Shown in pieces: positions 1 to 64,000 of a stretch of 64,000 nt of DNA. Origin of the DNA: Bacteroidaceae bacterium. Lineage in GTDB: Bacteria; Bacteroidota; Bacteroidia; Bacteroidales; Bacteroidaceae. Where the stretch lies: assembly GCA_017534535.1 (NCBI GenBank), contig JAFXVZ010000044.1, forward strand, positions 1 through 64,000. Direction: 5' to 3'. Positions within the stretch are counted from its first letter, which is position 1. Each line of letters begins with the position of its first letter. The notes below the pieces were generated by a model that did not search any database, was not told the DNA's origin, and was given only the letters and a program-made list of their open reading frames with translations. The position numbers were made by a program, and so were the translations under genes.

Positions 1-123
1 AATATATAATAATAAAAATTAATATTCTCTTTTTTACTTACCGTTGATACCTCTCCCCAAAGAAACTGTATTCTGTATTTCTGTATCAAAGACACGGGCA
101 CCAAAGTATGCCGCCAAATTAAA

Positions 124-303
124 ATGTATATGAACAATTTGATGAAGACGGATCTCCAGCGGATGACTTCGCTGAAGATTGATGAGTTGACAGGAAAGCC
201 TCACAATGAAGTGCTGAAGGCCATCCGCAAGATGGAGGAGGCATGGGTGAAAGTCAACCAGGGAAATTTTACCCTCGTTGAATACCGAGAAGCAAAGGGT
301 TAG
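124..303 (+). pseudogene. Rha-family phage regulatory protein, N-terminal fragment
   Basis: The reading frame begins with two close ATGs (124 and 130) and encodes about 59 residues resembling the N-terminus of the phage Rha/antirepressor family: MTSLKIDELTGKPHNEVLKA, then an IRKMEEAW segment and a F-x-L-x-x-Y-x-x-x-x-G stretch. A TAG at 301-303 stops it exactly where family members continue with a (R/L)PCYSL segment, and that segment (LRPCYSL) is present in frame straight after the stop. Most likely a nonsense mutation in a decayed prophage gene. The protein would be a DNA-binding phage regulator if intact. Family assignment is from memory of the Rha pattern. Confidence 0.6.
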
Positions 304-675
304 CTTCGCCCCTGCTACTCACTGATGAAGACAAGTTATAAGACTGCTGACGGGAATGATCCACCACTGGAAGCAGTAGAGAATTTGGTGGGCATCTGCG
401 AATTTTGGTTGGAGGAATTGCGTGAAACCTATAATAGGTTGTATGTAAAGGGGCCTAAGGAGCAGGGGATTATCATCAATCATGGATTTCGCTCTGTGCA
501 GGTCTCTGAGAAGATGGCGAAGGCAGGATTGAAGCCCAGCAAGACTTCCAATCATTTACAAGGCTGTGTGGTGGATATCGGTTGCAAGGATAAGCTGCAG
601 GCGGATAGGTATATGCAGATACTATGCCAAGACAAAGAGGGGAAAACGTGCGTTTTCCCCTCGTTTTATTGCTGA
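304..675 (+). pseudogene. M15-type peptidase fragment (phage endolysin-like), truncated
   Basis: This continues the frame of the Rha fragment. After the Rha-like LRPCYSL segment the protein becomes a different family: IIINHGFRS, then KTSNHLQGCVVDI, which matches the substrate and zinc-binding S/N-H-x-x-G-x-x-x-D-I motif of D-Ala-D-Ala carboxypeptidase-like M15 peptidases often used as phage lysins. The first ATG after the stop is at 325. The C-terminal part carrying the second metal-binding His is missing: the last 13 or so codons run through the terminator hairpin of the thr operon and the ORF ends inside thrC. It looks like a deletion joint between an early regulator gene and a late lysis gene. 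Confidence 0.55.
637..662. terminator. Bidirectional hairpin at the end of the thr operon
   Basis: Perfect 12-bp inverted repeat (GAGGGGAAAACG / CGTTTTCCCCTC) around a 2-base centre. It lies immediately 3' of the thrC stop (minus strand) and inside the M15 remnant on the plus strand, where it is followed by GTTTTATT. Confidence 0.7.
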
Positions 676-2165
676 AGCAGGTATGCCTTGAAGTCGTCAA
701 ACTGGCGGGTCATGTCGATGCTTTGCTTGGTGCCCTTCATGAAGTCTTGCAGACGCTGGGGGATGGCAACAGGCTCACCGATAATGGCCTCTACGGTGTC
801 TTTGAACTTGGCAGGGTGGGCGGTCTCGATGAAGAAACCTACCTCGCCTGGACGCAAACCTTCACGCAAGGCACGATGACCGCAAGCACCATGTGGGTCG
901 AGGAGGTAGCCATTGGTCTCATAGACACGACGGATCTCGTCGGCAATCTGCTCGTCGTTGTAGGTGGCACCACTGATGTCGGCACAGATGGCTTCGTGGC
1001 TGTTGTCATAGAGGGCGAGTACGCGGGCGAAATTGCTGGGGTCGCCAACGTCCATGGCATTCGCCAGGGTGGCGACGCTGGGGCGTGGGTTGTATTGGCC
1101 TGACAGCAGGTAGTTGTAGAAGATGTCATTGCGGTTGTTGGCGGCTATGAAGCGACTGATGGGCAGACCCATGCGCTTGCCGAACAAGCCTGCAGTGATG
1201 TTGCCGAAGTTGCCGCTGGGAACGCAACAGACGATATTTCGTTGAGGATTGAAGATTGACGATTGACGATTGAGTTGTGCTACTGCCCAAAAGTAGTAGA
1301 AGGCTTGGGGCAGGAAGCGGGCTACGTTGATGGAGTTAGCGCTGGTGAGCTTCATGTGAGCATTCAGGTCGGCATCCATGAAGGCAGATTTGACCAGGCG
1401 CTGGCAATCGTCGAAGGTGCCGTCAACCTCAAGGGCGGTGATGTTCTGTCCCAGGGTGGTGAATTGCTTCTCCTGGATAAGGCTTACCTTGCCTTTGGGG
1501 TAGAGTACATAGACGTGGATGCCGGGTACGCCCAGGAAGCCGTTGGCTACGGCACTGCCTGTGTCGCCGGAGGTGGCGACGAGGACGTTGACGATTGACG
1601 ATTGACTATGGACTATTGACGATTGACTATTGGGCTTCGCCCCAAATCGCTCACGCTCGGCATAGTTCAAGCAAGCTTGACTCTGCTCTCGCTCACTCGC
1701 GATTTTGACTATTGACTGCGTCCTATTTTGTCGCGACTCGCCCAAATCGATGCAAGCATCTTTGGCACTCGCTGCTCCAAAAAGTGACGATTGACCGTTG
1801 ACGAAATAGCCTAATGTCCTTGCCATGAAGCGGGCACCGACGTCTTTGAAGGCGAGGGTAGGACCATGGAACAGCTCTAAGGAGTAGATGTTGTCGCCCA
1901 CCTTCACCAGGGGGATGTCGAAGCTCATGGTGTCGAATACAATCTGTTTTAGCTTGTCGGAAGGGATGTCTTCGCCAAAGAAAGCCTGTGCTACGGCCAA
2001 TGACACTTCATGCAGGGTCATTTTGGGCATGCTCTCGTAAAATGATGCAGGGAGGATGTTGATGCGCTCAGGCATGAACAAACCTTTGTCGGCAGCAAGT
2101 CCTTTGATGACGGCTTCCTGCAAATCTACATCGGGTGTCTGGTGGTTGGTGCTATAGTATTTCAT
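666..2165 (-). CDS. thrC: Threonine synthase with in-frame repeat insertions
   Basis: PLP enzyme converting O-phosphohomoserine to threonine, last step of the pathway. The core is canonical: HGPTLAFKDVGARF holds the PLP lysine (K107), ATSGDTGSA is the phosphate-binding loop and CVPSGNFGN follows. At 499 aa it is about 65 residues longer than usual. Extra material sits at residues 120-193, directly before ATSGDTG, and about 12 residues (RQSSIFNPQRNI) before CVPSGNFGN. Both are encoded by GTCAATN heptamer repeats and an associated spacer, so they are insertions and not family domains. All catalytic motifs remain, so the enzyme is probably functional if the insert is a surface loop. Its ATG overlaps the apgM stop by 4 bp; last gene of thrA-apgM-thrC. 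Confidence 0.95.
   Translation of the reverse strand: MKYYSTNHQTPDVDLQEAVIKGLAADKGLFMPERINILPASFYESMPKMTLHEVSLAVAQAFFGEDIPSDKLKQIVFDTMSFDIPLVKVGDNIYSLELFHGPTLAFKDVGARFMARTLGYFVNGQSSLFGAASAKDACIDLGESRQNRTQSIVKIASEREQSQACLNYAERERFGAKPNSQSSIVHSQSSIVNVLVATSGDTGSAVANGFLGVPGIHVYVLYPKGKVSLIQEKQFTTLGQNITALEVDGTFDDCQRLVKSAFMDADLNAHMKLTSANSINVARFLPQAFYYFWAVAQLNRQSSIFNPQRNIVCCVPSGNFGNITAGLFGKRMGLPISRFIAANNRNDIFYNYLLSGQYNPRPSVATLANAMDVGDPSNFARVLALYDNSHEAICADISGATYNDEQIADEIRRVYETNGYLLDPHGACGHRALREGLRPGEVGFFIETAHPAKFKDTVEAIIGEPVAIPQRLQDFMKGTKQSIDMTRQFDDFKAYLLQQ
1247..1274. repeat. GTCAATN heptamer array inside thrC
   Basis: Four tandem 7-bp units (GATTGAA, GATTGAC, GATTGAC, GATTGAG on the plus strand). 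They encode the extra QSSIFN-type residues before the CVPSGNFGN motif of threonine synthase. Confidence 0.85.
1587..1801. repeat. Compound repeat insertion in thrC: heptamer arrays flanking a spacer
   Basis: Seven GATTGAC/TATTGAC-type heptamers at 1587-1634, a shorter pair near 1702-1715 and another set near 1786-1801 flank about 150 bp rich in CTCGC/GCTCAC words. The whole stretch is read in frame without a stop as about 74 extra residues of ThrC (including NSQSSIVHSQSSIVN). Residues on either side align with normal threonine synthases, so the boundaries are clear. Confidence 0.8.
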
Positions 2166-3397
2166 ATCTTCATAAATTCATTCATAAATTCATCGTATTT
2201 CAGCAGGCCATAATGACCGTTCACGCAACTGATCTCATCGAAGGTTTGTACGTCGTCGGGCTCGATGCCTGGATGCCATATCAGGAAAGGCACGGGCTCT
2301 GCCACATGGATGCGTTGTTCCACAGGGGTGGGGTGATCAGGCAAAACGGCGATGCACACGGGCTCGTTCCAATCTTTCACCTCATTGTAAATAGGGGTCA
2401 CGATGCGTCGGTCGAGGTCTTCGATGGTGTGCAGCTTCAGGGTGAGGTCGCCATCATGACCCGCTTCATCGCTGGCTTCCACATGCAGGAAGACAAAGTC
2501 GTCTTTACGCAAAGCCTCGATGGCAGCTTGCGCCTTACCTTCGTAGTTGGTGTCAGACAAGCCAGTGGCTCCTTCTACAGGGATGGCTTGCAGACCTGCC
2601 AATTTGCCGATGCCTTTAATGAGGTCAACGGCGGTGATGACATCCCCACGATGGATGTTGGGGTACATCTCCATGAGGGTTTGCATCTGGGGACGATAGC
2701 CTCCGCTCCAAGGCCAAATGGAGTTGGCGAGGTCGGCACCTCGCTTGGCACGTTCCACGTTGATGGGGTGCTTGGGGAGCAGCTCTTGTGACTTGAGGAT
2801 GAGGGCTATTAGCAAGTTTGCTGTTTCATCCGCAGGGTAATGGTCAATGGTCAATGGTGAATGGTCAATGGGTTTTGGTAAGAGTGGTTCCCACGCTTCA
2901 TCGGGATGGTCGTGGGGTGGGGCACAATCCAGGTCTTTGCTGGCTCCTTTGATAACCAAGAGGTGGCGGTATTGGATGCCGGGGATGAACTTGATGCGGT
3001 CATTACCCAGGTGCTCGTCGAGGTATTGGATGAGCTGGGTACCTTCCTCTGTGGTAAGGTGACCGCCATGATGGTTCTTGATTTTGCCATCTGCCAAGCA
3101 GATGATGTTGCATCGCATCGCCATGTCATCTGGTTGCATGTCGTAACCGATGGAGGCGGCTTCAAGAGGACCTCTGCCTTCATACACCTTGTGCATGTCG
3201 TAACCCAATATGGTGGTGTTGGCCACCTCGGAACCAGGGTTGAAACCCTCGGGCACCGTGAGTAGTCTGCCACATCGTCCTGTCTTTGCCAACAGGTCCA
3301 TCGTTGGGGTGTTGGCGAATTGCATAGGAGTTTGCCCACCCAGTCGCTCAACGGGGTGGTCTGCCATGCCGTCACCTAATATAATGATATGTTTCAT
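2162..3397 (-). CDS. ApgM-type phosphoglycerate mutase-like protein, probable homoserine kinase
   Basis: Alkaline-phosphatase-superfamily protein of the archaeal-type cofactor-independent phosphoglycerate mutase family (COG3635). Visible motifs: IILGDGMADHP at the N-terminus (metal-binding Asp), DVITAVDLIKGIGKLAG in the middle, and HVEASDEAGHDGD plus VLPDHPTPV near the C-terminus. It sits between thrA and thrC, overlapping thrC by 4 bp, in the place of thrB. Members in this position in Bacteroides have, as I recall, been implicated genetically as non-orthologous homoserine kinases, which fits because no other homoserine kinase is in the operon. An SPLTIDHYPAD-type segment before ETANLL comes from a heptamer repeat (2839-2872). 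The kinase role is inference from context. Confidence 0.85.
   Translation of the reverse strand: MKHIIILGDGMADHPVERLGGQTPMQFANTPTMDLLAKTGRCGRLLTVPEGFNPGSEVANTTILGYDMHKVYEGRGPLEAASIGYDMQPDDMAMRCNIICLADGKIKNHHGGHLTTEEGTQLIQYLDEHLGNDRIKFIPGIQYRHLLVIKGASKDLDCAPPHDHPDEAWEPLLPKPIDHSPLTIDHYPADETANLLIALILKSQELLPKHPINVERAKRGADLANSIWPWSGGYRPQMQTLMEMYPNIHRGDVITAVDLIKGIGKLAGLQAIPVEGATGLSDTNYEGKAQAAIEALRKDDFVFLHVEASDEAGHDGDLTLKLHTIEDLDRRIVTPIYNEVKDWNEPVCIAVLPDHPTPVEQRIHVAEPVPFLIWHPGIEPDDVQTFDEISCVNGHYGLLKYDEFMNEFMKI
2839..2872. repeat. Heptamer array inside apgM
   Basis: About five tandem AATGGTC-type 7-bp units on the plus strand, translated on the minus strand as part of the apgM protein (HSPLTIDHYP-like residues). 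Orientation relative to the gene is opposite to that in thrC. Confidence 0.8.
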
Positions 3398-3413
3398 AAA
3401 TAATTGTCAATCG

Positions 3414-5846
3414 TCAAACATTTGCTATTGACATGATATCCGCAAAGACACCAGCTGCCGTAACACTGGCACCAGCACCATAGCCCTGAATCATCATGGG
3501 GTACTCATGGTAGCGCTCGGTGGTGAGCAGGATGATATTGTTGCTGCTTTCCAAGCCATAGAATGGATGGGTGTTAGCCACCTCCTCGATGCCCACCGTA
3601 GCCTTGCCCTCGTTGAGCCTTGCCACGAAACGCCAACGCTTGTGCTGCTCAGCCAGCTTCTGGCGACGAGCTTCGAAGTCGGCATCCAGCTCGGGGATGC
3701 GTTTCCAGAAGTCGTCTAGTGAGCCTGACATCAACTCGTCGGGAATGAACAGGTGTTTCTCTACATCCTCCTGATCGAGGCGATAGCCTGCCTCACGGCC
3801 TAAGATAACCAGTTTGCGAATCACATCCGTGCCACTAAGGTCGATGCGTGGGTCGGGCTCCGAGAAGCCTTTCTCCTTCGCCTCCTTGATGGCTTGGCTC
3901 ATGCTGGTTTCCGCACTCAGGGCATTAAAGATATAGTTCAGTGTGCCACTGAGCACAGCTTCAATCTTAAGAATCTTGTCACCACTGTGGATCAGGTCGT
4001 TGATGGTATTGATGATAGGCAAACCGGCACCCACGTTGGTCTCGAAGAGGAACTTCACACCACGCTGGTGAGCCGTCTGCTTCAGACGCATATAGTTCTC
4101 GTAAGGCGAAGAGGCGGCAATCTTGTTAGCGGCAACCACGGATACGTTGTGTCGCAACAGTTGCTCGTAGAGTGATGCCACCCCACTGCTTGCCGTACAA
4201 TCCACGAACACGGCGTTGAAGATGTTCATGCCCGTTACCTCGTCCAGTAAACCGTTCAGGTTGCAATCCTTACCCTTTTCCATCAACTCACGTTTATAGT
4301 CTTTCAGGTTGATGCCTTCACGGGTGAACAAGCCCTTCTTGCTGTTGGCGATGCCCACCACATTCAGTTGCAGACCATTCTCACGCATCAGCTTTTCACG
4401 CTGACTCTCAATCTGGGTGATCAGGCTATGACCTACCGTACCGATACCGCAGATGAATAGGTTCAGCACTTGGTATTCAGACAGGAAGAACGAGTCGTGT
4501 ATCACGTTCAGAGACTTCCTGAGCAGCTTCTTGTTCACCACGAAAGAAATGTTGGTCTCGCTGGCACCTTGTGCGCAAGCGATGACACTGATACCACTAC
4601 GTCCCAGGGCACCGAACAGCTTACCTGCGATGCCAGGGGTGTGCTTCATGTTCTCACCAACGATTGCCACGGTGGCCAAGCCATATTCTGCTTTCATGGG
4701 GAACATTTCACCCATCTCAATCTCCTTGCTAAATTCCTGATCAAGTACCTCACAAGCAGTTACGGCATCTGCCGTACGTACGCCAATGGAGGTAGAGTTC
4801 TCACTGGATGCCTGGCTCACCATGAACACGCTAATGCCATGTTCTGCCAACGTGCTGAAGATGCGACGGTTTACACCAATCACACCCACCATACCTAAGC
4901 CTTGTACGGTGATGAGGCAGGTGTCGTCGATGCTGCTGATACCCTTGATGGCCTTCCCTGTACCGCTGGTAGTGCTTTGGCGTATCACGGTACCTTGTGC
5001 CTCGGGGTTGAATGTATTCTTAATTAAGATAGGGATATTCTTGTGATAGACTGGCCAGATGGTAGGTGGATAGACCACTTTGGCACCGAAGTTGCAGAGC
5101 TCAGTGGCTTCCACGTAAGTCAGACTACTGATGGTATATGCACTGTGAATCACACGGGGGTCAGCGGTCATGAAGCCATCGACGTCCGTCCAGATTTCCA
5201 GACTCTCAGCGTTTAAGGCAGCTGCTACGATAGCGGCGGTATAGTCGCTACCACCACGTCCGAGGTTTGTCACCTCGCCTGTATTCTTGTCGGTGGCAAT
5301 GAAACCTGGTATGAGGGTGAGTTTAGGCAGGTTACCCAATTGCTCTTTTACCAATTGGTTGGTTAAGTCAGCGTTCAAGATGTGTTTGCCTTGCTTGCGT
5401 TCCGTCTTGATAAACTGGCGGGAGTCTTTCCATTGGGCACCAGTCACTTCTGCCACGATGAGACTGGAGAGACGTTCGCCATAGCTCAGGATGGTGTCGT
5501 TGGTTTTACGACTTAAGTCTTTAATGAGGTAGATGCCTTGAAAGATGTCACGTAATTCGCCCAACAGCTGCTCAACCTGTGCCATCAGGGCATTGTAACG
5601 ATCACCTTTGGCAATGTTGTCATTAATCAGGTCGATGTGTCTTTGCGTCAGAGTGGCCAATTCCTCTTCATAAGCCTTATTGCCCTCGGAAGCCATCTTG
5701 GCAGTCTTGATGAGCTGGTCGGTTACACCCCCAAGGGCTGAAACCACTACAATCACTTGACCTTCCTGATGGCCAACAATCTGCTTGACGTTCCTGATGC
5801 TGGCGGTGGTACCCACTGACGAACCACCGAATTTTAATACTTTCAT
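3414..5846 (-). CDS. thrA: Bifunctional aspartokinase / homoserine dehydrogenase
   Basis: 810 aa, the usual length for the ThrA fusion. The N-terminal aspartokinase opens with MKVLKFGGSSVGT (nucleotide and aspartate site) and contains GRGGSDYTAAIVAAAL and WTDVDGFMTADPR. ACT regulatory repeats lie around residues 310-460 (GVIGVNRRIFSTLAEHGISV, then GIAGKLFGALGRSGISV). The C-terminal homoserine dehydrogenase begins near LFICGIGTVGHSL (NAD(P)-binding) and has KIEAVLSGTLNYIFN and EPDPRIDLSGTDVIRK. It catalyses steps 1 and 3 from aspartate to homoserine. First gene of the minus-strand operon; threonine feedback through the ACT domains is expected for the family. A CAAAATTA at 5871-5878 gives a minus-strand TAATTTTG that may be its -7 element. 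Confidence 0.96.
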   Translation of the reverse strand: MKVLKFGGSSVGTTASIRNVKQIVGHQEGQVIVVVSALGGVTDQLIKTAKMASEGNKAYEEELATLTQRHIDLINDNIAKGDRYNALMAQVEQLLGELRDIFQGIYLIKDLSRKTNDTILSYGERLSSLIVAEVTGAQWKDSRQFIKTERKQGKHILNADLTNQLVKEQLGNLPKLTLIPGFIATDKNTGEVTNLGRGGSDYTAAIVAAALNAESLEIWTDVDGFMTADPRVIHSAYTISSLTYVEATELCNFGAKVVYPPTIWPVYHKNIPILIKNTFNPEAQGTVIRQSTTSGTGKAIKGISSIDDTCLITVQGLGMVGVIGVNRRIFSTLAEHGISVFMVSQASSENSTSIGVRTADAVTACEVLDQEFSKEIEMGEMFPMKAEYGLATVAIVGENMKHTPGIAGKLFGALGRSGISVIACAQGASETNISFVVNKKLLRKSLNVIHDSFFLSEYQVLNLFICGIGTVGHSLITQIESQREKLMRENGLQLNVVGIANSKKGLFTREGINLKDYKRELMEKGKDCNLNGLLDEVTGMNIFNAVFVDCTASSGVASLYEQLLRHNVSVVAANKIAASSPYENYMRLKQTAHQRGVKFLFETNVGAGLPIINTINDLIHSGDKILKIEAVLSGTLNYIFNALSAETSMSQAIKEAKEKGFSEPDPRIDLSGTDVIRKLVILGREAGYRLDQEDVEKHLFIPDELMSGSLDDFWKRIPELDADFEARRQKLAEQHKRWRFVARLNEGKATVGIEEVANTHPFYGLESSNNIILLTTERYHEYPMMIQGYGAGASVTAAGVFADIMSIANV

Positions 5847-5924
5847 CTGCTAAATCTTTAGTTTTGGCGACAAAATTACGAAATTATTTGTAAATTCGCA
5901 GTCTAAACAGTGATATTTATTACT

Positions 5925-6965
5925 ATGAGTACGGATAACACATCTATTTTGCTGGTCTATACAGGAGGTACCATCGGCATGATTGAGAATCCCGTGACAG
6001 GTGCCTTAGAGAACTTCAGCTTTGCGCAACTCAAGAAGCATGTGCCGGAATTGCAGAAGTTCAGTTTCAATATCGACAGCTGTCAGTTTGATAAGCCAAT
6101 GGATTCGTCGGACATGGATGCCAAGGCTTGGCGACGTTTGGTGGATATCATTGTGCAGAATTACGACCGATACACAGGCTTTGTGGTGCTTCATGGTACA
6201 GATACAATGGCTTTTACGGCCTCTGCCTTGAGCTTTATGTTGCGTGGTTTGACTAAGCCTGTGATCTTGACGGGGTCACAGTTACCCATCGGTGTGATTC
6301 GTACGGATGGTAAGGAAAATTTGCTGACCAGCTTAGAGATTGCCGCGGCTCATCGTCCTGACGGGGAGCCTATGGTACAGGAGGTGTGTGTATATTTCGA
6401 AAACAAGTTGATGCGTGGCAATCGTACCACGAAGTTGAATGCCGAAGATTTTAATGCTTTCCGCTCATATAACTATCCTGACCTCGCCACGGTGGGCATC
6501 CACATCCGCTATAACCAGAATGCCATTCATTACGATGAGGTGAAAACACCTTTGGAGGTGCATACCGAGATGGATACCAGTGTGGCGATTTTGAAGCTCT
6601 TCCCTGGCATACAGGAGATGGTGGTTAGTTCGGTCCTGTCCATCGAGGGCTTGAAGGGTGTGGTACTGGAAACTTATGGTAGTGGCAATGCCCCTCGCAA
6701 GGATTGGCTGATTGATTGCCTGAGTGAGGCTACTCGTCGTGGAGTGGTGATTGTGAATGTCACCCAATGCAAGAGTGGTATGGTGGATATGGACCGCTAT
6801 GAAACAGGCTATCAACTCAAGTCGGCTGGGGTGTTGAGTGGCTATGACATTACTACAGAAGCAGCCCTTACCAAGCTGATGTTCCTCTTTGGACAGGGCT
6901 TGTCGGTGGAGGAAGTTCGCCAGGGGATGATGCACTCCATCGTAGGGGAGATATCGATGCTATAA
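5925..6965 (+). CDS. ansA: L-asparaginase, type I (cytoplasmic)
   Basis: Hydrolyses asparagine to aspartate and ammonia. Both threonine motifs are present: VYTGGTIGM near the N-terminus and VLHGTDTMAFTASALSFML; the lysine motif region ILTGSQLPIG follows. 346 aa without a signal peptide, matching the AnsA/cytoplasmic family. I use the ATG at 5925 (MSTDNTSILL); an in-frame GTG at 5910 would add five residues (MIFIT) with no similarity. Divergent from thrA, with about 78 bp between the starts. It supplies aspartate, the precursor used by ThrA, but co-regulation is not shown. Confidence 0.93.
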   Translation: MSTDNTSILLVYTGGTIGMIENPVTGALENFSFAQLKKHVPELQKFSFNIDSCQFDKPMDSSDMDAKAWRRLVDIIVQNYDRYTGFVVLHGTDTMAFTASALSFMLRGLTKPVILTGSQLPIGVIRTDGKENLLTSLEIAAAHRPDGEPMVQEVCVYFENKLMRGNRTTKLNAEDFNAFRSYNYPDLATVGIHIRYNQNAIHYDEVKTPLEVHTEMDTSVAILKLFPGIQEMVVSSVLSIEGLKGVVLETYGSGNAPRKDWLIDCLSEATRRGVVIVNVTQCKSGMVDMDRYETGYQLKSAGVLSGYDITTEAALTKLMFLFGQGLSVEEVRQGMMHSIVGEISML

Positions 6966-7099
6966 TCAACCGAGATTGCTGTATTCAGTTAGAAGAAGGG
7001 TGTGCCTTGCAGTTCGCAATCTTCACCTTTCTTCTCATTACTCGTGTACTCATATATATAATAAGGTGTGAAATTTGTTTTCGTTTTTGCTTTCATATA

Positions 7100-7131
7100 T
7101 TTGCTTATTTCGAAAAAAATCTGTTACTTTG
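7100..7131 (+). promoter_or_regulatory. Candidate promoter of carB
   Basis: TTTG at 7100-7103 and TTACTTTG at 7124-7131 (spacing 20), close to the Bacteroidetes TTTG-N19-TAnnTTTG consensus, with the carB ATG 21 bp downstream. Confidence 0.45.
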
Positions 7132-7152
7132 CTCGATTTTACAGCATAAGGT

Positions 7153-10100
7153 ATGAAACAGAATTTGAAAAAGGTATTAGTCTTGGGCTCAGGAGCGCTC
7201 AAGATTGGTCAGGCAGGAGAGTTTGACTATTCTGGCTCACAGGCTTTGAAAGCTTTACGTGAGGAAGGAATCAGTTCAGTGTTGATTAATCCTAATATCG
7301 CTACCATCCAGACTTCGGAGGGTATTGCTGATAAGGTGTATTTCCTGCCCATCACGACCAGTTTCGTGGAAAGGGTGATTGAGAAGGAGCGCCCTGATGG
7401 CATCTTGTTGGCTTTCGGTGGACAGACCGCCTTGAATTGCGGTACTGACTTATTTAAGAAAGGTGTACTGGAGAAATATGGTGTGCAGGTGCTCGGCACT
7501 TCTGTAGAGGCCATCATGAACACGGAAGACCGTGACTTGTTTGTGAAGGAACTCGACAAGATTCCTATGAAGACGCCTAAGAGCCACGCTGTGAATAATA
7601 TGCGTGAGGCACTGAAGGCCGCTGAGGAGATAGGATTCCCTATCATGATTCGTTCTGCTTATGCCTTAGGCGGACAGGGTAGCGGTATCTGCCAAAATGA
7701 GGAGGAGTTTATGACTTTGGCAGAGAGCGCCTTTACCTTCAGTAGTCAAATTCTTGTAGAAGAATCGCTGAAGGGTTGGAAAGAGATAGAATTTGAAGTG
7801 ATACGTGATGCCAACGATCATTGCTTTACCGTGGCAACGATGGAGAATGTTGATCCACTGGGCATCCATACAGGCGAGAGCATCGTGGTGGCTCCTATCT
7901 GCTCACTGAAGGATGAGCAGACCAAGATGATGCAAGACCTCTCAGTGCTTTGTGTACGCCACCTGAATATCGTGGGCGAGTGCAATATCCAGTTCGCCTT
8001 TAATGCTGAGACCAACGATTATCGTGTCATAGAAGTGAATGCCCGCTTGAGTCGTTCATCTGCTTTGGCATCTAAGGCCACAGGTTATCCGTTGGCTTTC
8101 GTAGCTGCTAAGATTGCCCTGGGCTATACCCTTGACCAGATTGGTGAGATGGATACCCCTAACTCGGCATACGTGGCACCACAGTTGGATTACCTGATTT
8201 GTAAGATTCCTCGTTGGGACTTGACCAAGTTTGCTACAGTGAGCCGTGAGATAGGCTCAAGCATGAAGTCGGTGGGCGAGATTATGTCCATCGGGCGTTG
8301 CTTTGAGGAGGTCATCCAGAAGGGCTTGCGTATGATAGGTCAGGGTATGCACGGCTTTGTGGGCAATAGTGTACAGTTTGATGACCTCGACAAGGAGTTG
8401 GCTCATCCTACTGACCTTCGCATTTTCGCCATCGCCGTGGCTTTTGAGCAAGGCTATACTGTGGAACGTGTGGAAGAGCTCACCAAGATCGACCCATGGT
8501 TCTTGAGTCGCATGAAGAACGTGGTGGATTACAAGAAGAAGCTGGAAGGCTATAATAGCTTGGATGAACTGCCTGTCGATGAGTTACGTGAGGCAAAGCG
8601 CTTGGGCTTCTCTGACTTCCAGATTGCCCGTTTCGTGCTGCATCCAAAGGGCTCTACTTACGAGAAGGAGAACTTGGAAGTACGTGCCCGTCGTAAGGCA
8701 TTGGGCATTATGCCAGCTGTGAAGCGTATCAACACCGTGGCTTCTGAACATCCTGATTTGACGAACTACCTGTATTTGACATACGGCACAGAAGGTTATG
8801 ATGTGCGTTACTATCACAATGAGAAGTCAGTGGTGGTGCTGGGATCAGGTGCTTACCGTATAGGTTCATCTGTAGAGTTCGACTGGTGCTCAGTGAATGC
8901 TACCCAGACGGCTCGTAAGTTGGGTTATAAGTCTATCATGATTAACTACAACCCTGAAACCGTTTCTACCGACTACGATATGTGCGACCGTTTGTACTTC
9001 GACGAGCTGTCGTTCGAGCGTGTGATGGATATCATTGACCTTGAGGAGCCTCGTGGTGTAGTGGTATCTGTTGGTGGACAGATTCCAAATAACCTGGCTA
9101 TGAAGCTGTATCGTCAGTCCGTTCCTGTTTTGGGTACTTCACCAGTAAGCATTGACCGTGCTGAGAATCGTGATAAGTTCTCTCGTATGCTTGATCAGCT
9201 GGGCATCGACCAGCCGGTATGGCATGAGCTTACCAACCTGGATGATATCAAGGAATTTATCGACCGTGTGGGTTATCCTGTGCTGGTGCGTCCATCTTAT
9301 GTGCTTTCTGGAGCAGCGATGAACGTATGCTATGATGATAGCGAGTTGGAGACCTACTTGAAAGCAGCTGCTAAGGTGTCTAAAGAATATCCAGTGGTGG
9401 TTTCTCAGTTCCTGCAGAACACAAAGGAGATTGAGTTCGATGCTGTGGCACAGAACGGTGAGATTGTGGAATACGCTATATCCGAGCACATCGAATTTGC
9501 TGGTGTACACTCAGGTGATGCTACTTTGGTTTGTCCTGCCCAGAAGATCTACTATGCTACTGGCCGTCAGATTAAGAAGATTAGTCGCCAGATTGCGAAG
9601 GAGCTCAATATCTCAGGTCCGTTCAACATCCAGTTCTTGGCTCGTAAGAACGAGGTAAAGGTGATTGAGTGCAACCTGCGTGCATCCCGCAGTTTCCCAT
9701 TCGTGAGCAAGGTGCTCAAACGCAACTTCATCGAAACGGCTACCCGCATTATGCTTGATGCTCCTTATACCAAGCCTGATAAGAGTGAGTTCGACATCGA
9801 CTGGATTGGTGTGAAGGCTCCGCAATTCTCATTCTCACGTTTGCAGAATGCTGACCCAGTACTGGGTGTCGATATGGCATCCACTGGTGAGGTGGGTTGC
9901 TTGGGCGACGATGTCAACGAGGCATTGTTGCAGGCCATGATTTCCGTAGGTTATAAGATACCTCGCCCAGAGGTGGGCATCATGGTGTCTTCAGGTGCTA
10001 TGAAGAGCAAGGTGGACTTGCTGGATGCCTGCCATCTCTTGCATCAGCAGGGTTATAAGATCTATGCAACAGCAGGAACGTCAGCATTCCTCAATGCCCA

Positions 10101-10383
10101 TGGTGTAAATACTGTGCCTGTGTTCTGGCCAGATGAGCGTCCAGATGCAGCCAATAATGTGATGCGTATGATTGCCGGCCATCAGTTTGACCTCATCATC
10201 AATGTACAGAAGAACCACACCACTCGTGAGGTGACTAATGGCTATCGCATTCGTCGTGCAGCTGTAGATCATAACATTCCGTTGATTACCAATGCCCGTT
10301 TGGCAAGTGCCTTTATCGAGGCTATTTGTCAGGTGAGTGAAAAGGATATCAAGATTAAAAGTTGGCAGGAATACGAACTGTGA
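7153..10383 (+). CDS. carB: Carbamoyl-phosphate synthase, large subunit
   Basis: 1076 aa, full length. Makes carbamoyl phosphate for pyrimidine and arginine synthesis, with ammonia channelled from the CarA glutaminase. Two homologous ATP-grasp halves are visible: the first begins KVLVLGSGALKIGQAGEFDYSG with IMIRSAYALGGQGSG, the second begins VVVLGSGAYRIGSSVEFDW with VLVRPSYVLSGAAMNV. The C-terminal 140 residues (VGIMVSSGAMKSKVDLLD onwards) form the MGS-like allosteric domain. No carA lies beside it here. A strong terminator follows. Confidence 0.97.
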   Translation: MKQNLKKVLVLGSGALKIGQAGEFDYSGSQALKALREEGISSVLINPNIATIQTSEGIADKVYFLPITTSFVERVIEKERPDGILLAFGGQTALNCGTDLFKKGVLEKYGVQVLGTSVEAIMNTEDRDLFVKELDKIPMKTPKSHAVNNMREALKAAEEIGFPIMIRSAYALGGQGSGICQNEEEFMTLAESAFTFSSQILVEESLKGWKEIEFEVIRDANDHCFTVATMENVDPLGIHTGESIVVAPICSLKDEQTKMMQDLSVLCVRHLNIVGECNIQFAFNAETNDYRVIEVNARLSRSSALASKATGYPLAFVAAKIALGYTLDQIGEMDTPNSAYVAPQLDYLICKIPRWDLTKFATVSREIGSSMKSVGEIMSIGRCFEEVIQKGLRMIGQGMHGFVGNSVQFDDLDKELAHPTDLRIFAIAVAFEQGYTVERVEELTKIDPWFLSRMKNVVDYKKKLEGYNSLDELPVDELREAKRLGFSDFQIARFVLHPKGSTYEKENLEVRARRKALGIMPAVKRINTVASEHPDLTNYLYLTYGTEGYDVRYYHNEKSVVVLGSGAYRIGSSVEFDWCSVNATQTARKLGYKSIMINYNPETVSTDYDMCDRLYFDELSFERVMDIIDLEEPRGVVVSVGGQIPNNLAMKLYRQSVPVLGTSPVSIDRAENRDKFSRMLDQLGIDQPVWHELTNLDDIKEFIDRVGYPVLVRPSYVLSGAAMNVCYDDSELETYLKAAAKVSKEYPVVVSQFLQNTKEIEFDAVAQNGEIVEYAISEHIEFAGVHSGDATLVCPAQKIYYATGRQIKKISRQIAKELNISGPFNIQFLARKNEVKVIECNLRASRSFPFVSKVLKRNFIETATRIMLDAPYTKPDKSEFDIDWIGVKAPQFSFSRLQNADPVLGVDMASTGEVGCLGDDVNEALLQAMISVGYKIPRPEVGIMVSSGAMKSKVDLLDACHLLHQQGYKIYATAGTSAFLNAHGVNTVPVFWPDERPDAANNVMRMIAGHQFDLIINVQKNHTTREVTNGYRIRRAAVDHNIPLITNARLASAFIEAICQVSEKDIKIKSWQEYEL

Positions 10384-10409
10384 CCGTTTAACTTTTAATA
10401 TTTATAGTA

Positions 10410-10447
10410 GGTAGAGGTGTGGTGAAGGCTTCATCTCTACCTTTTTT
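10410..10447 (+). terminator. Rho-independent terminator after carB
   Basis: GGTAGAG and CTCTACC arms with an 18-base loop, followed by TTTTTT, 27 bp after the carB stop. Confidence 0.8.
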
Positions 10448-10478
10448 ATGATAAAAATGAAAAAAACTGCTTAAAGAT

Positions 10479-10509
10479 TTTGGCGGTAAAAAAATAAACA
10501 CTACCTTTG
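10479..10509 (+). promoter_or_regulatory. Promoter of the tRNA-Val pair
   Basis: Perfect Bacteroidetes promoter: TTTG (10479-10482), 19 bp, TACCTTTG (10502-10509), 30 bp before the first tRNA. Confidence 0.8.
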
Positions 10510-10538
10510 CATCGCTTTTCCAAAATGGAGGGAGCCTC

Positions 10539-10613
10539 GGGCGTTTAGCTCAGCTGGTTTAGAGCATCTGCCTTACAAGCAGAGGGTCGGCGGTTCGAAT
10601 CCGTCAACGCCCA
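10539..10613 (+). tRNA. tRNA-Val (anticodon TAC)
   Basis: 75 nt cloverleaf: acceptor arms GGGCGTT/AACGCCC, D-arm TAGCTCAGCTGG, anticodon stem TCTGC/GCAGA with loop CTTACAA (anticodon TAC), T-arm GGTTCGAATCC, discriminator A. The 3' CCA is not encoded. Confidence 0.95.
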
Positions 10614-10688
10614 CAAAAAGGTTACCTGAGAGCGTGGAACACACCGCAAGGTATCTATATAGCTCCTTCGAATGCGTGAAAAGTCTTT

Positions 10689-10763
10689 GGGCGTTTAGCT
10701 CAGCTGGTTTAGAGCATCTGCCTTACAAGCAGAGGGTCGGCGGTTCGAATCCGTCAACGCCCA
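10689..10763 (+). tRNA. tRNA-Val (anticodon TAC), second identical copy
   Basis: Base-for-base identical to the copy 150 bp upstream, separated by a 75-bp spacer with no promoter of its own, so probably cotranscribed. No encoded CCA. Confidence 0.95.
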
Positions 10764-10771
10764 CGAGATGC

Positions 10772-10801
10772 AAGCCTTACAGAGTTCTGTAAGGCTTTTA
10801 T
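10772..10801 (+). terminator. Terminator of the tRNA-Val operon
   Basis: AAGCCTTACAG / CTGTAAGGCTT 11-bp perfect stem with AGTT loop, then TTTATTTTA. Confidence 0.85.
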
Positions 10802-10864
10802 TTTACTCCTACATGCTCTCTAACCGATGGGAGAGCTTTTAGGCAAACTCTATTTATCAGGTTT

Positions 10865-11710
10865 ATGGAAGACAAATCAAGAATAACGGGCTATACGGAG
10901 CTGGTGGGACTTTTCGCTTATCCCATCCGTCACTCCAACTCTCCTGCCATGCAGACGGAGTTATTCCGTAAGGCAGGCATCAATTGCATCCAATTGGCGT
11001 TTGAGGTGGATAACTCTACGCTGAAGGATGCCGTACAAGCTATCAGAGCCCTGAAGATGAGAGGTGCCAATGTGTCGATGCCCAACAAGACTGTGGTGGG
11101 ACAGTACCTCGACAAGCTGTCACCTATTGCTCAGCTGGTTGGCTCTGTCAATACCATTGTGAATGAAAATGGAGTGTTGACGGGCTATTGTACTGATGGT
11201 ATCGGCTATATGAAGGCTTTGCAAGAGGAAGGCATTGATGTGAGAGGACAAAAGATGACGGTGGTTGGCGCAGGAGGTGCAGCTACAGCCATACAGATAC
11301 AGGCTGCTATGGATGGGGTGGCAGAGATTGCCATCTTCAATGTAAAGGATGCTTTTTATGCTGCAGGGGAAGAAACTGTTCGCAAAATCAATGAACAAAC
11401 CAACTGCCACGCTGCTATTTATGATTTGAATGACCATGAGGCTTTGCGTCGTGAGATTGCAGATAGTTTTCTGCTTGCTAATGCTACAGGCTTAGGTATG
11501 AAACCATACGAGGGTGTGACTTGGTTGCCCAATGTCAGTTATTTACGCCCCGACTTGATTGTGACCGATACGGTGTATGCCCCGCCCATGACGAGGTTGT
11601 TGGAGATGGCTCGTGAGGTGGGATGCCGAACAATAAATGGACATGGGATGATGGTGTGCCAAGGGGAGGAGGCATTCAGGCTGTGGACGGAAAAGAGGGT
11701 TGATTGCTGA
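10865..11710 (+). CDS. ydiB: Quinate/shikimate 5-dehydrogenase, YdiB-like
   Basis: 281 aa NAD(P)-dependent oxidoreductase interconverting shikimate/quinate and their 3-dehydro forms. The N-terminal substrate domain has GLFAYPIRHSNSPAMQ and RGANVSMPNKT (catalytic Lys); YCTDGIGY supplies the catalytic Asp; the nucleotide-binding loop is VVGAGGAATAIQIQ. Features such as LKMRGANVSMPNKT, VGSVNTIVNENG, GMKP and a C-terminal GHGMMVCQGEEAFRLWT resemble E. coli YdiB more than AroE, so this may act on quinate as well as shikimate. It lies about 70 bp upstream of a TRAP transporter on the same strand, a catabolic-looking context. It could still be the only biosynthetic shikimate dehydrogenase. Confidence 0.85.
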   Translation: MEDKSRITGYTELVGLFAYPIRHSNSPAMQTELFRKAGINCIQLAFEVDNSTLKDAVQAIRALKMRGANVSMPNKTVVGQYLDKLSPIAQLVGSVNTIVNENGVLTGYCTDGIGYMKALQEEGIDVRGQKMTVVGAGGAATAIQIQAAMDGVAEIAIFNVKDAFYAAGEETVRKINEQTNCHAAIYDLNDHEALRREIADSFLLANATGLGMKPYEGVTWLPNVSYLRPDLIVTDTVYAPPMTRLLEMAREVGCRTINGHGMMVCQGEEAFRLWTEKRVDC

Positions 11711-11780
11711 TGGATGAGTGCTGGATAAAGATGAAGAATTAAAGATGAAGATAATTTGAGATAAGTTGGAGGAGAGCATC

Positions 11781-12278
11781 ATGATTTCATTGCTCTGTGG
11801 TATGGCTGTCATCATGATGATACAGATATGCTGCAGGTATGTCTTTGGTACATCGCTCTCCTGGTCGGAAGAGATTACCAGATACATGTTCATCTGGTCG
11901 GCTTTCCTGAGCATCAGCTTATGCACCAAACTCACCATTTCCATCCGAATCGACGCCCTGATACGATTATTCTCTAAGCGAGGCAGGGCATTGGTGAAAA
12001 TCTTCAACCTCACAGTTGAACTGGCTTTCTTCTTATATTTGATACCATATGCCTGGCATTACCTGATGTCAACCATTGAAAGTGGACAGGTGAGTCCTGC
12101 TTGTGGCATACCGATGTGTTTTGTGCAATCAGCTCCATTGGTTTGCTTCTGCCTGTGTTGCGTCAGGATTCTAGAGCGATGGTTTCTGCAATGGCAGAAT
12201 TTCCGCCAGAATGAGGAATACCGCAATTGGCAAGAACTGCGAGATAAGCAACGAAAGGAGGAAGTATGTCAGGATTAA
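11781..12278 (+). CDS. dctQ: TRAP transporter small permease (DctQ family)
   Basis: Small membrane subunit of a sodium-dependent TRAP importer. About four transmembrane segments and the family signature RYVFGTSLSWSEEITRYMFIW are clear. I place the start at ATG 11781, which has GGAGGAGAG just upstream; an in-frame TTG at 11766 would add LEESI and cannot be excluded. The coding sequence overlaps dctM by 13 bp, and dctM overlaps dctP by 4 bp, so the three are translationally linked. C-terminus is basic and cytoplasmic. Confidence 0.88.
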   Translation: MISLLCGMAVIMMIQICCRYVFGTSLSWSEEITRYMFIWSAFLSISLCTKLTISIRIDALIRLFSKRGRALVKIFNLTVELAFFLYLIPYAWHYLMSTIESGQVSPACGIPMCFVQSAPLVCFCLCCVRILERWFLQWQNFRQNEEYRNWQELRDKQRKEEVCQD

Positions 12279-13555
12279 TAATCATACTTTTGTTCTTTGT
12301 ATTCTTGGCATTGGCCATTCCTGTGGCAGTGTCGTTGGGCATCGTCTCTGTGTTGCCAGGTATGATGGACGATTCATTTACCGCCAGCGCCACCTTTGTG
12401 ATACGCTCAATGGTGGGGGGTATCGATAGCTTCCCCTTGTTGGCTGTTCCGATGTTCGTGTTGGCAGGCATCCTGATGGCTCATGGCAAGATATCCACCA
12501 AGTTGTTTGATGTGTTCTCCTACTTTTTGGGCAGACGCACAGCAGGCGTACCTGCCGCTGTTATCATCACTTGTCTGTTTTATGGTGCTATTTCTGGTTC
12601 TGGCCCTGCTACTGTGGCAGCTGTAGGTAGTATGACCATCCCACTGCTGATAGAGCTGGGTTATGAGAAAGACTTCTCTACCGCTGTAGTGGCTGTAGCA
12701 GGTGGATTAGGTGTGATTATTCCTCCCAGCATCCCATTCATCATGTATGGCTTGGCATCGGGTGAGTCTGTGAGTCAGTTGTTTATTGCAGGAATTGTGC
12801 CAGGTATAATGATTGCTTTGTTGCTGATTGGCTATGCATACGTCTATTGTAAGCGACATGGAGAGGATAGGGTAAAAATAGACTACAAAATCAATGAACT
12901 CCATCAGAAAGGCTTTTGGCGTGTCTTTGCCGACAGCTTTTGGGCAATACTCAGCCCTGTAATCATCTTGGGAGCTATCTATAGTGGTGTTGCATCACCT
13001 ACCGAAGCAGCTGTAATATCTGTATTCTATTCACTTGTTGTAAGCTTGTTCATTTATAAAACCATACGCGTCGGTGAGCTCTGGCAATTCCTGGGAGAGG
13101 CAATGCGTACCTATGCACCTATTTTATTTGTATTGACGGCATCGATGGCTTTCTCACGCGTGCTGACACTGATGCAGGTACCTCAGTTAGTGAGTGCTTG
13201 GATACTAGGCAATTTCACTAATATGATTGTGCTGTTGCTGGTACTCAACGTGTTCCTGTTGTTGGTGGGTATGGTGATGGATACCACCCCTGCCATCTTG
13301 ATACTTACGCCCATCTTGCTACCTATCATTACGGCTATTGGTATGAATCCAGTACATTTTGGCGTGATGATGGTGGTGAATCTGGCGATTGGCTTCGTGA
13401 CACCACCGATTGGGGTCAACCTGTTTGTGGCAAGTTCACTCACCAAGATGCCCATGGTGGCGATTGTACGCAAAGCCTGGGGTATGGTGTTGCTGTTCCT
13501 GATAGCCTTGATGTTGATTACGTTTGTTCCACAGATTAGTCTGATGCTGCTATGA
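12266..13555 (+). CDS. dctM: TRAP transporter large permease (DctM family)
   Basis: 429 aa, about 12 hydrophobic segments, the transport-catalysing subunit. Family motifs: FPLLAVPMFVLAGILMA, GAISGSGPATVAAVGSMTIP, GGLGVIIPPSIPFIMYG, and the C-terminal FGVMMVVNLAIGFVTPPIGVN. Imports an organic acid by Na+ symport together with the DctQ and DctP subunits. Neighbouring YdiB suggests a quinate- or shikimate-like substrate, which is inference only. Confidence 0.93.
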   Translation: MSGLIIILLFFVFLALAIPVAVSLGIVSVLPGMMDDSFTASATFVIRSMVGGIDSFPLLAVPMFVLAGILMAHGKISTKLFDVFSYFLGRRTAGVPAAVIITCLFYGAISGSGPATVAAVGSMTIPLLIELGYEKDFSTAVVAVAGGLGVIIPPSIPFIMYGLASGESVSQLFIAGIVPGIMIALLLIGYAYVYCKRHGEDRVKIDYKINELHQKGFWRVFADSFWAILSPVIILGAIYSGVASPTEAAVISVFYSLVVSLFIYKTIRVGELWQFLGEAMRTYAPILFVLTASMAFSRVLTLMQVPQLVSAWILGNFTNMIVLLLVLNVFLLLVGMVMDTTPAILILTPILLPIITAIGMNPVHFGVMMVVNLAIGFVTPPIGVNLFVASSLTKMPMVAIVRKAWGMVLLFLIALMLITFVPQISLMLL

Positions 13556-14547
13556 AGAAGATGCCATACATATTGCTTATGTTGCTGCTGATTTCCTGTG
13601 GCAATCCCACAGGACAGCGTTATGCCTGGCCTTTGGGTACATCAAGTCCAGATAATACCATAACACAACTCTATGCCGAGAAGTTTGCTGAGGAGGTGGC
13701 TCGTCTCAGCGATGGGATAATGAAGATTCAGGTCTATCCCAATAGTGTTGTGGGAGGTGACCGTGAACTCTTGGAGTCGTGTAAGGATGGCGATATACCT
13801 TTTGTAGTACAGAACACAGCTCCACAGGTGCCTTTTATGCAGGATATTGCCGTGTTTGACCTGCCAGTGCTGTTCGATAGCATCGAAGAGGTGAGGCAAG
13901 CAGTGGACAATCCCGCTTTTCTGCATCGCATCAGTGAGGTCTATCAGCATGGAGGCTATGAGTTGTTGGGATTTGCCGATCAGGGATTCCGTGTGATGAC
14001 TACCAATAAGCGAGTGCAGAGCCTGTCGGATTTCAAAGGGCAGAAGATTCGTACGATGGAGAATCCCTACCACTTGGCTTTTTGGAAAGTGATGGGAGCA
14101 TCGCCCACACCCATGACCTTCTCTGAGGTTTATATTGGTTTGCAGCAGGGAACCATCGATGCACAGGAGAACCCCTATGAGGTGATTGTGTCAAACAAGC
14201 TCTATGAGCAGCAACGCTATGTGGTTGAAACAAATCATCTACCTCATTTGATTTCCCTGATTGTGAGTGAGAAGTTCATGAGCAGGCTTTCTGGGGAACA
14301 GCAACTCATCATACGTCAAGCGGCACAAATTGCCAAAGAGTATGCCCGCAAGCAATCGGATGAACGAATCGCCTCACGCATAGAAACCATCGAGGCAAAT
14401 GGCACGGAGATCATTCGCTTGGATGAGAAGACCATGACCGGTATGCGACAACTCTCCCATCCTTTGGTGGATAGGATACGTGGAATGGTAGATAAAACGT
14501 TGGCAAACGACTACTTGAAGAATTCAGGCAAAGCCGTATATAAATAA
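13552..14547 (+). CDS. dctP: TRAP transporter substrate-binding lipoprotein (DctP family)
   Basis: 331 aa. Signal peptide MKKMPYILLMLLLISCGNP with a lipobox (LISC), so the protein is a lipid-anchored periplasmic binding protein, unlike the free periplasmic DctP of proteobacteria. Family features: FAEEVARLSDGIMKIQVYPN, a GFRVMTTNKR segment (family Arg that usually binds the carboxylate), RTMENPYHLAFWKVMGASPTPM, and YIGLQQGTIDAQENP. Its last 37 bp overlap the end of a convergent esterase gene. Confidence 0.92.
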   Translation: MKKMPYILLMLLLISCGNPTGQRYAWPLGTSSPDNTITQLYAEKFAEEVARLSDGIMKIQVYPNSVVGGDRELLESCKDGDIPFVVQNTAPQVPFMQDIAVFDLPVLFDSIEEVRQAVDNPAFLHRISEVYQHGGYELLGFADQGFRVMTTNKRVQSLSDFKGQKIRTMENPYHLAFWKVMGASPTPMTFSEVYIGLQQGTIDAQENPYEVIVSNKLYEQQRYVVETNHLPHLISLIVSEKFMSRLSGEQQLIIRQAAQIAKEYARKQSDERIASRIETIEANGTEIIRLDEKTMTGMRQLSHPLVDRIRGMVDKTLANDYLKNSGKAVYK

Positions 14548-15476
14548 TGGGGCGCAAAAGTGCTCGACTCATGCTTGCCACCTGGTAACACGCTATAATA
14601 CAGATTGCCTTTCCTGAAATCATTATCTACGATGAATGCTGGCTTCGTCTTCATAGCCTCCAACTGTGGGGTAAGCGACTTCTCCGCCATATCTTCCGAA
14701 CCCGTCAGTGCGAACACGAAATAGTCGTTTGCTTTCCATTTCTTCGTATCTACAGCATCCGACAGAGCTGTGGCTGTGGCATCTGAAACTTTCGAGCCAC
14801 CCATCGTTTCGACAATCCAACTGTCACCACTTAAAGGCATGAAATATTTGAAATAGTCCATTGCTTTGGCGAATACCCACCAAGTAGTTACCCCTCCCAT
14901 TGAAAATCCACTGAAGGCACGATGAGCACGAGCCGCTTGAAGGTCAGTTGGCGTGGCGCTTTGGGCATATGTGCGATACTTGCCTTCTACAGCTGGTATG
15001 AGGTCTTCTGTCAGTTCTTGCGGGAAGATCTTTACCAGGTCGCCTGCGTTGGGCAGAGAGTCCTCACGGATGTCATTACGGTAGAATGAGGGAGTGACCA
15101 CAATCACAGGCTTGATTCGCTTTTCCTGTATCATGTGGTCCAAATTTTTGCGGTTCAGCGAGATGGAGTCGTTACCACCCAAGAACTTCTCTGCAGTACT
15201 ACCCCCTCCGTGCATGAAGTACAGGATATCATAGCGCTGGGTGCCATTCTCCTCATAGCCGTAGGGTAGATAAACATAGCAGTACTTGGTGATGCTCTCA
15301 GAGGTGCCGTAAAGTTTTGTTTGATAGTTCATTTTCACCACCGTACCCTGTTGCTCAGCGTTTTCGTAATAACTGTCAGGTATCATCTTGACGCTATGGT
15401 CAAAGTTCACATTCTCTTGGCAAGCCGTCAGTATGAGGCTCATAGCCAAAGTCATCCACAATTTCATTGCTTTCAT
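14511..15476 (-). CDS. Lipoprotein esterase, alpha/beta hydrolase (feruloyl/acetyl esterase D family)
   Basis: 321 aa. N-terminal signal with lipobox LTAC (C19). Esterase-D-type alpha/beta hydrolase: VYLPYGYEENGTQRYDILYF, FMHGGGS oxyanion region, nucleophile GFSMGG (S192), and a C-terminal PGGKHESSTF that supplies the His. This family includes feruloyl and acetylxylan esterases attached to xylan-degrading systems. It is convergent with dctP (37 bp overlap). An ATG three codons in (MKLWMTL) is an equally good start. Substrate unknown; hydroxycinnamate esters are one possibility. Confidence 0.82.
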   Translation of the reverse strand: MKAMKLWMTLAMSLILTACQENVNFDHSVKMIPDSYYENAEQQGTVVKMNYQTKLYGTSESITKYCYVYLPYGYEENGTQRYDILYFMHGGGSTAEKFLGGNDSISLNRKNLDHMIQEKRIKPVIVVTPSFYRNDIREDSLPNAGDLVKIFPQELTEDLIPAVEGKYRTYAQSATPTDLQAARAHRAFSGFSMGGVTTWWVFAKAMDYFKYFMPLSGDSWIVETMGGSKVSDATATALSDAVDTKKWKANDYFVFALTGSEDMAEKSLTPQLEAMKTKPAFIVDNDFRKGNLYYSVLPGGKHESSTFAPHYLYTALPEFFK

Positions 15477-15500
15477 TCTAAATAGTACTAATTATCGATG

Positions 15501-15538
15501 CAAAGATAGTGAAGTTTAGCCATTATTCACTAACTTTG
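15501..15538. promoter_or_regulatory. Divergent -7 elements between esterase and DNA glycosylase
   Basis: CAAAGATA at 15501-15508 is TATCTTTG on the minus strand (esterase); TAACTTTG at 15531-15538 is on the plus strand (glycosylase). Clear -33 TTTG partners are not visible for either. Confidence 0.5.
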
Positions 15539-15561
15539 TGCCAAATAACAGAATAAAAACC

Positions 15562-16191
15562 ATGATATCCTATCTGCATCAGGAAAATATACGGCGAAGT
15601 ACGGGGGTGGTGGAGTATCATCCTTTGCATCCTTTCCTGCCCGAACATGCTAAGGTGCTTTTCTTGGGTAGTTTTCCTCCCCAGCGTAAGCGTTGGTGTA
15701 TGGATTTCTTCTATCCCAATTTCATCAATGACCATTGGCGCATCGAGGGTGAGGTGTTCTTTGATGATCGCAATCACTTTGTGGATCAGGAGGCCAAGAG
15801 TTTCAAGATACAGGAGATCGTGGCGTTCTGTCAGGAGAAAGGCATTGCTTTTTTCGATACCTCAGTGGCTGTGCGGAGGTTGAAAGACAATGCTTCCGAC
15901 AAGTTTTTGGAGGTGGTGGAGCCAACGGATATACAGGTGTTGTTGGCTCGTCTACCTCATCTGTGCGCGATTGTAACCACGGGAGAGAAAGCCACAGAAA
16001 CCCTTTGTGAAACACTTCAGATAGGTGAGAAACCCAAAGTGAATGCTTTTGTTGCTATTCCAGATGTCTATAACCAAGATGGCGTACAGGTGGTGCTCTA
16101 TCGCCTTCCTTCTTCTTCACGAGCTTATCCTTTATCGTTTGCCAAGAAGGTAGAGGCATACCGAGCGATGTTTGAGCGATTTATGGAATAA
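15562..16191 (+). CDS. Uracil/hypoxanthine-DNA glycosylase family protein
   Basis: UDG-superfamily base-excision repair protein, 209 aa. The conserved N-terminal block HPLHPFLPEHAKVLFLGSFP, then FFYPNFINDHWRI, and a later IVTTGEKA segment match the uracil-DNA/deoxyinosine glycosylase group. I choose ATG 15562: the GTG at 15538 would lie within the TAACTTTG promoter element, leaving no room for transcription initiation. The next gene starts 13 bp after the stop, so the two may be cotranscribed. Confidence 0.8.
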   Translation: MISYLHQENIRRSTGVVEYHPLHPFLPEHAKVLFLGSFPPQRKRWCMDFFYPNFINDHWRIEGEVFFDDRNHFVDQEAKSFKIQEIVAFCQEKGIAFFDTSVAVRRLKDNASDKFLEVVEPTDIQVLLARLPHLCAIVTTGEKATETLCETLQIGEKPKVNAFVAIPDVYNQDGVQVVLYRLPSSSRAYPLSFAKKVEAYRAMFERFME

Positions 16192-16204
16192 AATAAATGT
16201 AGTA

Positions 16205-17161
16205 ATGAAGGAAATTTGCAGTTTTATATCACGATGGATGGCAGCTTTGGTGTTGGTTGTAGCACTCATTGCTTTGCTGATTCCGTCATCATTCCTCTAT
16301 ATCGATACTTGGTATATCAACCCCATCTTGGGACTAATTATGTTTGGTATGGGGCTTACCCTCTCTGCCCAAGATTTCCGCATCGTGTTCAGTCGTCCGA
16401 AAGATGTGCTGTTGGGATGCTTGGCTCAGTTTACTGTGATGCCTTTCTTGGCGTGGATGCTCTCGAAGGTCTTCGCTCTACCTGAGGAGTTGGCTTTGGG
16501 CGTAATCCTGGTGGGTTGCTGTCCGGGAGGTACAGCTTCCAATGTTATCACCTATTTGGCCAAGGGCGACCTGGCTTTGTCGGTGGGAATGACCGCCACC
16601 TCTACTGTCCTTGCTCCGATATTGACTCCTTTGTTGGTGTGGCTCTTGGCTGGCACAATGGTGGATGTAGATACCATCGGTATGTTGAAAAGCATCTTGT
16701 ATGTGGTGATTGGCCCCATTGTGGGTGGTTTGCTTTGCCAGCGATACCTGCCTGACCTGACGAAGAAAGTAGTGGCTTACTTGCCAGCTTTTTCTACCCT
16801 GATGATCATGATGGTGGTAGGCATCGTGGTGTCTCACAATGCCGACAAACTTTTGGTTGGCGGCGTGTTGATTGTGCTGGTTGTGATGTTGCATAACCTC
16901 AGTGGTTACGTTGTGGGCTATCTCATTGGCAAACTTCTCAGTTTGAAAAAGGAGAAATGTGTGGCGGTATCCATCGAGGTGGGTATGCAGAACTCAGGCC
17001 TTGCTTCCTCCTTAGCTGTGTTGCATTTTGCTGCTTATCCTCTCGCCACCATCCCAGGTGCCGTTTTCAGTGTTTGGCACAATATTAGTGGGGCATTGAT
17101 GGCAAAGTGGTATGGAAGTGAAACATTTAGATGCTTAGATACACTAAAAACACAAAGATAA
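16205..17161 (+). CDS. Bile acid:sodium symporter (BASS) family transporter
   Basis: 318 aa with about ten hydrophobic helices. Family motifs: GLIMFGMGLTLSAQDF, VGCCPGGTASNVITYLAKGDLALSV (the Na+-binding crossover region) and EVGMQNSGLASSLA. Such proteins move organic anions (bile acids, pantoate, keto acids) with sodium; the substrate cannot be read here. ATG 16205 is preferred over an upstream TTG at 16172 that lies inside the preceding gene. The 3' end overlaps menA by 35 bp (convergent). Confidence 0.88.
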   Translation: MKEICSFISRWMAALVLVVALIALLIPSSFLYIDTWYINPILGLIMFGMGLTLSAQDFRIVFSRPKDVLLGCLAQFTVMPFLAWMLSKVFALPEELALGVILVGCCPGGTASNVITYLAKGDLALSVGMTATSTVLAPILTPLLVWLLAGTMVDVDTIGMLKSILYVVIGPIVGGLLCQRYLPDLTKKVVAYLPAFSTLMIMMVVGIVVSHNADKLLVGGVLIVLVVMLHNLSGYVVGYLIGKLLSLKKEKCVAVSIEVGMQNSGLASSLAVLHFAAYPLATIPGAVFSVWHNISGALMAKWYGSETFRCLDTLKTQR

Positions 17162-17999
17162 GATTCACGATTCCAGCCATCAACAGGCAAAGATTGTATT
17201 GTGCCCCCTGGGCTTTCAACACCTTGTAATACAGGAAGCCAACGGGGATAATCACAGCCATAGCCCAGCTCCATCCAAAAGCCAGATAGGCGAATAGAGG
17301 CATCAGAATCACGATGACTCCGAACAAAGCTAATGCCACAGGCTTGCCTACCCTAACAGGAATGGTACGCTTTCCCACCAAGCGGTCATCCTCTATGTCG
17401 CGGATGTTGTTGATAGCGAGCACACACATTGAGATAAGTCTGCATACAGCCCCGGCATAGATAGGCGTGCTATGCCCCATCAGAGGTGTCAACCCTTCAG
17501 CCTGATATTGAAGCCATACGGTCCCCCAGGTGGCTATGACACCGTAATAGAGGAAAACGAAGCCATCGGCTATCCCTAAGTAGGAGAGTGAGTAGGAAGT
17601 AGCTGTATAGAGCCAAGCAAACAAGATGGCGGTGATACCGATGATGAGTATCACCCAACCACCGATATAGCAAAGCATCAAGCCTACTAGCAGAGTGATG
17701 CACAGGGTGATGTAGCAAGCCGTCCGCATCTCTTTCTCTGTCACTGCCCCTTCTGCCAAAGCTCGCTTGAAACCCACCCTGCCTTGCTTATCGGTGCCTC
17801 GCTTGTAGTCATAATAGTCATTAATGAGGTTGCTCAGTATCTGCAATGAGAGGGCACACAGCACCGTCAAGGTTGCTGTCAGTGCCTCCACACGACCCAT
17901 TTGATGATGGGCCACCAGGAGTCCCACCACTACCGGACATAGTGAAGCAAACAATGTTTGTGGACGGATAATCCGAAGCCAAAGAAGTAGTTGTTTCAT
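17127..17999 (-). CDS. menA: 1,4-dihydroxy-2-naphthoate polyprenyltransferase
   Basis: UbiA-superfamily membrane prenyltransferase that attaches the isoprenoid tail to DHNA in menaquinone synthesis. Both Asp-rich motifs are visible: NLINDYYDYKRGTDKQ and NNIRDIEDDRLVGKRT. About eight or nine hydrophobic helices in 290 aa. It overlaps the upstream menG by 4 bp, which supports this function against other UbiA paralogues. Confidence 0.93.
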   Translation of the reverse strand: MKQLLLWLRIIRPQTLFASLCPVVVGLLVAHHQMGRVEALTATLTVLCALSLQILSNLINDYYDYKRGTDKQGRVGFKRALAEGAVTEKEMRTACYITLCITLLVGLMLCYIGGWVILIIGITAILFAWLYTATSYSLSYLGIADGFVFLYYGVIATWGTVWLQYQAEGLTPLMGHSTPIYAGAVCRLISMCVLAINNIRDIEDDRLVGKRTIPVRVGKPVALALFGVIVILMPLFAYLAFGWSWAMAVIIPVGFLYYKVLKAQGAQYNLCLLMAGIVNLIFVFLVYLSI

Positions 18000-18712
18000 A
18001 ACTTAGTACCTGTATAAATAGTAGTTATACCAAAGGTTAAAGGTCTGTGTTCCACATGAGAGAAGCCTGCCTGTTCAATCCGCTCACACATCTCCTTACC
18101 CCAAACGAACCCCTTGACACTGCGATTCAGATATGTGTAAGCTGTTTTGTCCTTGCTGAAGAGGCGTCCTACAGTTGGCAGGATATGTGTGAAATACAGG
18201 TCATACACCCAGGCAATCAACTTGTTCTTAGGGTAAGAAAACTCCAGAATCATCAGTTGTCCTCCAGGCTTCATCACACGTTGCATCTCTGCCAATCCTT
18301 TGTCCAACTTGGAGAAATTACGCACCCCATAGGCACAGGTCACGATGTCGAAAGATCCATCAGCAAAAGGCATTTCCAGAGCACTCGCTTGCTGGAAAAC
18401 TAAGCAGTCTTGTAATCCACGCTTCTTCACCTTCTCCTCCCCAATCCGCATCATCTCCGTGGATAGGTCTATGCCGATGATGTGGCAAATCGCCTGTTGT
18501 TCCTTAAACCGACGAGCTAATTCAATGGCAAGGTCGCCAGTACCGATGGCAACATCCAGGCACTGGTAATCCTCACGATTATTAATTGTAATAACCCTCA
18601 CTGCTTTCCGTCGCCACCACTTGTCGATGTTCAATGACAGCAGATGATTCAGAAAATCGTACTTCCCTGCAATGCGGTCGAATAAAGACCCTATATTTTG
18701 TTTCTCATTCAA
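17996..18712 (-). CDS. menG: Demethylmenaquinone methyltransferase
   Basis: 238 aa SAM-dependent methyltransferase (UbiE/MenG). Signatures: LFDRIAGKYDFLNHLLSLNIDKWWRR cut by family pattern (F-D-x-I-A-x-x-Y-D-x-x-N), CLDVAIGTGDLAIELARR (SAM motif I), GIDLSTEMMRIGEEK, VTCAYGVRNFSKLDKGL and PGGQLMILEFSYPK. Final methylation in menaquinone synthesis; directly coupled to menA. Confidence 0.95.
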   Translation of the reverse strand: MNEKQNIGSLFDRIAGKYDFLNHLLSLNIDKWWRRKAVRVITINNREDYQCLDVAIGTGDLAIELARRFKEQQAICHIIGIDLSTEMMRIGEEKVKKRGLQDCLVFQQASALEMPFADGSFDIVTCAYGVRNFSKLDKGLAEMQRVMKPGGQLMILEFSYPKNKLIAWVYDLYFTHILPTVGRLFSKDKTAYTYLNRSVKGFVWGKEMCERIEQAGFSHVEHRPLTFGITTIYTGTKL

Positions 18713-18758
18713 AACCCTAGTAACTCATATTATCGCCATTAGACGCAAGATTCACCCT

Positions 18759-19451
18759 TTATTTCTTAAAAATTTGTATGGCCATTTCCCCTATCGCCAT
18801 TTCCTGCAACTGAGGAACAAGGCGGGTAAAGTGCTCGGCAGCAGAATGAGTATCGAGCGATGGCTGGTCCTTCCACGTCTCGAAGATAATCATTTGCGTG
18901 GGGTCAGTCTGACTCTGATAAATATCATAATCGATATTACCACCATCCTTGCGAGAAGCCTCCACCAATTCCTGTGCCAAACCTAAGGCTTTCGTCACAT
19001 TCTCGGGAGCCACCTTCAGCAAACAATTGATGCGAATCTGGTCGCCTTTACTGGCCTTTGTAAAGCTTTGAATGGCCATCTCGCCCACAGCGGCATTGGC
19101 AATCTGAGGTACCAGCTTCAGGAAGTGAGGAGCTGCTGAGTGCACATCCAGCGATGGCTGGTCTTTCCAAGTCTCAAAAATCATCAGCTGTGTCTTGTCC
19201 GTCTGACTTTGGTAGATATCGTAATCGATATTCCCCTTGTCTTTGCGAGAAGCAGCTACCAACTCCTTGCTCACCTTCACAATCTTGTTAACGTCATCTG
19301 GTGCCACTTTATACATACAATTGATGCGTATTTCGTTACCAGTCTCTGCTACTGCCTCAGGGGCAGCTTCTTCCTGCTGTGCAGGTTTGTTTGCGCATGA
19401 TGCAAAGCCGAATGCCGTCATCATAGCCATACCAAATAATGCTTTATTCAT
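18759..19451 (-). CDS. Lipoprotein with two antibiotic-biosynthesis-monooxygenase (ABM) domains
   Basis: 230 aa. Signal peptide ends in lipobox FASC (C19), then an acidic/Ala-rich linker and two nearly identical ABM (ferredoxin-like fold) repeats at about residues 41-120 and 137-230; both contain GNIDYDIYQSQTD and IFETWKDQPSLD. ABM proteins act as quinol monooxygenases or haem-degrading enzymes, usually as dimers; here the two halves may form the dimer within one chain. It lies just upstream of menG-menA on the same strand, so a quinone-related role is possible but unproven. Confidence 0.8.
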   Translation of the reverse strand: MNKALFGMAMMTAFGFASCANKPAQQEEAAPEAVAETGNEIRINCMYKVAPDDVNKIVKVSKELVAASRKDKGNIDYDIYQSQTDKTQLMIFETWKDQPSLDVHSAAPHFLKLVPQIANAAVGEMAIQSFTKASKGDQIRINCLLKVAPENVTKALGLAQELVEASRKDGGNIDYDIYQSQTDPTQMIIFETWKDQPSLDTHSAAEHFTRLVPQLQEMAIGEMAIQIFKK

Positions 19452-19930
19452 AATACAAATGATTTTATGTTTACAATCTTTCGTTTTGTTGCCAATGTTT
19501 AGTCATCAGCAACTATGCAAAGGTAGAGAATTATTATAGCAAAACCAAATGAAGGTCTCTTTTTTTCTGAATTTGTTGCTTGCAAATCTAAAAGGCTTTG
19601 TCTGATACTTTTTTTCCACTTTTTGGGCTTCGTTTTCATTGCCTATGAGCTCCGACCTCATCGCTCACGAGCCTCGTTCTTGTCTTCTTTGAGCACAGTT
19701 CTCAGTCCTTCGTTACTTTGATAAATGGTTTCTGAACGAGGTAGAAGCCATAGGCTCAATTGCTTCAGCTAATCGAGCCATTTGCTTCAAGTAATCGGGG
19801 CAATTACTTCAAGTTATTGGCAGAGGGGATAGTGACTCCTATTTATGAGTGATTTGACGACAAATTTGCCTTCGAGTAAGCTATTCTGCATTAAGAAACC
19901 ATTAAAAGTCTAGTTGTAGGGCAGTGTCTT
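19452..19930. other. Intergenic region with a degenerate 22-bp-period array
   Basis: 479 bp without a convincing gene. Contains the upstream region of the ABM lipoprotein, a pyrimidine-rich stretch, and the array at 19741-19828. Confidence 0.6.
19741..19828. repeat. Degenerate tandem array, four units of 22 bp
   Basis: Four consecutive 22-bp units; three open with CTTCA and carry (A/G)(A/T)AAT(C/T) or similar at the same offset. Units differ at many positions but the period is exact. Confidence 0.6.
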
Positions 19931-20536
19931 CTATTTAATTTTCAAGATGTCATACAAGGGTTTCCTTTCGGGGCGTTTAGGTGACTGAGTGCCGTAACCT
20001 AAGGCTACTACAGACATAACGGTTTCGTCGCTGGGGATGTCGAGAGCTTTCTTCAAACCTTCTGCATCACGTAGTCCCATGATCAGGGTGTCGAAGCCCA
20101 TCTCCTTGGCTTTCAGTACTAAAAAGGCGTTGCTAAGACCTGCATCGAAGGCTCCCCAAGTGTCGCCCAACTCATTGGTGGCCTTACCGTCGAAGAAGCC
20201 TGAGAGTCCGCGTTTGTAGGTAGTCACAATCAACACAGGTGCCGTAGATGCTTTTTCCTGATTGGTCAGCATAGAGGGTAACACCTTATTGAGCATATCA
20301 TCGCTCATAACCGTATAATAGCGTGTAGCCTGTACGTTTGCCCATGAGGGGGCCTCCTGGGTGGTGGCTATCAGTATGCGGATTTGCTCATCGCTGATTT
20401 TCTTACTCTTGTCGTAGCTTCTCACACTTCGACGGTTAGCTACTATGTCATCAAACGATGAACCACTTCCTGCACAGTTGGCTAAACCTGCCAAAGCTGC
20501 CATAACCAAAACCAAACTAATAATCTTTATCTTCAT
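19931..20536 (-). CDS. Nitroreductase-family lipoprotein
   Basis: FMN-dependent nitroreductase fold: RRSVRSYDKSKKISDEQI (FMN-binding Arg region), APSWANVQATRYY, and GFDTLIMGLRDAEGLKKAL toward the C-terminus. I start at MKIKIISLVLVMAALAGL; an upstream in-frame GTG would add 22 residues lying across the promoter. The N-terminus is a signal peptide with lipobox LANC (C21), placing the mature enzyme outside the cytoplasm. That is unusual because most family members are cytoplasmic and the flavin must be delivered or the enzyme exported folded. Confidence 0.82.
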   Translation of the reverse strand: MKIKIISLVLVMAALAGLANCAGSGSSFDDIVANRRSVRSYDKSKKISDEQIRILIATTQEAPSWANVQATRYYTVMSDDMLNKVLPSMLTNQEKASTAPVLIVTTYKRGLSGFFDGKATNELGDTWGAFDAGLSNAFLVLKAKEMGFDTLIMGLRDAEGLKKALDIPSDETVMSVVALGYGTQSPKRPERKPLYDILKIK

Positions 20537-20559
20537 ACCTTTTTTTATTAATGTCGATA

Positions 20560-20597
20560 CAAAGATAGGTAGTTTTGCTGACTTTTTCGTAACTTTG
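20560..20597. promoter_or_regulatory. Divergent -7 elements, nitroreductase / MBL-fold protein
   Basis: TATCTTTG on the minus strand (20560-20567) and TAACTTTG on the plus strand (20590-20597). The -33 elements are weak. Confidence 0.5.
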
Positions 20598-20624
20598 CCC
20601 AAATTTTATCTGATTCGTGCTTAT

Positions 20625-21422
20625 ATGAAATGGATAGTATTATCAGACAATCGGAGCTGTGACAGACGGCTCTCTACCGAGCATGGATTGTCTGTCTTGC
20701 TGGAAACGGAGAAGCATAAAATCCTGTTGGATACAGGAGCCAGTGATGTGTTTATCCGCAATGCTGAACAGATGGGTATAGACTTCAGTGATGTGGATTT
20801 TGTCTTTATCTCTCATGGGCATAGTGATCATGCAGGGGGCTTGCGGTATTTGTTGGAGTTGAATAAGCAGATTCGGGTTATTGTCTCACCAGATGCCTTG
20901 AGTGGTAAGTTTTTTTCCAACCGAGGACACTTGCATAGCATTACGACAGATTGGCCAGTACTGGATGATGACAGATTGCTTCAGGTCAGTCAAACTTGTG
21001 AAGTGGTGGGTGATATCAATGTCATCGCCCATATCCCACAAATACATTCTCTGCCCAAAGGAAATCAGTATCTTTATATGGAAGATGCTGAAGGTCAATT
21101 TAGGTTGGATGATTTCCGTCACGAGCTGGCTCTTTATGTAGATGGGTTTCTGTTTACAGGCTGCGCCCATTGTGGGTTGGAAAATATGCTGTTAGCTTGT
21201 CCGTGGCCTGTGCATACCGTTTTAGGAGGATTCCACTTGTTAGATGGAGAGGAGGCAGAGGGAGAGCTGAAGGCTTTGGCTGAAAGGCTGAAGACGAATT
21301 ATCCCCATACACAGTTTTATACTAGCCATTGTACGGGCGATAGGGCGTTTGAAGTGATGAAGGATGTGATGGGGGAACAATTATTGGCATTCAGTCTTGG
21401 AATGATAACTGAAAAGAAGTAG
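20625..21422 (+). CDS. MBL-fold metallohydrolase, DHPS-like group
   Basis: 265 aa. Zinc motif FISHGHSDHAGG (HxHxDH), then FTGCAHCGLEN and a C-terminal SHCTGDRA that supply further metal ligands. This arrangement, with a 'GCAHxG' centre, is typical of the group related to 7,8-dihydropterin-6-methyl-4-aminobenzene-5'-phosphate synthase; substrate not assignable. I start at ATG 20625 (MKWIVLSDNR) because the longer frame runs through the promoter of the divergent nitroreductase. It probably forms an operon with the MBL protein 6 bp downstream. Confidence 0.82.
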   Translation: MKWIVLSDNRSCDRRLSTEHGLSVLLETEKHKILLDTGASDVFIRNAEQMGIDFSDVDFVFISHGHSDHAGGLRYLLELNKQIRVIVSPDALSGKFFSNRGHLHSITTDWPVLDDDRLLQVSQTCEVVGDINVIAHIPQIHSLPKGNQYLYMEDAEGQFRLDDFRHELALYVDGFLFTGCAHCGLENMLLACPWPVHTVLGGFHLLDGEEAEGELKALAERLKTNYPHTQFYTSHCTGDRAFEVMKDVMGEQLLAFSLGMITEKK

Positions 21423-21428
21423 ATAGTT

Positions 21429-22190
21429 ATGATGACACTGACTTACATCTTCCATAGCGGTTTTGTGCTGGAAACGGAGCAAGCCATGCTGGTGTTCGAC
21501 TACTGGCTGGATCCAGCTGGCGTGATGCCACCGATGTTGCATAGCAGTAAGCCGATGTATGTGTTCTCTAGCCATTTCCACGAAGACCATTTTACGAGGG
21601 AGATCTTTGCTTGGAGGGAGCATAAGGGCAACATCACCTATATACTGAGCAAGGATATCTTGAAGTACAGGAAGGCGATGAAAGAAGAGGCGGATGTGTG
21701 GCTGGGCAAGTGGGGCAAATGGAGTGACGACCTTGTCTCCGTCAAGGCTTTGGGGAGTACGGACAGCGGTGTGTCATGGATTGTGGAGACTGCGGGCAAG
21801 CGTGTTTTCCATGCTGGCGACCTGAATAATTGGTATGCCAGATTCTTGCCTGATGTGGAACCTGGAGAGCTGGTGCATAGCGTGGAGATGGATGAAGACA
21901 TCGATCCAGTGGCCCACGAGAAACGTTACTTGGGTGAGCTAAAGGAGATTAGAAGGAATGCCGATAATTTTGATGTGGTGATGTTCCCAATAGACGGGCG
22001 TATTGGTAATGGTTATACGCGAGGCGGTCGGCAGTTTATCGAACGTTTCAAGGTGGGGTTGTTTGTCCCTATGCACTTCGTTGCCAGTGGTTTTGAGTCG
22101 GCTTGGAGGTTCAAGGAATATGCCGCAGAAATGGGCATACCGTTTTGGGAGATTAGCAGGGAGGGGGAAACAGTTGAGCTTGGATGGTAA
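21429..22190 (+). CDS. MBL-fold metallohydrolase, UlaG-like
   Basis: 253 aa. Begins TLTYIFHSGFVLETEQ and carries the zinc motif FSSHFHEDHF (HxHxDH) plus VFHAGDLNNW and VPMHF as later ligands, in the order seen in UlaG-like lactonase/hydrolase proteins. Function unknown. ATG 21429 and 21432 are both possible starts. Cotranscribed with the upstream MBL protein, and the operon ends at the hairpin at 22197. Confidence 0.8.
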   Translation: MMTLTYIFHSGFVLETEQAMLVFDYWLDPAGVMPPMLHSSKPMYVFSSHFHEDHFTREIFAWREHKGNITYILSKDILKYRKAMKEEADVWLGKWGKWSDDLVSVKALGSTDSGVSWIVETAGKRVFHAGDLNNWYARFLPDVEPGELVHSVEMDEDIDPVAHEKRYLGELKEIRRNADNFDVVMFPIDGRIGNGYTRGGRQFIERFKVGLFVPMHFVASGFESAWRFKEYAAEMGIPFWEISREGETVELGW

Positions 22191-22196
22191 AATAGT

Positions 22197-22232
22197 AAGA
22201 AAGCTCCTCCCTTAAGGGAAGGAGCTTTCTTT
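22197..22232. terminator. Bidirectional terminator between convergent genes
   Basis: AAGAAAGCTCCT and AGGAGCTTTCTT arms around CCCTTAAGGGA; A- and T-rich flanks serve the MBL operon and the carboxylesterase. Confidence 0.8.
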
Positions 22233-22246
22233 AAGTAAATTCTTCA

Positions 22247-23911
22247 TTATTTCTGCTGACTCAGGTAGAACTTCTCGAGGGTGCGATAAGCATTCTCCAT
22301 AGCAGCATCTGCCTTCTCGCCGCTTTCAACGTCGATGTACATTACAGGAGCCACTTCCTGACCGTTGATTGGAGTCCACTGAGGCAGACCCTCACCGTTA
22401 GGATTGCCATACTTGCAGAAGTTAGCATAGTAGGTGAGGAACAGCTTAGAGATAGCATAATCCTCAGGCTGCCAATCGTAGAACTCATTAGTAGCAAGGG
22501 TTCCCATAGCATATTCGATATCAGCTGAGTGAACAGCACCAGTTGGGAACTTGTCACGGATGGCCTGCTGACGACGGTCCTCGTCGGTCATCTCACGAAC
22601 GCCACCAGCCAAAGCACCTACGCGGTTGCCCATCTTGGCAGATACCTTTGGACGAGCGTGCATATACTTGTAGCGATACACTGGCTGCTGAGATGTCTTA
22701 GCATGATAGTCAGCCCACTTCCATGTTGGGAAGCCGGTGAACAAGTCACCTGCCAGATTCAGGCTCTTGATGCTGAACAAGTCGTCGTCTGTCAGCAAAC
22801 CATAAGCCTCGAAGATCTCGTCAGTCATGTCACCGAAGGTTGCAGTCATGGCCTTCTTGTAGTTAGCCAAATTGGGCTCCTGTCCACGCAATGCAGACAG
22901 AGGAGTACCCTCCTGAGAGTTCCAACCCACCAGAATAGGTACCTGAGCCTGTTCGCCCTTCTTGAATACATCGTCGGCGCTTTCTTTCATGAAGTAACCA
23001 TCGAGCACCACATTTGCCATACCTCTTGGAGGCAGCAGAGCCTGCAAAGAGTCAGCAGACAACGCGCGAGCATCCGCCAATGACATCAAGCCCTTGCTCT
23101 CGAGCAGAGCCTTGCCGGCAGCGTCAGCATCAGCCTGGGTAGAAGCTCCGTAAGGCAACACCTCGGCGCCACTTGAGCCCATTACACCTGCCAAGTTGCC
23201 CTTTGACAATGGAGAGCACATCAGCAATGAGGTAGAGAATGAACCAGCAGACTCACCCACGATGTTGATACGGTTAGGATCGCCACCGAAAGCAGCGATA
23301 TTGTCCTTTACCCACTGGATAGCAGCTACCTGATCCAGGAAGCCATAGTTACCACTGCCCTTGTAAGAAGACTCGGCAGTAAGCTCAGGATGAGCGAAAA
23401 AGCCGAACACGCCCTCACGATAGTTTGCAGTAACACCGATAACGCCCAGCTGAGCAATGGAAGTACCGTCATAGCGAGGTTCGCTACCACTTCCAGCCAT
23501 CAAGCCACCACCATTGAAATAAATCAGGATAGGCAGTGCCTCGTCAGTATAGTTGGCAGGTGTCCAGATGTTCAGATACAGACAATCCTCACTGCGGCCA
23601 GCGCCACGGAAGTTCATGTCACCAAACATATTAGGCTGCATAGGGTCGTTGCCGAAAGCCTTGGCCTCACGCACACCTTCCCAAGCCTCAACTGGCTGTG
23701 GAGCCTTCCAACGCAGGTTGCCTACTGGAGCTGCTGCAAAAGGAACACCCAAGAACTTCTTGATGCCGTCTTCAGCAATACCCTCAACCACACCGGCCTG
23801 GGTCTTTACCTGCAAAGTCACCTCAGTCTTCTGCTGGGCGCAAGCAGTCATCATCATGGCTACCATAGCAGCCATCAACACTCTTACTGTTGTAAAACGT
23901 TTTTTACTCAT
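22247..23911 (-). CDS. Type-B carboxylesterase, lipoprotein
   Basis: 554 aa. Signal peptide with lipobox MTAC (C24). COesterase motifs: FLGVPFAAAPVGNLRWK, SEDCLYLNIWTP, YFNGGGLMAGS (oxyanion hole), nucleophile INIVGESAGSFS (S221), GWNSQEGTPL (acid) and GAVHSADIEYAMG (His). Exported ester hydrolase of unknown substrate. A second AraC-type regulator gene lies 110 bp upstream on the same strand. Confidence 0.92.
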   Translation of the reverse strand: MSKKRFTTVRVLMAAMVAMMMTACAQQKTEVTLQVKTQAGVVEGIAEDGIKKFLGVPFAAAPVGNLRWKAPQPVEAWEGVREAKAFGNDPMQPNMFGDMNFRGAGRSEDCLYLNIWTPANYTDEALPILIYFNGGGLMAGSGSEPRYDGTSIAQLGVIGVTANYREGVFGFFAHPELTAESSYKGSGNYGFLDQVAAIQWVKDNIAAFGGDPNRINIVGESAGSFSTSLLMCSPLSKGNLAGVMGSSGAEVLPYGASTQADADAAGKALLESKGLMSLADARALSADSLQALLPPRGMANVVLDGYFMKESADDVFKKGEQAQVPILVGWNSQEGTPLSALRGQEPNLANYKKAMTATFGDMTDEIFEAYGLLTDDDLFSIKSLNLAGDLFTGFPTWKWADYHAKTSQQPVYRYKYMHARPKVSAKMGNRVGALAGGVREMTDEDRRQQAIRDKFPTGAVHSADIEYAMGTLATNEFYDWQPEDYAISKLFLTYYANFCKYGNPNGEGLPQWTPINGQEVAPVMYIDVESGEKADAAMENAYRTLEKFYLSQQK

Positions 23912-24020
23912 AATGTATAATGTTAATTATTTAGAATTCCCACATTTCCATTTGCTCGGCAAAAGTACGCATAAAATATGAAATATCATCCTTTTTGTAT
24001 GAGAAAAATATAAAAACGCA

Positions 24021-24839
24021 TTATCCTTTCCTCCATTGCTGTGGAGTCATGCCTGTATGCCTCCTAAAGTATTCGCAGAAGAAAGGAAGGCTGGAGAAGT
24101 TGTATTGCCAAGCTACCTCTTTAATGCTTTGCTCGCTGTTGCGTAACGTCAGCTTCAGTTGCATCACCGTATATTCATCTATAGCCATCTTGGCACTCTT
24201 GCCTGTATTCTTTTTCACTACAGTAGATAGAGTCTTGGTGGTGACGTGCATTTTGTCTGCATAGAATTGCACGTCACGATTATTGTGATAGTGCTTTCCC
24301 AAATGATACTTGAAGGAGTTGAACAAGTTGACAGAACGAGAATCCTTTATCTTTATGTCTGAAGGATGGTTTTTGAGATACAACACATAGCTAGATAACA
24401 GACTTTTAAGTTGCAGAATGGTAATCTCTCGGATATGCGACATAGGCAACTCTTTGACGATGATGTCCAGCAGGTGGAATGTCTTCTCAACTATGGAGGT
24501 GGCCACGGGATGGTTGATGCAGAAATGCTGCTGGAGATAAAGTAAATGTTGCTGTTTGGCTTGGGCAGAGGCCTCATGCCAGACATCGGCTGAACACATT
24601 AGTGATGTCAATTGGAAGTCATCGCTCGTTTTATCAACCTTAATCACATCGCCAGGAAAAAACACCACAACCGTTCCCTTGACCTCAACTATAGGCACCA
24701 AATTGATGCTCAAGTGGGCTTCTCCTCCTTGACATAATACGATGTTAAAGTAGTTGATGGCAATACCACTAATGGTATTGCGTGATACTATCTCTTTCGA
24801 GAGCACCACAGGTAATTGGATGGTTGGCTTGAGTTTCAT
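24021..24839 (-). CDS. AraC-family transcriptional regulator
   Basis: 272 aa: N-terminal cupin-like sensor domain (about 1-150) and C-terminal double HTH (about 175-272) with VQFYADKMHVTTKTLSTVVK and the conserved IKEVAWQYNFSSLPFFCEYF plus GMTPQQWRKG ending. Divergent from the secreted esterase at 25001 and upstream of the carboxylesterase; either could be its target. Confidence 0.9.
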   Translation of the reverse strand: MKLKPTIQLPVVLSKEIVSRNTISGIAINYFNIVLCQGGEAHLSINLVPIVEVKGTVVVFFPGDVIKVDKTSDDFQLTSLMCSADVWHEASAQAKQQHLLYLQQHFCINHPVATSIVEKTFHLLDIIVKELPMSHIREITILQLKSLLSSYVLYLKNHPSDIKIKDSRSVNLFNSFKYHLGKHYHNNRDVQFYADKMHVTTKTLSTVVKKNTGKSAKMAIDEYTVMQLKLTLRNSEQSIKEVAWQYNFSSLPFFCEYFRRHTGMTPQQWRKG

Positions 24840-24959
24840 GGATAGTTTATTTCACATTTTCGTAACAAAAGTAGTGATATTTGTTGATGTTGCAATGAAT
24901 ATTTCTATTTTTCTACATGCTTTGACCTGTTTTCGTAACAGCTATGTCAATAAAGTCTA

Positions 24960-24967
24960 CTACCTTT
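24960..24967 (+). promoter_or_regulatory. -7 element of the esterase at 25001
   Basis: TACCTTTG, 33 bp before the ATG. No exact TTTG at 19-20 bp upstream, which would fit an activator-dependent promoter. Confidence 0.45.
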
Positions 24968-25000
24968 GCAGCTGAAATCATGTTAATATCATTTACAGTT

Positions 25001-25873
25001 ATGAAACAATTTTTGATGATGACAATGCTTTGCCTCTTGGCTCTGGGCAAAGTTTCTGCTCAAAGTGAAAGCCAAGTGTTTGATGCAAAGACTCTAAAAA
25101 GTCAGATTCTGAATGAGGACCGCAAGTATGCCGTTTACCTCCCTGCAGGTTACAATGACTCAGAGCGAAGTTATCCTATCCTGTATCTGCTACATCCTGC
25201 TGGTCCTCGTGGCACGGTTGCCAACCAACAGGCATGGTTATATTATGGCGAATTGAAGCAGTATCTTGACAAGGCGATTGCAAATGGTGAGATTACTCCG
25301 ATGGTGGTGGTAACTCCTGATGCTAACTTCGGCGATGTGCGTCGCAGCTATTATAATGATGCTGATGGCAAGTTTAACTTTGAGGATTTCTTCTTCAAAG
25401 AGTTTGTTCCGTATATAGAAAAGAATTATCGTGTGCGTACCGACAAGGGTAGTCGTGCCATTGTGGGAGCATCGGCTGGTGGCGGTGGTGCTGTCTATTA
25501 TGCTCTCCATCACCCAGAGATGTTTGCTGTATGTGGTGGTTTGGCAGCTGCTATTCGTGAGTGGAAGGATGCCAACATGCAGAACCGTTATCCTGGCATC
25601 AACGAGGATAAGCTGAAAGAGTGGTTTAAGGACTATGATGTGTTTAATATCTTCCGCAATATGGCCGACAAGGACAAGAATCAGTTTAAACTTTTCATCG
25701 CCTGTGGTGATGACGATGGTTTGTCTGTGAACAATGGAGACTTGCATGCTGTGCTGAATCAAGTGGGTTACAAACATGAGTATCGCATCAGCGAAGGTGC
25801 ACACGATTGGAAATTTTGGCGTAGTATTACTCCAGAGGTGATGAAGTTTGTGTCTGATGCCTTCAGAATGTGA
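25001..25873 (+). CDS. Secreted alpha/beta-hydrolase esterase
   Basis: 290 aa from ATG 25001 (MKQFLMMTMLCLLALGKVSA signal peptide, cleavage before QSES). Esterase-D-like fold: YAVYLPAGYNDSERSYPILY, LLHPAGPRG oxyanion region, VVVTPDANF, nucleophile VGASAGGGG (S158) and the C-terminal EGAHDWKFW His motif. The longer frame from 24944 would start upstream of the promoter's -7 element. Substrate unknown; the family covers carbohydrate esterases. Confidence 0.85.
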   Translation: MKQFLMMTMLCLLALGKVSAQSESQVFDAKTLKSQILNEDRKYAVYLPAGYNDSERSYPILYLLHPAGPRGTVANQQAWLYYGELKQYLDKAIANGEITPMVVVTPDANFGDVRRSYYNDADGKFNFEDFFFKEFVPYIEKNYRVRTDKGSRAIVGASAGGGGAVYYALHHPEMFAVCGGLAAAIREWKDANMQNRYPGINEDKLKEWFKDYDVFNIFRNMADKDKNQFKLFIACGDDDGLSVNNGDLHAVLNQVGYKHEYRISEGAHDWKFWRSITPEVMKFVSDAFRM

Positions 25874-25957
25874 TAAATAATATTAAACTTTTGGCATTTC
25901 ATTGTCGGATAGAGAAATCTTGTTATCTTTGCAAAGTAAACCGAAATAGAATGAGGT

Positions 25958-26632
25958 ATGAAAAGATTTTTATTGCTATGGATGATGATTGCTTCATGTG
26001 TTGCAATGTCGGCCCAGGAGCTCTCTGGCGTGATTACCAAGAAGGGGAAGCCTAAGAAGGGACTGACAGTTTCCATCCTTGGTTCTGATGAAAGCACGAC
26101 AACTGACAAGTACGGACGGTTTTATTTTAAGAATGCTGCCCCTGGTGAGATATTGCAGATTGACGTTACCTCTCGTAAGGCTGCTCGTATTCAGCTTACT
26201 GAGTCTCGTCGTCTGAGAGTGTATATCGCTCCGTCAGACTTTGTATATAATAATGGGCGTGTTGAACTGCGTATGCCTTATACGGCTTTGAGGTCGGATG
26301 CTGTGGTACGAGGCAATATCGTGGAGCATGAACAGATTATGAGTTCTGGTCTTCAGCGTGTGTCTGATTTGCTGAAAAGCTTTATGACCGGTGTGCGTGT
26401 GGAGCAAACAGCTATGGGCAGCAATGTAGTAATGCGTGGACCTGGTTCCGTTATGGGCAATACCGAACCGCTGTTTGTTGTGGATGGAGTGGTGGTGGAG
26501 TCGCTCGACGAGGTGGATCGCTTGGTGCCTGTGGAAACTATTGGCAAGCTGGTTCTCAACAAGGAAGGAGCTGGATGGGGTGCTCGTGGAGGTAATGGTG
26601 TAATAGAAATCACCACCTTGGGTGCCAGCTAA
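25958..26632 (+). CDS. Stand-alone TonB-plug protein with carboxypeptidase-like domain
   Basis: 224 aa. Signal peptide MKRFLLLWMMIASCVAMSA, then a carboxypeptidase-D regulatory-like beta-sandwich (GVITKKGKPKKGLTVSILGS, about 21-90) and a TonB-receptor plug (residues about 110-222) with VSDLLKSFMTGVRVE, PLFVVDGVVVE and a final GGNGVIEITTLGA. The beta-barrel that normally follows is absent: the protein stops just after the plug and the next gene is on the other strand. Either a naturally barrel-less plug protein or a truncated receptor; the clean ending and good signal peptide favour the former. A TATCTTTG element lies at 25925-25932. Confidence 0.8.
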   Translation: MKRFLLLWMMIASCVAMSAQELSGVITKKGKPKKGLTVSILGSDESTTTDKYGRFYFKNAAPGEILQIDVTSRKAARIQLTESRRLRVYIAPSDFVYNNGRVELRMPYTALRSDAVVRGNIVEHEQIMSSGLQRVSDLLKSFMTGVRVEQTAMGSNVVMRGPGSVMGNTEPLFVVDGVVVESLDEVDRLVPVETIGKLVLNKEGAGWGARGGNGVIEITTLGAS

Positions 26633-27756
26633 ACTCTCATTAGGTCGCTTATAATGTCGTCTGATACGAAGATGCCCTTAGGCGTAAGCTTGAGGGCATC
26701 TTCTTTTTGTTCCAACAAGCCTTGGAGAAGGTAGGGCGAAGCTAAATGTAAGCAATGGTCGTAATAAGGCTTACCGAACTTCTGCTTGACATCGTTGAGA
26801 TTGAGTCCCTCGCAAGTGCGAAGCCGAGTCATTACAAACTCGTTATAGCGGGTATCTATATCCAGCTCTTCTTGTTCAAAGTCACGAAGTCCATGCTCAA
26901 TTGCCAAGATATAGTTTGCCAACGAAGCCACATTCCACTCGCGACTCTTGCCGTCAAAAGAATGGGCACCAGGTCCACAGCCAAGATAAGGCACCTCGTG
27001 CCAATAAGCACTGTTGTGATGAGAACGATAGCCTGGGCGAGCAAAGTTGGAAATTTCATAATGCTCAAAACCAGCTTGCTGCATCTGTTCACATAAGATG
27101 CGGAACAGCTCTACGCTGGTGTCCTCGTCCACTTCGGTTATTTCTTTTCGTTGTAACATCTGCCAAAGGCGAGTGCCTTGCTCATAGGTGAGATGATAGG
27201 CCGAGATATGTTGTACATCCAAGCTGAAGGCTGTTTGCAGGTCTTGCTTCCATTGTTCAGGTGTTTCAGCAGGCAAGCCATAAATCAGGTCGATACTGAT
27301 GTTTTGGAAACCATAATTCTGACATCGGTGTACTGCTTCAATAGCTTGGGTTGCCGTGTGCCTGCGACCTATCAGTTCTAATGTAGGCTCGTGGAAAGAC
27401 TGGATGCCCATACTGATGCGGTTGAAGGGCAAAGTGGCAAGCATCTTCACATATTCTTCCGTCAAGTCATCAGGGTTTGCTTCGAGGGTAATTTCCACAC
27501 AATCCTTCATACCATACACGTTATCTATACTTGCAAACAGTTTCTTGAAATCCTCCCAAGCCAATTGTGATGGAGTGCCTCCTCCGAAATATATAGTGCG
27601 GATGTCTTCATCTTGCAGGTATTTGTGACGCATCGCTAACTCTTGGCATACAGCTTCCACGTAACGTGGCTTCAACTCCTGCAGGGTGGTGGAGTAGAAA
27701 TCGCAATAGGCACATCTGGTCTTGCAAAAAGGCACATGTATGTAAATTCCAGCCAT
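26629..27756 (-). CDS. hemW: HemW-like radical SAM protein (haem chaperone)
   Basis: 375 aa. Radical SAM cluster motif HVPFCKTRCAYCDFYS (C11, C15, C18), YFGGGTPSQL, EANPDDLTEEY, NRISMGIQSF and HISAYHLTYEQGT. Length and lack of the HemN N-terminal extension fit HemW rather than true coproporphyrinogen dehydrogenase. Its 3' end overlaps the plug gene by 4 bp (convergent). Confidence 0.9.
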   Translation of the reverse strand: MAGIYIHVPFCKTRCAYCDFYSTTLQELKPRYVEAVCQELAMRHKYLQDEDIRTIYFGGGTPSQLAWEDFKKLFASIDNVYGMKDCVEITLEANPDDLTEEYVKMLATLPFNRISMGIQSFHEPTLELIGRRHTATQAIEAVHRCQNYGFQNISIDLIYGLPAETPEQWKQDLQTAFSLDVQHISAYHLTYEQGTRLWQMLQRKEITEVDEDTSVELFRILCEQMQQAGFEHYEISNFARPGYRSHHNSAYWHEVPYLGCGPGAHSFDGKSREWNVASLANYILAIEHGLRDFEQEELDIDTRYNEFVMTRLRTCEGLNLNDVKQKFGKPYYDHCLHLASPYLLQGLLEQKEDALKLTPKGIFVSDDIISDLMRV

Positions 27757-27826
27757 TTTTTCAAATTATTGCTGCAAAGTTAGATTATTTTCCTCGAAAT
27801 ACCTATATTTGTAGATTGGAAAATAA

Positions 27827-30949
<3,123 letters not shown>

Positions 30950-31071
30950 AATAGTTATGAAATTTTAAAAAAGTGCCTAAATAGTTGTTTTTCTTGCTTA
31001 GATTTACTAATTTGCGCAATCTTTTGGCATAAGGGATATAGTATGAAATATAAATTTAATAATTATATACA

Positions 31072-33231
31072 ATGAAAGTTTATCAAACTAACGAGATTAA
31101 GAACATTGCCTTATTAGGTAGTGATGGCGCCGGGAAAACCACTCTCACAGAGTCTTTGCTCTTTGAGGGTGGTATCATTAAACGTCGCGGAAAAGTTACT
31201 CAGAAGAATACCGCTAGTGACTATTTCCCTGTTGAACAGGAATATGGTTATTCAGTGTTCTCTACAGTTTTTCATGTTGAATACAACGGCAAGAAGCTGA
31301 ACTTCATCGACTGCCCTGGTGCAGACGACTTTGCAGGAGCATATCTGACAGCTTTGAACGTTACTGACACTGCAGTGCTGTTGATTAATGGTCAGTATGG
31401 CCCAGAAGTAACAACTCAGACTCATTTCCGTTATACGGATAAATTGGGTAAGCCTGTTATCTTCTTGATTAACAAGTTGGACTCTGATAACTGCGATTTC
31501 GACAATGTGGTGGAACGTCTGCATGAGACCTACGGCAACAAGGTTGTACGCGTTCAGTATCCTTTAAACGCTGGTCCTAATTTCAACTCTGTCATTGACG
31601 TGCTGTTGATGAAGAAGTTGACTTGGGGTCCTGATGGTGGTGCTGCTACTGTAGAGGATATTCCAGCTGCAGAGTTGGATAAGGCTACCGAGTTGCATAA
31701 TACTTTGGTAGAAGCTGCTGCCGAACATGATGAGGCATTGATGGAGAAGTTCTTTATGGAAGAGCCTCTGACAGAAGACGAAATTCGCTTAGGTATCCGC
31801 AAGGGTTTGGCAAGTCGTGGTATGTTCCCAGTATTCTGTGTTTGCGCAGCTAAGGATATGGGCGTTAGCCGTTTGATGGAGTTCTTGGGCAATGTTGTAC
31901 CTTTCGTAAACGATATGCCAGCTGTGAAGAATACGGCAGGTGAAGAGGTGAAAGCTGATTCTAATGGCCCAACTTCTATCTTCTTCTTCAAGACTGCTGT
32001 TGAGCCACACATTGGTGACGTACAATATTTCAAGGTGATGAGTGGTACGCTGAAGGAAGGTGATGATTTGACGAATGCTGATCGTGGCTCTAAGGAGCGC
32101 ATCGCTCAGATTTTCTCACCTTCTGGCTCTAACCGTGAGAAGGTTGAGGCGCTGGTGGCTGGTGATATAGGTTGCACTGTGAAGCTGAAGGATGTACGCG
32201 TAGGCAATACTTTGAATGGTAAGGATTGTGATTATCGCTTCGACTTCATCAAATATCCTAACTCTAAGTACTCTCGTGCTATCCGTCCTGCTAATGAGGC
32301 AGATATGGAGAAGATGATGGGCTTGCTGAACCGTATGCACGAGGAAGACCCAACTTGGATAGTAGATCAGTCTAAGGAATTACGTCAGACCATCCTTTAT
32401 GGTCAGGGTGAGTTCCACCTCCGTACTTTGAAGTGGCGTATGGAGAACAATGAGAAGATGCAGATCATCTATGATGAGCCTCGCATCCCTTATCGTGAGA
32501 CTATTACTAAGGCTGCTCGTGCAGACTACCGTCATAAGAAGCAGTCTGGTGGTGCTGGTCAGTTTGGTGAGGTTCACCTCATTGTGGAGCCTTATACCGA
32601 AGGTATGCCAGAGCCTACTTTATATAAGTTCAATGGCCAGGAATATCGTATCTCTGTGAAGGGTAAGGACGAGTATCCATTGGATTGGGGTGGTAAGTTG
32701 GTGTTCTATAACGCTATCGTCGGTGGTTCTATCGATGCACGCTTCATGCCTGCTATCCTCAAGGGTATCATGTCACGTTTGGAGCAGGGCCCATTGACCG
32801 GTTCATATGCTCGTGACGTACGTGTTATCGTTTACGATGGTAAGATGCACCCAGTAGATTCTAATGAAATCTCATTCATGCTTGCTGGTCGTAATGCTTT
32901 TAGCGAGGCATTCCGAAACGCAGGTCCTAAGATTCTGGAGCCTATTTATGATGTGGATGTGCTTGTGCCTGCTGACTATATGGGTGATGTGATGAGTGAT
33001 CTTCAGGGTCGCCGTGCCATGATCATGGGTATGGACAGCGAATCTGGTTTCCAGAAGCTGAGTGCTAAGGTGCCTCTGAAGGAAATGTCATCTTACTCAA
33101 CAGCCTTGAGTTCACTGACTGGTGGTCGTGCATCATTCGTTATGAGTTTCTCAGGCTATGAACTCGTTCCTACCGATGTGCAGAACAAGCTCATCAAGGA
33201 GTTCGAGGAAAGCAACAAGGAAGAAGAGTAA
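31072..33231 (+). CDS. fusA2: Elongation factor G paralogue (EF-G2 type) with altered GTPase motifs
   Basis: 719 aa with all five EF-G domains. The G domain is atypical: P-loop GSDGAGKTT (residues 16-24), switch I reads QEYGYSV where canonical EF-G has (E)RGITI, and the G3 motif is DCPGADDF, with Ala84 replacing the catalytic His of DTPGHVDF. NKLDSD (G4) is kept. Domain IV keeps QSGGAGQFGEV-type and GSIDARFMPAI segments. It matches the Bacteroides EF-G paralogue reported, as I recall, to promote translocation without GTP hydrolysis in carbon limitation. The position beside rprXY and near rpsF-rpsR-rplI also resembles Bacteroides. Confidence 0.9.
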   Translation: MKVYQTNEIKNIALLGSDGAGKTTLTESLLFEGGIIKRRGKVTQKNTASDYFPVEQEYGYSVFSTVFHVEYNGKKLNFIDCPGADDFAGAYLTALNVTDTAVLLINGQYGPEVTTQTHFRYTDKLGKPVIFLINKLDSDNCDFDNVVERLHETYGNKVVRVQYPLNAGPNFNSVIDVLLMKKLTWGPDGGAATVEDIPAAELDKATELHNTLVEAAAEHDEALMEKFFMEEPLTEDEIRLGIRKGLASRGMFPVFCVCAAKDMGVSRLMEFLGNVVPFVNDMPAVKNTAGEEVKADSNGPTSIFFFKTAVEPHIGDVQYFKVMSGTLKEGDDLTNADRGSKERIAQIFSPSGSNREKVEALVAGDIGCTVKLKDVRVGNTLNGKDCDYRFDFIKYPNSKYSRAIRPANEADMEKMMGLLNRMHEEDPTWIVDQSKELRQTILYGQGEFHLRTLKWRMENNEKMQIIYDEPRIPYRETITKAARADYRHKKQSGGAGQFGEVHLIVEPYTEGMPEPTLYKFNGQEYRISVKGKDEYPLDWGGKLVFYNAIVGGSIDARFMPAILKGIMSRLEQGPLTGSYARDVRVIVYDGKMHPVDSNEISFMLAGRNAFSEAFRNAGPKILEPIYDVDVLVPADYMGDVMSDLQGRRAMIMGMDSESGFQKLSAKVPLKEMSSYSTALSSLTGGRASFVMSFSGYELVPTDVQNKLIKEFEESNKEEE

Positions 33232-33258
33232 TCCTCTTACACCTTATATATATAATAG

Positions 33259-33295
33259 GGACTGTACCTCTCCAAGGGTGCAGTCCTTATTTTTA
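33259..33295 (+). terminator. Terminator after fusA2
   Basis: GGACTGTACC / GGTGCAGTCC stem (one G-T pair) followed by TTATTTTTATT. Confidence 0.75.
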
Positions 33296-33366
33296 TTGAT
33301 TATAGCATAAGGTTTTTGGTGTATTAACGGTGTTAACAAAATTTTCTGCAAAAATATCGCTATAAA

Positions 33367-33398
33367 TTTGTTTGTTTCTAATCTAATTGTTAAATTTG
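33367..33398 (+). promoter_or_regulatory. Promoter of rprXY
   Basis: TTTG (33367-33370), 20 bp, TAAATTTG (33391-33398), 37 bp before the rprX ATG. Confidence 0.6.
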
Positions 33399-33435
33399 CG
33401 GTGTTATTTAACATTTGAACGTTAAAATCGCAGGC

Positions 33436-34968
33436 ATGAAAAAGACAACGATATGGATATTGGGCATTGTGATGGGGCTATCGTTCCTCAGTTTGCTGTA
33501 TCTCCAAATCAGCTACATCGAAGAGATGGCCACCATGCGCAACGAGCAGTTTGACGAATCAGTCAAACGTGCGCTGTTAGCTGCATCCAAAGATGTAGAG
33601 CAAGAGGAGGTGGACAGGTGGTTGCGTGAGGATATCTCCAAGCAAGATCGTGCTGCGTGGAATCAGAGTTCGCAGGGTTCCAAAACACAACAGCAAACCT
33701 ACACCATTACAAGTCCAGATGGTTCGAAGATTGAGCTGAAGACGTTCTCTAGTACTTCGCAGGAACTGCCCAAGGCTATGATATCACGTCGTCACGGTAC
33801 CAAGACTATCCCTCAGACTTCACGTTCGATGGCTGAAATGCTGAGGAACCGCTACCTCTATCAGCGTGACCTGTTGGATGAGATCGCTTGGCAGATGGTT
33901 TATAATGCCGATGTGAAACCTGTGTCTGAGCGTGTGAATTTCCGTAACCTCGACCAATATATCCACTCTGGCTTGGTGGATAACGGTGTGAATCTGAGTT
34001 ACCATTTCAAAGTTATCGATGGTGATGGCAAAGAAATATATCGTTGCACCGACTATAACGAGAAGGGTAGTGATCAGGTTTATACTCAGCCCTTGTTCCT
34101 GAATGACACTCCAGCCAAAATGAGTTTGGTTCAGGTGCACTTCCCTGGTAAGCGCGACTATATCTTCGACTCTGTGAGTTTCATGATACCTTCAGTGGTT
34201 TTTACCCTGGTGTTGCTTATTACTTTCCTCTTCACCATCTACGTGATTTTCCGTCAGAAGAAGTTGACTGAGATGAAGAATGATTTCATTCACAACATGA
34301 CGCATGAGTTCAAGACACCTATCTCTACTATCTCATTGGCTGCCCAGATGCTCAACGACCCAGCTGTGAGCAAGTCGCCTTCCATGTTCCAACACATCTC
34401 AGGTGTCATTAACGATGAGACCAAGCGCCTGAGATTAGAGGTCGAGAAGGTGCTACAAATGTCGATGTTCGACCGTGAGAAGGGTACGATGAAACCTAAG
34501 GAACTTGACATGAATGCTCTCATAGAAGGAGTGGTGAATACCTTCCGCCTGAAGGTGGAACGCTATAATGGTACAATCGATAGTGAACTATTGGCTGAAG
34601 ATCCTATCATTTATGCTGACGAGATGCACATCACCAACGTGATTTTCAACTTGATGGACAATGCGGTGAAATACAAGCGTGATGACGTGGACCTTCATCT
34701 TACAGTCAAGACCTGGAACGAAGGCAAGAAGCTGATGATAGTCGTACAGGACAATGGTATTGGTATTAAGAAAGAGAATTTAAAGAAGATATTTGAAAGG
34801 TTCTACCGCGTGCATACGGGTAATCTGCACGATGTAAAGGGATTTGGCTTAGGCTTGGCCTATGTGAAGAAGGTCATTACTGACCATAATGGCACAATTA
34901 AGGCTGAAAGTGAGTTGAATGTCGGAACTAGGTTTATAATTGCATTACCTTTATTTAATTGTGATTGA
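33436..34968 (+). CDS. rprX: Sensor histidine kinase RprX
   Basis: 510 aa from ATG 33436 (MKKTTIWILG); an in-frame TTG at 33415 is less likely. TM helix near residues 5-27, a periplasmic sensor region of about 225 residues, a second TM (MIPSVVFTLVLLITFLF), then the HisKA phosphoacceptor FIHNMTHEFKTPISTI (H290) and HATPase motifs FNLMDNAVKYK, DNGIGIKKENLKKIFERF and GFGLGLAYVKK. Matches Bacteroides fragilis RprX in layout, and the response regulator gene follows by 1 bp. Signal sensed is unknown. Confidence 0.92.
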   Translation: MKKTTIWILGIVMGLSFLSLLYLQISYIEEMATMRNEQFDESVKRALLAASKDVEQEEVDRWLREDISKQDRAAWNQSSQGSKTQQQTYTITSPDGSKIELKTFSSTSQELPKAMISRRHGTKTIPQTSRSMAEMLRNRYLYQRDLLDEIAWQMVYNADVKPVSERVNFRNLDQYIHSGLVDNGVNLSYHFKVIDGDGKEIYRCTDYNEKGSDQVYTQPLFLNDTPAKMSLVQVHFPGKRDYIFDSVSFMIPSVVFTLVLLITFLFTIYVIFRQKKLTEMKNDFIHNMTHEFKTPISTISLAAQMLNDPAVSKSPSMFQHISGVINDETKRLRLEVEKVLQMSMFDREKGTMKPKELDMNALIEGVVNTFRLKVERYNGTIDSELLAEDPIIYADEMHITNVIFNLMDNAVKYKRDDVDLHLTVKTWNEGKKLMIVVQDNGIGIKKENLKKIFERFYRVHTGNLHDVKGFGLGLAYVKKVITDHNGTIKAESELNVGTRFIIALPLFNCD

Positions 34969-34969
34969 T

Positions 34970-35677
34970 ATGGACGATAAATTGCGTATTCTGTTATGTG
35001 AAGACGATGAGAACCTGGGTATGTTGCTCAGGGAGTATTTACAGGCAAAGGGCTATGTGGCAGACCTCTTTCCTGATGGAGATGCAGGCTACAAGGCTTT
35101 CCTGAAAAACAAGTATGATATCTGTGTGTTCGATGTGATGATGCCTAAGAAAGATGGTTTCACACTTGCGCAGGAGGTGCGTTCCGCTAATTCCGAGATT
35201 CCCATCATTTTCCTGACAGCTAAGACCTTGAAGGAAGATATCTTGGAAGGATTCAAGATTGGAGCAGATGATTATATTACTAAACCATTTAGCATGGAGG
35301 AGCTAACATTCCGTGTGGAGGCTATCCTGCGTAGAGTGAGAGGTAAGAAGAATCGTGAAACCAATGTGTATAAGATTGGCAAGTTCACCTTCGACATCCA
35401 GAAGCAGATTTTGTCTATCGATGGCGAGCAGACTAAGCTTACCACCAAGGAGTCAGAACTGTTGAATCTTCTCTGCTCACACGCTAATGATGTGCTAAAT
35501 CGAGATTTTGCATTAAAGACTATCTGGATAGACGACAACTATTTCAATGCCCGCAGTATGGATGTGTATATCACCAAACTGCGTAAGCATTTGAAGGCTG
35601 ACCCTGCTATTGAGATTATCAATATCCATGGTAAGGGTTACAAACTCATTATCCCAGATTCTAAGAATGAAGAATAA
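34970..35677 (+). CDS. rprY: Response regulator RprY (OmpR family)
   Basis: 235 aa from ATG 34970, one base after the rprX stop. Receiver domain LLCEDDENLGMLLREYL with phosphoacceptor D55 in DICVFDVMMPKKDG and the switch Lys in ITKPFSMEEL; C-terminal winged helix with LTTKESELLNLL and SMDVYITKLRKHLK, ending in IINIHGKGYKLI. Very close to RprY of Bacteroides as I remember it. Phosphorylated by RprX. Confidence 0.95.
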   Translation: MDDKLRILLCEDDENLGMLLREYLQAKGYVADLFPDGDAGYKAFLKNKYDICVFDVMMPKKDGFTLAQEVRSANSEIPIIFLTAKTLKEDILEGFKIGADDYITKPFSMEELTFRVEAILRRVRGKKNRETNVYKIGKFTFDIQKQILSIDGEQTKLTTKESELLNLLCSHANDVLNRDFALKTIWIDDNYFNARSMDVYITKLRKHLKADPAIEIINIHGKGYKLIIPDSKNEE

Positions 35678-35687
35678 GGAAAACAAG

Positions 35688-35717
35688 AAAGGCAGCCTCT
35701 TTAAAGAAGCTGCCTTT
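35688..35717. terminator. Terminator after rprY
   Basis: AAAGGCAGC / GCTGCCTTT 9-bp stem with T-rich downstream sequence. Confidence 0.8.
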
Positions 35718-35751
35718 ACTTTTCTCTAACACGAAACTCGTGTGGGAAGAA

Positions 35752-35928
35752 TTAGTCCGCCAAACGTTTGTTAATAACGATGTAAACGATCAACCCTACC
35801 ACCATCAGGAAGAACAGGCCACCCAATACACCATTGTTGTTAACGTTGCCGGTAAACTGGCAAGCGATCATACCGATGCCACCCAGCAGGATTAAAATCA
35901 GTCCCAGATTCTTTAATAAGCCTTTCAT
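35752..35928 (-). CDS. Small two-helix membrane protein
   Basis: 58 aa from ATG 35928 (MKGLLKNLGLILILLGGIGM); a GTG three codons upstream is possible. Two hydrophobic segments (about 6-22 and 36-53) separated by a polar NVNNNG loop, with a short basic tail NKRLAD. Similar short proteins recur in Bacteroidales, which with the clean spacing supports a real gene. Function unknown. Confidence 0.7.
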   Translation of the reverse strand: MKGLLKNLGLILILLGGIGMIACQFTGNVNNNGVLGGLFFLMVVGLIVYIVINKRLAD

Positions 35929-36041
35929 TGTGTACACTATTTTTTAATTATTATTTATTCTAACCTAAATCAATTACAAAGAAAAGCATAATTCTTCAAC
36001 GAACGAAATAATTTGACGAAAAAATGCTAAAATCAGTCCAA

Positions 36042-36533
36042 TTATTTTTGTTTTGCCTTCTTTTGTCCTTTTTCTTCTGCTTTTTCTTGCATATTATTGA
36101 AAATCTTCTTCAGCAGATTTTGCCCCATACTCAGTTCCTCAGGCGTTACATTATAAAGTGCCTTTGCCATCGTATCATTTGCTACTTTGAATGCAATCTG
36201 TTCGATGTGTCTGCCTTCGGGGGTAAGAATAATCAGGTTATTGCGCTTGTCGTTCTCATCAACTTGGCGTTTGACAAGTCCCTTAGCCTCTAGGCTATCA
36301 AGCAGCCTCGACATATTAGGCTTGTCTTTAAAAGTGATATTACACAACTCCTGTTGAGAAACCATATCCTTCTTCCATAGGAATGATAATACGCTCAATT
36401 GTTCAGGAGTGATGTCGATGTTTTGTTCCTTGAAGTCAATCAATAACCTGCGATTGATAGCGGCTGATACCCTGCCATTCAGTACGGCAAAGATCAGGCT
36501 AACGTCGAAATCATACTGTTCAATATCTTTCAT
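36042..36533 (-). CDS. MarR-family transcriptional regulator
   Basis: 163 aa from ATG 36533 (MKDIEQYDFDVSL); the longer frame runs into the divergent ribosomal promoter. Winged-helix core: ITPEQLSVLSFLWKKDMVSQ, then KPNMSRLLDSLEAKGLVKR recognition region and DKRNNLIILTPEG wing. Lys/Gln-rich tail. Divergent from rpsF. Its ligand and targets are not evident. Confidence 0.88.
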   Translation of the reverse strand: MKDIEQYDFDVSLIFAVLNGRVSAAINRRLLIDFKEQNIDITPEQLSVLSFLWKKDMVSQQELCNITFKDKPNMSRLLDSLEAKGLVKRQVDENDKRNNLIILTPEGRHIEQIAFKVANDTMAKALYNVTPEELSMGQNLLKKIFNNMQEKAEEKGQKKAKQK

Positions 36534-36576
36534 ATTTGTCTTTTTAATTATTTTGGGTACAAAGATATAAAAAATT

Positions 36577-36607
36577 TTTGCAGTTACAAATAAAATCCCT
36601 ACCTTTG
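36577..36607 (+). promoter_or_regulatory. Promoter of rpsF-rpsR-rplI
   Basis: Perfect Bacteroidetes promoter: TTTG (36577-36580), 19 bp, TACCTTTG (36600-36607), 45 bp before the rpsF ATG. Confidence 0.85.
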
Positions 36608-36652
36608 CAACCGCATTTTTGCAAAACAACTTATTTTTTTATTTTAAACAGT

Positions 36653-36994
36653 ATGAATCAATACGAAACCGTTTTCATTTTGACTCCCGTTTTGTCTGAT
36701 GAACAGATGAAGGAAGCGGTAGGAAAGTTCACTGGCATCATCACTGCAAATGGTGGTACCATTGTGAATGAAGAGAGCTGGGGCTTGAAAAAGCTGGCTT
36801 ATCCTATTGAGAAGAAGACCACTGGATTTTATCAGTTGGTAGAATTTGAGGCTGATCCTACAGTGATCGCTAAGTTAGAGGTTAATTATCGTCGCGATGA
36901 GCGTGTTCTTCGCTTTCTGACATTGAAGCAGGAAAAATATGCTGCTGAGTATGCTGCAAAGAGAAGAAGTCTTAAAGCTAAAAAGGAGGATTAA
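36653..36994 (+). CDS. rpsF: 30S ribosomal protein S6
   Basis: 113 aa from ATG 36653 ([18 protein letters not shown]). The upstream extension of the frame includes the promoter, so this start is firm. S6 landmarks: [19 protein letters not shown] and a basic C-terminus. Binds 16S rRNA together with S18, whose gene starts 2 bp after the stop. Confidence 0.96.
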
Positions 36995-36996
36995 TT

Positions 36997-37281
36997 ATGG
37001 CACAGAATCAGAACGTTCAAGAGCAGTCTGAGATTAGATATCTCACTCCCCCTTCAGTAGATGTTAAGAAGAAGAAGTATTGCCGTTTCAAGAAGGCCGG
37101 TATTAAGTACATTGACTATAAGGATCCTGAGTTCCTGAAGAAGTTCCTCAACGAGCAGGGTAAGATTCTGCCTCGTCGTATCACAGGTACTTCTTTGAAG
37201 TTCCAGCGCCGTGTTGCGCAAGCTGTGAAGAGAGCCCGTCACTTGGCTCTGCTGCCTTATGTAACTGACATGATGAAATAA
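36997..37281 (+). CDS. rpsR: 30S ribosomal protein S18
   Basis: 94 aa. [20 protein letters not shown] then [20 protein letters not shown] and a [11 protein letters not shown] ending, all S18 signatures. The N-terminal 25-residue extension is normal in Bacteroidetes. An AGGAGG-like stretch precedes it, unusual in this phylum. Confidence 0.96.
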
Positions 37282-37296
37282 TAAGGAGGAGATAGT

Positions 37297-37752
37297 ATGG
37301 AATTGATTTTGAAAGAAGATGTAGCCAATCTGGGTTACAAGAACGATATCGTTAAGGTGAAAGACGGTTATGGCCGTAACTACCTCATCCCTATGGGAAA
37401 GGCTATTGTAGCTACTCCATCTGCAAAGAAGCAATTGGCAGAGGACTTGAAGCAGCGTGCTCACAAGTTGGAGAAGATTAAGAATGAAGCGTTGGCTAAG
37501 GCTGAAGAATTGAAGGATATTAGCTTGAAGATTGCTGCTAAGGTTAGCAACACTGGTACCATCTTCGGTTCAGTTGGCGCTATGCAGGTTGCTGACGAGT
37601 TGGCTAAGTTGGGTCATGAAATCGACCGTAAGATCATCACCGTCAAGGGTGCTGTGAAGGAGGTTGGTAACTATGTGGCTCATGTTCAGCTTCACAAGGA
37701 AGTTAAGGTTGACATTCCTTTCGAGGTTGTTGCTGAGACTGAGGAAGCTTAA
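37297..37752 (+). CDS. rplI: 50S ribosomal protein L9
   Basis: 151 aa. N-terminal domain MELILKEDVANLGYKNDIV and KDGYGRNYLIPMGKAIVAT are classical L9, followed by the long connecting helix and C-terminal domain (FGSVGAMQVADELAKLGHEI). Last gene of the ribosomal operon. Confidence 0.96.
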   Translation: MELILKEDVANLGYKNDIVKVKDGYGRNYLIPMGKAIVATPSAKKQLAEDLKQRAHKLEKIKNEALAKAEELKDISLKIAAKVSNTGTIFGSVGAMQVADELAKLGHEIDRKIITVKGAVKEVGNYVAHVQLHKEVKVDIPFEVVAETEEA

Positions 37753-37774
37753 TCCCCACTATATTTCTACAAAT

Positions 37775-37806
37775 AAAGACCTTGCATCTTGCGGGGTCTT
37801 TTTTTG
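37775..37806 (+). terminator. Terminator after rplI
   Basis: AAAGACC / GGTCTTT stem followed by an uninterrupted T run. Confidence 0.85.
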
Positions 37807-37883
37807 TATGGTGTCACCAAGTAAGACAAGAACTGATATTTTTATTATGGTTGATATTACCACTATTTATCTAAGATGTTACA

Positions 37884-37910
37884 GGCAGGGCTTCGGCTCT
37901 GCCCGTTTTT
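37884..37910 (+). terminator. Second terminator upstream of the TPR regulator
   Basis: GGCAGGGC-TTCG-GCTCTGCC hairpin (UUCG tetraloop, one G-U pair) then CGTTTTT. Insulates the following cassette from ribosomal transcription. Confidence 0.75.
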
Positions 37911-37965
37911 ATTGAAACTGATCACTTTCCTTCGCATTCCCGATTGAATTATGGCAAAAAAGCAT

Positions 37966-37973
37966 TATTTTTG
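37966..37973 (+). promoter_or_regulatory. -7 element of TPR regulator A
   Basis: TATTTTTG, 27 bp before ATG 38001; ATTG at the expected -33 distance. Confidence 0.5.
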
Positions 37974-38000
37974 CAAGCGGATTTGAATAATCGTGGCTTG

Positions 38001-39659
38001 ATGCGTTGTATTCTTTACATATTGGCTTTAGGGATTGCTCTCTTCATGACAGGATGTGCTGAAGGTGGTTTGCTCGATTCTGATGCTGACCTCACGCTCG
38101 ACTATATTGATAGTCTGATGGATGCTTCCCGGTATCGTGAGGCCTATAATGTATTAGCTGTCATGGATAGTACCATGCGGTGCAAAAGCCATGGCGTACA
38201 GATGCGATACCAGTTGCAGAGCATCAAAGCTGCCGACAAGGTTAATCTGCCTTTGGGCAGCGACAGCTTAATTCTTTCTATCATCAGCTATTATGAATAT
38301 GAGGGAGATAAGTCTTATCTTCCTGAAGCCTATTATTATGCCGGCAGGACATACGCTTCGCTAAATGATTCAGAACGGGCGTTGGAGTATTTTAATAAAG
38401 CACTGGAAGTAATAGACCATGATGATGCATACTTGTTGAGCAGAATCCATTCTCAGAGAGGCTATGTGTTCTATAAACAAGGCTTGTATGATGAGGCCAT
38501 TGAGGAACATCTTAAATCTTACGATAACTCTTTAAGAGAGGGTGACACAATCGCTATGATACACAATTACCGCGATATTGGTAATTGCTATTTAGGGAAA
38601 GAAGAGTATAATGATGCGTTGTCTTATTACGATAAAGGAGTTGAACTTGTTACCCTTGTGAATGATAGTACATTTTTAGGTCTAATCGGAATAGATAAAG
38701 CGAGTGCTTATACTTATATGGGTAATCTAGAAAAGGCAGAGAAGTATGTGAAACAGTCTATAAGTTTGGTTGATTCTTCCTATATTGATTATGCAAATGA
38801 AGTGGCTGGTTACTTGTTTTTCAGACAAAAAAAGTATGGTTTGGCAAAGCCTTATTATGAAAAGCTTCTTGATTCAAAATCTTTATACTCTCGACAAGAA
38901 GGTGAGGCTATGCTGTTGAGTATGGCTGCCAATGAAAAGAATTTTGATGAGGCATTGAAGCATTTAGTTCCTTATAAGGAACTGACAGACTCCATTTCTA
39001 TCATAACGGATTCAGAAAAGATTGCCCGTATCAATAGCCTTTACAACAGCCGGCAGTTAGAAAAAGAGAATGAGAAGCTGGAACGTCAGAACATCCGCTA
39101 CAACTATTTGCTGGTAATCGGTGGTTTGCTGGTTGTCATCATTGTCGTTTCTCTGCTCTTATATAGCTACCGCATACGGTCTGAGCGTAACAGACTGCGC
39201 TATAACAATGCCATGCTTGATAATTTCTATAAAGAGGAACAACTGAAGAGAGAGCTGGCAGAACAGGAACGAGACTGGCTGAAGAAAACGAATACGATGG
39301 AGTTACTGAAGCATAAGCAAGAAGATAAACGGATATTTGCTATACGTGAATCTGATGTTTATCAAAAAATGCTTCACTCTGTCAAAGCCATACATGCCGA
39401 TGACCAGAAAGAAATAAGGAGTCTGCTGGATCAGCTTTATCCGGAGTTCTTCACTCGTTTGCAGACTTTAGGCGTGAGCAAGCCCCAGGAATTATTAGTC
39501 AGCATGCTGCTCAAGATGGGCTATACTCCTTCTCAGATTGCTGTCTTGTCAGCTCATAGTGTGAGTTCTATAACCAATACACGCAAGAATCTTTATAAAA
39601 AAGTTACAGGTGAAGACGGCAAGGCCGAAGATTGGGACAAAATTGTCAATACGCTGTAA
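38001..39659 (+). CDS. Membrane-anchored TPR-HTH regulator (cassette A)
   Basis: 552 aa from ATG 38001 (MRCILYILALGIALFMTGC, lipobox Cys19). Order: export signal; about 330 residues of tetratricopeptide repeats (LPEAYYYAGRTYASLNDSER, then YLLSRIHSQRGYVFYKQGLY); one TM helix at about 368-392 (VIGGLLVVIIVVSLLLY); a charged coiled coil; and a C-terminal HTH (about 495-552) with LLKMGYTPSQIAVLSAHS and SITNTRKNLYKKVTG, resembling LuxR/sigma-region-4 type helices. So the TPR part faces the periplasm and the HTH the cytoplasm. A paralogue of the same layout is at 44555. I infer a one-component transmembrane regulator of the neighbouring genes; the ligand is unknown. Confidence 0.82.
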   Translation: MRCILYILALGIALFMTGCAEGGLLDSDADLTLDYIDSLMDASRYREAYNVLAVMDSTMRCKSHGVQMRYQLQSIKAADKVNLPLGSDSLILSIISYYEYEGDKSYLPEAYYYAGRTYASLNDSERALEYFNKALEVIDHDDAYLLSRIHSQRGYVFYKQGLYDEAIEEHLKSYDNSLREGDTIAMIHNYRDIGNCYLGKEEYNDALSYYDKGVELVTLVNDSTFLGLIGIDKASAYTYMGNLEKAEKYVKQSISLVDSSYIDYANEVAGYLFFRQKKYGLAKPYYEKLLDSKSLYSRQEGEAMLLSMAANEKNFDEALKHLVPYKELTDSISIITDSEKIARINSLYNSRQLEKENEKLERQNIRYNYLLVIGGLLVVIIVVSLLLYSYRIRSERNRLRYNNAMLDNFYKEEQLKRELAEQERDWLKKTNTMELLKHKQEDKRIFAIRESDVYQKMLHSVKAIHADDQKEIRSLLDQLYPEFFTRLQTLGVSKPQELLVSMLLKMGYTPSQIAVLSAHSVSSITNTRKNLYKKVTGEDGKAEDWDKIVNTL

Positions 39660-39690
39660 CTTACTGTCCTCCAATAAGAAATCCTGAAAT

Positions 39691-39788
39691 AATGAAATTT
39701 TAGTGAAATCGCCTTGATGCCTTCCCGGTAAAATGAATTTTTAGTGAAAGCATTTTTTTTGCAGCTTTTTGCGTAGGCGATATCTTTG
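39691..39788 (+). promoter_or_regulatory. Promoter of DUF3244-A with two 18-bp direct repeats
   Basis: AATGAAATTTTAGTGAAA (39691-39708) and AATGAATTTTTAGTGAAA (39732-39749) differ at one base and start 41 bp apart (four helical turns). Below them lies a perfect promoter: TTTG (39758-39761), 19 bp, TATCTTTG (39781-39788). Repeat ends are 73 and 32 bp before the -7 box. Likely an activator operator. Confidence 0.7.
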
Positions 39789-39829
39789 CATCGTTGAATT
39801 TATGTTTAATTTAAATGATGTAAAGAATT

Positions 39830-40174
39830 ATGAAGAAACTATTATTGTTATTAGTTTGCACCTTTTTCTGTGCGGTATCCTTTGCGGATGATATAGATTT
39901 AAAGAGACGGCCTCCTGTAGATACAGGTGGTAATAAAGCTCCTGCGCTATATCCATCAGCTTCTTATGATAATGGCAGCGTCACCATCTATGCACCTTAT
40001 TATATAGATAGCATGACGGTAGTGATAGCTGATGTTAATGAGGATGACATCTATACTGTTCAGTTGGGAGGATTCATTGGTCAGCAGTCTATTGTGTTAC
40101 CAGATATAGTGGATGAGGATAAATATAGCATCTACCTCTACTTCAATGGCATCTGTTTATATGGGCTGTTTTAA
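39830..40174 (+). CDS. Small exported DUF3244-like protein (cassette A)
   Basis: 114 aa. Signal peptide MKKLLLLLVCTFFCAVSFA followed by a variable stretch and a beta-rich domain: SVTIYAPYYIDSMTVVIAD, IYTVQLGGFIGQQSIVLPD and a C-terminal LYFNGICLYGLF. I associate it with the DUF3244 family of small secreted Bacteroidetes proteins (family name from memory). The C-terminal two thirds are almost identical to the protein at 46370 while the first 40 mature residues differ. Follows the repeat-bearing promoter and precedes the thioredoxin-like lipoprotein by 11 bp. Confidence 0.75.
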   Translation: MKKLLLLLVCTFFCAVSFADDIDLKRRPPVDTGGNKAPALYPSASYDNGSVTIYAPYYIDSMTVVIADVNEDDIYTVQLGGFIGQQSIVLPDIVDEDKYSIYLYFNGICLYGLF

Positions 40175-40185
40175 ATGATTCAGTT

Positions 40186-41037
40186 ATGCCGTGCCAGTTG
40201 AGACATCCTCTATTAATGTTGTTATTCATTGTTTTTGCTTCATGCAAGAACAATGGCAATGAGGCATCTGTTATCAAGATAGTGAAAGAATGGTATGGGA
40301 AAGAAGTCGTTTTCCCAAGCAATACAGTCTTTACTATCTTTGGACAGGATACGGTAGATTTCAGCTTTCAAAAGGCAGATTATAAGGTGGTGATCTATGT
40401 GGATTCCATAGGATGCCTCAGTTGTAAGCTTCAGTTGGATAAGTGGAAAGATGTCATCCACCGCATTGACTCTGTGTCAGATGTCCGTGTACCATTTGTG
40501 TTTGTCTTTTCTCCAGAGAAGCTGAGAGATGTTATGTATGCTACAAAGAGTGGGGGCTTTGATTATCCCATTCTGTTGGATTTGAAAGGAGAGTTTAATG
40601 CCCTGAACCATTTCCCTGACAACTTCAATTTCCAAACCATGTTGTTGGACAGAGATAACAAAGTGCTTGCCATTGGGAATCCTGTACAAAACCCCAAGAT
40701 ACTCGATCTGTATCAAAGCGTTATCACGGGTCAAGATACAGAGTCAGAGAGTAAGGCTTCACTGACTATGGCAGAGCTTGATAATAACGTGTTAGATTTC
40801 GGAGTATTGATAGTTGGTGACCCTCAGCAGCGTATAGTCAAGTTGAAGAACACTGGCGGTAAGCTGTCAATTTTTCGTTTAAGGCATATATTTGTCCGTT
40901 TTTCCAATACAAAGGCGTGTGTTTTTGTCCGTTTTTCCAACATTTTAACGTTTTCTACGTCATTCTCGCCATCTTTTTGTCCTCATAATACCAGTTTTTT
41001 GCCAGAAACCCAAGTCCTGGTGTATGATTTGAAGTGA
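40186..41037 (+). pseudogene. Thioredoxin-like/DUF1573 lipoprotein, C-terminally broken (cassette A)
   Basis: 283 aa ORF. Lipoprotein signal (FASC, C20), then a thioredoxin-like domain with VDSIGCLSCKLQL (C77 and C80, CxxC) and LDRDNKVLAIGNPVQNPKIL, then the beginning of a DUF1573 beta-sandwich (LDFGVLIVGDPQQRIVKLKN). Compared with the intact paralogue at 46741 it loses homology right after KNTGG (about nt 40860) and ends in unrelated AT-rich sequence encoding FRLRHIFVRFSNTKACVF. The CGC motif of DUF1573 is gone. The break coincides with a pair of 17-bp repeats, so I read it as truncated by an insertion or deletion. The thioredoxin half could still be made. Confidence 0.75.
40891..40940. repeat. 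Two 17-bp direct repeats at the cassette A break
   Basis: TTTGTCCGTTTTTCCAA occurs at 40891-40907 and 40924-40940, just after homology to the paralogous gene stops. Possibly the end of a mobile element; no transposase is visible. Confidence 0.65.
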
Positions 41038-41048
41038 TGTAGGCAATG

Positions 41049-42428
41049 CTATATTGTTACTTTGAACACTTCATCGAGGTCATAGCAGAGGCGTTGGAAT
41101 TTACTCCATAGGTCGGGCGACCACTTCTTCTTTCTATTCAGAAGGCGGAAGCTGTCGTATCTCTCTCGGTTCCAGGTAGGGAAAGTGTTCTCATTCAGGT
41201 AACCATTGTATTCTGTGAGTGTCTCACCTGAGAATTGTAAAGATGCTGGCAGGTTGGGGAACCAGTCACGGTGTTGCATCTGCTCGGCGAAATGCGTTGC
41301 CACTGGGTCTTTGATGTAATGATTGTATTTCAGCACAGAATAGATGCAGAACCAATGATTCTTCTTGTTGATAAGATTCAGCATCTTCTCAATTTTCCTG
41401 CGCAGATACTTGAAATCTATCGGCTTGCCGTTTATGCTTGTATAGAAAACCTTATTGTACAGCTCTGGCTCAATGCTTTCAGGATGACTATATTCATACA
41501 TCTGCTCAGAAAGCCACTGATATTTGGAGATGGCTGACAGCAGTGCTTCAATATCCTCATCATTCGGCAGGGGTCTGATGGTTACAATGCTCATAGCCAA
41601 TTCACTAATGTCATTAATGTGCTCCATGAAACAGGTCTGAAAGGCTCTTGGAACCTCCTTGATTAATCGTCTGCGTTCCATGCTCAAGTCGTCAAAATCG
41701 GGCATTCTACCGTCATGCTCATATTTCAGCACGGCTATGAAGTTCCGCAAATCCTCCTTCCCCTTATCGGTTTCTAAATAAGCCAGTACCTGACCAGTCA
41801 ACATGCGCCCTGCTTCCTCGTTGTTCACCTCCTCATCGGTCATCTGCGAAAGACTTTGGAAATGGAAGAGCAACAGGCACAGCGATGCGAAATATTTGAA
41901 GAGGTTCAACAGGCTCATTTCCCAAGGTTCCTGAGGGGATTCAATCACGTCCAAACTTTTCTCTACCTCTTTGAATAGTAAAGGCAATACCTTGAATGTC
42001 TCTAATGAGGCATCGTTGCCTTCCTTATCGGGCAACATCCATTCCTCGAGCTTGGGCATTAACATCCCGAAATCCATTTGCAGTTCTTTGGCACCGGGCC
42101 TATGCAGTCCTTTCTTCTGCCTCATTTCCTCTATTGCCCTGTACATCAGTTCTGATACATGCTTGATGACCTCATTGAGCTCCAGATAATAGTTCTGATT
42201 CATCTCACGCCGGCTTTGTGTCAAGTCCTCTTTTTGCAACCCCAGATCAATATCAATCAGGTAGCAAAGGCGGGAACCTTTCACGCAGAGCGAGTTCAAG
42301 TCAAACATCATCTCTTCCCGAGTACAGTCATCCCATTCCCCAACCAGCAGATAGCTCATGCTGAGGAACTCCGCCATTTGGCGGTCAAATGACTCATAGT
42401 TGAAATCGGAGGCGGTAGCAGTATTCAT
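41049..42428 (-). CDS. Hypothetical protein, 459 aa
   Basis: I do not recognise a family. The protein is soluble, largely helical and acidic at the N-terminus, without signal peptide; notable segments are IDIDLGLQKEDLTQSRREMN, a hydrophobic FKYFASLCLLLFHF stretch, KPIDFKYLRRKIEKMLNLIN and a Trp/Tyr-rich C-terminus (FPTWNRERYDSF). It is convergent with the broken cassette A gene and lies on the same strand as the VapE-like gene, so the two may belong to one inserted island. Start at ATG 42428. Confidence 0.65.
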   Translation of the reverse strand: MNTATASDFNYESFDRQMAEFLSMSYLLVGEWDDCTREEMMFDLNSLCVKGSRLCYLIDIDLGLQKEDLTQSRREMNQNYYLELNEVIKHVSELMYRAIEEMRQKKGLHRPGAKELQMDFGMLMPKLEEWMLPDKEGNDASLETFKVLPLLFKEVEKSLDVIESPQEPWEMSLLNLFKYFASLCLLLFHFQSLSQMTDEEVNNEEAGRMLTGQVLAYLETDKGKEDLRNFIAVLKYEHDGRMPDFDDLSMERRRLIKEVPRAFQTCFMEHINDISELAMSIVTIRPLPNDEDIEALLSAISKYQWLSEQMYEYSHPESIEPELYNKVFYTSINGKPIDFKYLRRKIEKMLNLINKKNHWFCIYSVLKYNHYIKDPVATHFAEQMQHRDWFPNLPASLQFSGETLTEYNGYLNENTFPTWNRERYDSFRLLNRKKKWSPDLWSKFQRLCYDLDEVFKVTI

Positions 42429-42485
42429 AAGCTTCTTTGTTTAGACTGCGAAGATATGAAATGTTTGCCACTTTTCCTAATTTGG

Positions 42486-42732
42486 GAACACAAACCATAG
42501 GTTTAGGGCAGACAACTCATAGGTTTTGAGGAGGAAACCTATAGAGTTTGAGGTGGTAAACCATAAGCTTAGAGGAAGCAAACTACTGGTTAGGCGGTAC
42601 TTGAAGCATGGTTAGGCGGTACCTGATGAATTGCTTGAAGCGAATGCCTCGATTGGTTGAAGTAAAAGGCCCGTTTGCTTCGGGAGGATGCCCCATTTGC
42701 TCCGACTAATCAAGCCATCCGCTTGGAGTGCC
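42486..42732. repeat. Degenerate tandem array, about 11 units of 22-23 bp
   Basis: Successive units start with a purine-rich GA/GT trinucleotide and share a central (C/T)ATAGGTTTA or ATTGGTTGAAG-like core. Sequence drifts gradually along the array while the period remains 22 (occasionally 23) bp. Confidence 0.6.
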
Positions 42733-42764
42733 TAAAAAATGGTGTTTTTAGTTTGAAGGGATTT

Positions 42765-42855
42765 CTATGTGTAAGCCGATACATTACTAATGTGCTGACA
42801 GATAGATTAATAATGTATAGACCGAGAGATTGTTAATGTGTAGAAAGAGGGAATG
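42765..42855. repeat. Degenerate tandem array, four units of 22-23 bp
   Basis: Units share TAATGT(G/A)(C/T) near the start and GA(T/G)A-rich ends; unrelated in sequence to the adjacent 22-bp array but with almost the same period. Confidence 0.6.
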
Positions 42856-42917
42856 CGGCTATAAGTCTTCACTCTTCACGGATGCCACTTATCGCATTGT
42901 TAATCTTGCAGTTAGGA

Positions 42918-42946
42918 GTGTGAAGAGGCAGCTTGCCTCTTCACAC
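42918..42946. terminator. Perfect 13-bp hairpin after the VapE-like gene
   Basis: GTGTGAAGAGGCA / TGCCTCTTCACAC with a 3-base loop, 15 bp beyond the stop of the minus-strand gene. No T run, so it may be a recombination or RNA-processing signal instead of a terminator; the GTGAAGA word also recurs upstream of the gene. Confidence 0.5.
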
Positions 42947-42960
42947 CTCTTCACCACATT

Positions 42961-44142
42961 TCACGCTGCCTCCTTGGCAATCAACTGATACATTTGTCCC
43001 TTTCGTGTATGCTGGCAAGAGCATCCCATGAACTTCAAGGCGTTGCCAATCTTGATCTTAACCGAATGATCACCAATGAAATAGGGATACTTATCCTGCA
43101 ACGTCTCATATACCTGCTTGCATAGCATCCACTTACCTTCCTCATTCTCCTTGGGGATGCGGAAGCAACACTTGATCATATTCTCCAGATCGTCCTGCTT
43201 GAAGAAAGGCAGATTGGCCTGCTGGATGCGAGCTACCTCATCGTTGCTGAACCAATAAGGTGTCTGCGTCTCGTTGATTTCATATAGCACCTGGGCATAA
43301 AGTTGAGCGTAATCAATGACACCAGTATTGTCGATGAACTTGCCCTTTGGGATTTGGAGGCAGATGTATCGTCGGCTTCCTGTGGTGTCGCAAAGCGGAT
43401 GCTCGTCGTTGGTGGTAGCCAAGAAAGAAGCATATCGGCGACGGTCATCCTGACTCTTGCCAAAGATGGGACGCCCATTCACCTTGTGCTTCGAAAGCGT
43501 CTGCTTCAGCTTTCCCTGCTGGCTGGGTCCCATATTAGCAAACTCATCAATATTCACCAAAAGGTTGTGTGTCAGGGCCATCTCCGCATCAAACTTGTTG
43601 CCAAAGTTGATATGATCCAAGTAATACTCTCGCAATTCCAAAGGCAACAGGCGGTTGGCGAAAGTTGTCTTGCCACATCCCTGTGTGCCAATCAGCACAG
43701 GCACAGCCTCGTTGGCATGCAAGGTGTCCAAGCCCAACCAATGGGCAACGGCAGAGCGAAGCCAGGTACTGCACCAGGAAAGCTGCTCGGAAGTCAGTCC
43801 TGGGATTCGGTTGAACAACTCAGCCACGTGGTTCTGTCCATCCCACTGAGGAAGATGAGCCAAATACTCACGAATGGGATCATAATCTTGAATGGCCTCA
43901 GAGCTGACAAACTCCATGACATGATTCTTGGGAGCGTTGCCACCAAGACCGTCTTTCATCATCCGGAGCAGAATGGAGTTAAACACCTCATTGGTTAGGA
44001 TACGCCAATCAGAAGGTTCCTTCCCCTCTCCGATTTCCTGCACCTCAGTCTTTCCACTGAGTAAGTTACGTCGAAAACCGTAGTTTTCGTTCAGAAAGTT
44101 CTCAATCTCGAAGATTACTTCCTGCAAAGTTAATTTTTCCAT
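42961..44142 (-). CDS. VapE-family P-loop ATPase (DUF3874-type)
   Basis: 393 aa. Matches the virulence-associated protein E/phage primase-helicase-like ATPase group: Walker A LIGTQGCGKTTFANRLL (about 152-159), LLVNIDEFANMG as Walker B, FGKSQDDRRRYASFLATTND and an Arg-containing DTTGSRRYICL sensor segment. The C-terminal winged region (FMGCSCQHTRKGQMY) resembles the DUF3874 part of Bacteroides members. Usually found in prophages, satellites and integrative elements. Here it stands alone with no primase, integrase or capsid gene beside it. Confidence 0.82.
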   Translation of the reverse strand: MEKLTLQEVIFEIENFLNENYGFRRNLLSGKTEVQEIGEGKEPSDWRILTNEVFNSILLRMMKDGLGGNAPKNHVMEFVSSEAIQDYDPIREYLAHLPQWDGQNHVAELFNRIPGLTSEQLSWCSTWLRSAVAHWLGLDTLHANEAVPVLIGTQGCGKTTFANRLLPLELREYYLDHINFGNKFDAEMALTHNLLVNIDEFANMGPSQQGKLKQTLSKHKVNGRPIFGKSQDDRRRYASFLATTNDEHPLCDTTGSRRYICLQIPKGKFIDNTGVIDYAQLYAQVLYEINETQTPYWFSNDEVARIQQANLPFFKQDDLENMIKCCFRIPKENEEGKWMLCKQVYETLQDKYPYFIGDHSVKIKIGNALKFMGCSCQHTRKGQMYQLIAKEAA

Positions 44143-44554
44143 AATAGATTATAATTTAATTAGTTAATAAAAAGTTAGCTGTTAAACATGAGGCAGTTGT
44201 GAAGTGCGGTGAAGACCTGTGAAGACCTGAGCCACCTCTTCACTCGCATAACTCGCTGTATGAATGAGCGTTATGTGCTGTCTGTGAAGAGTGAAGACCT
44301 CTCAACGATTTTCTCGCCTTCAAACTCTCTCCTGTTTACGAGTGCAAATATAATATACGGTATTTGCGTTTTCCTATCTTTCCCTGTGGTTAGGCGCTTC
44401 ATCCAGGGATTTGCAGGGAAGAGATGGGTGGTTGCAGGGAAAAAGGGAGGGAAAGAAAAAGATGGGGAGAGACGAAGCCCTGCCATTCCTTTTTTATGAC
44501 GAACATACTTGCTTGTTTCCAAAATCATTCATATCTTTGCACGTTGGCAAACTG
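44143..44554. other. Region upstream of the VapE-like gene with repeated GTGAAGA words
   Basis: 412 bp without a supported gene. GTGAAGACCT occurs twice in tandem (44210-44229) and again near 44291-44300; the reverse complement CTCTTCAC appears at 44236. The same word forms the hairpin downstream of the gene, so the ATPase gene is bracketed by one motif. The end of the region contains the TPR-B promoter. Confidence 0.5.
44532..44539 (+). promoter_or_regulatory. -7 element of TPR regulator B
   Basis: TATCTTTG, 15 bp before ATG 44555, with CTTG about 20 bp upstream. The short leader supports this start rather than in-frame codons further upstream. Confidence 0.55.
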
Positions 44555-46207
44555 ATGAAGCGGATAGTTCACATATTGCTGTTGGGTTTGACGCTCTGTT
44601 TGGCAGGGTGTCAGGGGATGTATTGGAGTGATGACCTGGAGTTCCTTGACACAATTGATAGCCTGTTGGTGGAGAAGAATTATAATACGGCATATAACGT
44701 AATCATTAGCACCGAAGAATTGATGCGTAAAGAGAGCCAAGATGCTCGGATGAGGTTTGAGTTGCAGAAAATCAAGGCAACCGATAAACTGAGTAAGCCC
44801 CTGCTGACAGATAGCGCTATCCTACCTATTATCGACTACTACGAACATGATGGCGACAAGACCCAGCTTCCTGAAGCATACTACTATGCTGGTAGGATAT
44901 ACTACTCCCTCCGTGACTATCCACGAAGCATGGAGTATTTCAACAAGGCTCTTGATGTGGTAAATGAGGATGAGAATTACTTGCTGAGCAGGATTCACTC
45001 ACAGAAAGGATATCTGTTTCACAATCAAGGGCTATTTGATGAGGCAATTAAATCACATCATCAATCATACGATGACTCGTTTAAAGTTGGTGATACGATA
45101 GGCATGATACATAGTTCTCGTGATATCGGGAATAGCTTTTCTGCTCAAGATGATTTTAAGAATGCTTTTTATTTTTATGATAAGGGTGAAGAACTTGCTG
45201 TATTAGTTAATGATAGCTCATTGAAAAGTCTCATAGGTATCGATAAGGCTAATACATATTCTTTCATGGGTGAGTATGAGTTAGCGGAAAAGTATTTGAA
45301 TCAATCTATATGTTATGTCGATTCAATGAATGTTGATTATGCAAATACAGTTGCAGGTTACCTTTATTTTATACAACACAAGTATGATTTGGCAAAGTCA
45401 TATTATAATAAGTTGTTATATTCTTCATCTGTTTACACTCGTCAGAATGGAGAGGCAGGACTATTAAACATTGCAGCAAATGATAAGGATATTAATGAAG
45501 CACTTAAGCACTTGCTTCCGTATAAAGAACTAACGGATTCTATTTCGCTAATAACAGATTCAGAAATAATAGCTCGTATTAATAGCCTTTATAATAGTCG
45601 TCGTTTAGAAAGGCAAAATGAAGAGCTTGAAAAAGTGAACATGCGTAACACCTATTATATAATAATAGGCGGTTTACTGCTTTTTACGGTCATAGTCCTC
45701 TTGATGCTTTATAATTATCGTGTTCGCTCTGAACGAAACAGATTGCGTTATAATAATGCCATGCTGGATAAATACTTGCAGGAAGAGCAAATGAAGAGAA
45801 GCTTAGCTGAACAGGAGCGTGATAAATTAGCGGAAACCGATGTGATAAAGAAACTGAAGGAGGAACAAGGTGATGAGAGGAAGAATGCCATCCGTGAATC
45901 TGCCATTTATCAAAAGGTATTGAATTCCTCAAAAGCCCTCACAGATAAAGATCAGGTTGAGATAGAAGAATTGCTGAATCAATTATATCCCGAATTTTTT
46001 ACTCGCCTACGCTCTTTAGGCATTGTCAAGGAGCATGATTTAAGGGTGTGTATGCTTGTAAAGATGGGGTTTAGTCCATCTCGAATAGCCTCTTTGGTTA
46101 GTCTTACTTTGAGCGCTATTACAAATACACGCAAAAGAATGTATGGAAAAGTAACGGGAAATAGGGGTAAACCTGAAGATTGGGATCAAATAATAGAGAG
46201 CTTGTAA
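44555..46207 (+). CDS. Membrane-anchored TPR-HTH regulator (cassette B)
   Basis: 550 aa from ATG 44555 (MKRIVHILLLGLTLCLAGC; lipobox Cys19). Paralogue of the protein at 38001 with the same order: lipoprotein-type signal, periplasmic TPR array (LPEAYYYAGRIYYSLRDYPR, LLSRIHSQKGYLFHNQGLF), TM helix (YYIIIGGLLLFTVIVLLMLY), coiled coil, and C-terminal HTH (VKMGFSPSRIASLVSLTLSA then ITNTRKRMYGKVTG). The TPR section is more AT-rich and more divergent than the flanking parts, as expected if the ligand-binding domain is under diversifying change. Likely controls the DUF3244-B promoter immediately downstream. Confidence 0.82.
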   Translation: MKRIVHILLLGLTLCLAGCQGMYWSDDLEFLDTIDSLLVEKNYNTAYNVIISTEELMRKESQDARMRFELQKIKATDKLSKPLLTDSAILPIIDYYEHDGDKTQLPEAYYYAGRIYYSLRDYPRSMEYFNKALDVVNEDENYLLSRIHSQKGYLFHNQGLFDEAIKSHHQSYDDSFKVGDTIGMIHSSRDIGNSFSAQDDFKNAFYFYDKGEELAVLVNDSSLKSLIGIDKANTYSFMGEYELAEKYLNQSICYVDSMNVDYANTVAGYLYFIQHKYDLAKSYYNKLLYSSSVYTRQNGEAGLLNIAANDKDINEALKHLLPYKELTDSISLITDSEIIARINSLYNSRRLERQNEELEKVNMRNTYYIIIGGLLLFTVIVLLMLYNYRVRSERNRLRYNNAMLDKYLQEEQMKRSLAEQERDKLAETDVIKKLKEEQGDERKNAIRESAIYQKVLNSSKALTDKDQVEIEELLNQLYPEFFTRLRSLGIVKEHDLRVCMLVKMGFSPSRIASLVSLTLSAITNTRKRMYGKVTGNRGKPEDWDQIIESL

Positions 46208-46240
46208 CGAATTGGTTTATAGCAAATAGCAGAAATTCTG

Positions 46241-46336
46241 TCAATTTTTTGTGAATTCTTGTAATGCTTGTCCTTCAATTGTGAATTTTATGTCAATTCA
46301 ATAATTTATCATTTTCAGAAGGCTTTCATACCTTTG
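46241..46336 (+). promoter_or_regulatory. Promoter of the NVEALA operon with operator-like repeats
   Basis: TCAATTTTTTGTGAATT (46241-46257) and TTCAATTGTGAATTTT (46274-46289) resemble the 18-bp repeats before DUF3244-A. TACCTTTG at 46329-46336 is the -7 box. The distal repeat ends 73 bp from the -7 box, the same distance as in cassette A; the proximal one is 43 bp away instead of 32. Confidence 0.55.
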
Positions 46337-46369
46337 CATCGTTTTAATAATTTTTAAAAGATAAAAGGT

Positions 46370-46723
46370 ATGAAAAAGTTTTTTGTTTTATTGATGAGTG
46401 CAATGATTTGCACCATGGCGTTTGCAGATGAAATTATAATCGTTCCAAGGCCAAATCCTAACAGTGGGAGTAGTAATGGTAAAAAGTCTTCTGCTCTTTA
46501 CCCTTCTGTTAATTATGAGGAAAGTACCGTCACCATTTATGCACCTTATTATATAGATAGCATGACGGTGGTAATAGCTGACAGTAACGAGGAAGAAATC
46601 TACACTGTTCAGTTGGGAGGTTTCATCGGTCAGCAATCTATTGTGTTACCAGATGTAGTTGATGCGGATAAATACAGCATCTATCTCTTCTTTAACGGCA
46701 TTTGTCTGTACGGTTTGTTTTAG
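46370..46723 (+). CDS. Small exported DUF3244-like protein (cassette B)
   Basis: 117 aa, signal peptide MKKFFVLLMSAMICTMAFA. The mature part starts with a diverged, Ser/Gly/Asn-rich segment, then YEESTVTIYAPYYIDSMTVV and YTVQLGGFIGQQSIVLPD, ending in FFNGICLYGLF, nearly identical to cassette A. First gene of a plus-strand series that continues to the signal peptidase at 54481 with no visible terminator. Role unknown; a small periplasmic beta-sandwich that could bind a peptide or the TPR sensor. Confidence 0.75.
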   Translation: MKKFFVLLMSAMICTMAFADEIIIVPRPNPNSGSSNGKKSSALYPSVNYEESTVTIYAPYYIDSMTVVIADSNEEEIYTVQLGGFIGQQSIVLPDVVDADKYSIYLFFNGICLYGLF

Positions 46724-46740
46724 CAAAGTAAATTGTTGAT

Positions 46741-47625
46741 ATGATGAGATTGTTGAAATATCTTTGCCTGTTTACAATGGGTATGGCATTCTTTACATCA
46801 TGCCATAAATCAGGTGAAAAAGGCGACATTACAAGACTTGTGTCTGAGTGGATGGATAAGGAGGTTCTTTTTCCTGATAACATGGTATTCACAATTCAAG
46901 GTAAAGATACTGTCGATTTCGCTTACCGAGATGCTGACTACAAAATAGTCTATTATGTTGATTCTGCTGGTTGTCTGAGCTGTAAATTGCAGTTAGAAAA
47001 CTGGAAGAAAGTGATTCAGCGTATTGATTCCGTAGCTGAAGAAAGTGTCCCATTTGTGTTTGTCTTCAATGCAAAAACTTTGCGGGATATTATTTTGGTT
47101 ACTCGTAAAGAAGGCTTTACACATCCGATTGTAGCAGATATGGGGGATAAGTTCAACCGCATGAACCATTTCCCTACTAACATTAATTTCCAGAGCATGT
47201 TGGTTGACAAAAACAATAAGGTATTGGCTATCGGCAATCCTGTTCTGAATCCTAAGGTTCTTGATTTATATCAAAGTATTATTTTAGGACAAGGAGAAGA
47301 CCAAGGGCATATAACTACTTTGACGGATGCTGAGTTGGAGACAGAAAGAGTCGATTTTGGAACTTTGGCCATTGGTAACCCACAACAACGGATGGTTTGG
47401 TTAAAGAATACAGGAAGCAAGCCTTTAATGGTGCAAGATGTGGTTGTTTCTTGTGGCTGTACTAAGGTAGATTATCCTGAAAAACCAATAATGCCAAATG
47501 AAACTGGGTATTTGACAATCAGCTATGATGCAGATAAGGTTGGAAACTTTCATAAAACCATTACTTTGTATTGCAATGCTGTCAATTCACCTTTGCAGAT
47601 TGAGTTAAAGGGGAATGTTATTTAA
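46741..47625 (+). CDS. Thioredoxin-like/DUF1573 lipoprotein (cassette B, intact)
   Basis: 294 aa. Signal peptide with lipobox FTSC (C21). Domain 1, about 30-195, is thioredoxin-like with VDSAGCLSCKLQL (C78 and C81, CxxC) and MLVDKNNKVLAIGNPVLNP; domain 2, about 200-294, is a DUF1573 beta-sandwich with VDFGTLAIGNPQQRMVWLKN, the VVVSCGCTKVDYP motif and GYLTISYDADKVG. A periplasm-facing thiol protein; it may form or reduce disulfides, and the peptides encoded next carry paired cysteines. ATG 46741 or 46744. Confidence 0.82.
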   Translation: MMRLLKYLCLFTMGMAFFTSCHKSGEKGDITRLVSEWMDKEVLFPDNMVFTIQGKDTVDFAYRDADYKIVYYVDSAGCLSCKLQLENWKKVIQRIDSVAEESVPFVFVFNAKTLRDIILVTRKEGFTHPIVADMGDKFNRMNHFPTNINFQSMLVDKNNKVLAIGNPVLNPKVLDLYQSIILGQGEDQGHITTLTDAELETERVDFGTLAIGNPQQRMVWLKNTGSKPLMVQDVVVSCGCTKVDYPEKPIMPNETGYLTISYDADKVGNFHKTITLYCNAVNSPLQIELKGNVI

Positions 47626-47655
47626 AAAGAACGATCGTTTTCGGCTATAGTTAAT

Positions 47656-47689
47656 GTCACTCGCTATGGTTGGAGTATTCAGGAGTGAC
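47656..47689 (+). promoter_or_regulatory. Stem-loop in the leader of NVEALA peptide 1
   Basis: GTCACTC and GAGTGAC arms separated by 20 bases, 26 bp before the peptide ATG. May stabilise or regulate the peptide message. Confidence 0.35.
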
Positions 47690-47715
47690 GTAATAATAAT
47701 TAAAAATAATAAACA

Positions 47716-47952
47716 ATGAAAAAGATTTTTTTGGGTGTAGTTGTGGCCGCATTGGCTATTACTGCAAGCATGAGTATGATTGGCTCTGATGAGAGCAGTA
47801 TGAATGTGAGTGATTTGACTTCTGCGAATGTCGAGGCATTGGCAGATGGTGTTAATACGCTTGTGGGCTGTAATCCTTATGAGAGAGCGATTTGTATAGT
47901 AATGGGAGTTCCTTTATCGAATCTAACACCTGTTGTTGATAAGAATCAATGA
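47716..47952 (+). CDS. NVEALA-type secreted peptide precursor 1
   Basis: 78 aa. Basic start and hydrophobic segment (MKKIFLGVVVAALAITAS), a polar leader SMIGSDESSMNVSDLTSA, then NVEALA at residues 38-43, followed by a 35-residue tail with two cysteines (GCNPYERAIC, C52 and C60). NVEALA proteins are a family of short exported Bacteroidetes peptides of unknown function (family known to me as PF14055). A-L-A at the end of the motif fits a signal-peptidase I AxA site, giving a 35-aa mature peptide; cleavage there is inference. Confidence 0.82.
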   Translation: MKKIFLGVVVAALAITASMSMIGSDESSMNVSDLTSANVEALADGVNTLVGCNPYERAICIVMGVPLSNLTPVVDKNQ

Positions 47953-47961
47953 GTTTTTCCT

Positions 47962-47984
47962 GCATGCAACTATTTGTTGCATGC
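47962..47984 (+). promoter_or_regulatory. Perfect 9-bp hairpin between peptide 1 and propeller 1
   Basis: GCATGCAAC-TATTT-GTTGCATGC, 10 bp after the peptide stop and without a T run. Could raise the stability of the peptide message over the downstream gene. Confidence 0.45.
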
Positions 47985-48004
47985 GGATTATTATAGAATA
48001 AAAG

Positions 48005-49024
48005 ATGAGAATTATTACAGTTTTGATACTCTATGTAGTGGTTGCTGTATCTTGTTCGCATATAAACAGAACTGATGCATTTGAATCATTATACGCTTCT
48101 GATTCAATCAATCTTGAACTATCAGACCCTGGAGCAATATATATTCATGGTGACTATCTGTTTTTGATAGATAGAAAAGCGATAAGTGATTATATTCAAG
48201 TATATGATATTAGGAAGAAAGAGTTTCTTTTTTCTTTTGCTCCTATGGGCCAAGGACCTGGTGAATATGTCAGTCTTGCATCTATGAGTTTCTACGAACA
48301 AGAAGGCACTGAGTTAGTTGATTTGTATGACTTCAACCATAAAGTATGTACTTACCTCCTTGATGATATTATGGAAAAAAGGGAATCTGTTACCCCTTTC
48401 AAGGTGAGATATGTTCAAGATACAGGACTAACCATTCTAAATCTTTATAAAACGCGAGATGGATATATTTCAACTGGCATGTTTCCAGAGGGTAGGTTTT
48501 GTTTTTTATCAGATACAATGATGCCCTTGGGTTTTACAGGCTCTTATCGTAAGAAGCCAAATGAATCAATATCTGACGAAGTACACTTTATGGCGAGCTA
48601 TGGATTGCAGTATTTGTCAGATGATAAACAGTATTTAGCAGATTGTGTGACGACTGCCTCTGTTCTTACTTTGTATGAATTAAGAGGACAAGATGCAATA
48701 AAAAAATGGGAATATCTGATAGAGGAGTTGGATTATGAGGTTGAAGCGGACATTGTTCCTGTTCGTAAATCATCAAGGGGCTATGTTAGTGTTTCTTTCT
48801 CTAATAAGTATGTATATGCTATTTATTCAGGAGAGCCTGCGGACAATCCTGATGCTTATGGAAAAGAGATTCATGTATTTGATTTGGATACAGGAAGTCT
48901 TGTTAATAAGTATAATCTGGAAAGAAAGTCAAGTCATATAGTTGTAGATGAGGGCAAGGGGAAGATGTATATAGAGAGTGATTTCCCAGAACCTGTCATC
49001 TTAGTGTATGAGTTACCCGTCTAA
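48005..49024 (+). CDS. 6-bladed beta-propeller lipoprotein 1 (BF3164/TolB-like)
   Basis: 339 aa. Signal peptide with lipobox AVSC (C17). Repeating strand motifs with FAPMGQGPGEYVSLASMSFY, DYLFLIDRKAISDYIQVYDI and IHVFDLDTGSLVNKYNLE fit the TolB-like/BF3164 6-bladed propeller lipoproteins of Bacteroidetes. Such genes commonly follow NVEALA genes; here the gap to the peptide is 52 bp. Paralogous to the protein at 52589 (shared GQGPGE motif, same length). Possible receptor, chaperone or immunity partner of the peptide. Confidence 0.8.
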   Translation: MRIITVLILYVVVAVSCSHINRTDAFESLYASDSINLELSDPGAIYIHGDYLFLIDRKAISDYIQVYDIRKKEFLFSFAPMGQGPGEYVSLASMSFYEQEGTELVDLYDFNHKVCTYLLDDIMEKRESVTPFKVRYVQDTGLTILNLYKTRDGYISTGMFPEGRFCFLSDTMMPLGFTGSYRKKPNESISDEVHFMASYGLQYLSDDKQYLADCVTTASVLTLYELRGQDAIKKWEYLIEELDYEVEADIVPVRKSSRGYVSVSFSNKYVYAIYSGEPADNPDAYGKEIHVFDLDTGSLVNKYNLERKSSHIVVDEGKGKMYIESDFPEPVILVYELPV

Positions 49025-49057
49025 TTGTAATTGTTTAATTAAATAAGAATTTGAAGT

Positions 49058-49285
49058 ATGAGAAAATTGTTTTATTTGACATCAGTTATTGTTTTAACTT
49101 GCAGTGCAATTGTATTTAATCAACGAAAAGAATTAACCGATCTCGCCAGTGCGAATATTGAAGCCTTGGCAGATGATATTGGATTAACACAGGCTATAGG
49201 ATGTGTTGTAATGGATGATGCTCTTTGTGTATATAAAGACCATTCTTTATTCAATTATACACTTTATTATGAGATTTTACAATAG
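49058..49285 (+). CDS. NVEALA-type secreted peptide precursor 2
   Basis: 75 aa. Hydrophobic N-terminus (MRKLFYLTSVIVLTCSAIVF), leader RKELTDLASA, then NIEALA (33-38) and a 37-residue tail containing GCVVMDDALC (C49 and C57). The Gly-Cys-x7-Cys spacing is the same as in peptide 1 though the intervening residues differ. It lacks the SMIGSD leader segment. Followed not by a propeller gene but by a recombination scar. Confidence 0.78.
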   Translation: MRKLFYLTSVIVLTCSAIVFNQRKELTDLASANIEALADDIGLTQAIGCVVMDDALCVYKDHSLFNYTLYYEILQ

Positions 49286-49317
49286 TCGTTATTTGCGGCT
49301 TAATTTGTAATCTTGTA

Positions 49318-49522
49318 TTGAAAAAAAAACTCAACATATTAGTGAACATCGTGTTCTATGGGAGCTTGGTGGTGGTGTGCTATCTGCTTCTGCAAGTATT
49401 TCTCTTGGTGTCGTTTAAGGTGCCAACCAATTCTATGTTGCCTGAATGATGCCGTGGCTTTATTATCTTTCGATGGAGTTATTCTTATCGGCTATTTTGA
49501 CTTGGATAAAGTGTTGGATTGA
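49318..49522 (+). pseudogene. Fusion scar: 5' end of lepB joined to 3' end of a propeller gene
   Basis: From a TTG at 49318 the sequence encodes about 42 residues matching the start of the signal peptidase at 53606 (ILVNIVFYGSL, LLLQVFLLVSFKVPTNSM), stopping at TGA 49447. In another frame, from about 49445 to TGA 49522, it encodes NDAVALLSFDGVILIGYFDL-KVLD, matching the C-terminus of propeller 2 (NDRLFFTFDDEIQFGYLDL-GILD). The joint lies in a short stretch similar in both genes. A deletion between a lepB copy and a downstream propeller copy explains it. Confidence 0.8.
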
Positions 49523-49551
49523 TATTAGTAACAATTAAAAAAATATGAATT

Positions 49552-50952
49552 ATGAATAAAAAGTTTTTTTCAATTACTGTGTTGTCATTAATTTGCTTCT
49601 TCTCTTGCATCTCTTGTACAAATGAAGAAGATTATTCAATTGTTCAGGAAGGCCATACAAGATTAGAAGTTGCTACCTTCAATGTAAATGTTCTTGATGA
49701 CATCCAGAAGTACGTAAACTATAGAATGGCTGAAAGTGCAGATACAAGAAGTCTGCAAAATATTTGTTATGAACCCTATACAATTGCTGGTGATACGGCA
49801 CTATATATTGTTAACTATGCCGATGGATGGGATGTTATGTCAACAGACCAACGTACTCCTATGGTTATGATGTCTTCTGATTCTGGCCATTTGGATGGAA
49901 GGAACCTTCCATATCCTCTAAGAGCTTATATAGGTAGTATAGCAAACGAAATACATCAACTGAAACAGATAGAGAATGTTAATAATGTTATTCATCCTGA
50001 GTGGCTAAAAATGCCTTCAAAAGAGGATTTGCACGACACGGAAAAAGAAGGGAACACCAGAGACGGATTGGAACCAGGTGTGGGCTATTGGGAACTGCTA
50101 TATTCGATAACTGTCGGTACTCCTACTGTTACTGAGTCTCCAAAAATGACAAGTACCTCATGGGATCAAGAAGATCCTTGGAATTATTATATTCCGTATG
50201 CAGCTGATAGTGCTTATTATGTAGGACCAGCAGGATGTGGCGCAGTTGCTTCTGCTCAATATCTTTATTATCTCCATTCAAAATATGGAGTTCCTACTTC
50301 AGCTGTAACCTCAGCAACAATTAATAATGCAAATACCCACACTTTCACTTTCTCAAACAAAACAACTACAGCTTGGAACAATATGGCATTAAATGGAAAT
50401 GGTACGACTAATGCAAAGAGAAAATCTGCCATGTTAATAGCATATTCAGCTGACAGAATAGGAACCCAATACTATAAGGATGGTGCATATTCATCATTTA
50501 ATAATGATATTTCTTTCATTAATTCAGAGACAGGTTATCACTTTTATTCCGCAAATTATGATTATAACTACGTGATAAATCAATTGCTTAATAATAAAGC
50601 TGTTTTAATGAGAGCTGAAGATACTTCAACATCGGATGGTCATGTTTTTATTGCAGATAGGATAATAACAACGAATACTACATATTGTGATTATTATGGA
50701 TGGGTTGGAACGACTAGTACAGGTGAAAGCGCAAATTACATTGATGAAAGCAATGGTCATATTATCGGGTATAAAATTAAGAAACAAGAGATTGTGACTC
50801 GGACAACATATAGTTACAAAATGAATTGGGGCTGGGGTGGAGATAATGATAATGTGGTTTGCAATCCATATAGTATAAATGACTGGTTTGTCACGATGAA
50901 TGATGGGCAGCAGTATCATTTTAACAGTGGTCGCAAAATGGCGAGACAATAA
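49552..50952 (+). CDS. C10-family cysteine protease (streptopain-like), lipoprotein
   Basis: 466 aa. Signal peptide with CISC lipobox (C22). N-terminal propeptide/Spi-like inhibitory region (about 30-200), then the catalytic domain: YYVGPAGCGAVASAQYLYYL (nucleophile C229), SDGHVFIADR (H364) and KMNWGWGGDNDN (Trp/Asp support). C10 peptidases are secreted zymogens in Bacteroides and Prevotella. Placed within the peptide locus between peptides 2 and 3 and 95 bp before a serpin gene; it could process the peptides or be the serpin's partner. Confidence 0.88.
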   Translation: MNKKFFSITVLSLICFFSCISCTNEEDYSIVQEGHTRLEVATFNVNVLDDIQKYVNYRMAESADTRSLQNICYEPYTIAGDTALYIVNYADGWDVMSTDQRTPMVMMSSDSGHLDGRNLPYPLRAYIGSIANEIHQLKQIENVNNVIHPEWLKMPSKEDLHDTEKEGNTRDGLEPGVGYWELLYSITVGTPTVTESPKMTSTSWDQEDPWNYYIPYAADSAYYVGPAGCGAVASAQYLYYLHSKYGVPTSAVTSATINNANTHTFTFSNKTTTAWNNMALNGNGTTNAKRKSAMLIAYSADRIGTQYYKDGAYSSFNNDISFINSETGYHFYSANYDYNYVINQLLNNKAVLMRAEDTSTSDGHVFIADRIITTNTTYCDYYGWVGTTSTGESANYIDESNGHIIGYKIKKQEIVTRTTYSYKMNWGWGGDNDNVVCNPYSINDWFVTMNDGQQYHFNSGRKMARQ

Positions 50953-51046
50953 TAACTTATAGATTTATCACTTTTTCGTGCAATGTTTTCATGTTTCTGT
51001 ATTTTATGGGAGTAAGAGATGTAGAAAAAATTAAACATGATGAATT

Positions 51047-52261
51047 ATGAAAAAGGTATTATTATTTCTGTTAGCAGTAGCTTTGTACGGTTGTGGTGAC
51101 GAAGAGCAAATTGCCAATACGAGGAATGAGGTAGAACCCATAGAACTTGATGGGAAACAGGTGGATATTAACTCAAATCTACAGGTTTTTTCCTGGGAAT
51201 TCTTCTCTCAAGTTTGTCGCGACAAAAGGGCTGGGGATAATGTAATTGTGTCACCCATTAGTTTGGGAATAAATCTTGGAATGTTGCTCAACGGTCTAAG
51301 TGGTAACAGTAAGCAAGAATTGTTGGAGGTTATGCATTTGCAAGGGCATGATACAAATGACATAAACCAATTCTTCCAGAAAATGATGAAAGGGATACAA
51401 AGGGCTGATAAGCAGACCACTTTCAGTAGTGCCAATTCTTTTTGGTTTGATGAGAAATACAGTTTGTCGAAAGACTTCAGCTCTGTTATCAAAAACAGCT
51501 ATGGTGCTGAAGTCGGAAGTGTTGATTTTGCCGACAGCAAGACCAAGGGTGCGATAAATACTTGGTGTGCCAAGCATACCAATCATCGTATTCCCCAGAT
51601 TATTAATGAGACGAATCCTGAAATGCTGTTCTATCTCATCAATGCCATATATTTTGACTCTACATGGGAGAAGCCCTTTGAGAAAGGTGATTCAGAGTCA
51701 TTTACCTACGAGAATGGAACTCAAGACAAGATTATCATGATGAAAAAGAGTGGTAATTGGCTTTTTACAGAAAGGGATTCATATATGGTTTGCAGTATGC
51801 CATATACCAACGGCTCTTTCAGCATGTTATTGATTCTGCCAAAAGAAGGGTATAATGTACAGGATGTGATAGCTCAATTAGAGGTGGAGGATTTGCTGCT
51901 GAACAGGATGTATAAGACAGATGTACATATATGGATGCCAGAGTTCCAATGTACATATCCTATCAATGACATCTATGAAAAACTCAGGGATATGAATCCG
52001 GACTTTGTTCTGAATGCCAATGAGATGGAGATGTTTGATGAAACGGTAAAGGGTAATGTTTTTATAGCTCAGAAAAATTATATCAAAGTGGATGAACGGG
52101 GAACAAAAGCTGCTGCAATTACTTACACAGGGATGGACGCTTCTGCTCCTGCTGCTTTTGAGCGTAAGTATGTTGAGATGCATTTGGATCATCCTTTCCT
52201 ATACAGCATCATAGAGACAAGTACCAATTGCCCTTTGTTTATCGGATATCATGGCAATTGA
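51047..52261 (+). CDS. Serpin-family protease inhibitor, lipoprotein
   Basis: 404 aa. Lipobox LYGC (C16). Full serpin fold: NVIVSPISLGINLGMLLNGL, SANSFWFDEKYSL, INTWCAKHTNHRIPQII, LINAIYFDSTWEKPF, then the hinge VDERGTKAAAITYT and a reactive-centre loop GMDASAPAAF before HLDHPFLYSI. The small-residue hinge is that of an inhibitory serpin; P1 cannot be fixed because the loop is longer than in antitrypsin. Likely surface or periplasmic, protecting against the neighbouring C10 protease or host proteases. Confidence 0.9.
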   Translation: MKKVLLFLLAVALYGCGDEEQIANTRNEVEPIELDGKQVDINSNLQVFSWEFFSQVCRDKRAGDNVIVSPISLGINLGMLLNGLSGNSKQELLEVMHLQGHDTNDINQFFQKMMKGIQRADKQTTFSSANSFWFDEKYSLSKDFSSVIKNSYGAEVGSVDFADSKTKGAINTWCAKHTNHRIPQIINETNPEMLFYLINAIYFDSTWEKPFEKGDSESFTYENGTQDKIIMMKKSGNWLFTERDSYMVCSMPYTNGSFSMLLILPKEGYNVQDVIAQLEVEDLLLNRMYKTDVHIWMPEFQCTYPINDIYEKLRDMNPDFVLNANEMEMFDETVKGNVFIAQKNYIKVDERGTKAAAITYTGMDASAPAAFERKYVEMHLDHPFLYSIIETSTNCPLFIGYHGN

Positions 52262-52351
52262 AGTGTCATTTCTTTAAGTAACAAGCAATAAAAGAGTAAG
52301 TTAACTATTATATTAACATTTTTAAATTTAGTATTATGAAGGAAGTTTTTT

Positions 52352-52576
52352 ATGAGCGTAGCCCTCATTTCAGCAATTGCGATTGCTGCTGGCTACAGTA
52401 TGATTGGCTCTGACAAGAGCGATGTAAATGTAAATGAATTGACACAGGCTAATGTTGAGGCATTTGCAAGTGACTGTTGTCCTAATGGGTGTTTGACAGA
52501 GCCTGATACTAATTGCAAATGCTGTGGAGTCCAATGGGGATTTATGGAGAAAGATTGGAGTAATCCCAATTATTGA
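52352..52576 (+). CDS. NVEALA-type secreted peptide precursor 3 (frameshifted N-terminus)
   Basis: 74 aa from ATG 52352. Hydrophobic segment, leader YSMIGSDKSDVNVNELTQA almost matching peptide 1, NVEAFA at 34-39, then a 35-residue tail with six cysteines (C42, 43, 47, 55, 57, 58). A better start lies at 52336 (ATGAAGG), but it is one base out of frame: removing one base there, or one T of the T6 run at 52346-52351, gives MKKFFMSVALI or MKEVFMSVALI, restoring the basic N-terminus of the family. So it is either translated from the internal ATG, phase-variable, or damaged. Confidence 0.75.
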   Translation: MSVALISAIAIAAGYSMIGSDKSDVNVNELTQANVEAFASDCCPNGCLTEPDTNCKCCGVQWGFMEKDWSNPNY

Positions 52577-52588
52577 GTTGTTTTATTT

Positions 52589-53596
52589 ATGAAAAAGAAT
52601 CACTTCTTTTTATGTGTTTTGTGTTTTATCTTTGTTGCCTGCCGCAACCAAGATAAAAACAATATCGAGATAAGACAAGATAAGCGTGATAGGGTTGAAG
52701 ATGTGAATAATTTGCTTAATGTGCTTTCTTTTGAGGAGGTTCTAACTAGTAGATTCGCATATATAAAAATTGCAGGTGATTTTTTGCTTGTTTCTGATTT
52801 GCGTTCTTCTGACAAACTTATTCATTTGTATTATAAGAAAACTTATAAATACTGCGGTAGTACTGGTGATTTAGGGCAAGGCCCTGGCGAAATAGCATCA
52901 ATAGGTCCGATAGCATATGATGATATTAATTGTTTGCTTTATGTATTGGATTATGGTTCCATGAATGTGTATAGCTTCAACATAAAAAAAGCGATTTCAG
53001 ATGCAGATTACTTGCCAGAGATAAAATGTAAAGTAGATAAGAATTCTTATCCCATTGACTTTGCTTATGTTAATGATACGTTATGTTATGGGGCATTCTC
53101 TATCCCTAAGGGGAATGATGTTCAAGATATATCTGGGAAATGGAATATGCTAACAGGCGATGTAATCATACATAAGCAGGAGTATCCAGGTTTAAAAGTT
53201 GAACGTGTAGTCTCTGATTATTCATTGAAAAACAAACTGATAGTGGAGTGTAGTACTCGATATGATTTAATGAGCATTTTTAATGAGGATTTGTCTTTGA
53301 AGCATAGAATTTATGGACCTAATTGGAATAAGAATGGTGATTATAAATCACATTTTAAAAGTGTAGTGTTCTATAAAGATTATATCATAGCTTCGTATGA
53401 TGGGACAAAATACGAAGAATATAATAAGCCTAAAGTCTGTCATGTGTTTGACTTGGATGGTAATTATATCAAAACCCTTGATGTTGGGTATAGAATCTGG
53501 CGCATGAGTGTGGACGAAGATAATGACCGTCTGTTTTTTACTTTTGATGACGAGATACAGTTCGGCTATCTGGACTTGAAAGGGATATTAGACTAA
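52589..53596 (+). CDS. 6-bladed beta-propeller lipoprotein 2 (BF3164/TolB-like)
   Basis: 335 aa. Signal with lipobox FVAC (C18). Propeller strands similar in arrangement to propeller 1: FLLVSDLRSSDKLIHLYYKK, TGDLGQGPGEIASIGPIAYD, VCHVFDLDGNYIKTLDVGY and a final FGYLDLKGILD. Starts 12 bp after peptide 3 and ends 9 bp before the signal peptidase, so peptide, propeller and peptidase form a tight unit. Confidence 0.8.
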   Translation: MKKNHFFLCVLCFIFVACRNQDKNNIEIRQDKRDRVEDVNNLLNVLSFEEVLTSRFAYIKIAGDFLLVSDLRSSDKLIHLYYKKTYKYCGSTGDLGQGPGEIASIGPIAYDDINCLLYVLDYGSMNVYSFNIKKAISDADYLPEIKCKVDKNSYPIDFAYVNDTLCYGAFSIPKGNDVQDISGKWNMLTGDVIIHKQEYPGLKVERVVSDYSLKNKLIVECSTRYDLMSIFNEDLSLKHRIYGPNWNKNGDYKSHFKSVVFYKDYIIASYDGTKYEEYNKPKVCHVFDLDGNYIKTLDVGYRIWRMSVDEDNDRLFFTFDDEIQFGYLDLKGILD

Positions 53597-53605
53597 GAAT
53601 AGGAA

Positions 53606-54481
53606 TTGAAGAAGTGGCTTGGCATATTGGTGAACATCGTGTTCTATGGGAGCTTGGCGGTGGTAGGCTATCTGCTGCTGCAAGTATTTCTTCTGGTGTC
53701 GTTTAAGGTGCCAACCAATTCGATGGTACCTGAAATAATGCCAGGGGACTTTATTTTGGTGGAGAAGCTCAGCATGGGGCCAAGACTGTTTAATGTGTTC
53801 AAGGCCACAAGACTGGAGGATGTTGAGATTTATCGTCTGCCCGGACTAAGGGGCATCAAGCAGAATGATGTAGTGGTGTTTAACTTCCCCTATGAGTATG
53901 GGAGATGGGATAGCATAAGGTTTCACGTGATGAAGTATTACACCAAGCGGTGTATAGGTTTGCCAGGTGATACTCTCAGTATCAGGAACGGATTGTATCA
54001 GATAGTTGGCGAGAAAGGGGAAATAGGAAAACGTTTACAACAGATGGAGTTGGCAATGTTCTCAGACAGCATCCTCTTTGAAAGGTATCCTGACCCTGTT
54101 TATCCTGAGGCTTCGGCAGGCGTGGGTATGGGGTGGACTTTGAAGGAGTTTGGTCCCCTGCCCATCCCACAACGGGGGCAGAGCATTCAGATGGACTCTA
54201 CGACGTGGAAGCTGTATCATCAGTTGGTGGAGTGGGAGCAGAAACAGAAACTGACTATCGACCATGAGGGGGTGGTGAGGTTAGGGAATGAGGTCATTGA
54301 CGCATATACCTTTACCCACGACTATTACTTCATGGCAGGTGACAATGCCATTAGCTCCATCGATTCCCGTTTCTGGGGCCTCGTGCCAGATGACTATATT
54401 GTGGGCAGGGTTTGGCGCATCTGGAAGTCGGTAGATCGCAAAGGCAAAGTGAGATGGGATAGAATAGGGAAGAAAGTATAG
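53606..54481 (+). CDS. lepB: Signal peptidase I dedicated to the peptide locus
   Basis: 291 aa from TTG 53606; the same TTG-AAR start is kept in the partial copy at 49318. One N-terminal TM (about 5-31) then the catalytic boxes: VPTNSMVPEIMPGDFILVEK (Ser39), YYTKRCIGLPGDTLSIRNG (Lys114) and MAGDNAISSIDSRFWGLVP. Complete enzyme of the Bacteroidetes type. House-keeping LepB genes normally sit elsewhere, so this is probably an accessory enzyme, plausibly cutting the AxA in the NVEALA motif. Confidence 0.9.
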   Translation: MKKWLGILVNIVFYGSLAVVGYLLLQVFLLVSFKVPTNSMVPEIMPGDFILVEKLSMGPRLFNVFKATRLEDVEIYRLPGLRGIKQNDVVVFNFPYEYGRWDSIRFHVMKYYTKRCIGLPGDTLSIRNGLYQIVGEKGEIGKRLQQMELAMFSDSILFERYPDPVYPEASAGVGMGWTLKEFGPLPIPQRGQSIQMDSTTWKLYHQLVEWEQKQKLTIDHEGVVRLGNEVIDAYTFTHDYYFMAGDNAISSIDSRFWGLVPDDYIVGRVWRIWKSVDRKGKVRWDRIGKKV

Positions 54482-54496
54482 TGCCATTTTGAAAAA

Positions 54497-54554
54497 AGTG
54501 AATTTTTTGTGAACTCTTTTTGTGTGATGGAAAGAGTGGTTTTCTCTATTTTTG
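54497..54554 (+). promoter_or_regulatory. Third copy of the cassette operator, before the efflux operon
   Basis: AGTGAATTTTTTGTGAAC (54497-54514) matches 15 of 18 bases of the repeat before DUF3244-A. A TATTTTTG box (54547-54554) starts 33 bp after it, against 32 bp in cassette A. No good -33 TTTG. Confidence 0.5.
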
Positions 54555-54586
54555 TGTGTTTAACCTGAAAAAGGGTAATAAAAAAC

Positions 54587-54670
54587 ATGAATGATTGGAA
54601 CAAATTATATTTTAATTATATTTACTGTTGGGGATTGTTCCTAATTTTGTTGTCAAAAGCTAATGGATGA
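54587..54670 (+). CDS. Possible 27-aa leader peptide overlapping the MFP start
   Basis: ATG 54587 opens a short frame, MNDWNKLYFNYIYCWGLFLI and six more residues, ending at TGA 54670 inside the first codons of the efflux membrane fusion gene. Hydrophobic with aromatic residues. Could couple translation; it may equally be chance. Confidence 0.25.
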   Translation: MNDWNKLYFNYIYCWGLFLILLSKANG

Positions 54671-55751
54671 ACGAATGAAAATAAAGATTGGAATAGGATG
54701 GATGGCTTGGCTGATGGCGAGCCTTTGTATGGGATGTGGTGGCGGAGGAAACTCTGACACTTCAGAAGAAGGAGTGAATGCCTTGACACAGGCTGAGCCA
54801 AACGAGGTAACTACCATTACCTTGCAGCGACAAGCTTTCGAGCATGAGTTGGTAAGTAACGGCAGAGTAGAGGCTATGCAACTAACAGATGTGCATTTCG
54901 AGACTGATGGCGTGTTGGAGAGTGTGCATGTGAGGAATGGCGATCATGTGGTGCAAGGACAAGTGATTGCACAGCTCGACAAGTTTAAGTTGCACAATGC
55001 GGTGGAGCAGGCACAGAACGCTTTTGAACAGGCGAAGCTCGACCTGCAGGATGTGCTCATTGGTCAGGGCTATGGCAACAGACCAGAGGCAGAAGTGCCT
55101 GCAGATATCATGCAACTGGCTAAGACCCGAAGCGGATTTAGTCGGAGCCAGGCGGCTTACGAACTGGCAGTGAGCAATGAGGCCAATGCCACCTTGAAAG
55201 CCCCTTTTGCCGGCACGATAGCCAACCTCAACGTGAAGCGTTTCAACAGGGTGACACCTACGGATGCCGTGTGTACCATCATAGGCTCGCAGGGCATGGA
55301 GGCCACCTTCAGTGTGTTGGAAAACGAGTTGCCTTTGGTGCATCGGGGTGATAAAGTGGTGATTGCCCCATACGCTGATATGACGGCAACGCATGAAGGA
55401 ACTGTTACTGAAATCAATCCGATGGTAGATGCCAATGGCATGGTTCTGGTAAAGGCTCAGGTGAAGGGAACGGACAGGTTGTTCAGTGGTATGAACATCA
55501 AGGTGAGTGTGAGGCGAAAGATGCCTGGACAATTGGTGGTACCCAAAAGTGCAGTGGTACTGAGGCAAGGGCGTCAAGTGGTGTTTACCCTCCAGGGAGA
55601 CCAGGCGATGTGGAACTATGTGCAAACGGGTTTGGAGAATGCTGACACCTATACGATATTAGAAGGGCTGAAAGAGGGGGATGAAGTGATTGTGACAGGG
55701 AATGTGAACCTGGCCCACGAGTCTAAAGTAAAAGTCGGAAATGATGAATAA
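54663..55751 (+). CDS. RND efflux membrane fusion lipoprotein
   Basis: 362 aa from ATG 54663 (a second ATG at 54675 is possible). Lipobox SLCMGC, glycine-rich linker, then the periplasmic adaptor: biotinyl-lipoyl half-motifs DGVLESVHVRNGDHVVQGQV and ATLKAPFAGTIANLNVKRF flanking a short helical hairpin, beta-barrel and a C-terminal GLENADTYTILEGLKEGDEV domain. Links the RND pumps to the TolC-like channel encoded downstream. First gene of the efflux operon. Confidence 0.92.
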   Translation: MDERMKIKIGIGWMAWLMASLCMGCGGGGNSDTSEEGVNALTQAEPNEVTTITLQRQAFEHELVSNGRVEAMQLTDVHFETDGVLESVHVRNGDHVVQGQVIAQLDKFKLHNAVEQAQNAFEQAKLDLQDVLIGQGYGNRPEAEVPADIMQLAKTRSGFSRSQAAYELAVSNEANATLKAPFAGTIANLNVKRFNRVTPTDAVCTIIGSQGMEATFSVLENELPLVHRGDKVVIAPYADMTATHEGTVTEINPMVDANGMVLVKAQVKGTDRLFSGMNIKVSVRRKMPGQLVVPKSAVVLRQGRQVVFTLQGDQAMWNYVQTGLENADTYTILEGLKEGDEVIVTGNVNLAHESKVKVGNDE

Positions 55752-55753
55752 AA

Positions 55754-55816
55754 GTCAATGGTCAATTGTCAATGGCCAATCGTCAATTGTCAATTGTCAA
55801 TCGTCAATCGTCAATA
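55754..55816. repeat. Nine-unit GTCAATN heptamer array between MFP and RND genes
   Basis: Nine consecutive 7-bp units (GTCAATG, GTCAATT, GCCAATC, GTCAATC and so on) fill almost the whole intergenic gap, ending 7 bp before the GTG start of the pump. Confidence 0.9.
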
Positions 55817-55823
55817 GAATAAA

Positions 55824-58800
55824 GTGGTAAGATTCCTGATAAATAGACCGATAGCGGTGCTGATGGCATTCACGGCCTGTTGCATCATAGGCTTGGTGAC
55901 TTACTTCACCTTGCCTGTGTCGCTATTGCCCGATATTGCTATTCCTGAGATAACCGTGCAAGTGACAGCGCAAAATACTTCGGCACGAGAATTAGAGAAT
56001 ACGGTGATGCGTCAGGTAAGGCAACAGCTGATGCAGGTGTCTAAGCTCAAGACGCTGGAATGTCGCACACGTGATGGTAGTGGCATCATCCGCTTGGGGT
56101 TTGAATTTGGCACGAACACCGACCTGGCATTTATTGAGGTGAACGAGAAGATTGATGCCTCGATGAACTACTTGCCTAAGGATGTGGATAGACCGAAGGT
56201 GATCAAGGCGAGTGCGACTGATATTCCAGTGTTTTACCTTAATCTAACTACAGATGGAAACTTCCTGGAATTGTCAGAGGTAGCAGAGAACATCATCAAG
56301 CGTAGGATAGAGCAACTGCCCGAGGTGGCGATGGTGGATATCACTGGTACGATACAGCAACAACTGCAGATTATACCAGATGCTGCTAAAATGGCATCAA
56401 TGGAGTTAACCGTCAGCGACTTGGAGAATGCCTTGGCAATGAACAATGTCACACCTGGCAGCATGACGGTACGGGATGGGCACTATGAATACAACATACG
56501 TTTCAATACCTTGCTTAGAACGACAGATGATGTAAAGAACATTTTGCTCAACAAGGAAGGCAGGTTCTTCCGCATGGGTGACTTTTGCGAGGTGGAATTG
56601 ATGCCAATTAAGGCAGTAGGTTTGAGTGAGGCGAATGGCAAGCGGGCAGTGACATTGGCGGTTATCAAGCAGGCAGATGAGAACATGGATGACATGAAAG
56701 AGACGGTGAGCGAGGCGATAGAAACTTTCAAGACCACCTATCCGCAAATAGAGTTCCAAATCAGCCAGAACCAGACAGAGCTTCTCGACTATACCATCTC
56801 CAACCTGCAGCAGAACCTGCTTCTGGGTTTTATCTTCATCTGCATCGTGGCGGTTTTCTTCTTGGGTGATGTACGTTCGCCTATGATCATTGTCTTGAGT
56901 ATGGTGGTGAGCATCATCTGTTGCTTTGTATTCTTCTACTTGTTTAATATGTCGCTCAATATCATCTCCCTATCTGGTCTGATTCTGGCTTTGGGTATGA
57001 TGATAGACAGTAGTATCATCGTGACGGAAAATATTTCACAATATAGGGAGAAAGGTTTTGACTTGGTTGATGCCTGTGTGACTGGTACTTCCGAGGTGAT
57101 TACCCCCATGCTCAGTTCATCGCTGACTACTGTGGCTGTGTTTGTACCTCTTATATTTATGAGCGGCATTGCCGGCGCCTTGTTTTATGACCAAGCCTTT
57201 GCTGTGAGTGTAGGCTTGCTGGTGTCTTACCTTACAGGTATCATGCTTCTGCCAGTACTTTATTATTTGGTTTACCGAATTCTCAACCATCAACGTTCAA
57301 CATTCAACATTCAACGGTCAATGGTCAACGTTCAACGTTCAACGGTCAACCATTGGTATGACGCTGGTGTTAATTGGGTGTTCTGTCACAAGTTGCTATG
57401 CTCAGTACTAACTCTGTTGACTATTCCTCTTTGCGTTTTGATGTTCAATGTCATCCACATAGAGCGGATGCCTGAGATTGACCAGCGGGAGCTGATGGCG
57501 CGGGTGGAGTGGAATGAGCATATCCACATAGATGAGAATCATGCTCGCGTGGATGAACTCTTTGCCGAGACAAATGCTGCCACCATTGAACAGACTGCTG
57601 CCATCGGGCAACAGGATTATCTGTTGGATCGGGGAGAGGCTTTGTCGGTCACTGAGGCAGAACTGTATTTCAAGACTGAGGATACAGATGATGTCCAACC
57701 TTTGCAAGAGAAGATAACCAACTGGATACAGCAGCATTATCCATCGGCAGTGGTGTCTTTCTATCCTCCTGAGACGGTGTTCGAGAAGCTGTTTGACACA
57801 GGCGATGCTCCCTTCACCGCTGAATTCTATGCCCGCAACAAGGGCATGGCTCCGCAGCCTGATGAGGTGAGGAATTTACAAAGCCGCATGACTCAACTGA
57901 TTGGTAAGGCTCCCGAAGGTATGGCATTCGAGAACCAGCTGAACATCCACATTTCTCAAGAGATGCTTCAGCTTTATCACGTCAGTTACGATGAGGTGAT
58001 GCAGACACTCAAGACTGCTTTCAAGGAGAACAGTGTGGCTACCTTACATTCATACCAGCAGAATCTGCCTGTGAGTATCGTGGGGGCAGAGAAGACCGTG
58101 AACGAGGTGATGGCACAAACGCTGGTGAGGACACAGGTGGATGCACAAGGACAAGTGAATTTCATCCCGCTAAGCAGCTTGGTCAAGTTGTCTCCCTCTG
58201 AAGATGTCAAGACCATCACAGCTGGCAGGAATGGCGAATATATCCCCTTCAGTTTCTTTGACGTGAATGATGAACGGCCTTTGGAGGAAGCATCCCGAAT
58301 GGTGGCAAAAGAGGCTGGCCATTGGGATGTATCGTTCAGTGGCAGTATCTATGATAATCGGGAGATGATGGGTGAGTTGGTGGTTATCTTGCTGATTTCC
58401 ATCCTGCTGATGTATTTCATCCTAGCAGCTCAGTTCGAGAGTTTCGTACAACCTCTGATTGTGTTATTAGAAATACCTATTGATGTGGCAGCCGCATTGG
58501 TGCTGCTATGGATATGTGGCCACACCCTCAACCTGATGTCTGCTATCGGTATCATCGTTACCTGTGGTATCATCATCAACGATTCCATCTTGAAGATTGA
58601 TGTAATCAATGAGCTGCGTAAGAAAGGGATGCCATTGTTAGAGGCCATACATGAGGCAGGACGACGCAGATTACGCTCCATCATCATGACTTCACTCACC
58701 ACCATCTTTGCGATGGTGCCGCTGCTCTTCAGCTTCGACATGGGGTCAGAGCTTCAGAAACCCCTTGCCATTGCGATGATAGGAGCTATGGTAATTGGCA

Positions 58801-58862
58801 CGTTGGTAAGCCTCTTTATCATTCCGCTTGCTTATTGGGCAATATATAAGATTGACGATTGA
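55824..58862 (+). CDS. RND-family efflux pump, subunit 1
   Basis: 1012 aa from GTG 55824 (MVRFLINRPIAVLMAF). Classical AcrB/MdtB architecture with 12 TM helices: VSLLPDIAIPEITVQV, TM4 GLILALGMMIDSSIIVTEN (proton-relay Asp pair), FYDQAFAVSVGLLVSYLTG, and second-half LVVILLISILLMYFILAAQF. A 70-bp heptamer array adds about 23 residues (STFNIQRSMVNVQRST) in the link between the two halves after TM6. Heteromeric action with the second pump is suggested by the operon. Confidence 0.93.
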   Translation: MVRFLINRPIAVLMAFTACCIIGLVTYFTLPVSLLPDIAIPEITVQVTAQNTSARELENTVMRQVRQQLMQVSKLKTLECRTRDGSGIIRLGFEFGTNTDLAFIEVNEKIDASMNYLPKDVDRPKVIKASATDIPVFYLNLTTDGNFLELSEVAENIIKRRIEQLPEVAMVDITGTIQQQLQIIPDAAKMASMELTVSDLENALAMNNVTPGSMTVRDGHYEYNIRFNTLLRTTDDVKNILLNKEGRFFRMGDFCEVELMPIKAVGLSEANGKRAVTLAVIKQADENMDDMKETVSEAIETFKTTYPQIEFQISQNQTELLDYTISNLQQNLLLGFIFICIVAVFFLGDVRSPMIIVLSMVVSIICCFVFFYLFNMSLNIISLSGLILALGMMIDSSIIVTENISQYREKGFDLVDACVTGTSEVITPMLSSSLTTVAVFVPLIFMSGIAGALFYDQAFAVSVGLLVSYLTGIMLLPVLYYLVYRILNHQRSTFNIQRSMVNVQRSTVNHWYDAGVNWVFCHKLLCSVLTLLTIPLCVLMFNVIHIERMPEIDQRELMARVEWNEHIHIDENHARVDELFAETNAATIEQTAAIGQQDYLLDRGEALSVTEAELYFKTEDTDDVQPLQEKITNWIQQHYPSAVVSFYPPETVFEKLFDTGDAPFTAEFYARNKGMAPQPDEVRNLQSRMTQLIGKAPEGMAFENQLNIHISQEMLQLYHVSYDEVMQTLKTAFKENSVATLHSYQQNLPVSIVGAEKTVNEVMAQTLVRTQVDAQGQVNFIPLSSLVKLSPSEDVKTITAGRNGEYIPFSFFDVNDERPLEEASRMVAKEAGHWDVSFSGSIYDNREMMGELVVILLISILLMYFILAAQFESFVQPLIVLLEIPIDVAAALVLLWICGHTLNLMSAIGIIVTCGIIINDSILKIDVINELRKKGMPLLEAIHEAGRRRLRSIIMTSLTTIFAMVPLLFSFDMGSELQKPLAIAMIGAMVIGTLVSLFIIPLAYWAIYKIDD
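57284..57353. repeat. Ten-unit heptamer array inside RND pump 1
   Basis: Ten CAACNNT/CAATGGT 7-bp units in tandem, translated in frame in the cytoplasmic link between the halves of the transporter. Confidence 0.9.
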
Positions 58863-58877
58863 CAATTGACAATTGAT
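58850..58877. repeat. Heptamer array across the RND 1 stop codon
   Basis: GATTGAC, GATTGAC, AATTGAC, AATTGAT: four units that encode the last residues (KIDD) and the TGA of the pump and extend into the gap. Orientation opposite to the other efflux-operon arrays. Confidence 0.85.
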
Positions 58878-58887
58878 AATTAAAAAT

Positions 58888-60396
58888 ATGAATATGATGA
58901 ATAAAGACATAAGGTTATTGGTACGATTGGCATTGATAATAATGATTAATAGTCAATGGTCAATCGTCAATAATGTCAAAGCCCAGCGGGCATTAACACT
59001 TGACTTACAGCAAACCATAGCTTTGGCAAATGACAGCTCACTGGAGGCATTCAGAACCAAGAATATGTATCTTTCGAGCTATTGGGAGTATCGGACTTAT
59101 CGTGCCAATCGTTTGCCATCATTGTCACTGAACTTAACCCCTGCACAGTATTACCGTGACATCACCCGTCGTTATGACTCAGAACAGGATATAGATGTCT
59201 ATCGCAGTCAGCAGTCGTTCTATTCGTATGGACAATTGTCTCTGCAACAGAACTTCGACTTGACGGGTGGAACCTTCTCCCTATCCACTGACTTAGGTTA
59301 CATGCGTAGCTTTGGACACAATAAATACACTCAGTTTACCACCGTTCCCTTACGCATTGGCTATTCGCAGAGCTTGATAGGTTACAATGCTTTCCGTTGG
59401 GAACGTAAGATTGAACCATTGAAATATGAGAAAGCCAAGAAAGAATATCTTTACAATGCCGAACATGTATCCGAGCAGGCCACTGAGCATTTCTTTGCCT
59501 TGGCGATGGCTCAAGCTGAATATGACTTGGCTCAAGAAAATGCACAAAGCACAGACACGCTCTATGATATAGGCATGCAGCGATTCAAGATTGCAGCCAT
59601 CAGCAATGCAGACCTGTTGACCCTACGTTTGGATAGGGTGAATGCCCAGAACACCTTGAAGAACAAGCAGAGTGCTTTGAAGCGAGCCATGTATTCACTC
59701 GCCACTTTCCTGAATATGGATAAGGAAACGGAAATACGGGTAGAATTGCCTGGCAAGCCCCAGCGGGTGGAGGTGGCTGTGGATGATGCCATTGCAGCTG
59801 CCCATGCCAACAATCCCAACTTCTTAGGAATGAGGCAAAGCGTATTGGAGGCAGAGCAGAACGTGGATCGTACTCGTCAGGAATCTCGTTTTAATGCCAG
59901 CTTGACTGCCAGTGTAGGCTTTAACCAGGTGGCAGAGAGTTTCCGTGAAGCATATAGTCACCCTTTGCAACAGGAATTGGTGTCTGTGAGTGTTTCCATC
60001 CCATTGATTGACTGGGGCGTGCGTAAGGGTAAGTACAATATGGCTAAGAACAACCTGAACGTGGTGCAGACTTCGGCACGCCAGAGTGAGATATCCATTG
60101 AGGAGGAGGTGATTATGGCGGTGAGTGATTTCAATATGCAGCAGGACTTAGTGGCAAGTGCTGAGGAAGCCCTCGACCTTTCCATCATGGCATACAATGA
60201 AACTCGCCAGCGTTTCATTATCGGTCGGGCAGATATTAATAGTCTGACACTCTCGCTGAACCGTCAGCAGGAGGCACAACGTAACTATATCTCTGCCCTC
60301 CAGAGTTATTGGCAGAATTATTACAAGATCAGGAAGCTCACGTTGCATGACTTTGCCACTGGCTTCTCTCTTTCTGATAAGTTCGACTGGCAATGA
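58888..60396 (+). CDS. TolC-family outer-membrane efflux channel
   Basis: 502 aa from ATG 58888 (MNMMNKDIRLLVRLALIIM). Two OEP repeats: LDLQQTIALANDSSLEAFRT and VDDAIAAAHANNPNFLGMRQ, with long helices rich in Gln/Ala and a C-terminal YNETRQRFIIGRADINSLTL and ALQSYWQNYYKIRKLTL. The signal peptide contains a heptamer-repeat insertion (NSQWSIVNNV) directly before the predicted cleavage KAQ. Outer-membrane exit duct for the RND pumps on either side. Confidence 0.92.
   Translation: MNMMNKDIRLLVRLALIIMINSQWSIVNNVKAQRALTLDLQQTIALANDSSLEAFRTKNMYLSSYWEYRTYRANRLPSLSLNLTPAQYYRDITRRYDSEQDIDVYRSQQSFYSYGQLSLQQNFDLTGGTFSLSTDLGYMRSFGHNKYTQFTTVPLRIGYSQSLIGYNAFRWERKIEPLKYEKAKKEYLYNAEHVSEQATEHFFALAMAQAEYDLAQENAQSTDTLYDIGMQRFKIAAISNADLLTLRLDRVNAQNTLKNKQSALKRAMYSLATFLNMDKETEIRVELPGKPQRVEVAVDDAIAAAHANNPNFLGMRQSVLEAEQNVDRTRQESRFNASLTASVGFNQVAESFREAYSHPLQQELVSVSVSIPLIDWGVRKGKYNMAKNNLNVVQTSARQSEISIEEEVIMAVSDFNMQQDLVASAEEALDLSIMAYNETRQRFIIGRADINSLTLSLNRQQEAQRNYISALQSYWQNYYKIRKLTLHDFATGFSLSDKFDWQ
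58952..58972. repeat. Heptamer array inside the TolC-homologue signal peptide
   Basis: GTCAATG, GTCAATC, GTCAATA: exactly 21 bp, adding seven residues (SQWSIVN) without a frame change. Confidence 0.85.
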
Positions 60397-63300
60397 AGAA
60401 ACTGTCGTCTTTCACAGTGATTGTATCATTCGTCTGTCTTGCTTTGGTAGGACTGGCGATGCTGCCCTTGCTGCCTGTCAAGCTCAACCCGTCCAGGGCA
60501 TTGCCTGGTTTCACGGTAACCTATTCCGTGCCCAGCAGCTCATCCAGGGTGGTTGAGATGGAGGTGACAAGTAAGCTCGAAGCCATGCTGGCTCGCATTA
60601 CTGGTGTAAAGAAGATAGAATCGACCTCGGATAATGGTTCAGGCAGTATCAGGGTAGAACTCGATAAGCATGTTGACATAGATGCCGCCCGCTTTGAAGC
60701 TTCTACCATTATCCGTCAGACCTGGCCTCAGTTGCCAGAGGGCATGAGTTACCCCATCATTACCATGCAAGTGCCTGATGAGGAGAATGCACGTCCATTC
60801 ATGATTTATACGCTCAATGCCTTGGTGTCTCCCATAGAGATACAGCGCTATGCAGAAGAGAATATCAGTCCACGCCTCTCACAGCTCGATGGTGTCTATC
60901 GCATCACGCTCTCTGGAGCTACGCCTATGGAGTGGCAATTACAGTACGATAGTCGTCAGTTGCAGAGCGTCGGGGTAACGATAGATGACATTTCCTCTGC
61001 TATCCAGCGTTATTCGCAGAGAGCTTTCTTGGGAACGCACAACATGGATGCCCAAGGCAAGCAGGAGTGGATTCGCCTGACGGTGATGCCTGAACAGGAT
61101 GAGGATGTTTTCAATCCGTCAGATATCGTGGTAAAGACTGCCGGTGATAAACTGATACGATTGGATCAGTTGGTGAATGTCAGTCATGTTGAAGCTGCTC
61201 CACAGAGTTATTACCGTATCAATGGCTTGAATTCCATCTATTTGACAATCACTGCTAATGAGTCGGTCAATCAACTGGAACTGAACAAGGATGTGAAGGC
61301 AGAGATGGCTGAGGTGCTGCGTCAGCTGCCTGACGGCTATGAGGTGCATGCCAGCTATGATGCCACAGAATATATCCGCAAGGAGCTGGATAAGATTTAT
61401 TACCGTACTTTCCTGACTGTCGTTATTTTGTTGGTGTTTGTATGGGTTATAAGTAGGAGATGGAAATACCTGTTCCTGATTACTGTCTCATTGGCTGTGA
61501 ATATTTCGGTGGCACTTATATTCTATTATCTGGCGGGCTTGGAGATGCAGCTCTATTCCTTGGCAGGCATCACCATCTCACTCAATTTGGTGATTGACAG
61601 TACCATCGTTATGGCAGATCACTACATGCATCGTCATAACCTCAAGGCATTCCTGTCGGTCTTTGCTGCTACTCTCACCACGATGGGTGCTTTGGTTATC
61701 ATCTTTTTCCTCAATGACAATATCCGTCTTAACCTGCAGGACTTTGCAGCTGTGGTCATCATCAATCTGGCTGTGTCACTCTTGGTTTCCCTGTTCTTCG
61801 TTCCTTCGTTGATTGACAGATTGAAGATGAATGTCAAAGGAATAGATAATGATAGAGGTGGAAAAGTTACTAACTCCTCATCAAAAAGAATACTCCAGAT
61901 TTTCTTCTCCCATTTCTATGAAGTCGCAATACGCTACCTTGCCCGCTTCCGTTGGGCTGTCAGCATCCTGTTGATAGCAGGCTTTGCCTATGGCCTCTAT
62001 ATCTTCATCAATAAAGTCTATAACGGCAGCTATTTCACCCGCAACGATGAAGTAGTGCTTTATGCCAATGCCAACCTGCCCAATGGTAGTACCCTTGACC
62101 AGATGAACACCCTTATTCAGCGTATGGAAGTGTTCCTCAGTGACTTCAAGGAAATCAAACAGTTCCAGACCACCATCTACAATGCCAACCGTGCCAATAT
62201 CAGTATCTATTTCAAGGATGAATATGCTCATACTGGCTTCCCTTATCAGCTCAAGAGCCGCATGACTACCCAAGCCCTGCAGTTGGGTGGGGGAAGCTGG
62301 AGCATCTATGGTTTGGCAGACCAAGGTTTCAGTAATGATGTGCGAGAAACGGCTGGTTCTTATCGCATCCGCATGTATGGCTATAATTACGATGAGCTAT
62401 ATGAATGGGCAGAGAAATTGAAAGCTAAGCTCTTAGAGCATCGTCGCATTCAGGAAGTGGCGATTACCAGCGAGTTCAGTTTCTGGAAAGACGATTATCA
62501 GGAGTATTATATCAACCTCGATAGAGAAAGGATGATGAATGCAGGCATAACGCCTTCCGGCCTTTTCTCCACACTCCGTCCTGTCTTTGGTCGTGATATG
62601 TCAGTGGGCTCAGTATCTACCCCTGATGGCATAGAGCGTATCAAGCTCACTTCCCTGCAATCAAAGGAGTATGATATCTGGATGCTTATTAATGGCCAAT
62701 GGTCAATGGCCAATGGTCAATCTTCAAATGAATTTCAAAAGTCCAAATTATCCGACTTTGCATCTATAGAGAAAGGCCAACAGCCCCAGCGCGTGGTCAA
62801 GGAAAACCAGCAATACCGTCTCTGCCTGCAATATGAATATGTGGGAGCTGCTGAGATGGGCAAGCGGGTACAGGAACGGGAATTGGAGGCATTCATACCA
62901 CAACTGCCTATGGGATATACGGCAGAAGGTATTGATTACTATAGTAGTTGGACAAAGAAAGACAATCGCCAGTATTTGTTGTTATTAGTGGTAATAGCCA
63001 TCATCTTCTTTATCACTGGCATACTTTTCAACTCCTGGAAGCAACCCTTAGCCATCATCTTCGTTATTCCAGTGAGCTATATCGGAGTTTTTCTGACATT
63101 CTATTGGTTCCATCTCAACTTCGACCAAGGAGGCTTCGCTTCTTTTGTCTTACTTTGTGGTATCACCGTCAATGCCAGCATCTACATCATTAATGAGTAT
63201 AACAACATCCGCAAGCGATATCCTCATCTCTCATCTGCCCGTACCTACGTCAAGGCGTGGAATGCCAAGGTCATCCCTATCTTCCTGACAGTCATCAGTA

Positions 63301-63446
63301 CAATTCTGGGCTTTATTCCATTTATGGTAGGTACATCTAAAGAAGCCTTTTGGTTCCCATTGGCAGCTGGTACCATCGGAGGTCTGCTCATGTCCGTCAT
63401 CGCCATCTTCTGTTTCCTCCCAGCATTTGTGGTAAAGAGGAAATGA
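60393..63446 (+). CDS. RND-family efflux pump, subunit 2
   Basis: 1017 aa; ATG overlaps the TolC-homologue stop by 4 bp. Divergent RND protein: VKLNPSRALPGFTVTYSVPS, TM4 region SLAGITISLNLVIDSTIVMADH, and a second half with IIFFITGILFNSWKQPLAII and GGFASFVLLCGITVNASIYI. TM4 has a single Asp in NLVIDSTIV where pump 1 has a DD-type relay less clear, so the two may differ in proton coupling, as in MdtB/MdtC. Contains a heptamer insertion near residue 768 (NGQWSMANGQSSNEF). Confidence 0.9.
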   Translation: MKKLSSFTVIVSFVCLALVGLAMLPLLPVKLNPSRALPGFTVTYSVPSSSSRVVEMEVTSKLEAMLARITGVKKIESTSDNGSGSIRVELDKHVDIDAARFEASTIIRQTWPQLPEGMSYPIITMQVPDEENARPFMIYTLNALVSPIEIQRYAEENISPRLSQLDGVYRITLSGATPMEWQLQYDSRQLQSVGVTIDDISSAIQRYSQRAFLGTHNMDAQGKQEWIRLTVMPEQDEDVFNPSDIVVKTAGDKLIRLDQLVNVSHVEAAPQSYYRINGLNSIYLTITANESVNQLELNKDVKAEMAEVLRQLPDGYEVHASYDATEYIRKELDKIYYRTFLTVVILLVFVWVISRRWKYLFLITVSLAVNISVALIFYYLAGLEMQLYSLAGITISLNLVIDSTIVMADHYMHRHNLKAFLSVFAATLTTMGALVIIFFLNDNIRLNLQDFAAVVIINLAVSLLVSLFFVPSLIDRLKMNVKGIDNDRGGKVTNSSSKRILQIFFSHFYEVAIRYLARFRWAVSILLIAGFAYGLYIFINKVYNGSYFTRNDEVVLYANANLPNGSTLDQMNTLIQRMEVFLSDFKEIKQFQTTIYNANRANISIYFKDEYAHTGFPYQLKSRMTTQALQLGGGSWSIYGLADQGFSNDVRETAGSYRIRMYGYNYDELYEWAEKLKAKLLEHRRIQEVAITSEFSFWKDDYQEYYINLDRERMMNAGITPSGLFSTLRPVFGRDMSVGSVSTPDGIERIKLTSLQSKEYDIWMLINGQWSMANGQSSNEFQKSKLSDFASIEKGQQPQRVVKENQQYRLCLQYEYVGAAEMGKRVQERELEAFIPQLPMGYTAEGIDYYSSWTKKDNRQYLLLLVVIAIIFFITGILFNSWKQPLAIIFVIPVSYIGVFLTFYWFHLNFDQGGFASFVLLCGITVNASIYIINEYNNIRKRYPHLSSARTYVKAWNAKVIPIFLTVISTILGFIPFMVGTSKEAFWFPLAAGTIGGLLMSVIAIFCFLPAFVVKRK
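62691..62725. repeat. Five-unit heptamer array inside RND pump 2
   Basis: AATGGCC, AATGGTC, AATGGCC, AATGGTC, AATCTTC: 35 bp translated as NGQWSMANGQSS in a periplasmic part of the pump. Confidence 0.85.
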
Positions 63447-64000
63447 TTTCTCTACGCATCACTCACACCGCTTGTTTGCAATGTCAGTACTGCTTGAGAC
63501 GCCTCTAGGGAAGCAACAAAAAACAAATCTTCTTCCGCTAAATCGAAATAGATTATATATATCAATGGCTGTCATGGCGGAAGAAGCGGTAGAAGAACGA
63601 TGTTTTTGGTGAATTATATGCTTAAAACAAGTGATAATGACCTCCTAATTATGCAATGCTTACGGTGGTCTTACACCTATTACCTACTGGTCTGATGGCG
63701 TATGCCCATTGGTCGGAAATCATAAGCTCGCTTGTCTGATGGTATAAGACCGAGAGTCCGTTGGTGTCTAACCGGCAGTCCGTTGGTGTCTGACCAATAG
63801 TCAGTACACGTCTGACTGGCAGTCTGATACTATTAGACTCGGGCAGACTCAACTAATGTTGAATATCAGCTAATTACATAGTGTTACTCGCAAAGCAGTG
63901 GAGTTACATTGATTCGTAGCAACGATAAAGCTCGTACTTTTTCACTAAATATTGTTTTAGTTGCATAGTTACATTATGCATGTTAATCGCCTGATACTTA
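63447..64000. other. Intergenic region after the efflux operon
   Basis: 554 bp with no supported gene. Contains CTTCTTCCGC / GCGGAAGAAG inverted arms (63529-63538 and 63578-63587), and an eight-unit 22-bp array; the last 150 bp are AT-rich with nothing recognised. Confidence 0.6.
63668..63843. repeat. Tandem array, eight units of exactly 22 bp
   Basis: Each unit begins with GTC at 63668, 63690, 63712, 63734, 63756, 63778, 63800 and 63822. Typical unit: GTC(C/T)G(T/A)TGGTGT then (A/G)ACC or GAC about 14 bases in. Units are 40-90 percent alike yet the spacing never slips. Confidence 0.8.

What the first reader, a model, noticed from the sequence alone, without database searches (positions are those of the whole stretch)
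38001..54481. NVEALA peptide locus: a candidate secreted-peptide system with sensor, thiol chemistry, processing and regulation
Seen: two cassettes of TPR-TM-HTH regulator, DUF3244-like protein and CxxC/DUF1573 lipoprotein; cassette B runs on, same strand and no terminator, into three NVEALA peptides, two propeller lipoproteins, a C10 protease, a serpin and a signal peptidase I. Known: NVEALA peptides and propeller lipoproteins have no assigned function. Inference: the peptides are exported, disulfide-bonded by the CxxC protein, matured by the signal peptidase and/or C10 protease, bound by the propeller, and sensed by the periplasmic TPR domain which signals through the membrane to its HTH.
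Basis: partly seen in the sequence, partly recalled or inferred. Interest (0 to 1): 0.9.

Follow-up and report, generated by a model that had tools for sequence, protein, structure and literature searches.

The report
Paired peptide-propeller secretion system
Many Bacteroidales gut bacteria carry sets of small, highly variable, cysteine-rich peptides, each encoded next to its own matching propeller lipoprotein and accompanied by a signal peptidase and an efflux-type pump, which looks like an undescribed secretion system for dealing with neighbouring cells.

Summary
The genes reported are there, but the conserved system is not the list given, and it runs on past 54481. NVEALA peptides stand beside propeller lipoproteins in 40/40 family and 30/33 order neighbourhoods. 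By genome, three parts go with NVEALA: a signal peptidase I of one clade (21/28 against 0/18; tree), a CxxC lipoprotein (21/26 against 1/18), and a pump with two RND subunits starting 182 nt behind the signal peptidase (23/26 against 1/18). The TPR sensor does not (16/26 against 9/18); C10 protease and serpin are local.

Peptide cores of one type have propellers of one type (mean rank 0.056 against 0.50 in a replication; 16 of 19 classes below 0.1); the leader of the same gene barely follows (0.41). NVEALA is an A-x-A site about 21 residues past the hydrophobic stretch. A hairpin lies between peptide and propeller gene in 68% of 75 gaps (controls 9%, 8%).

Best reading: a secretion pathway for polymorphic peptides, each with its own propeller. 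Cutting, export and binding are inferred; toxin with immunity is the leading, unproven role.

The parts
38001..39659 (+). TPR-TM-HTH regulator, cassette A (59% identical to cassette B copy)
   Evidence: TPR families; alignment A4. Local or optional part
39830..40174 (+). DUF3244-like small exported protein, cassette A
   Evidence: 246 nt at 82% identity to the cassette B copy; no Pfam family over cut-off
40186..41037 (+). CxxC thiol lipoprotein, cassette A, without DUF1573
   Evidence: CxxC profile hit; no DUF1573 match
44555..46207 (+). TPR-TM-HTH regulator, cassette B
   Evidence: TPR families; BT3442 family 2e-24, far below its cut-off
46370..46723 (+). DUF3244-like small exported protein, cassette B
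   Evidence: no Pfam family over cut-off
46741..47625 (+). CxxC (StoA-like) lipoprotein with C-terminal DUF1573
   Evidence: DUF1573 7.6e-28; both Cys invariant in 23 aligned; profile matches StoA 3erw 5e-5
47716..47952 (+). NVEALA peptide 1 precursor, core with 2 Cys
   Evidence: PF14055 34.5 bits
47960..47986 (+). hairpin between peptide 1 and propeller 1 (11-bp stem)
   Evidence: z -6.1
48005..49024 (+). propeller lipoprotein 1, partner of peptide 1 by position
   Evidence: PF15869 2e-22
49058..49285 (+). NVEALA peptide 2 precursor, without a propeller behind it
   Evidence: PF14055 26.6 bits, just under cut-off
49317..49449 (+). truncated copy of the signal peptidase start
   Evidence: 130-nt repeat, 86%; profile hit 1.5e-11
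49552..50952 (+). C10 protease with Spi-like propeptide; local addition
   Evidence: PF01640 9.6e-16; 1 of 40 and 0 of 33 other neighbourhoods
51047..52261 (+). serpin; local addition
   Evidence: PF00079 8.3e-78; 0 of 40 and 0 of 33
52352..52576 (+). NVEALA peptide 3 precursor, core of the CPNGC class
   Evidence: PF14055 35.6 bits; class of 9 members in 9 genomes, mean rank 0.001
52589..53596 (+). propeller lipoprotein 2, cognate type of peptide 3
   Evidence: 29-35% identical to six propellers of the CPNGC class, 11-22% to the other 37 aligned
53606..54481 (+). NVEALA-type signal peptidase I (Ser39, Lys114)
   Evidence: PF10502 1.4e-26; both residues invariant in 13; clade support 0.997
54663..55751 (+). 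pump: membrane fusion protein (HlyD type)
   Evidence: HlyD_D23 1.1e-14; type in 23 of 26 NVEALA genomes, 1 of 18 others
55824..58862 (+). pump: first RND subunit
   Evidence: ACR_tran 2.9e-176
58873..60396 (+). pump: outer membrane channel (OEP/TolC type)
   Evidence: profile hit 1.6e-205; relatives match OEP
60393..63446 (+). pump: second RND subunit
   Evidence: profile hit 3.7e-304; reading frame

Best explanation
This is a secretion pathway for polymorphic peptides. The unit is a two-gene cassette, up to about 20 peptide genes per genome: a precursor peptide and the propeller lipoprotein that matches it. The precursor has a conserved leader (hydrophobic stretch, about 21 further residues, then A-x-A) and a hypervariable core of about 38 residues, mostly with 2 or 4 Cys. 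It is taken across the inner membrane, cut at NVEALA by the dedicated signal peptidase I, given disulfides by the CxxC lipoprotein, and carried from the periplasm to the outside by a pump with two RND subunits, a fusion protein and a TolC-type channel. The propeller recognises its own peptide. A hairpin behind the peptide gene probably gives more peptide than propeller. Shown by comparison: the parts that go together, the peptidase clade, the core-propeller match, the hairpin, the Cys parity. Inferred: cutting, disulfides, export, binding. For the role my lead is antagonism between cells with the propeller as immunity or docking partner (0.35), then signal and receptor (0.3).
For: Parts by genome, NVEALA-carrying against NVEALA-free: pump fusion protein 23/26 vs 1/18, CxxC 21/26 vs 1/18, extra signal peptidase 21/28 vs 0/18 (hand count); Fisher p 3e-8, 1e-6, 2e-7. 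The one exception for the pump, G001, has a propeller 122 nt before it. In L069 the peptide array lies inside the pump operon, 48 nt after the fusion protein and 18 nt before the RND gene. Reverse scan from the peptidase: of the 15 closest relatives 8 have NVEALA, 12 NVEALA, propeller or CxxC, 8 fusion protein, RND and channel; of the next 65, 0 NVEALA, 0 CxxC, 4 propeller, 0 RND, 0 channel, 1 fusion protein. Tree: clade of 48, support 0.997, holds the 35 sampled peptidases with NVEALA or propeller in the locus; 0 of 39 outside. Pairing; leader and upstream controls. Site. Cys parity. Hairpin.
Against: No experiment and no structure (prediction was off). RND pumps mostly carry small molecules (recalled), and this one might expel something else. 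In the fetched stretches the pump is seen in part only: all three kinds of part in 6 of 40 family and 2 of 33 order loci, and genome-level tests were not made outside the family. Near NVEALA, propeller or locus peptidase genes it is in 16 of 23 genomes; two of the other seven end at a contig edge. 7 of 28 NVEALA genomes show no extra peptidase by my count. The core-propeller match could reflect joint inheritance. Counter-example: L199|7487 with L055|4606, rank 33 of 42. 97 propellers have no paired peptide directly before them. In this window peptide 2 has no propeller, and the 12-nt gap before propeller 2 has no hairpin. The CxxC profile and the pump query come from NVEALA loci, which favours hits there.
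Confidence: 0.63

Rival explanations
1. Polymorphic antibacterial peptides: the core harms neighbouring Bacteroidales, the cognate propeller protects the producer, and propellers without a peptide are orphan immunity genes.
For: Conserved leader, hypervariable core, matched downstream gene; own pump; for 72 of 97 unpaired propellers a motif search of 450 nt upstream shows no peptide; 27 of 97 match a paired propeller of another genome, and of 26 left after dropping one same-contig row 23 have no close paired relative in the stretches fetched from their own genome; patchy spread, 28 of 151 genomes, 20 over cut-off.
Against: No killing data; cores are acidic (median charge -2); one class tested matches no solved structure; a 330-residue propeller is large for an immunity protein (recalled).
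Confidence: 0.35
2. Peptide signals with lipoprotein receptors: propellers bind the peptides and membrane-bound regulators report it to the genes.
For: Membrane proteins of two clusters with Trans_reg_C matches (one over, one under the cut-off) at 12 of 40 loci and TPR type at 6 of 40; the hairpin suggests more peptide than propeller.
Against: Few regulators for up to 20 peptides; TPR family not associated with NVEALA and beside propellers without NVEALA in this genome.
Confidence: 0.3
3. Surface assembly: each peptide is a small subunit that stays bound to its propeller and varies the cell surface.
For: Strict pairing; Wzy_C/TPR genes at 12 loci and a lipoprotein of about 650 residues at 13 loci.
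Against: Hairpin suggests unequal amounts; many propellers have no peptide; no enrichment of the D-S/T-x glycosylation motif in cores.
Confidence: 0.2
4. The match between cores and propellers is only physical linkage of neighbouring genes, without interaction.
For: The genes are adjacent, median gap 60 nt.
Against: The leader, in the same gene, hardly matches (0.408 against 0.051, chance 0.503 sd 0.044); the upstream propeller does not (0.42-0.475 on 8 to 26 pairs).
Confidence: 0.15
5. One reading: the TPR domain senses the peptide and C10 matures it.
For: The genes stand together here and in L054.
Against: C10 1 of 40 and 0 of 33; TPR not associated by genome.
Confidence: 0.05

Closest known systems
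NVEALA family PF14055 and TolB_like PF15869 / DUF5128 propellers
   Same: Peptides 1 and 3 and propeller 1 are over Pfam's cut-offs; peptide 2 and propeller 2 (27.6 of 29.2) just under. Nearest solved relatives of the propellers are NHL propellers and the exported protein 4raa
   Different: Families of single proteins; NVEALA is in no paper of the library searched, and searches showed no paper on a paired system
Bacteroidetocins and class II bacteriocins
   Same: Short secreted peptides of Bacteroidales with a conserved leader
   Different: GG leader and a C39-type transporter there (PMC10352776, passages seen); A-x-A site, signal peptidase I and an RND pump here
Polymorphic toxin/immunity systems (recalled)
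   Same: Conserved N-terminal delivery part, variable C-terminal part, matched downstream gene, unpaired partner genes
   Different: Tiny peptide, no toxin domain found, partner is a propeller lipoprotein
Tripartite RND pumps with two RND subunits, such as MdtABC (recalled)
   Same: Fusion protein, two RND proteins; here with the channel in the same operon
   Different: Goes with peptide arrays and a signal peptidase
Dedicated signal peptidases of pilin or biofilm systems (recalled)
   Same: Accessory signal peptidase I next to its supposed substrate
   Different: Hypervariable peptides; site about 21 residues past the hydrophobic stretch
BT_3442-BT_3433 MACPF cluster
   Same: Contains a TPR protein and a BVU_0276-like Ig-fold protein (PMC2954219, passages)
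   Different: Cargo is MACPF proteins; the passages seen name no NVEALA peptide

Membership tests
NVEALA (PF14055) | Score over the curated cut-off of 27 bits | tested here: met
   Peptides 1 and 3: 34.5 and 35.6 bits; peptide 2 just under with 26.6
Signal peptidase I (S26) | Catalytic Ser and Lys | tested here: met
   S39 and K114 invariant in 13 aligned; that these are the catalytic pair is recalled; PF10502 1.4e-26
Signal peptidase I (S26) | Cuts the NVEALA site | not testable with these tools
   Only the A-x-A pattern and gene association
Tripartite RND pump | Fusion protein, RND protein, outer membrane channel in one operon | tested here: met
   Window 54663-63446; two RND genes in 18 of 18 further stretches, channel in 17 of 18
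Tripartite RND pump | Exports these peptides | not testable with these tools
   Association only
Bacteroidetocin / class II bacteriocin | GG leader | tested here: not met
   -1 is A or S in 97 of 102
Bacteroidetocin / class II bacteriocin | C39 peptidase transporter in the cluster | tested here: inconclusive
   Not among the neighbour clusters looked at; not every neighbour was scanned
Polymorphic toxin/immunity system | Partner gene matched to the variable part | tested here: met
Polymorphic toxin/immunity system | Toxic activity neutralised by the partner | not testable with these tools
   No assay
Peptide signalling with a TPR receptor | Receptor gene accompanies the peptides | tested here: not met
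   TPR gene in 6 of 40 and 4 of 33 loci; 16/26 vs 9/18 genomes

The most novel reading that the evidence does not exclude
A Bacteroidales peptide secretion system of a new kind: polymorphic disulfide peptides cut in the periplasm by their own signal peptidase and exported by their own double-RND pump, with a beta-propeller lipoprotein as the peptide-specific immunity or recognition partner. Dozens of peptide-propeller specificities, in arrays and as orphan propellers, would decide who can live beside whom in the gut.
Probability: 0.4. Interest if true: 0.93.

Novelty: categorically new. Interest (0 to 1): 0.87.

Why it matters
Bacteroidales dominate the human gut, and these peptide and propeller families have no known role that I found. 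Here each peptide class comes with a predicted partner, a predicted processing enzyme and a predicted exporter, so the whole path can be tested by removing genes, for instance in Phocaeicola vulgatus ATCC 8482 (locus L109, NC_009614.1 about 92-101 kb for propeller to peptidase genes, pump next to it). Export of ribosomal peptides by an RND pump would surprise a transport specialist; a beta-propeller as peptide-specific partner would surprise a specialist in bacterial competition. If the toxin and immunity reading holds, it becomes a new variant of a known kind with new machinery.

Tried and rejected
Rank correlation over all core and propeller distances gave a weak signal (rho 0.06 and 0.05), since most cores are unrelated. 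The ranked test on similar cores was designed after that look; so it was repeated with new genomes (thresholds and profiles as before; 44 of 120 pairs from 20 genome labels not used before, one of which, L114, is a contig of genome G047 whose other contig was in the first set) and by class (10 of 19 classes rest on one usable pair). Looser thresholds give weaker effects: z>=3 0.298, z>=4 0.224. Dropped: duplicates, cores under 15 and propellers under 200 residues, 17 NVEALA hits without the motif, pairs of genomes with fewer than 4 combinations (8 of 72 at z>=6). The same-contig filter removed nothing.

Hairpin test: single-base shuffles; 75 of 120 pairs had gaps of 25-400 nt. Site test: the pattern allowed only A, V or G at -3; -1 was free. 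The count of extra peptidases is by hand from a listing that leaves out the weakest matches; G004 and G070 have a second place that I took for housekeeping. The split of the reverse scan at 15 of 80 loci was set after seeing the E-values (best 80 of 525); its control loci are mostly neighbourhoods of other Bacteroidota signal peptidases. The tree used 87 of 101 peptidases from a chosen part of the loci, with a propeller cut-off of 1e-10; of the four control loci with a weaker propeller only L154 was offered to it. 11 of the 35 marked peptidases come from searches made with the peptidase (9, 2, one being the window's own).

Rejected: glycosylation motif in cores (6 against 11.2 expected); CPNGC cores against solved structures. 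For this I raised the confidence from 0.6 to 0.63 and the interest from 0.82 to 0.87.

Literature: (search listings) showed no paper on NVEALA or such pairs; open-licence PMC only, no preprints. The PF14055 hits look like Plasmodium gene names, judged from titles; BF3164 occurs in PMC1887533 (listing only).


Full report
WHAT IS IN THE WINDOW. Searches confirm the genes reported. Cassette A (38001-41037) is a TPR-TM-HTH protein, a small DUF3244-like protein and a CxxC lipoprotein without DUF1573. Cassette B (44555-47625) repeats the set with DUF1573. Then follow peptide 1, propeller 1, peptide 2, a piece of a signal peptidase gene (49317-49449), a C10 protease, a serpin, peptide 3, propeller 2, a full signal peptidase I and, 182 nt on, a four-gene pump operon: fusion protein, RND, outer membrane channel, second RND (54663-63446). 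The peptidase piece is 86% identical over 130 nt to the start of the full gene, so C10 and serpin lie between two copies of the peptidase start, which suggests a rearranged or inserted block (inference).

THE CONSERVED NEIGHBOURHOOD. NVEALA is found in 28 of 151 genomes of the same family (20 over the cut-off) and 26 of 393 of the order (three genomes are in both). I fetched 40 neighbourhoods from 25 other genomes of the family and 33 from 21 of the 23 carriers outside it. Profiles grown from the window proteins give: propeller 40/40 and 30/33; CxxC 23/40 and 20/33; signal peptidase 19/40 and 10/33, fragments included; TPR-HTH 6/40 and 4/33; C10 1/40 and 0/33; serpin 0/40 and 0/33. Many contigs are short. 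In the order set the next gene after a peptide is a propeller in 39 of 59 cases, another peptide in 4, none of the searched families within 700 nt in 16; in the family set a propeller in 80 of 109. Other recurrent neighbours within 3 kb (one member of each scanned): a lipoprotein of about 650 residues with a weak F5/8C match that I read by eye as transglutaminase-like (13 loci), Wzy_C proteins (12), membrane proteins with Trans_reg_C matches (7 and 5 loci, the second under the cut-off), MauE-like proteins (3, under the cut-off).

PARTS THAT GO WITH NVEALA BY GENOME. In up to 28 NVEALA and 18 NVEALA-free genomes of the family: extra signal peptidase 21/28 against 0/18 (hand count); CxxC 21/26 against 1/18; fusion protein of the pump 23/26 against 1/18; TPR-HTH 16/26 against 9/18. 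Fisher p: 2e-7, 1e-6, 3e-8, 0.54. G038 and G125, weak carriers, were left out of the last three.

THE SIGNAL PEPTIDASE. Starting from the peptidase alone, the best 80 loci of a named collection were taken. Of the 15 closest 8 have NVEALA, and 12 have NVEALA, propeller or CxxC; L113 and L114 are contigs of genomes in the family set. Of the other 65, 0 have NVEALA, 0 CxxC, 4 a propeller. In a tree of 87 peptidases one clade of 48 (support 0.997) holds the 35 whose locus shows NVEALA (32) or a propeller (3); of the 39 outside none does. Limits of this sample are given under what was tried.

THE PUMP. Of the same 15 closest peptidase loci, 8 hold fusion protein, RND and channel and 9 at least two of them; of the 65 others one holds a fusion protein and none RND or channel. 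In the neighbourhoods fetched around NVEALA all three are in 6 of 40 and 2 of 33 (any in 9 and 6). In 18 further stretches around the fusion protein two RND genes are present in 18 and a channel in 17 (one is cut by the contig end). In 16 of 23 NVEALA genomes the pump lies in the same stretch as NVEALA, propeller or locus peptidase genes; in two of the other seven (G062, G077) it lies at a contig end. In L069 the peptide array lies inside the operon, 48 nt after the fusion protein and 18 nt before the RND gene. The one NVEALA-free genome with the pump, G001, has a propeller 122 nt before the fusion protein. RND pumps take their load from the periplasm (recalled), where a signal peptidase would release the peptide, so export by this pump fits the path. 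It is not shown.

THE CUT SITE AND THE CORE. In 102 precursors with the motif the residue at -1, left free by the search pattern, is A in 80 and S in 17; -3 is A in 98 (pattern A, V or G). The site lies a median of 21 residues after the hydrophobic stretch (quartiles 20 and 23, least 13), far more than in ordinary signal peptides (recalled). In 12 genomes leaders are 55% and cores 22% identical on average; Cys makes up 8.3% of core and 1.1% of leader. Of 163 distinct cores 162 have Cys, 125 an even number (related cores are not independent). The CxxC protein keeps both Cys in 23 of 23 aligned and its profile matches StoA.

CORES AND PROPELLERS MATCH. For cores alike in two genomes I ranked the likeness of their propellers among all propeller pairs of these genomes (0 best, 0.5 chance). 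First set, z>=6: 24 usable pairs, mean 0.13, chance 0.504 (sd 0.061, lowest of 200 shuffles 0.346); different genera 18 pairs, 0.123; upstream propeller instead 0.42 to 0.475 on 8 to 26 pairs. Replication with at least one new genome label, z>=6: 42 usable of 48, mean 0.056, 34 at the top, chance 0.502 (sd 0.051, lowest of 300 shuffles 0.336). By class: 19 classes, mean 0.067, 16 below 0.1, the others 0.11, 0.21 and 0.78; chance 0.498 (lowest of 500 shuffles 0.331). The leader of the same gene ranks 0.408 (chance 0.503, sd 0.044), the propeller 0.051 (64 pairs). So the core goes with the neighbouring gene far more than with its own leader.

THE WINDOW'S PEPTIDE 3 is of the largest class (CPNGC, 9 members in 9 genomes, mean rank 0.001). 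Propeller 2 is 29-35% identical to six propellers of this class, paired or not (class of the unpaired ones), and 11-22% to the other 37 aligned. The same genome has a further propeller, 41% identical, on contig C44 beside TPR genes and not far from a second serpin; NVEALA was found in this genome only in the window.

HAIRPINS AND UNPAIRED PROPELLERS. Of 75 peptide-propeller gaps 68% fold better than shuffles by more than 2 sd (median z -4.1), against 9% just after the propeller and 8% inside it. I read this as a leaky terminator or stabiliser giving more peptide than propeller (inference). Of 97 propellers without a paired peptide before them 47 show none, 25 follow another propeller, 8 have remnant-like or overlapping peptides, 6 are at an edge, 5 are close to an NVEALA gene that failed the pairing rules, 6 to CxxC or peptidase genes.

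HOW IT MOST LIKELY WORKS. Peptide made, taken across the inner membrane, cut at NVEALA, oxidised, exported by the pump, recognised by its propeller. The order of steps is inferred from the parts. For the role, fixed leader, variable core, matched and unpaired partners, own exporter and patchy spread are the form of polymorphic toxins with immunity; no toxin feature was found, and signalling or surface assembly remain open.

NOVELTY. The single families are in Pfam. Searches listed no paper on the system; the library holds open-licence papers only, so print elsewhere cannot be excluded.

Noticed in passing
L223 4178-9287 and 13195-14544 (own genome, contig C44): A second cluster with two propellers (one 41% identical to window propeller 2) and two TPR-HTH proteins, and further on another serpin, without NVEALA, CxxC or signal peptidase hits in the stretch.
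   Followed up: partly
window 41049-44142: Two minus-strand genes, one VapE-like with DUF3874, split the two cassettes; the CxxC gene of cassette A loses its DUF1573 end just before them.
   Followed up: partly
L033 7856-9037, L037 2225-3304, L042 8966-10102, L041 9738-10852: In 7 cases the gene directly behind a peptide is the CxxC gene, not a propeller; most of these peptides share a pattern C..G...CP...K. The CxxC lipoprotein may be their partner.
   Followed up: partly
L033 10835-13449, L034 2538-5152, L035 4091-6705: Transposase-like trios (IS66 by recall) sit inside the arrays of genome G080.
   Followed up: no
L041 86-8482 and L042 12117-19540: Runs of seven tandem propeller genes, all but one without a peptide hit before them.
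   Followed up: partly
window 52336-52360: The ATG upstream of peptide 3 is in another frame than the peptide; the in-frame start gives a leader without lysines.
   Followed up: no
L226 1680-11679 (genome G001, no NVEALA): Pump operon with a propeller right before it in a genome without a detected peptide.
   Followed up: no
window 10539-10764: Two tandem tRNA-Val (tac) genes.
   Followed up: no
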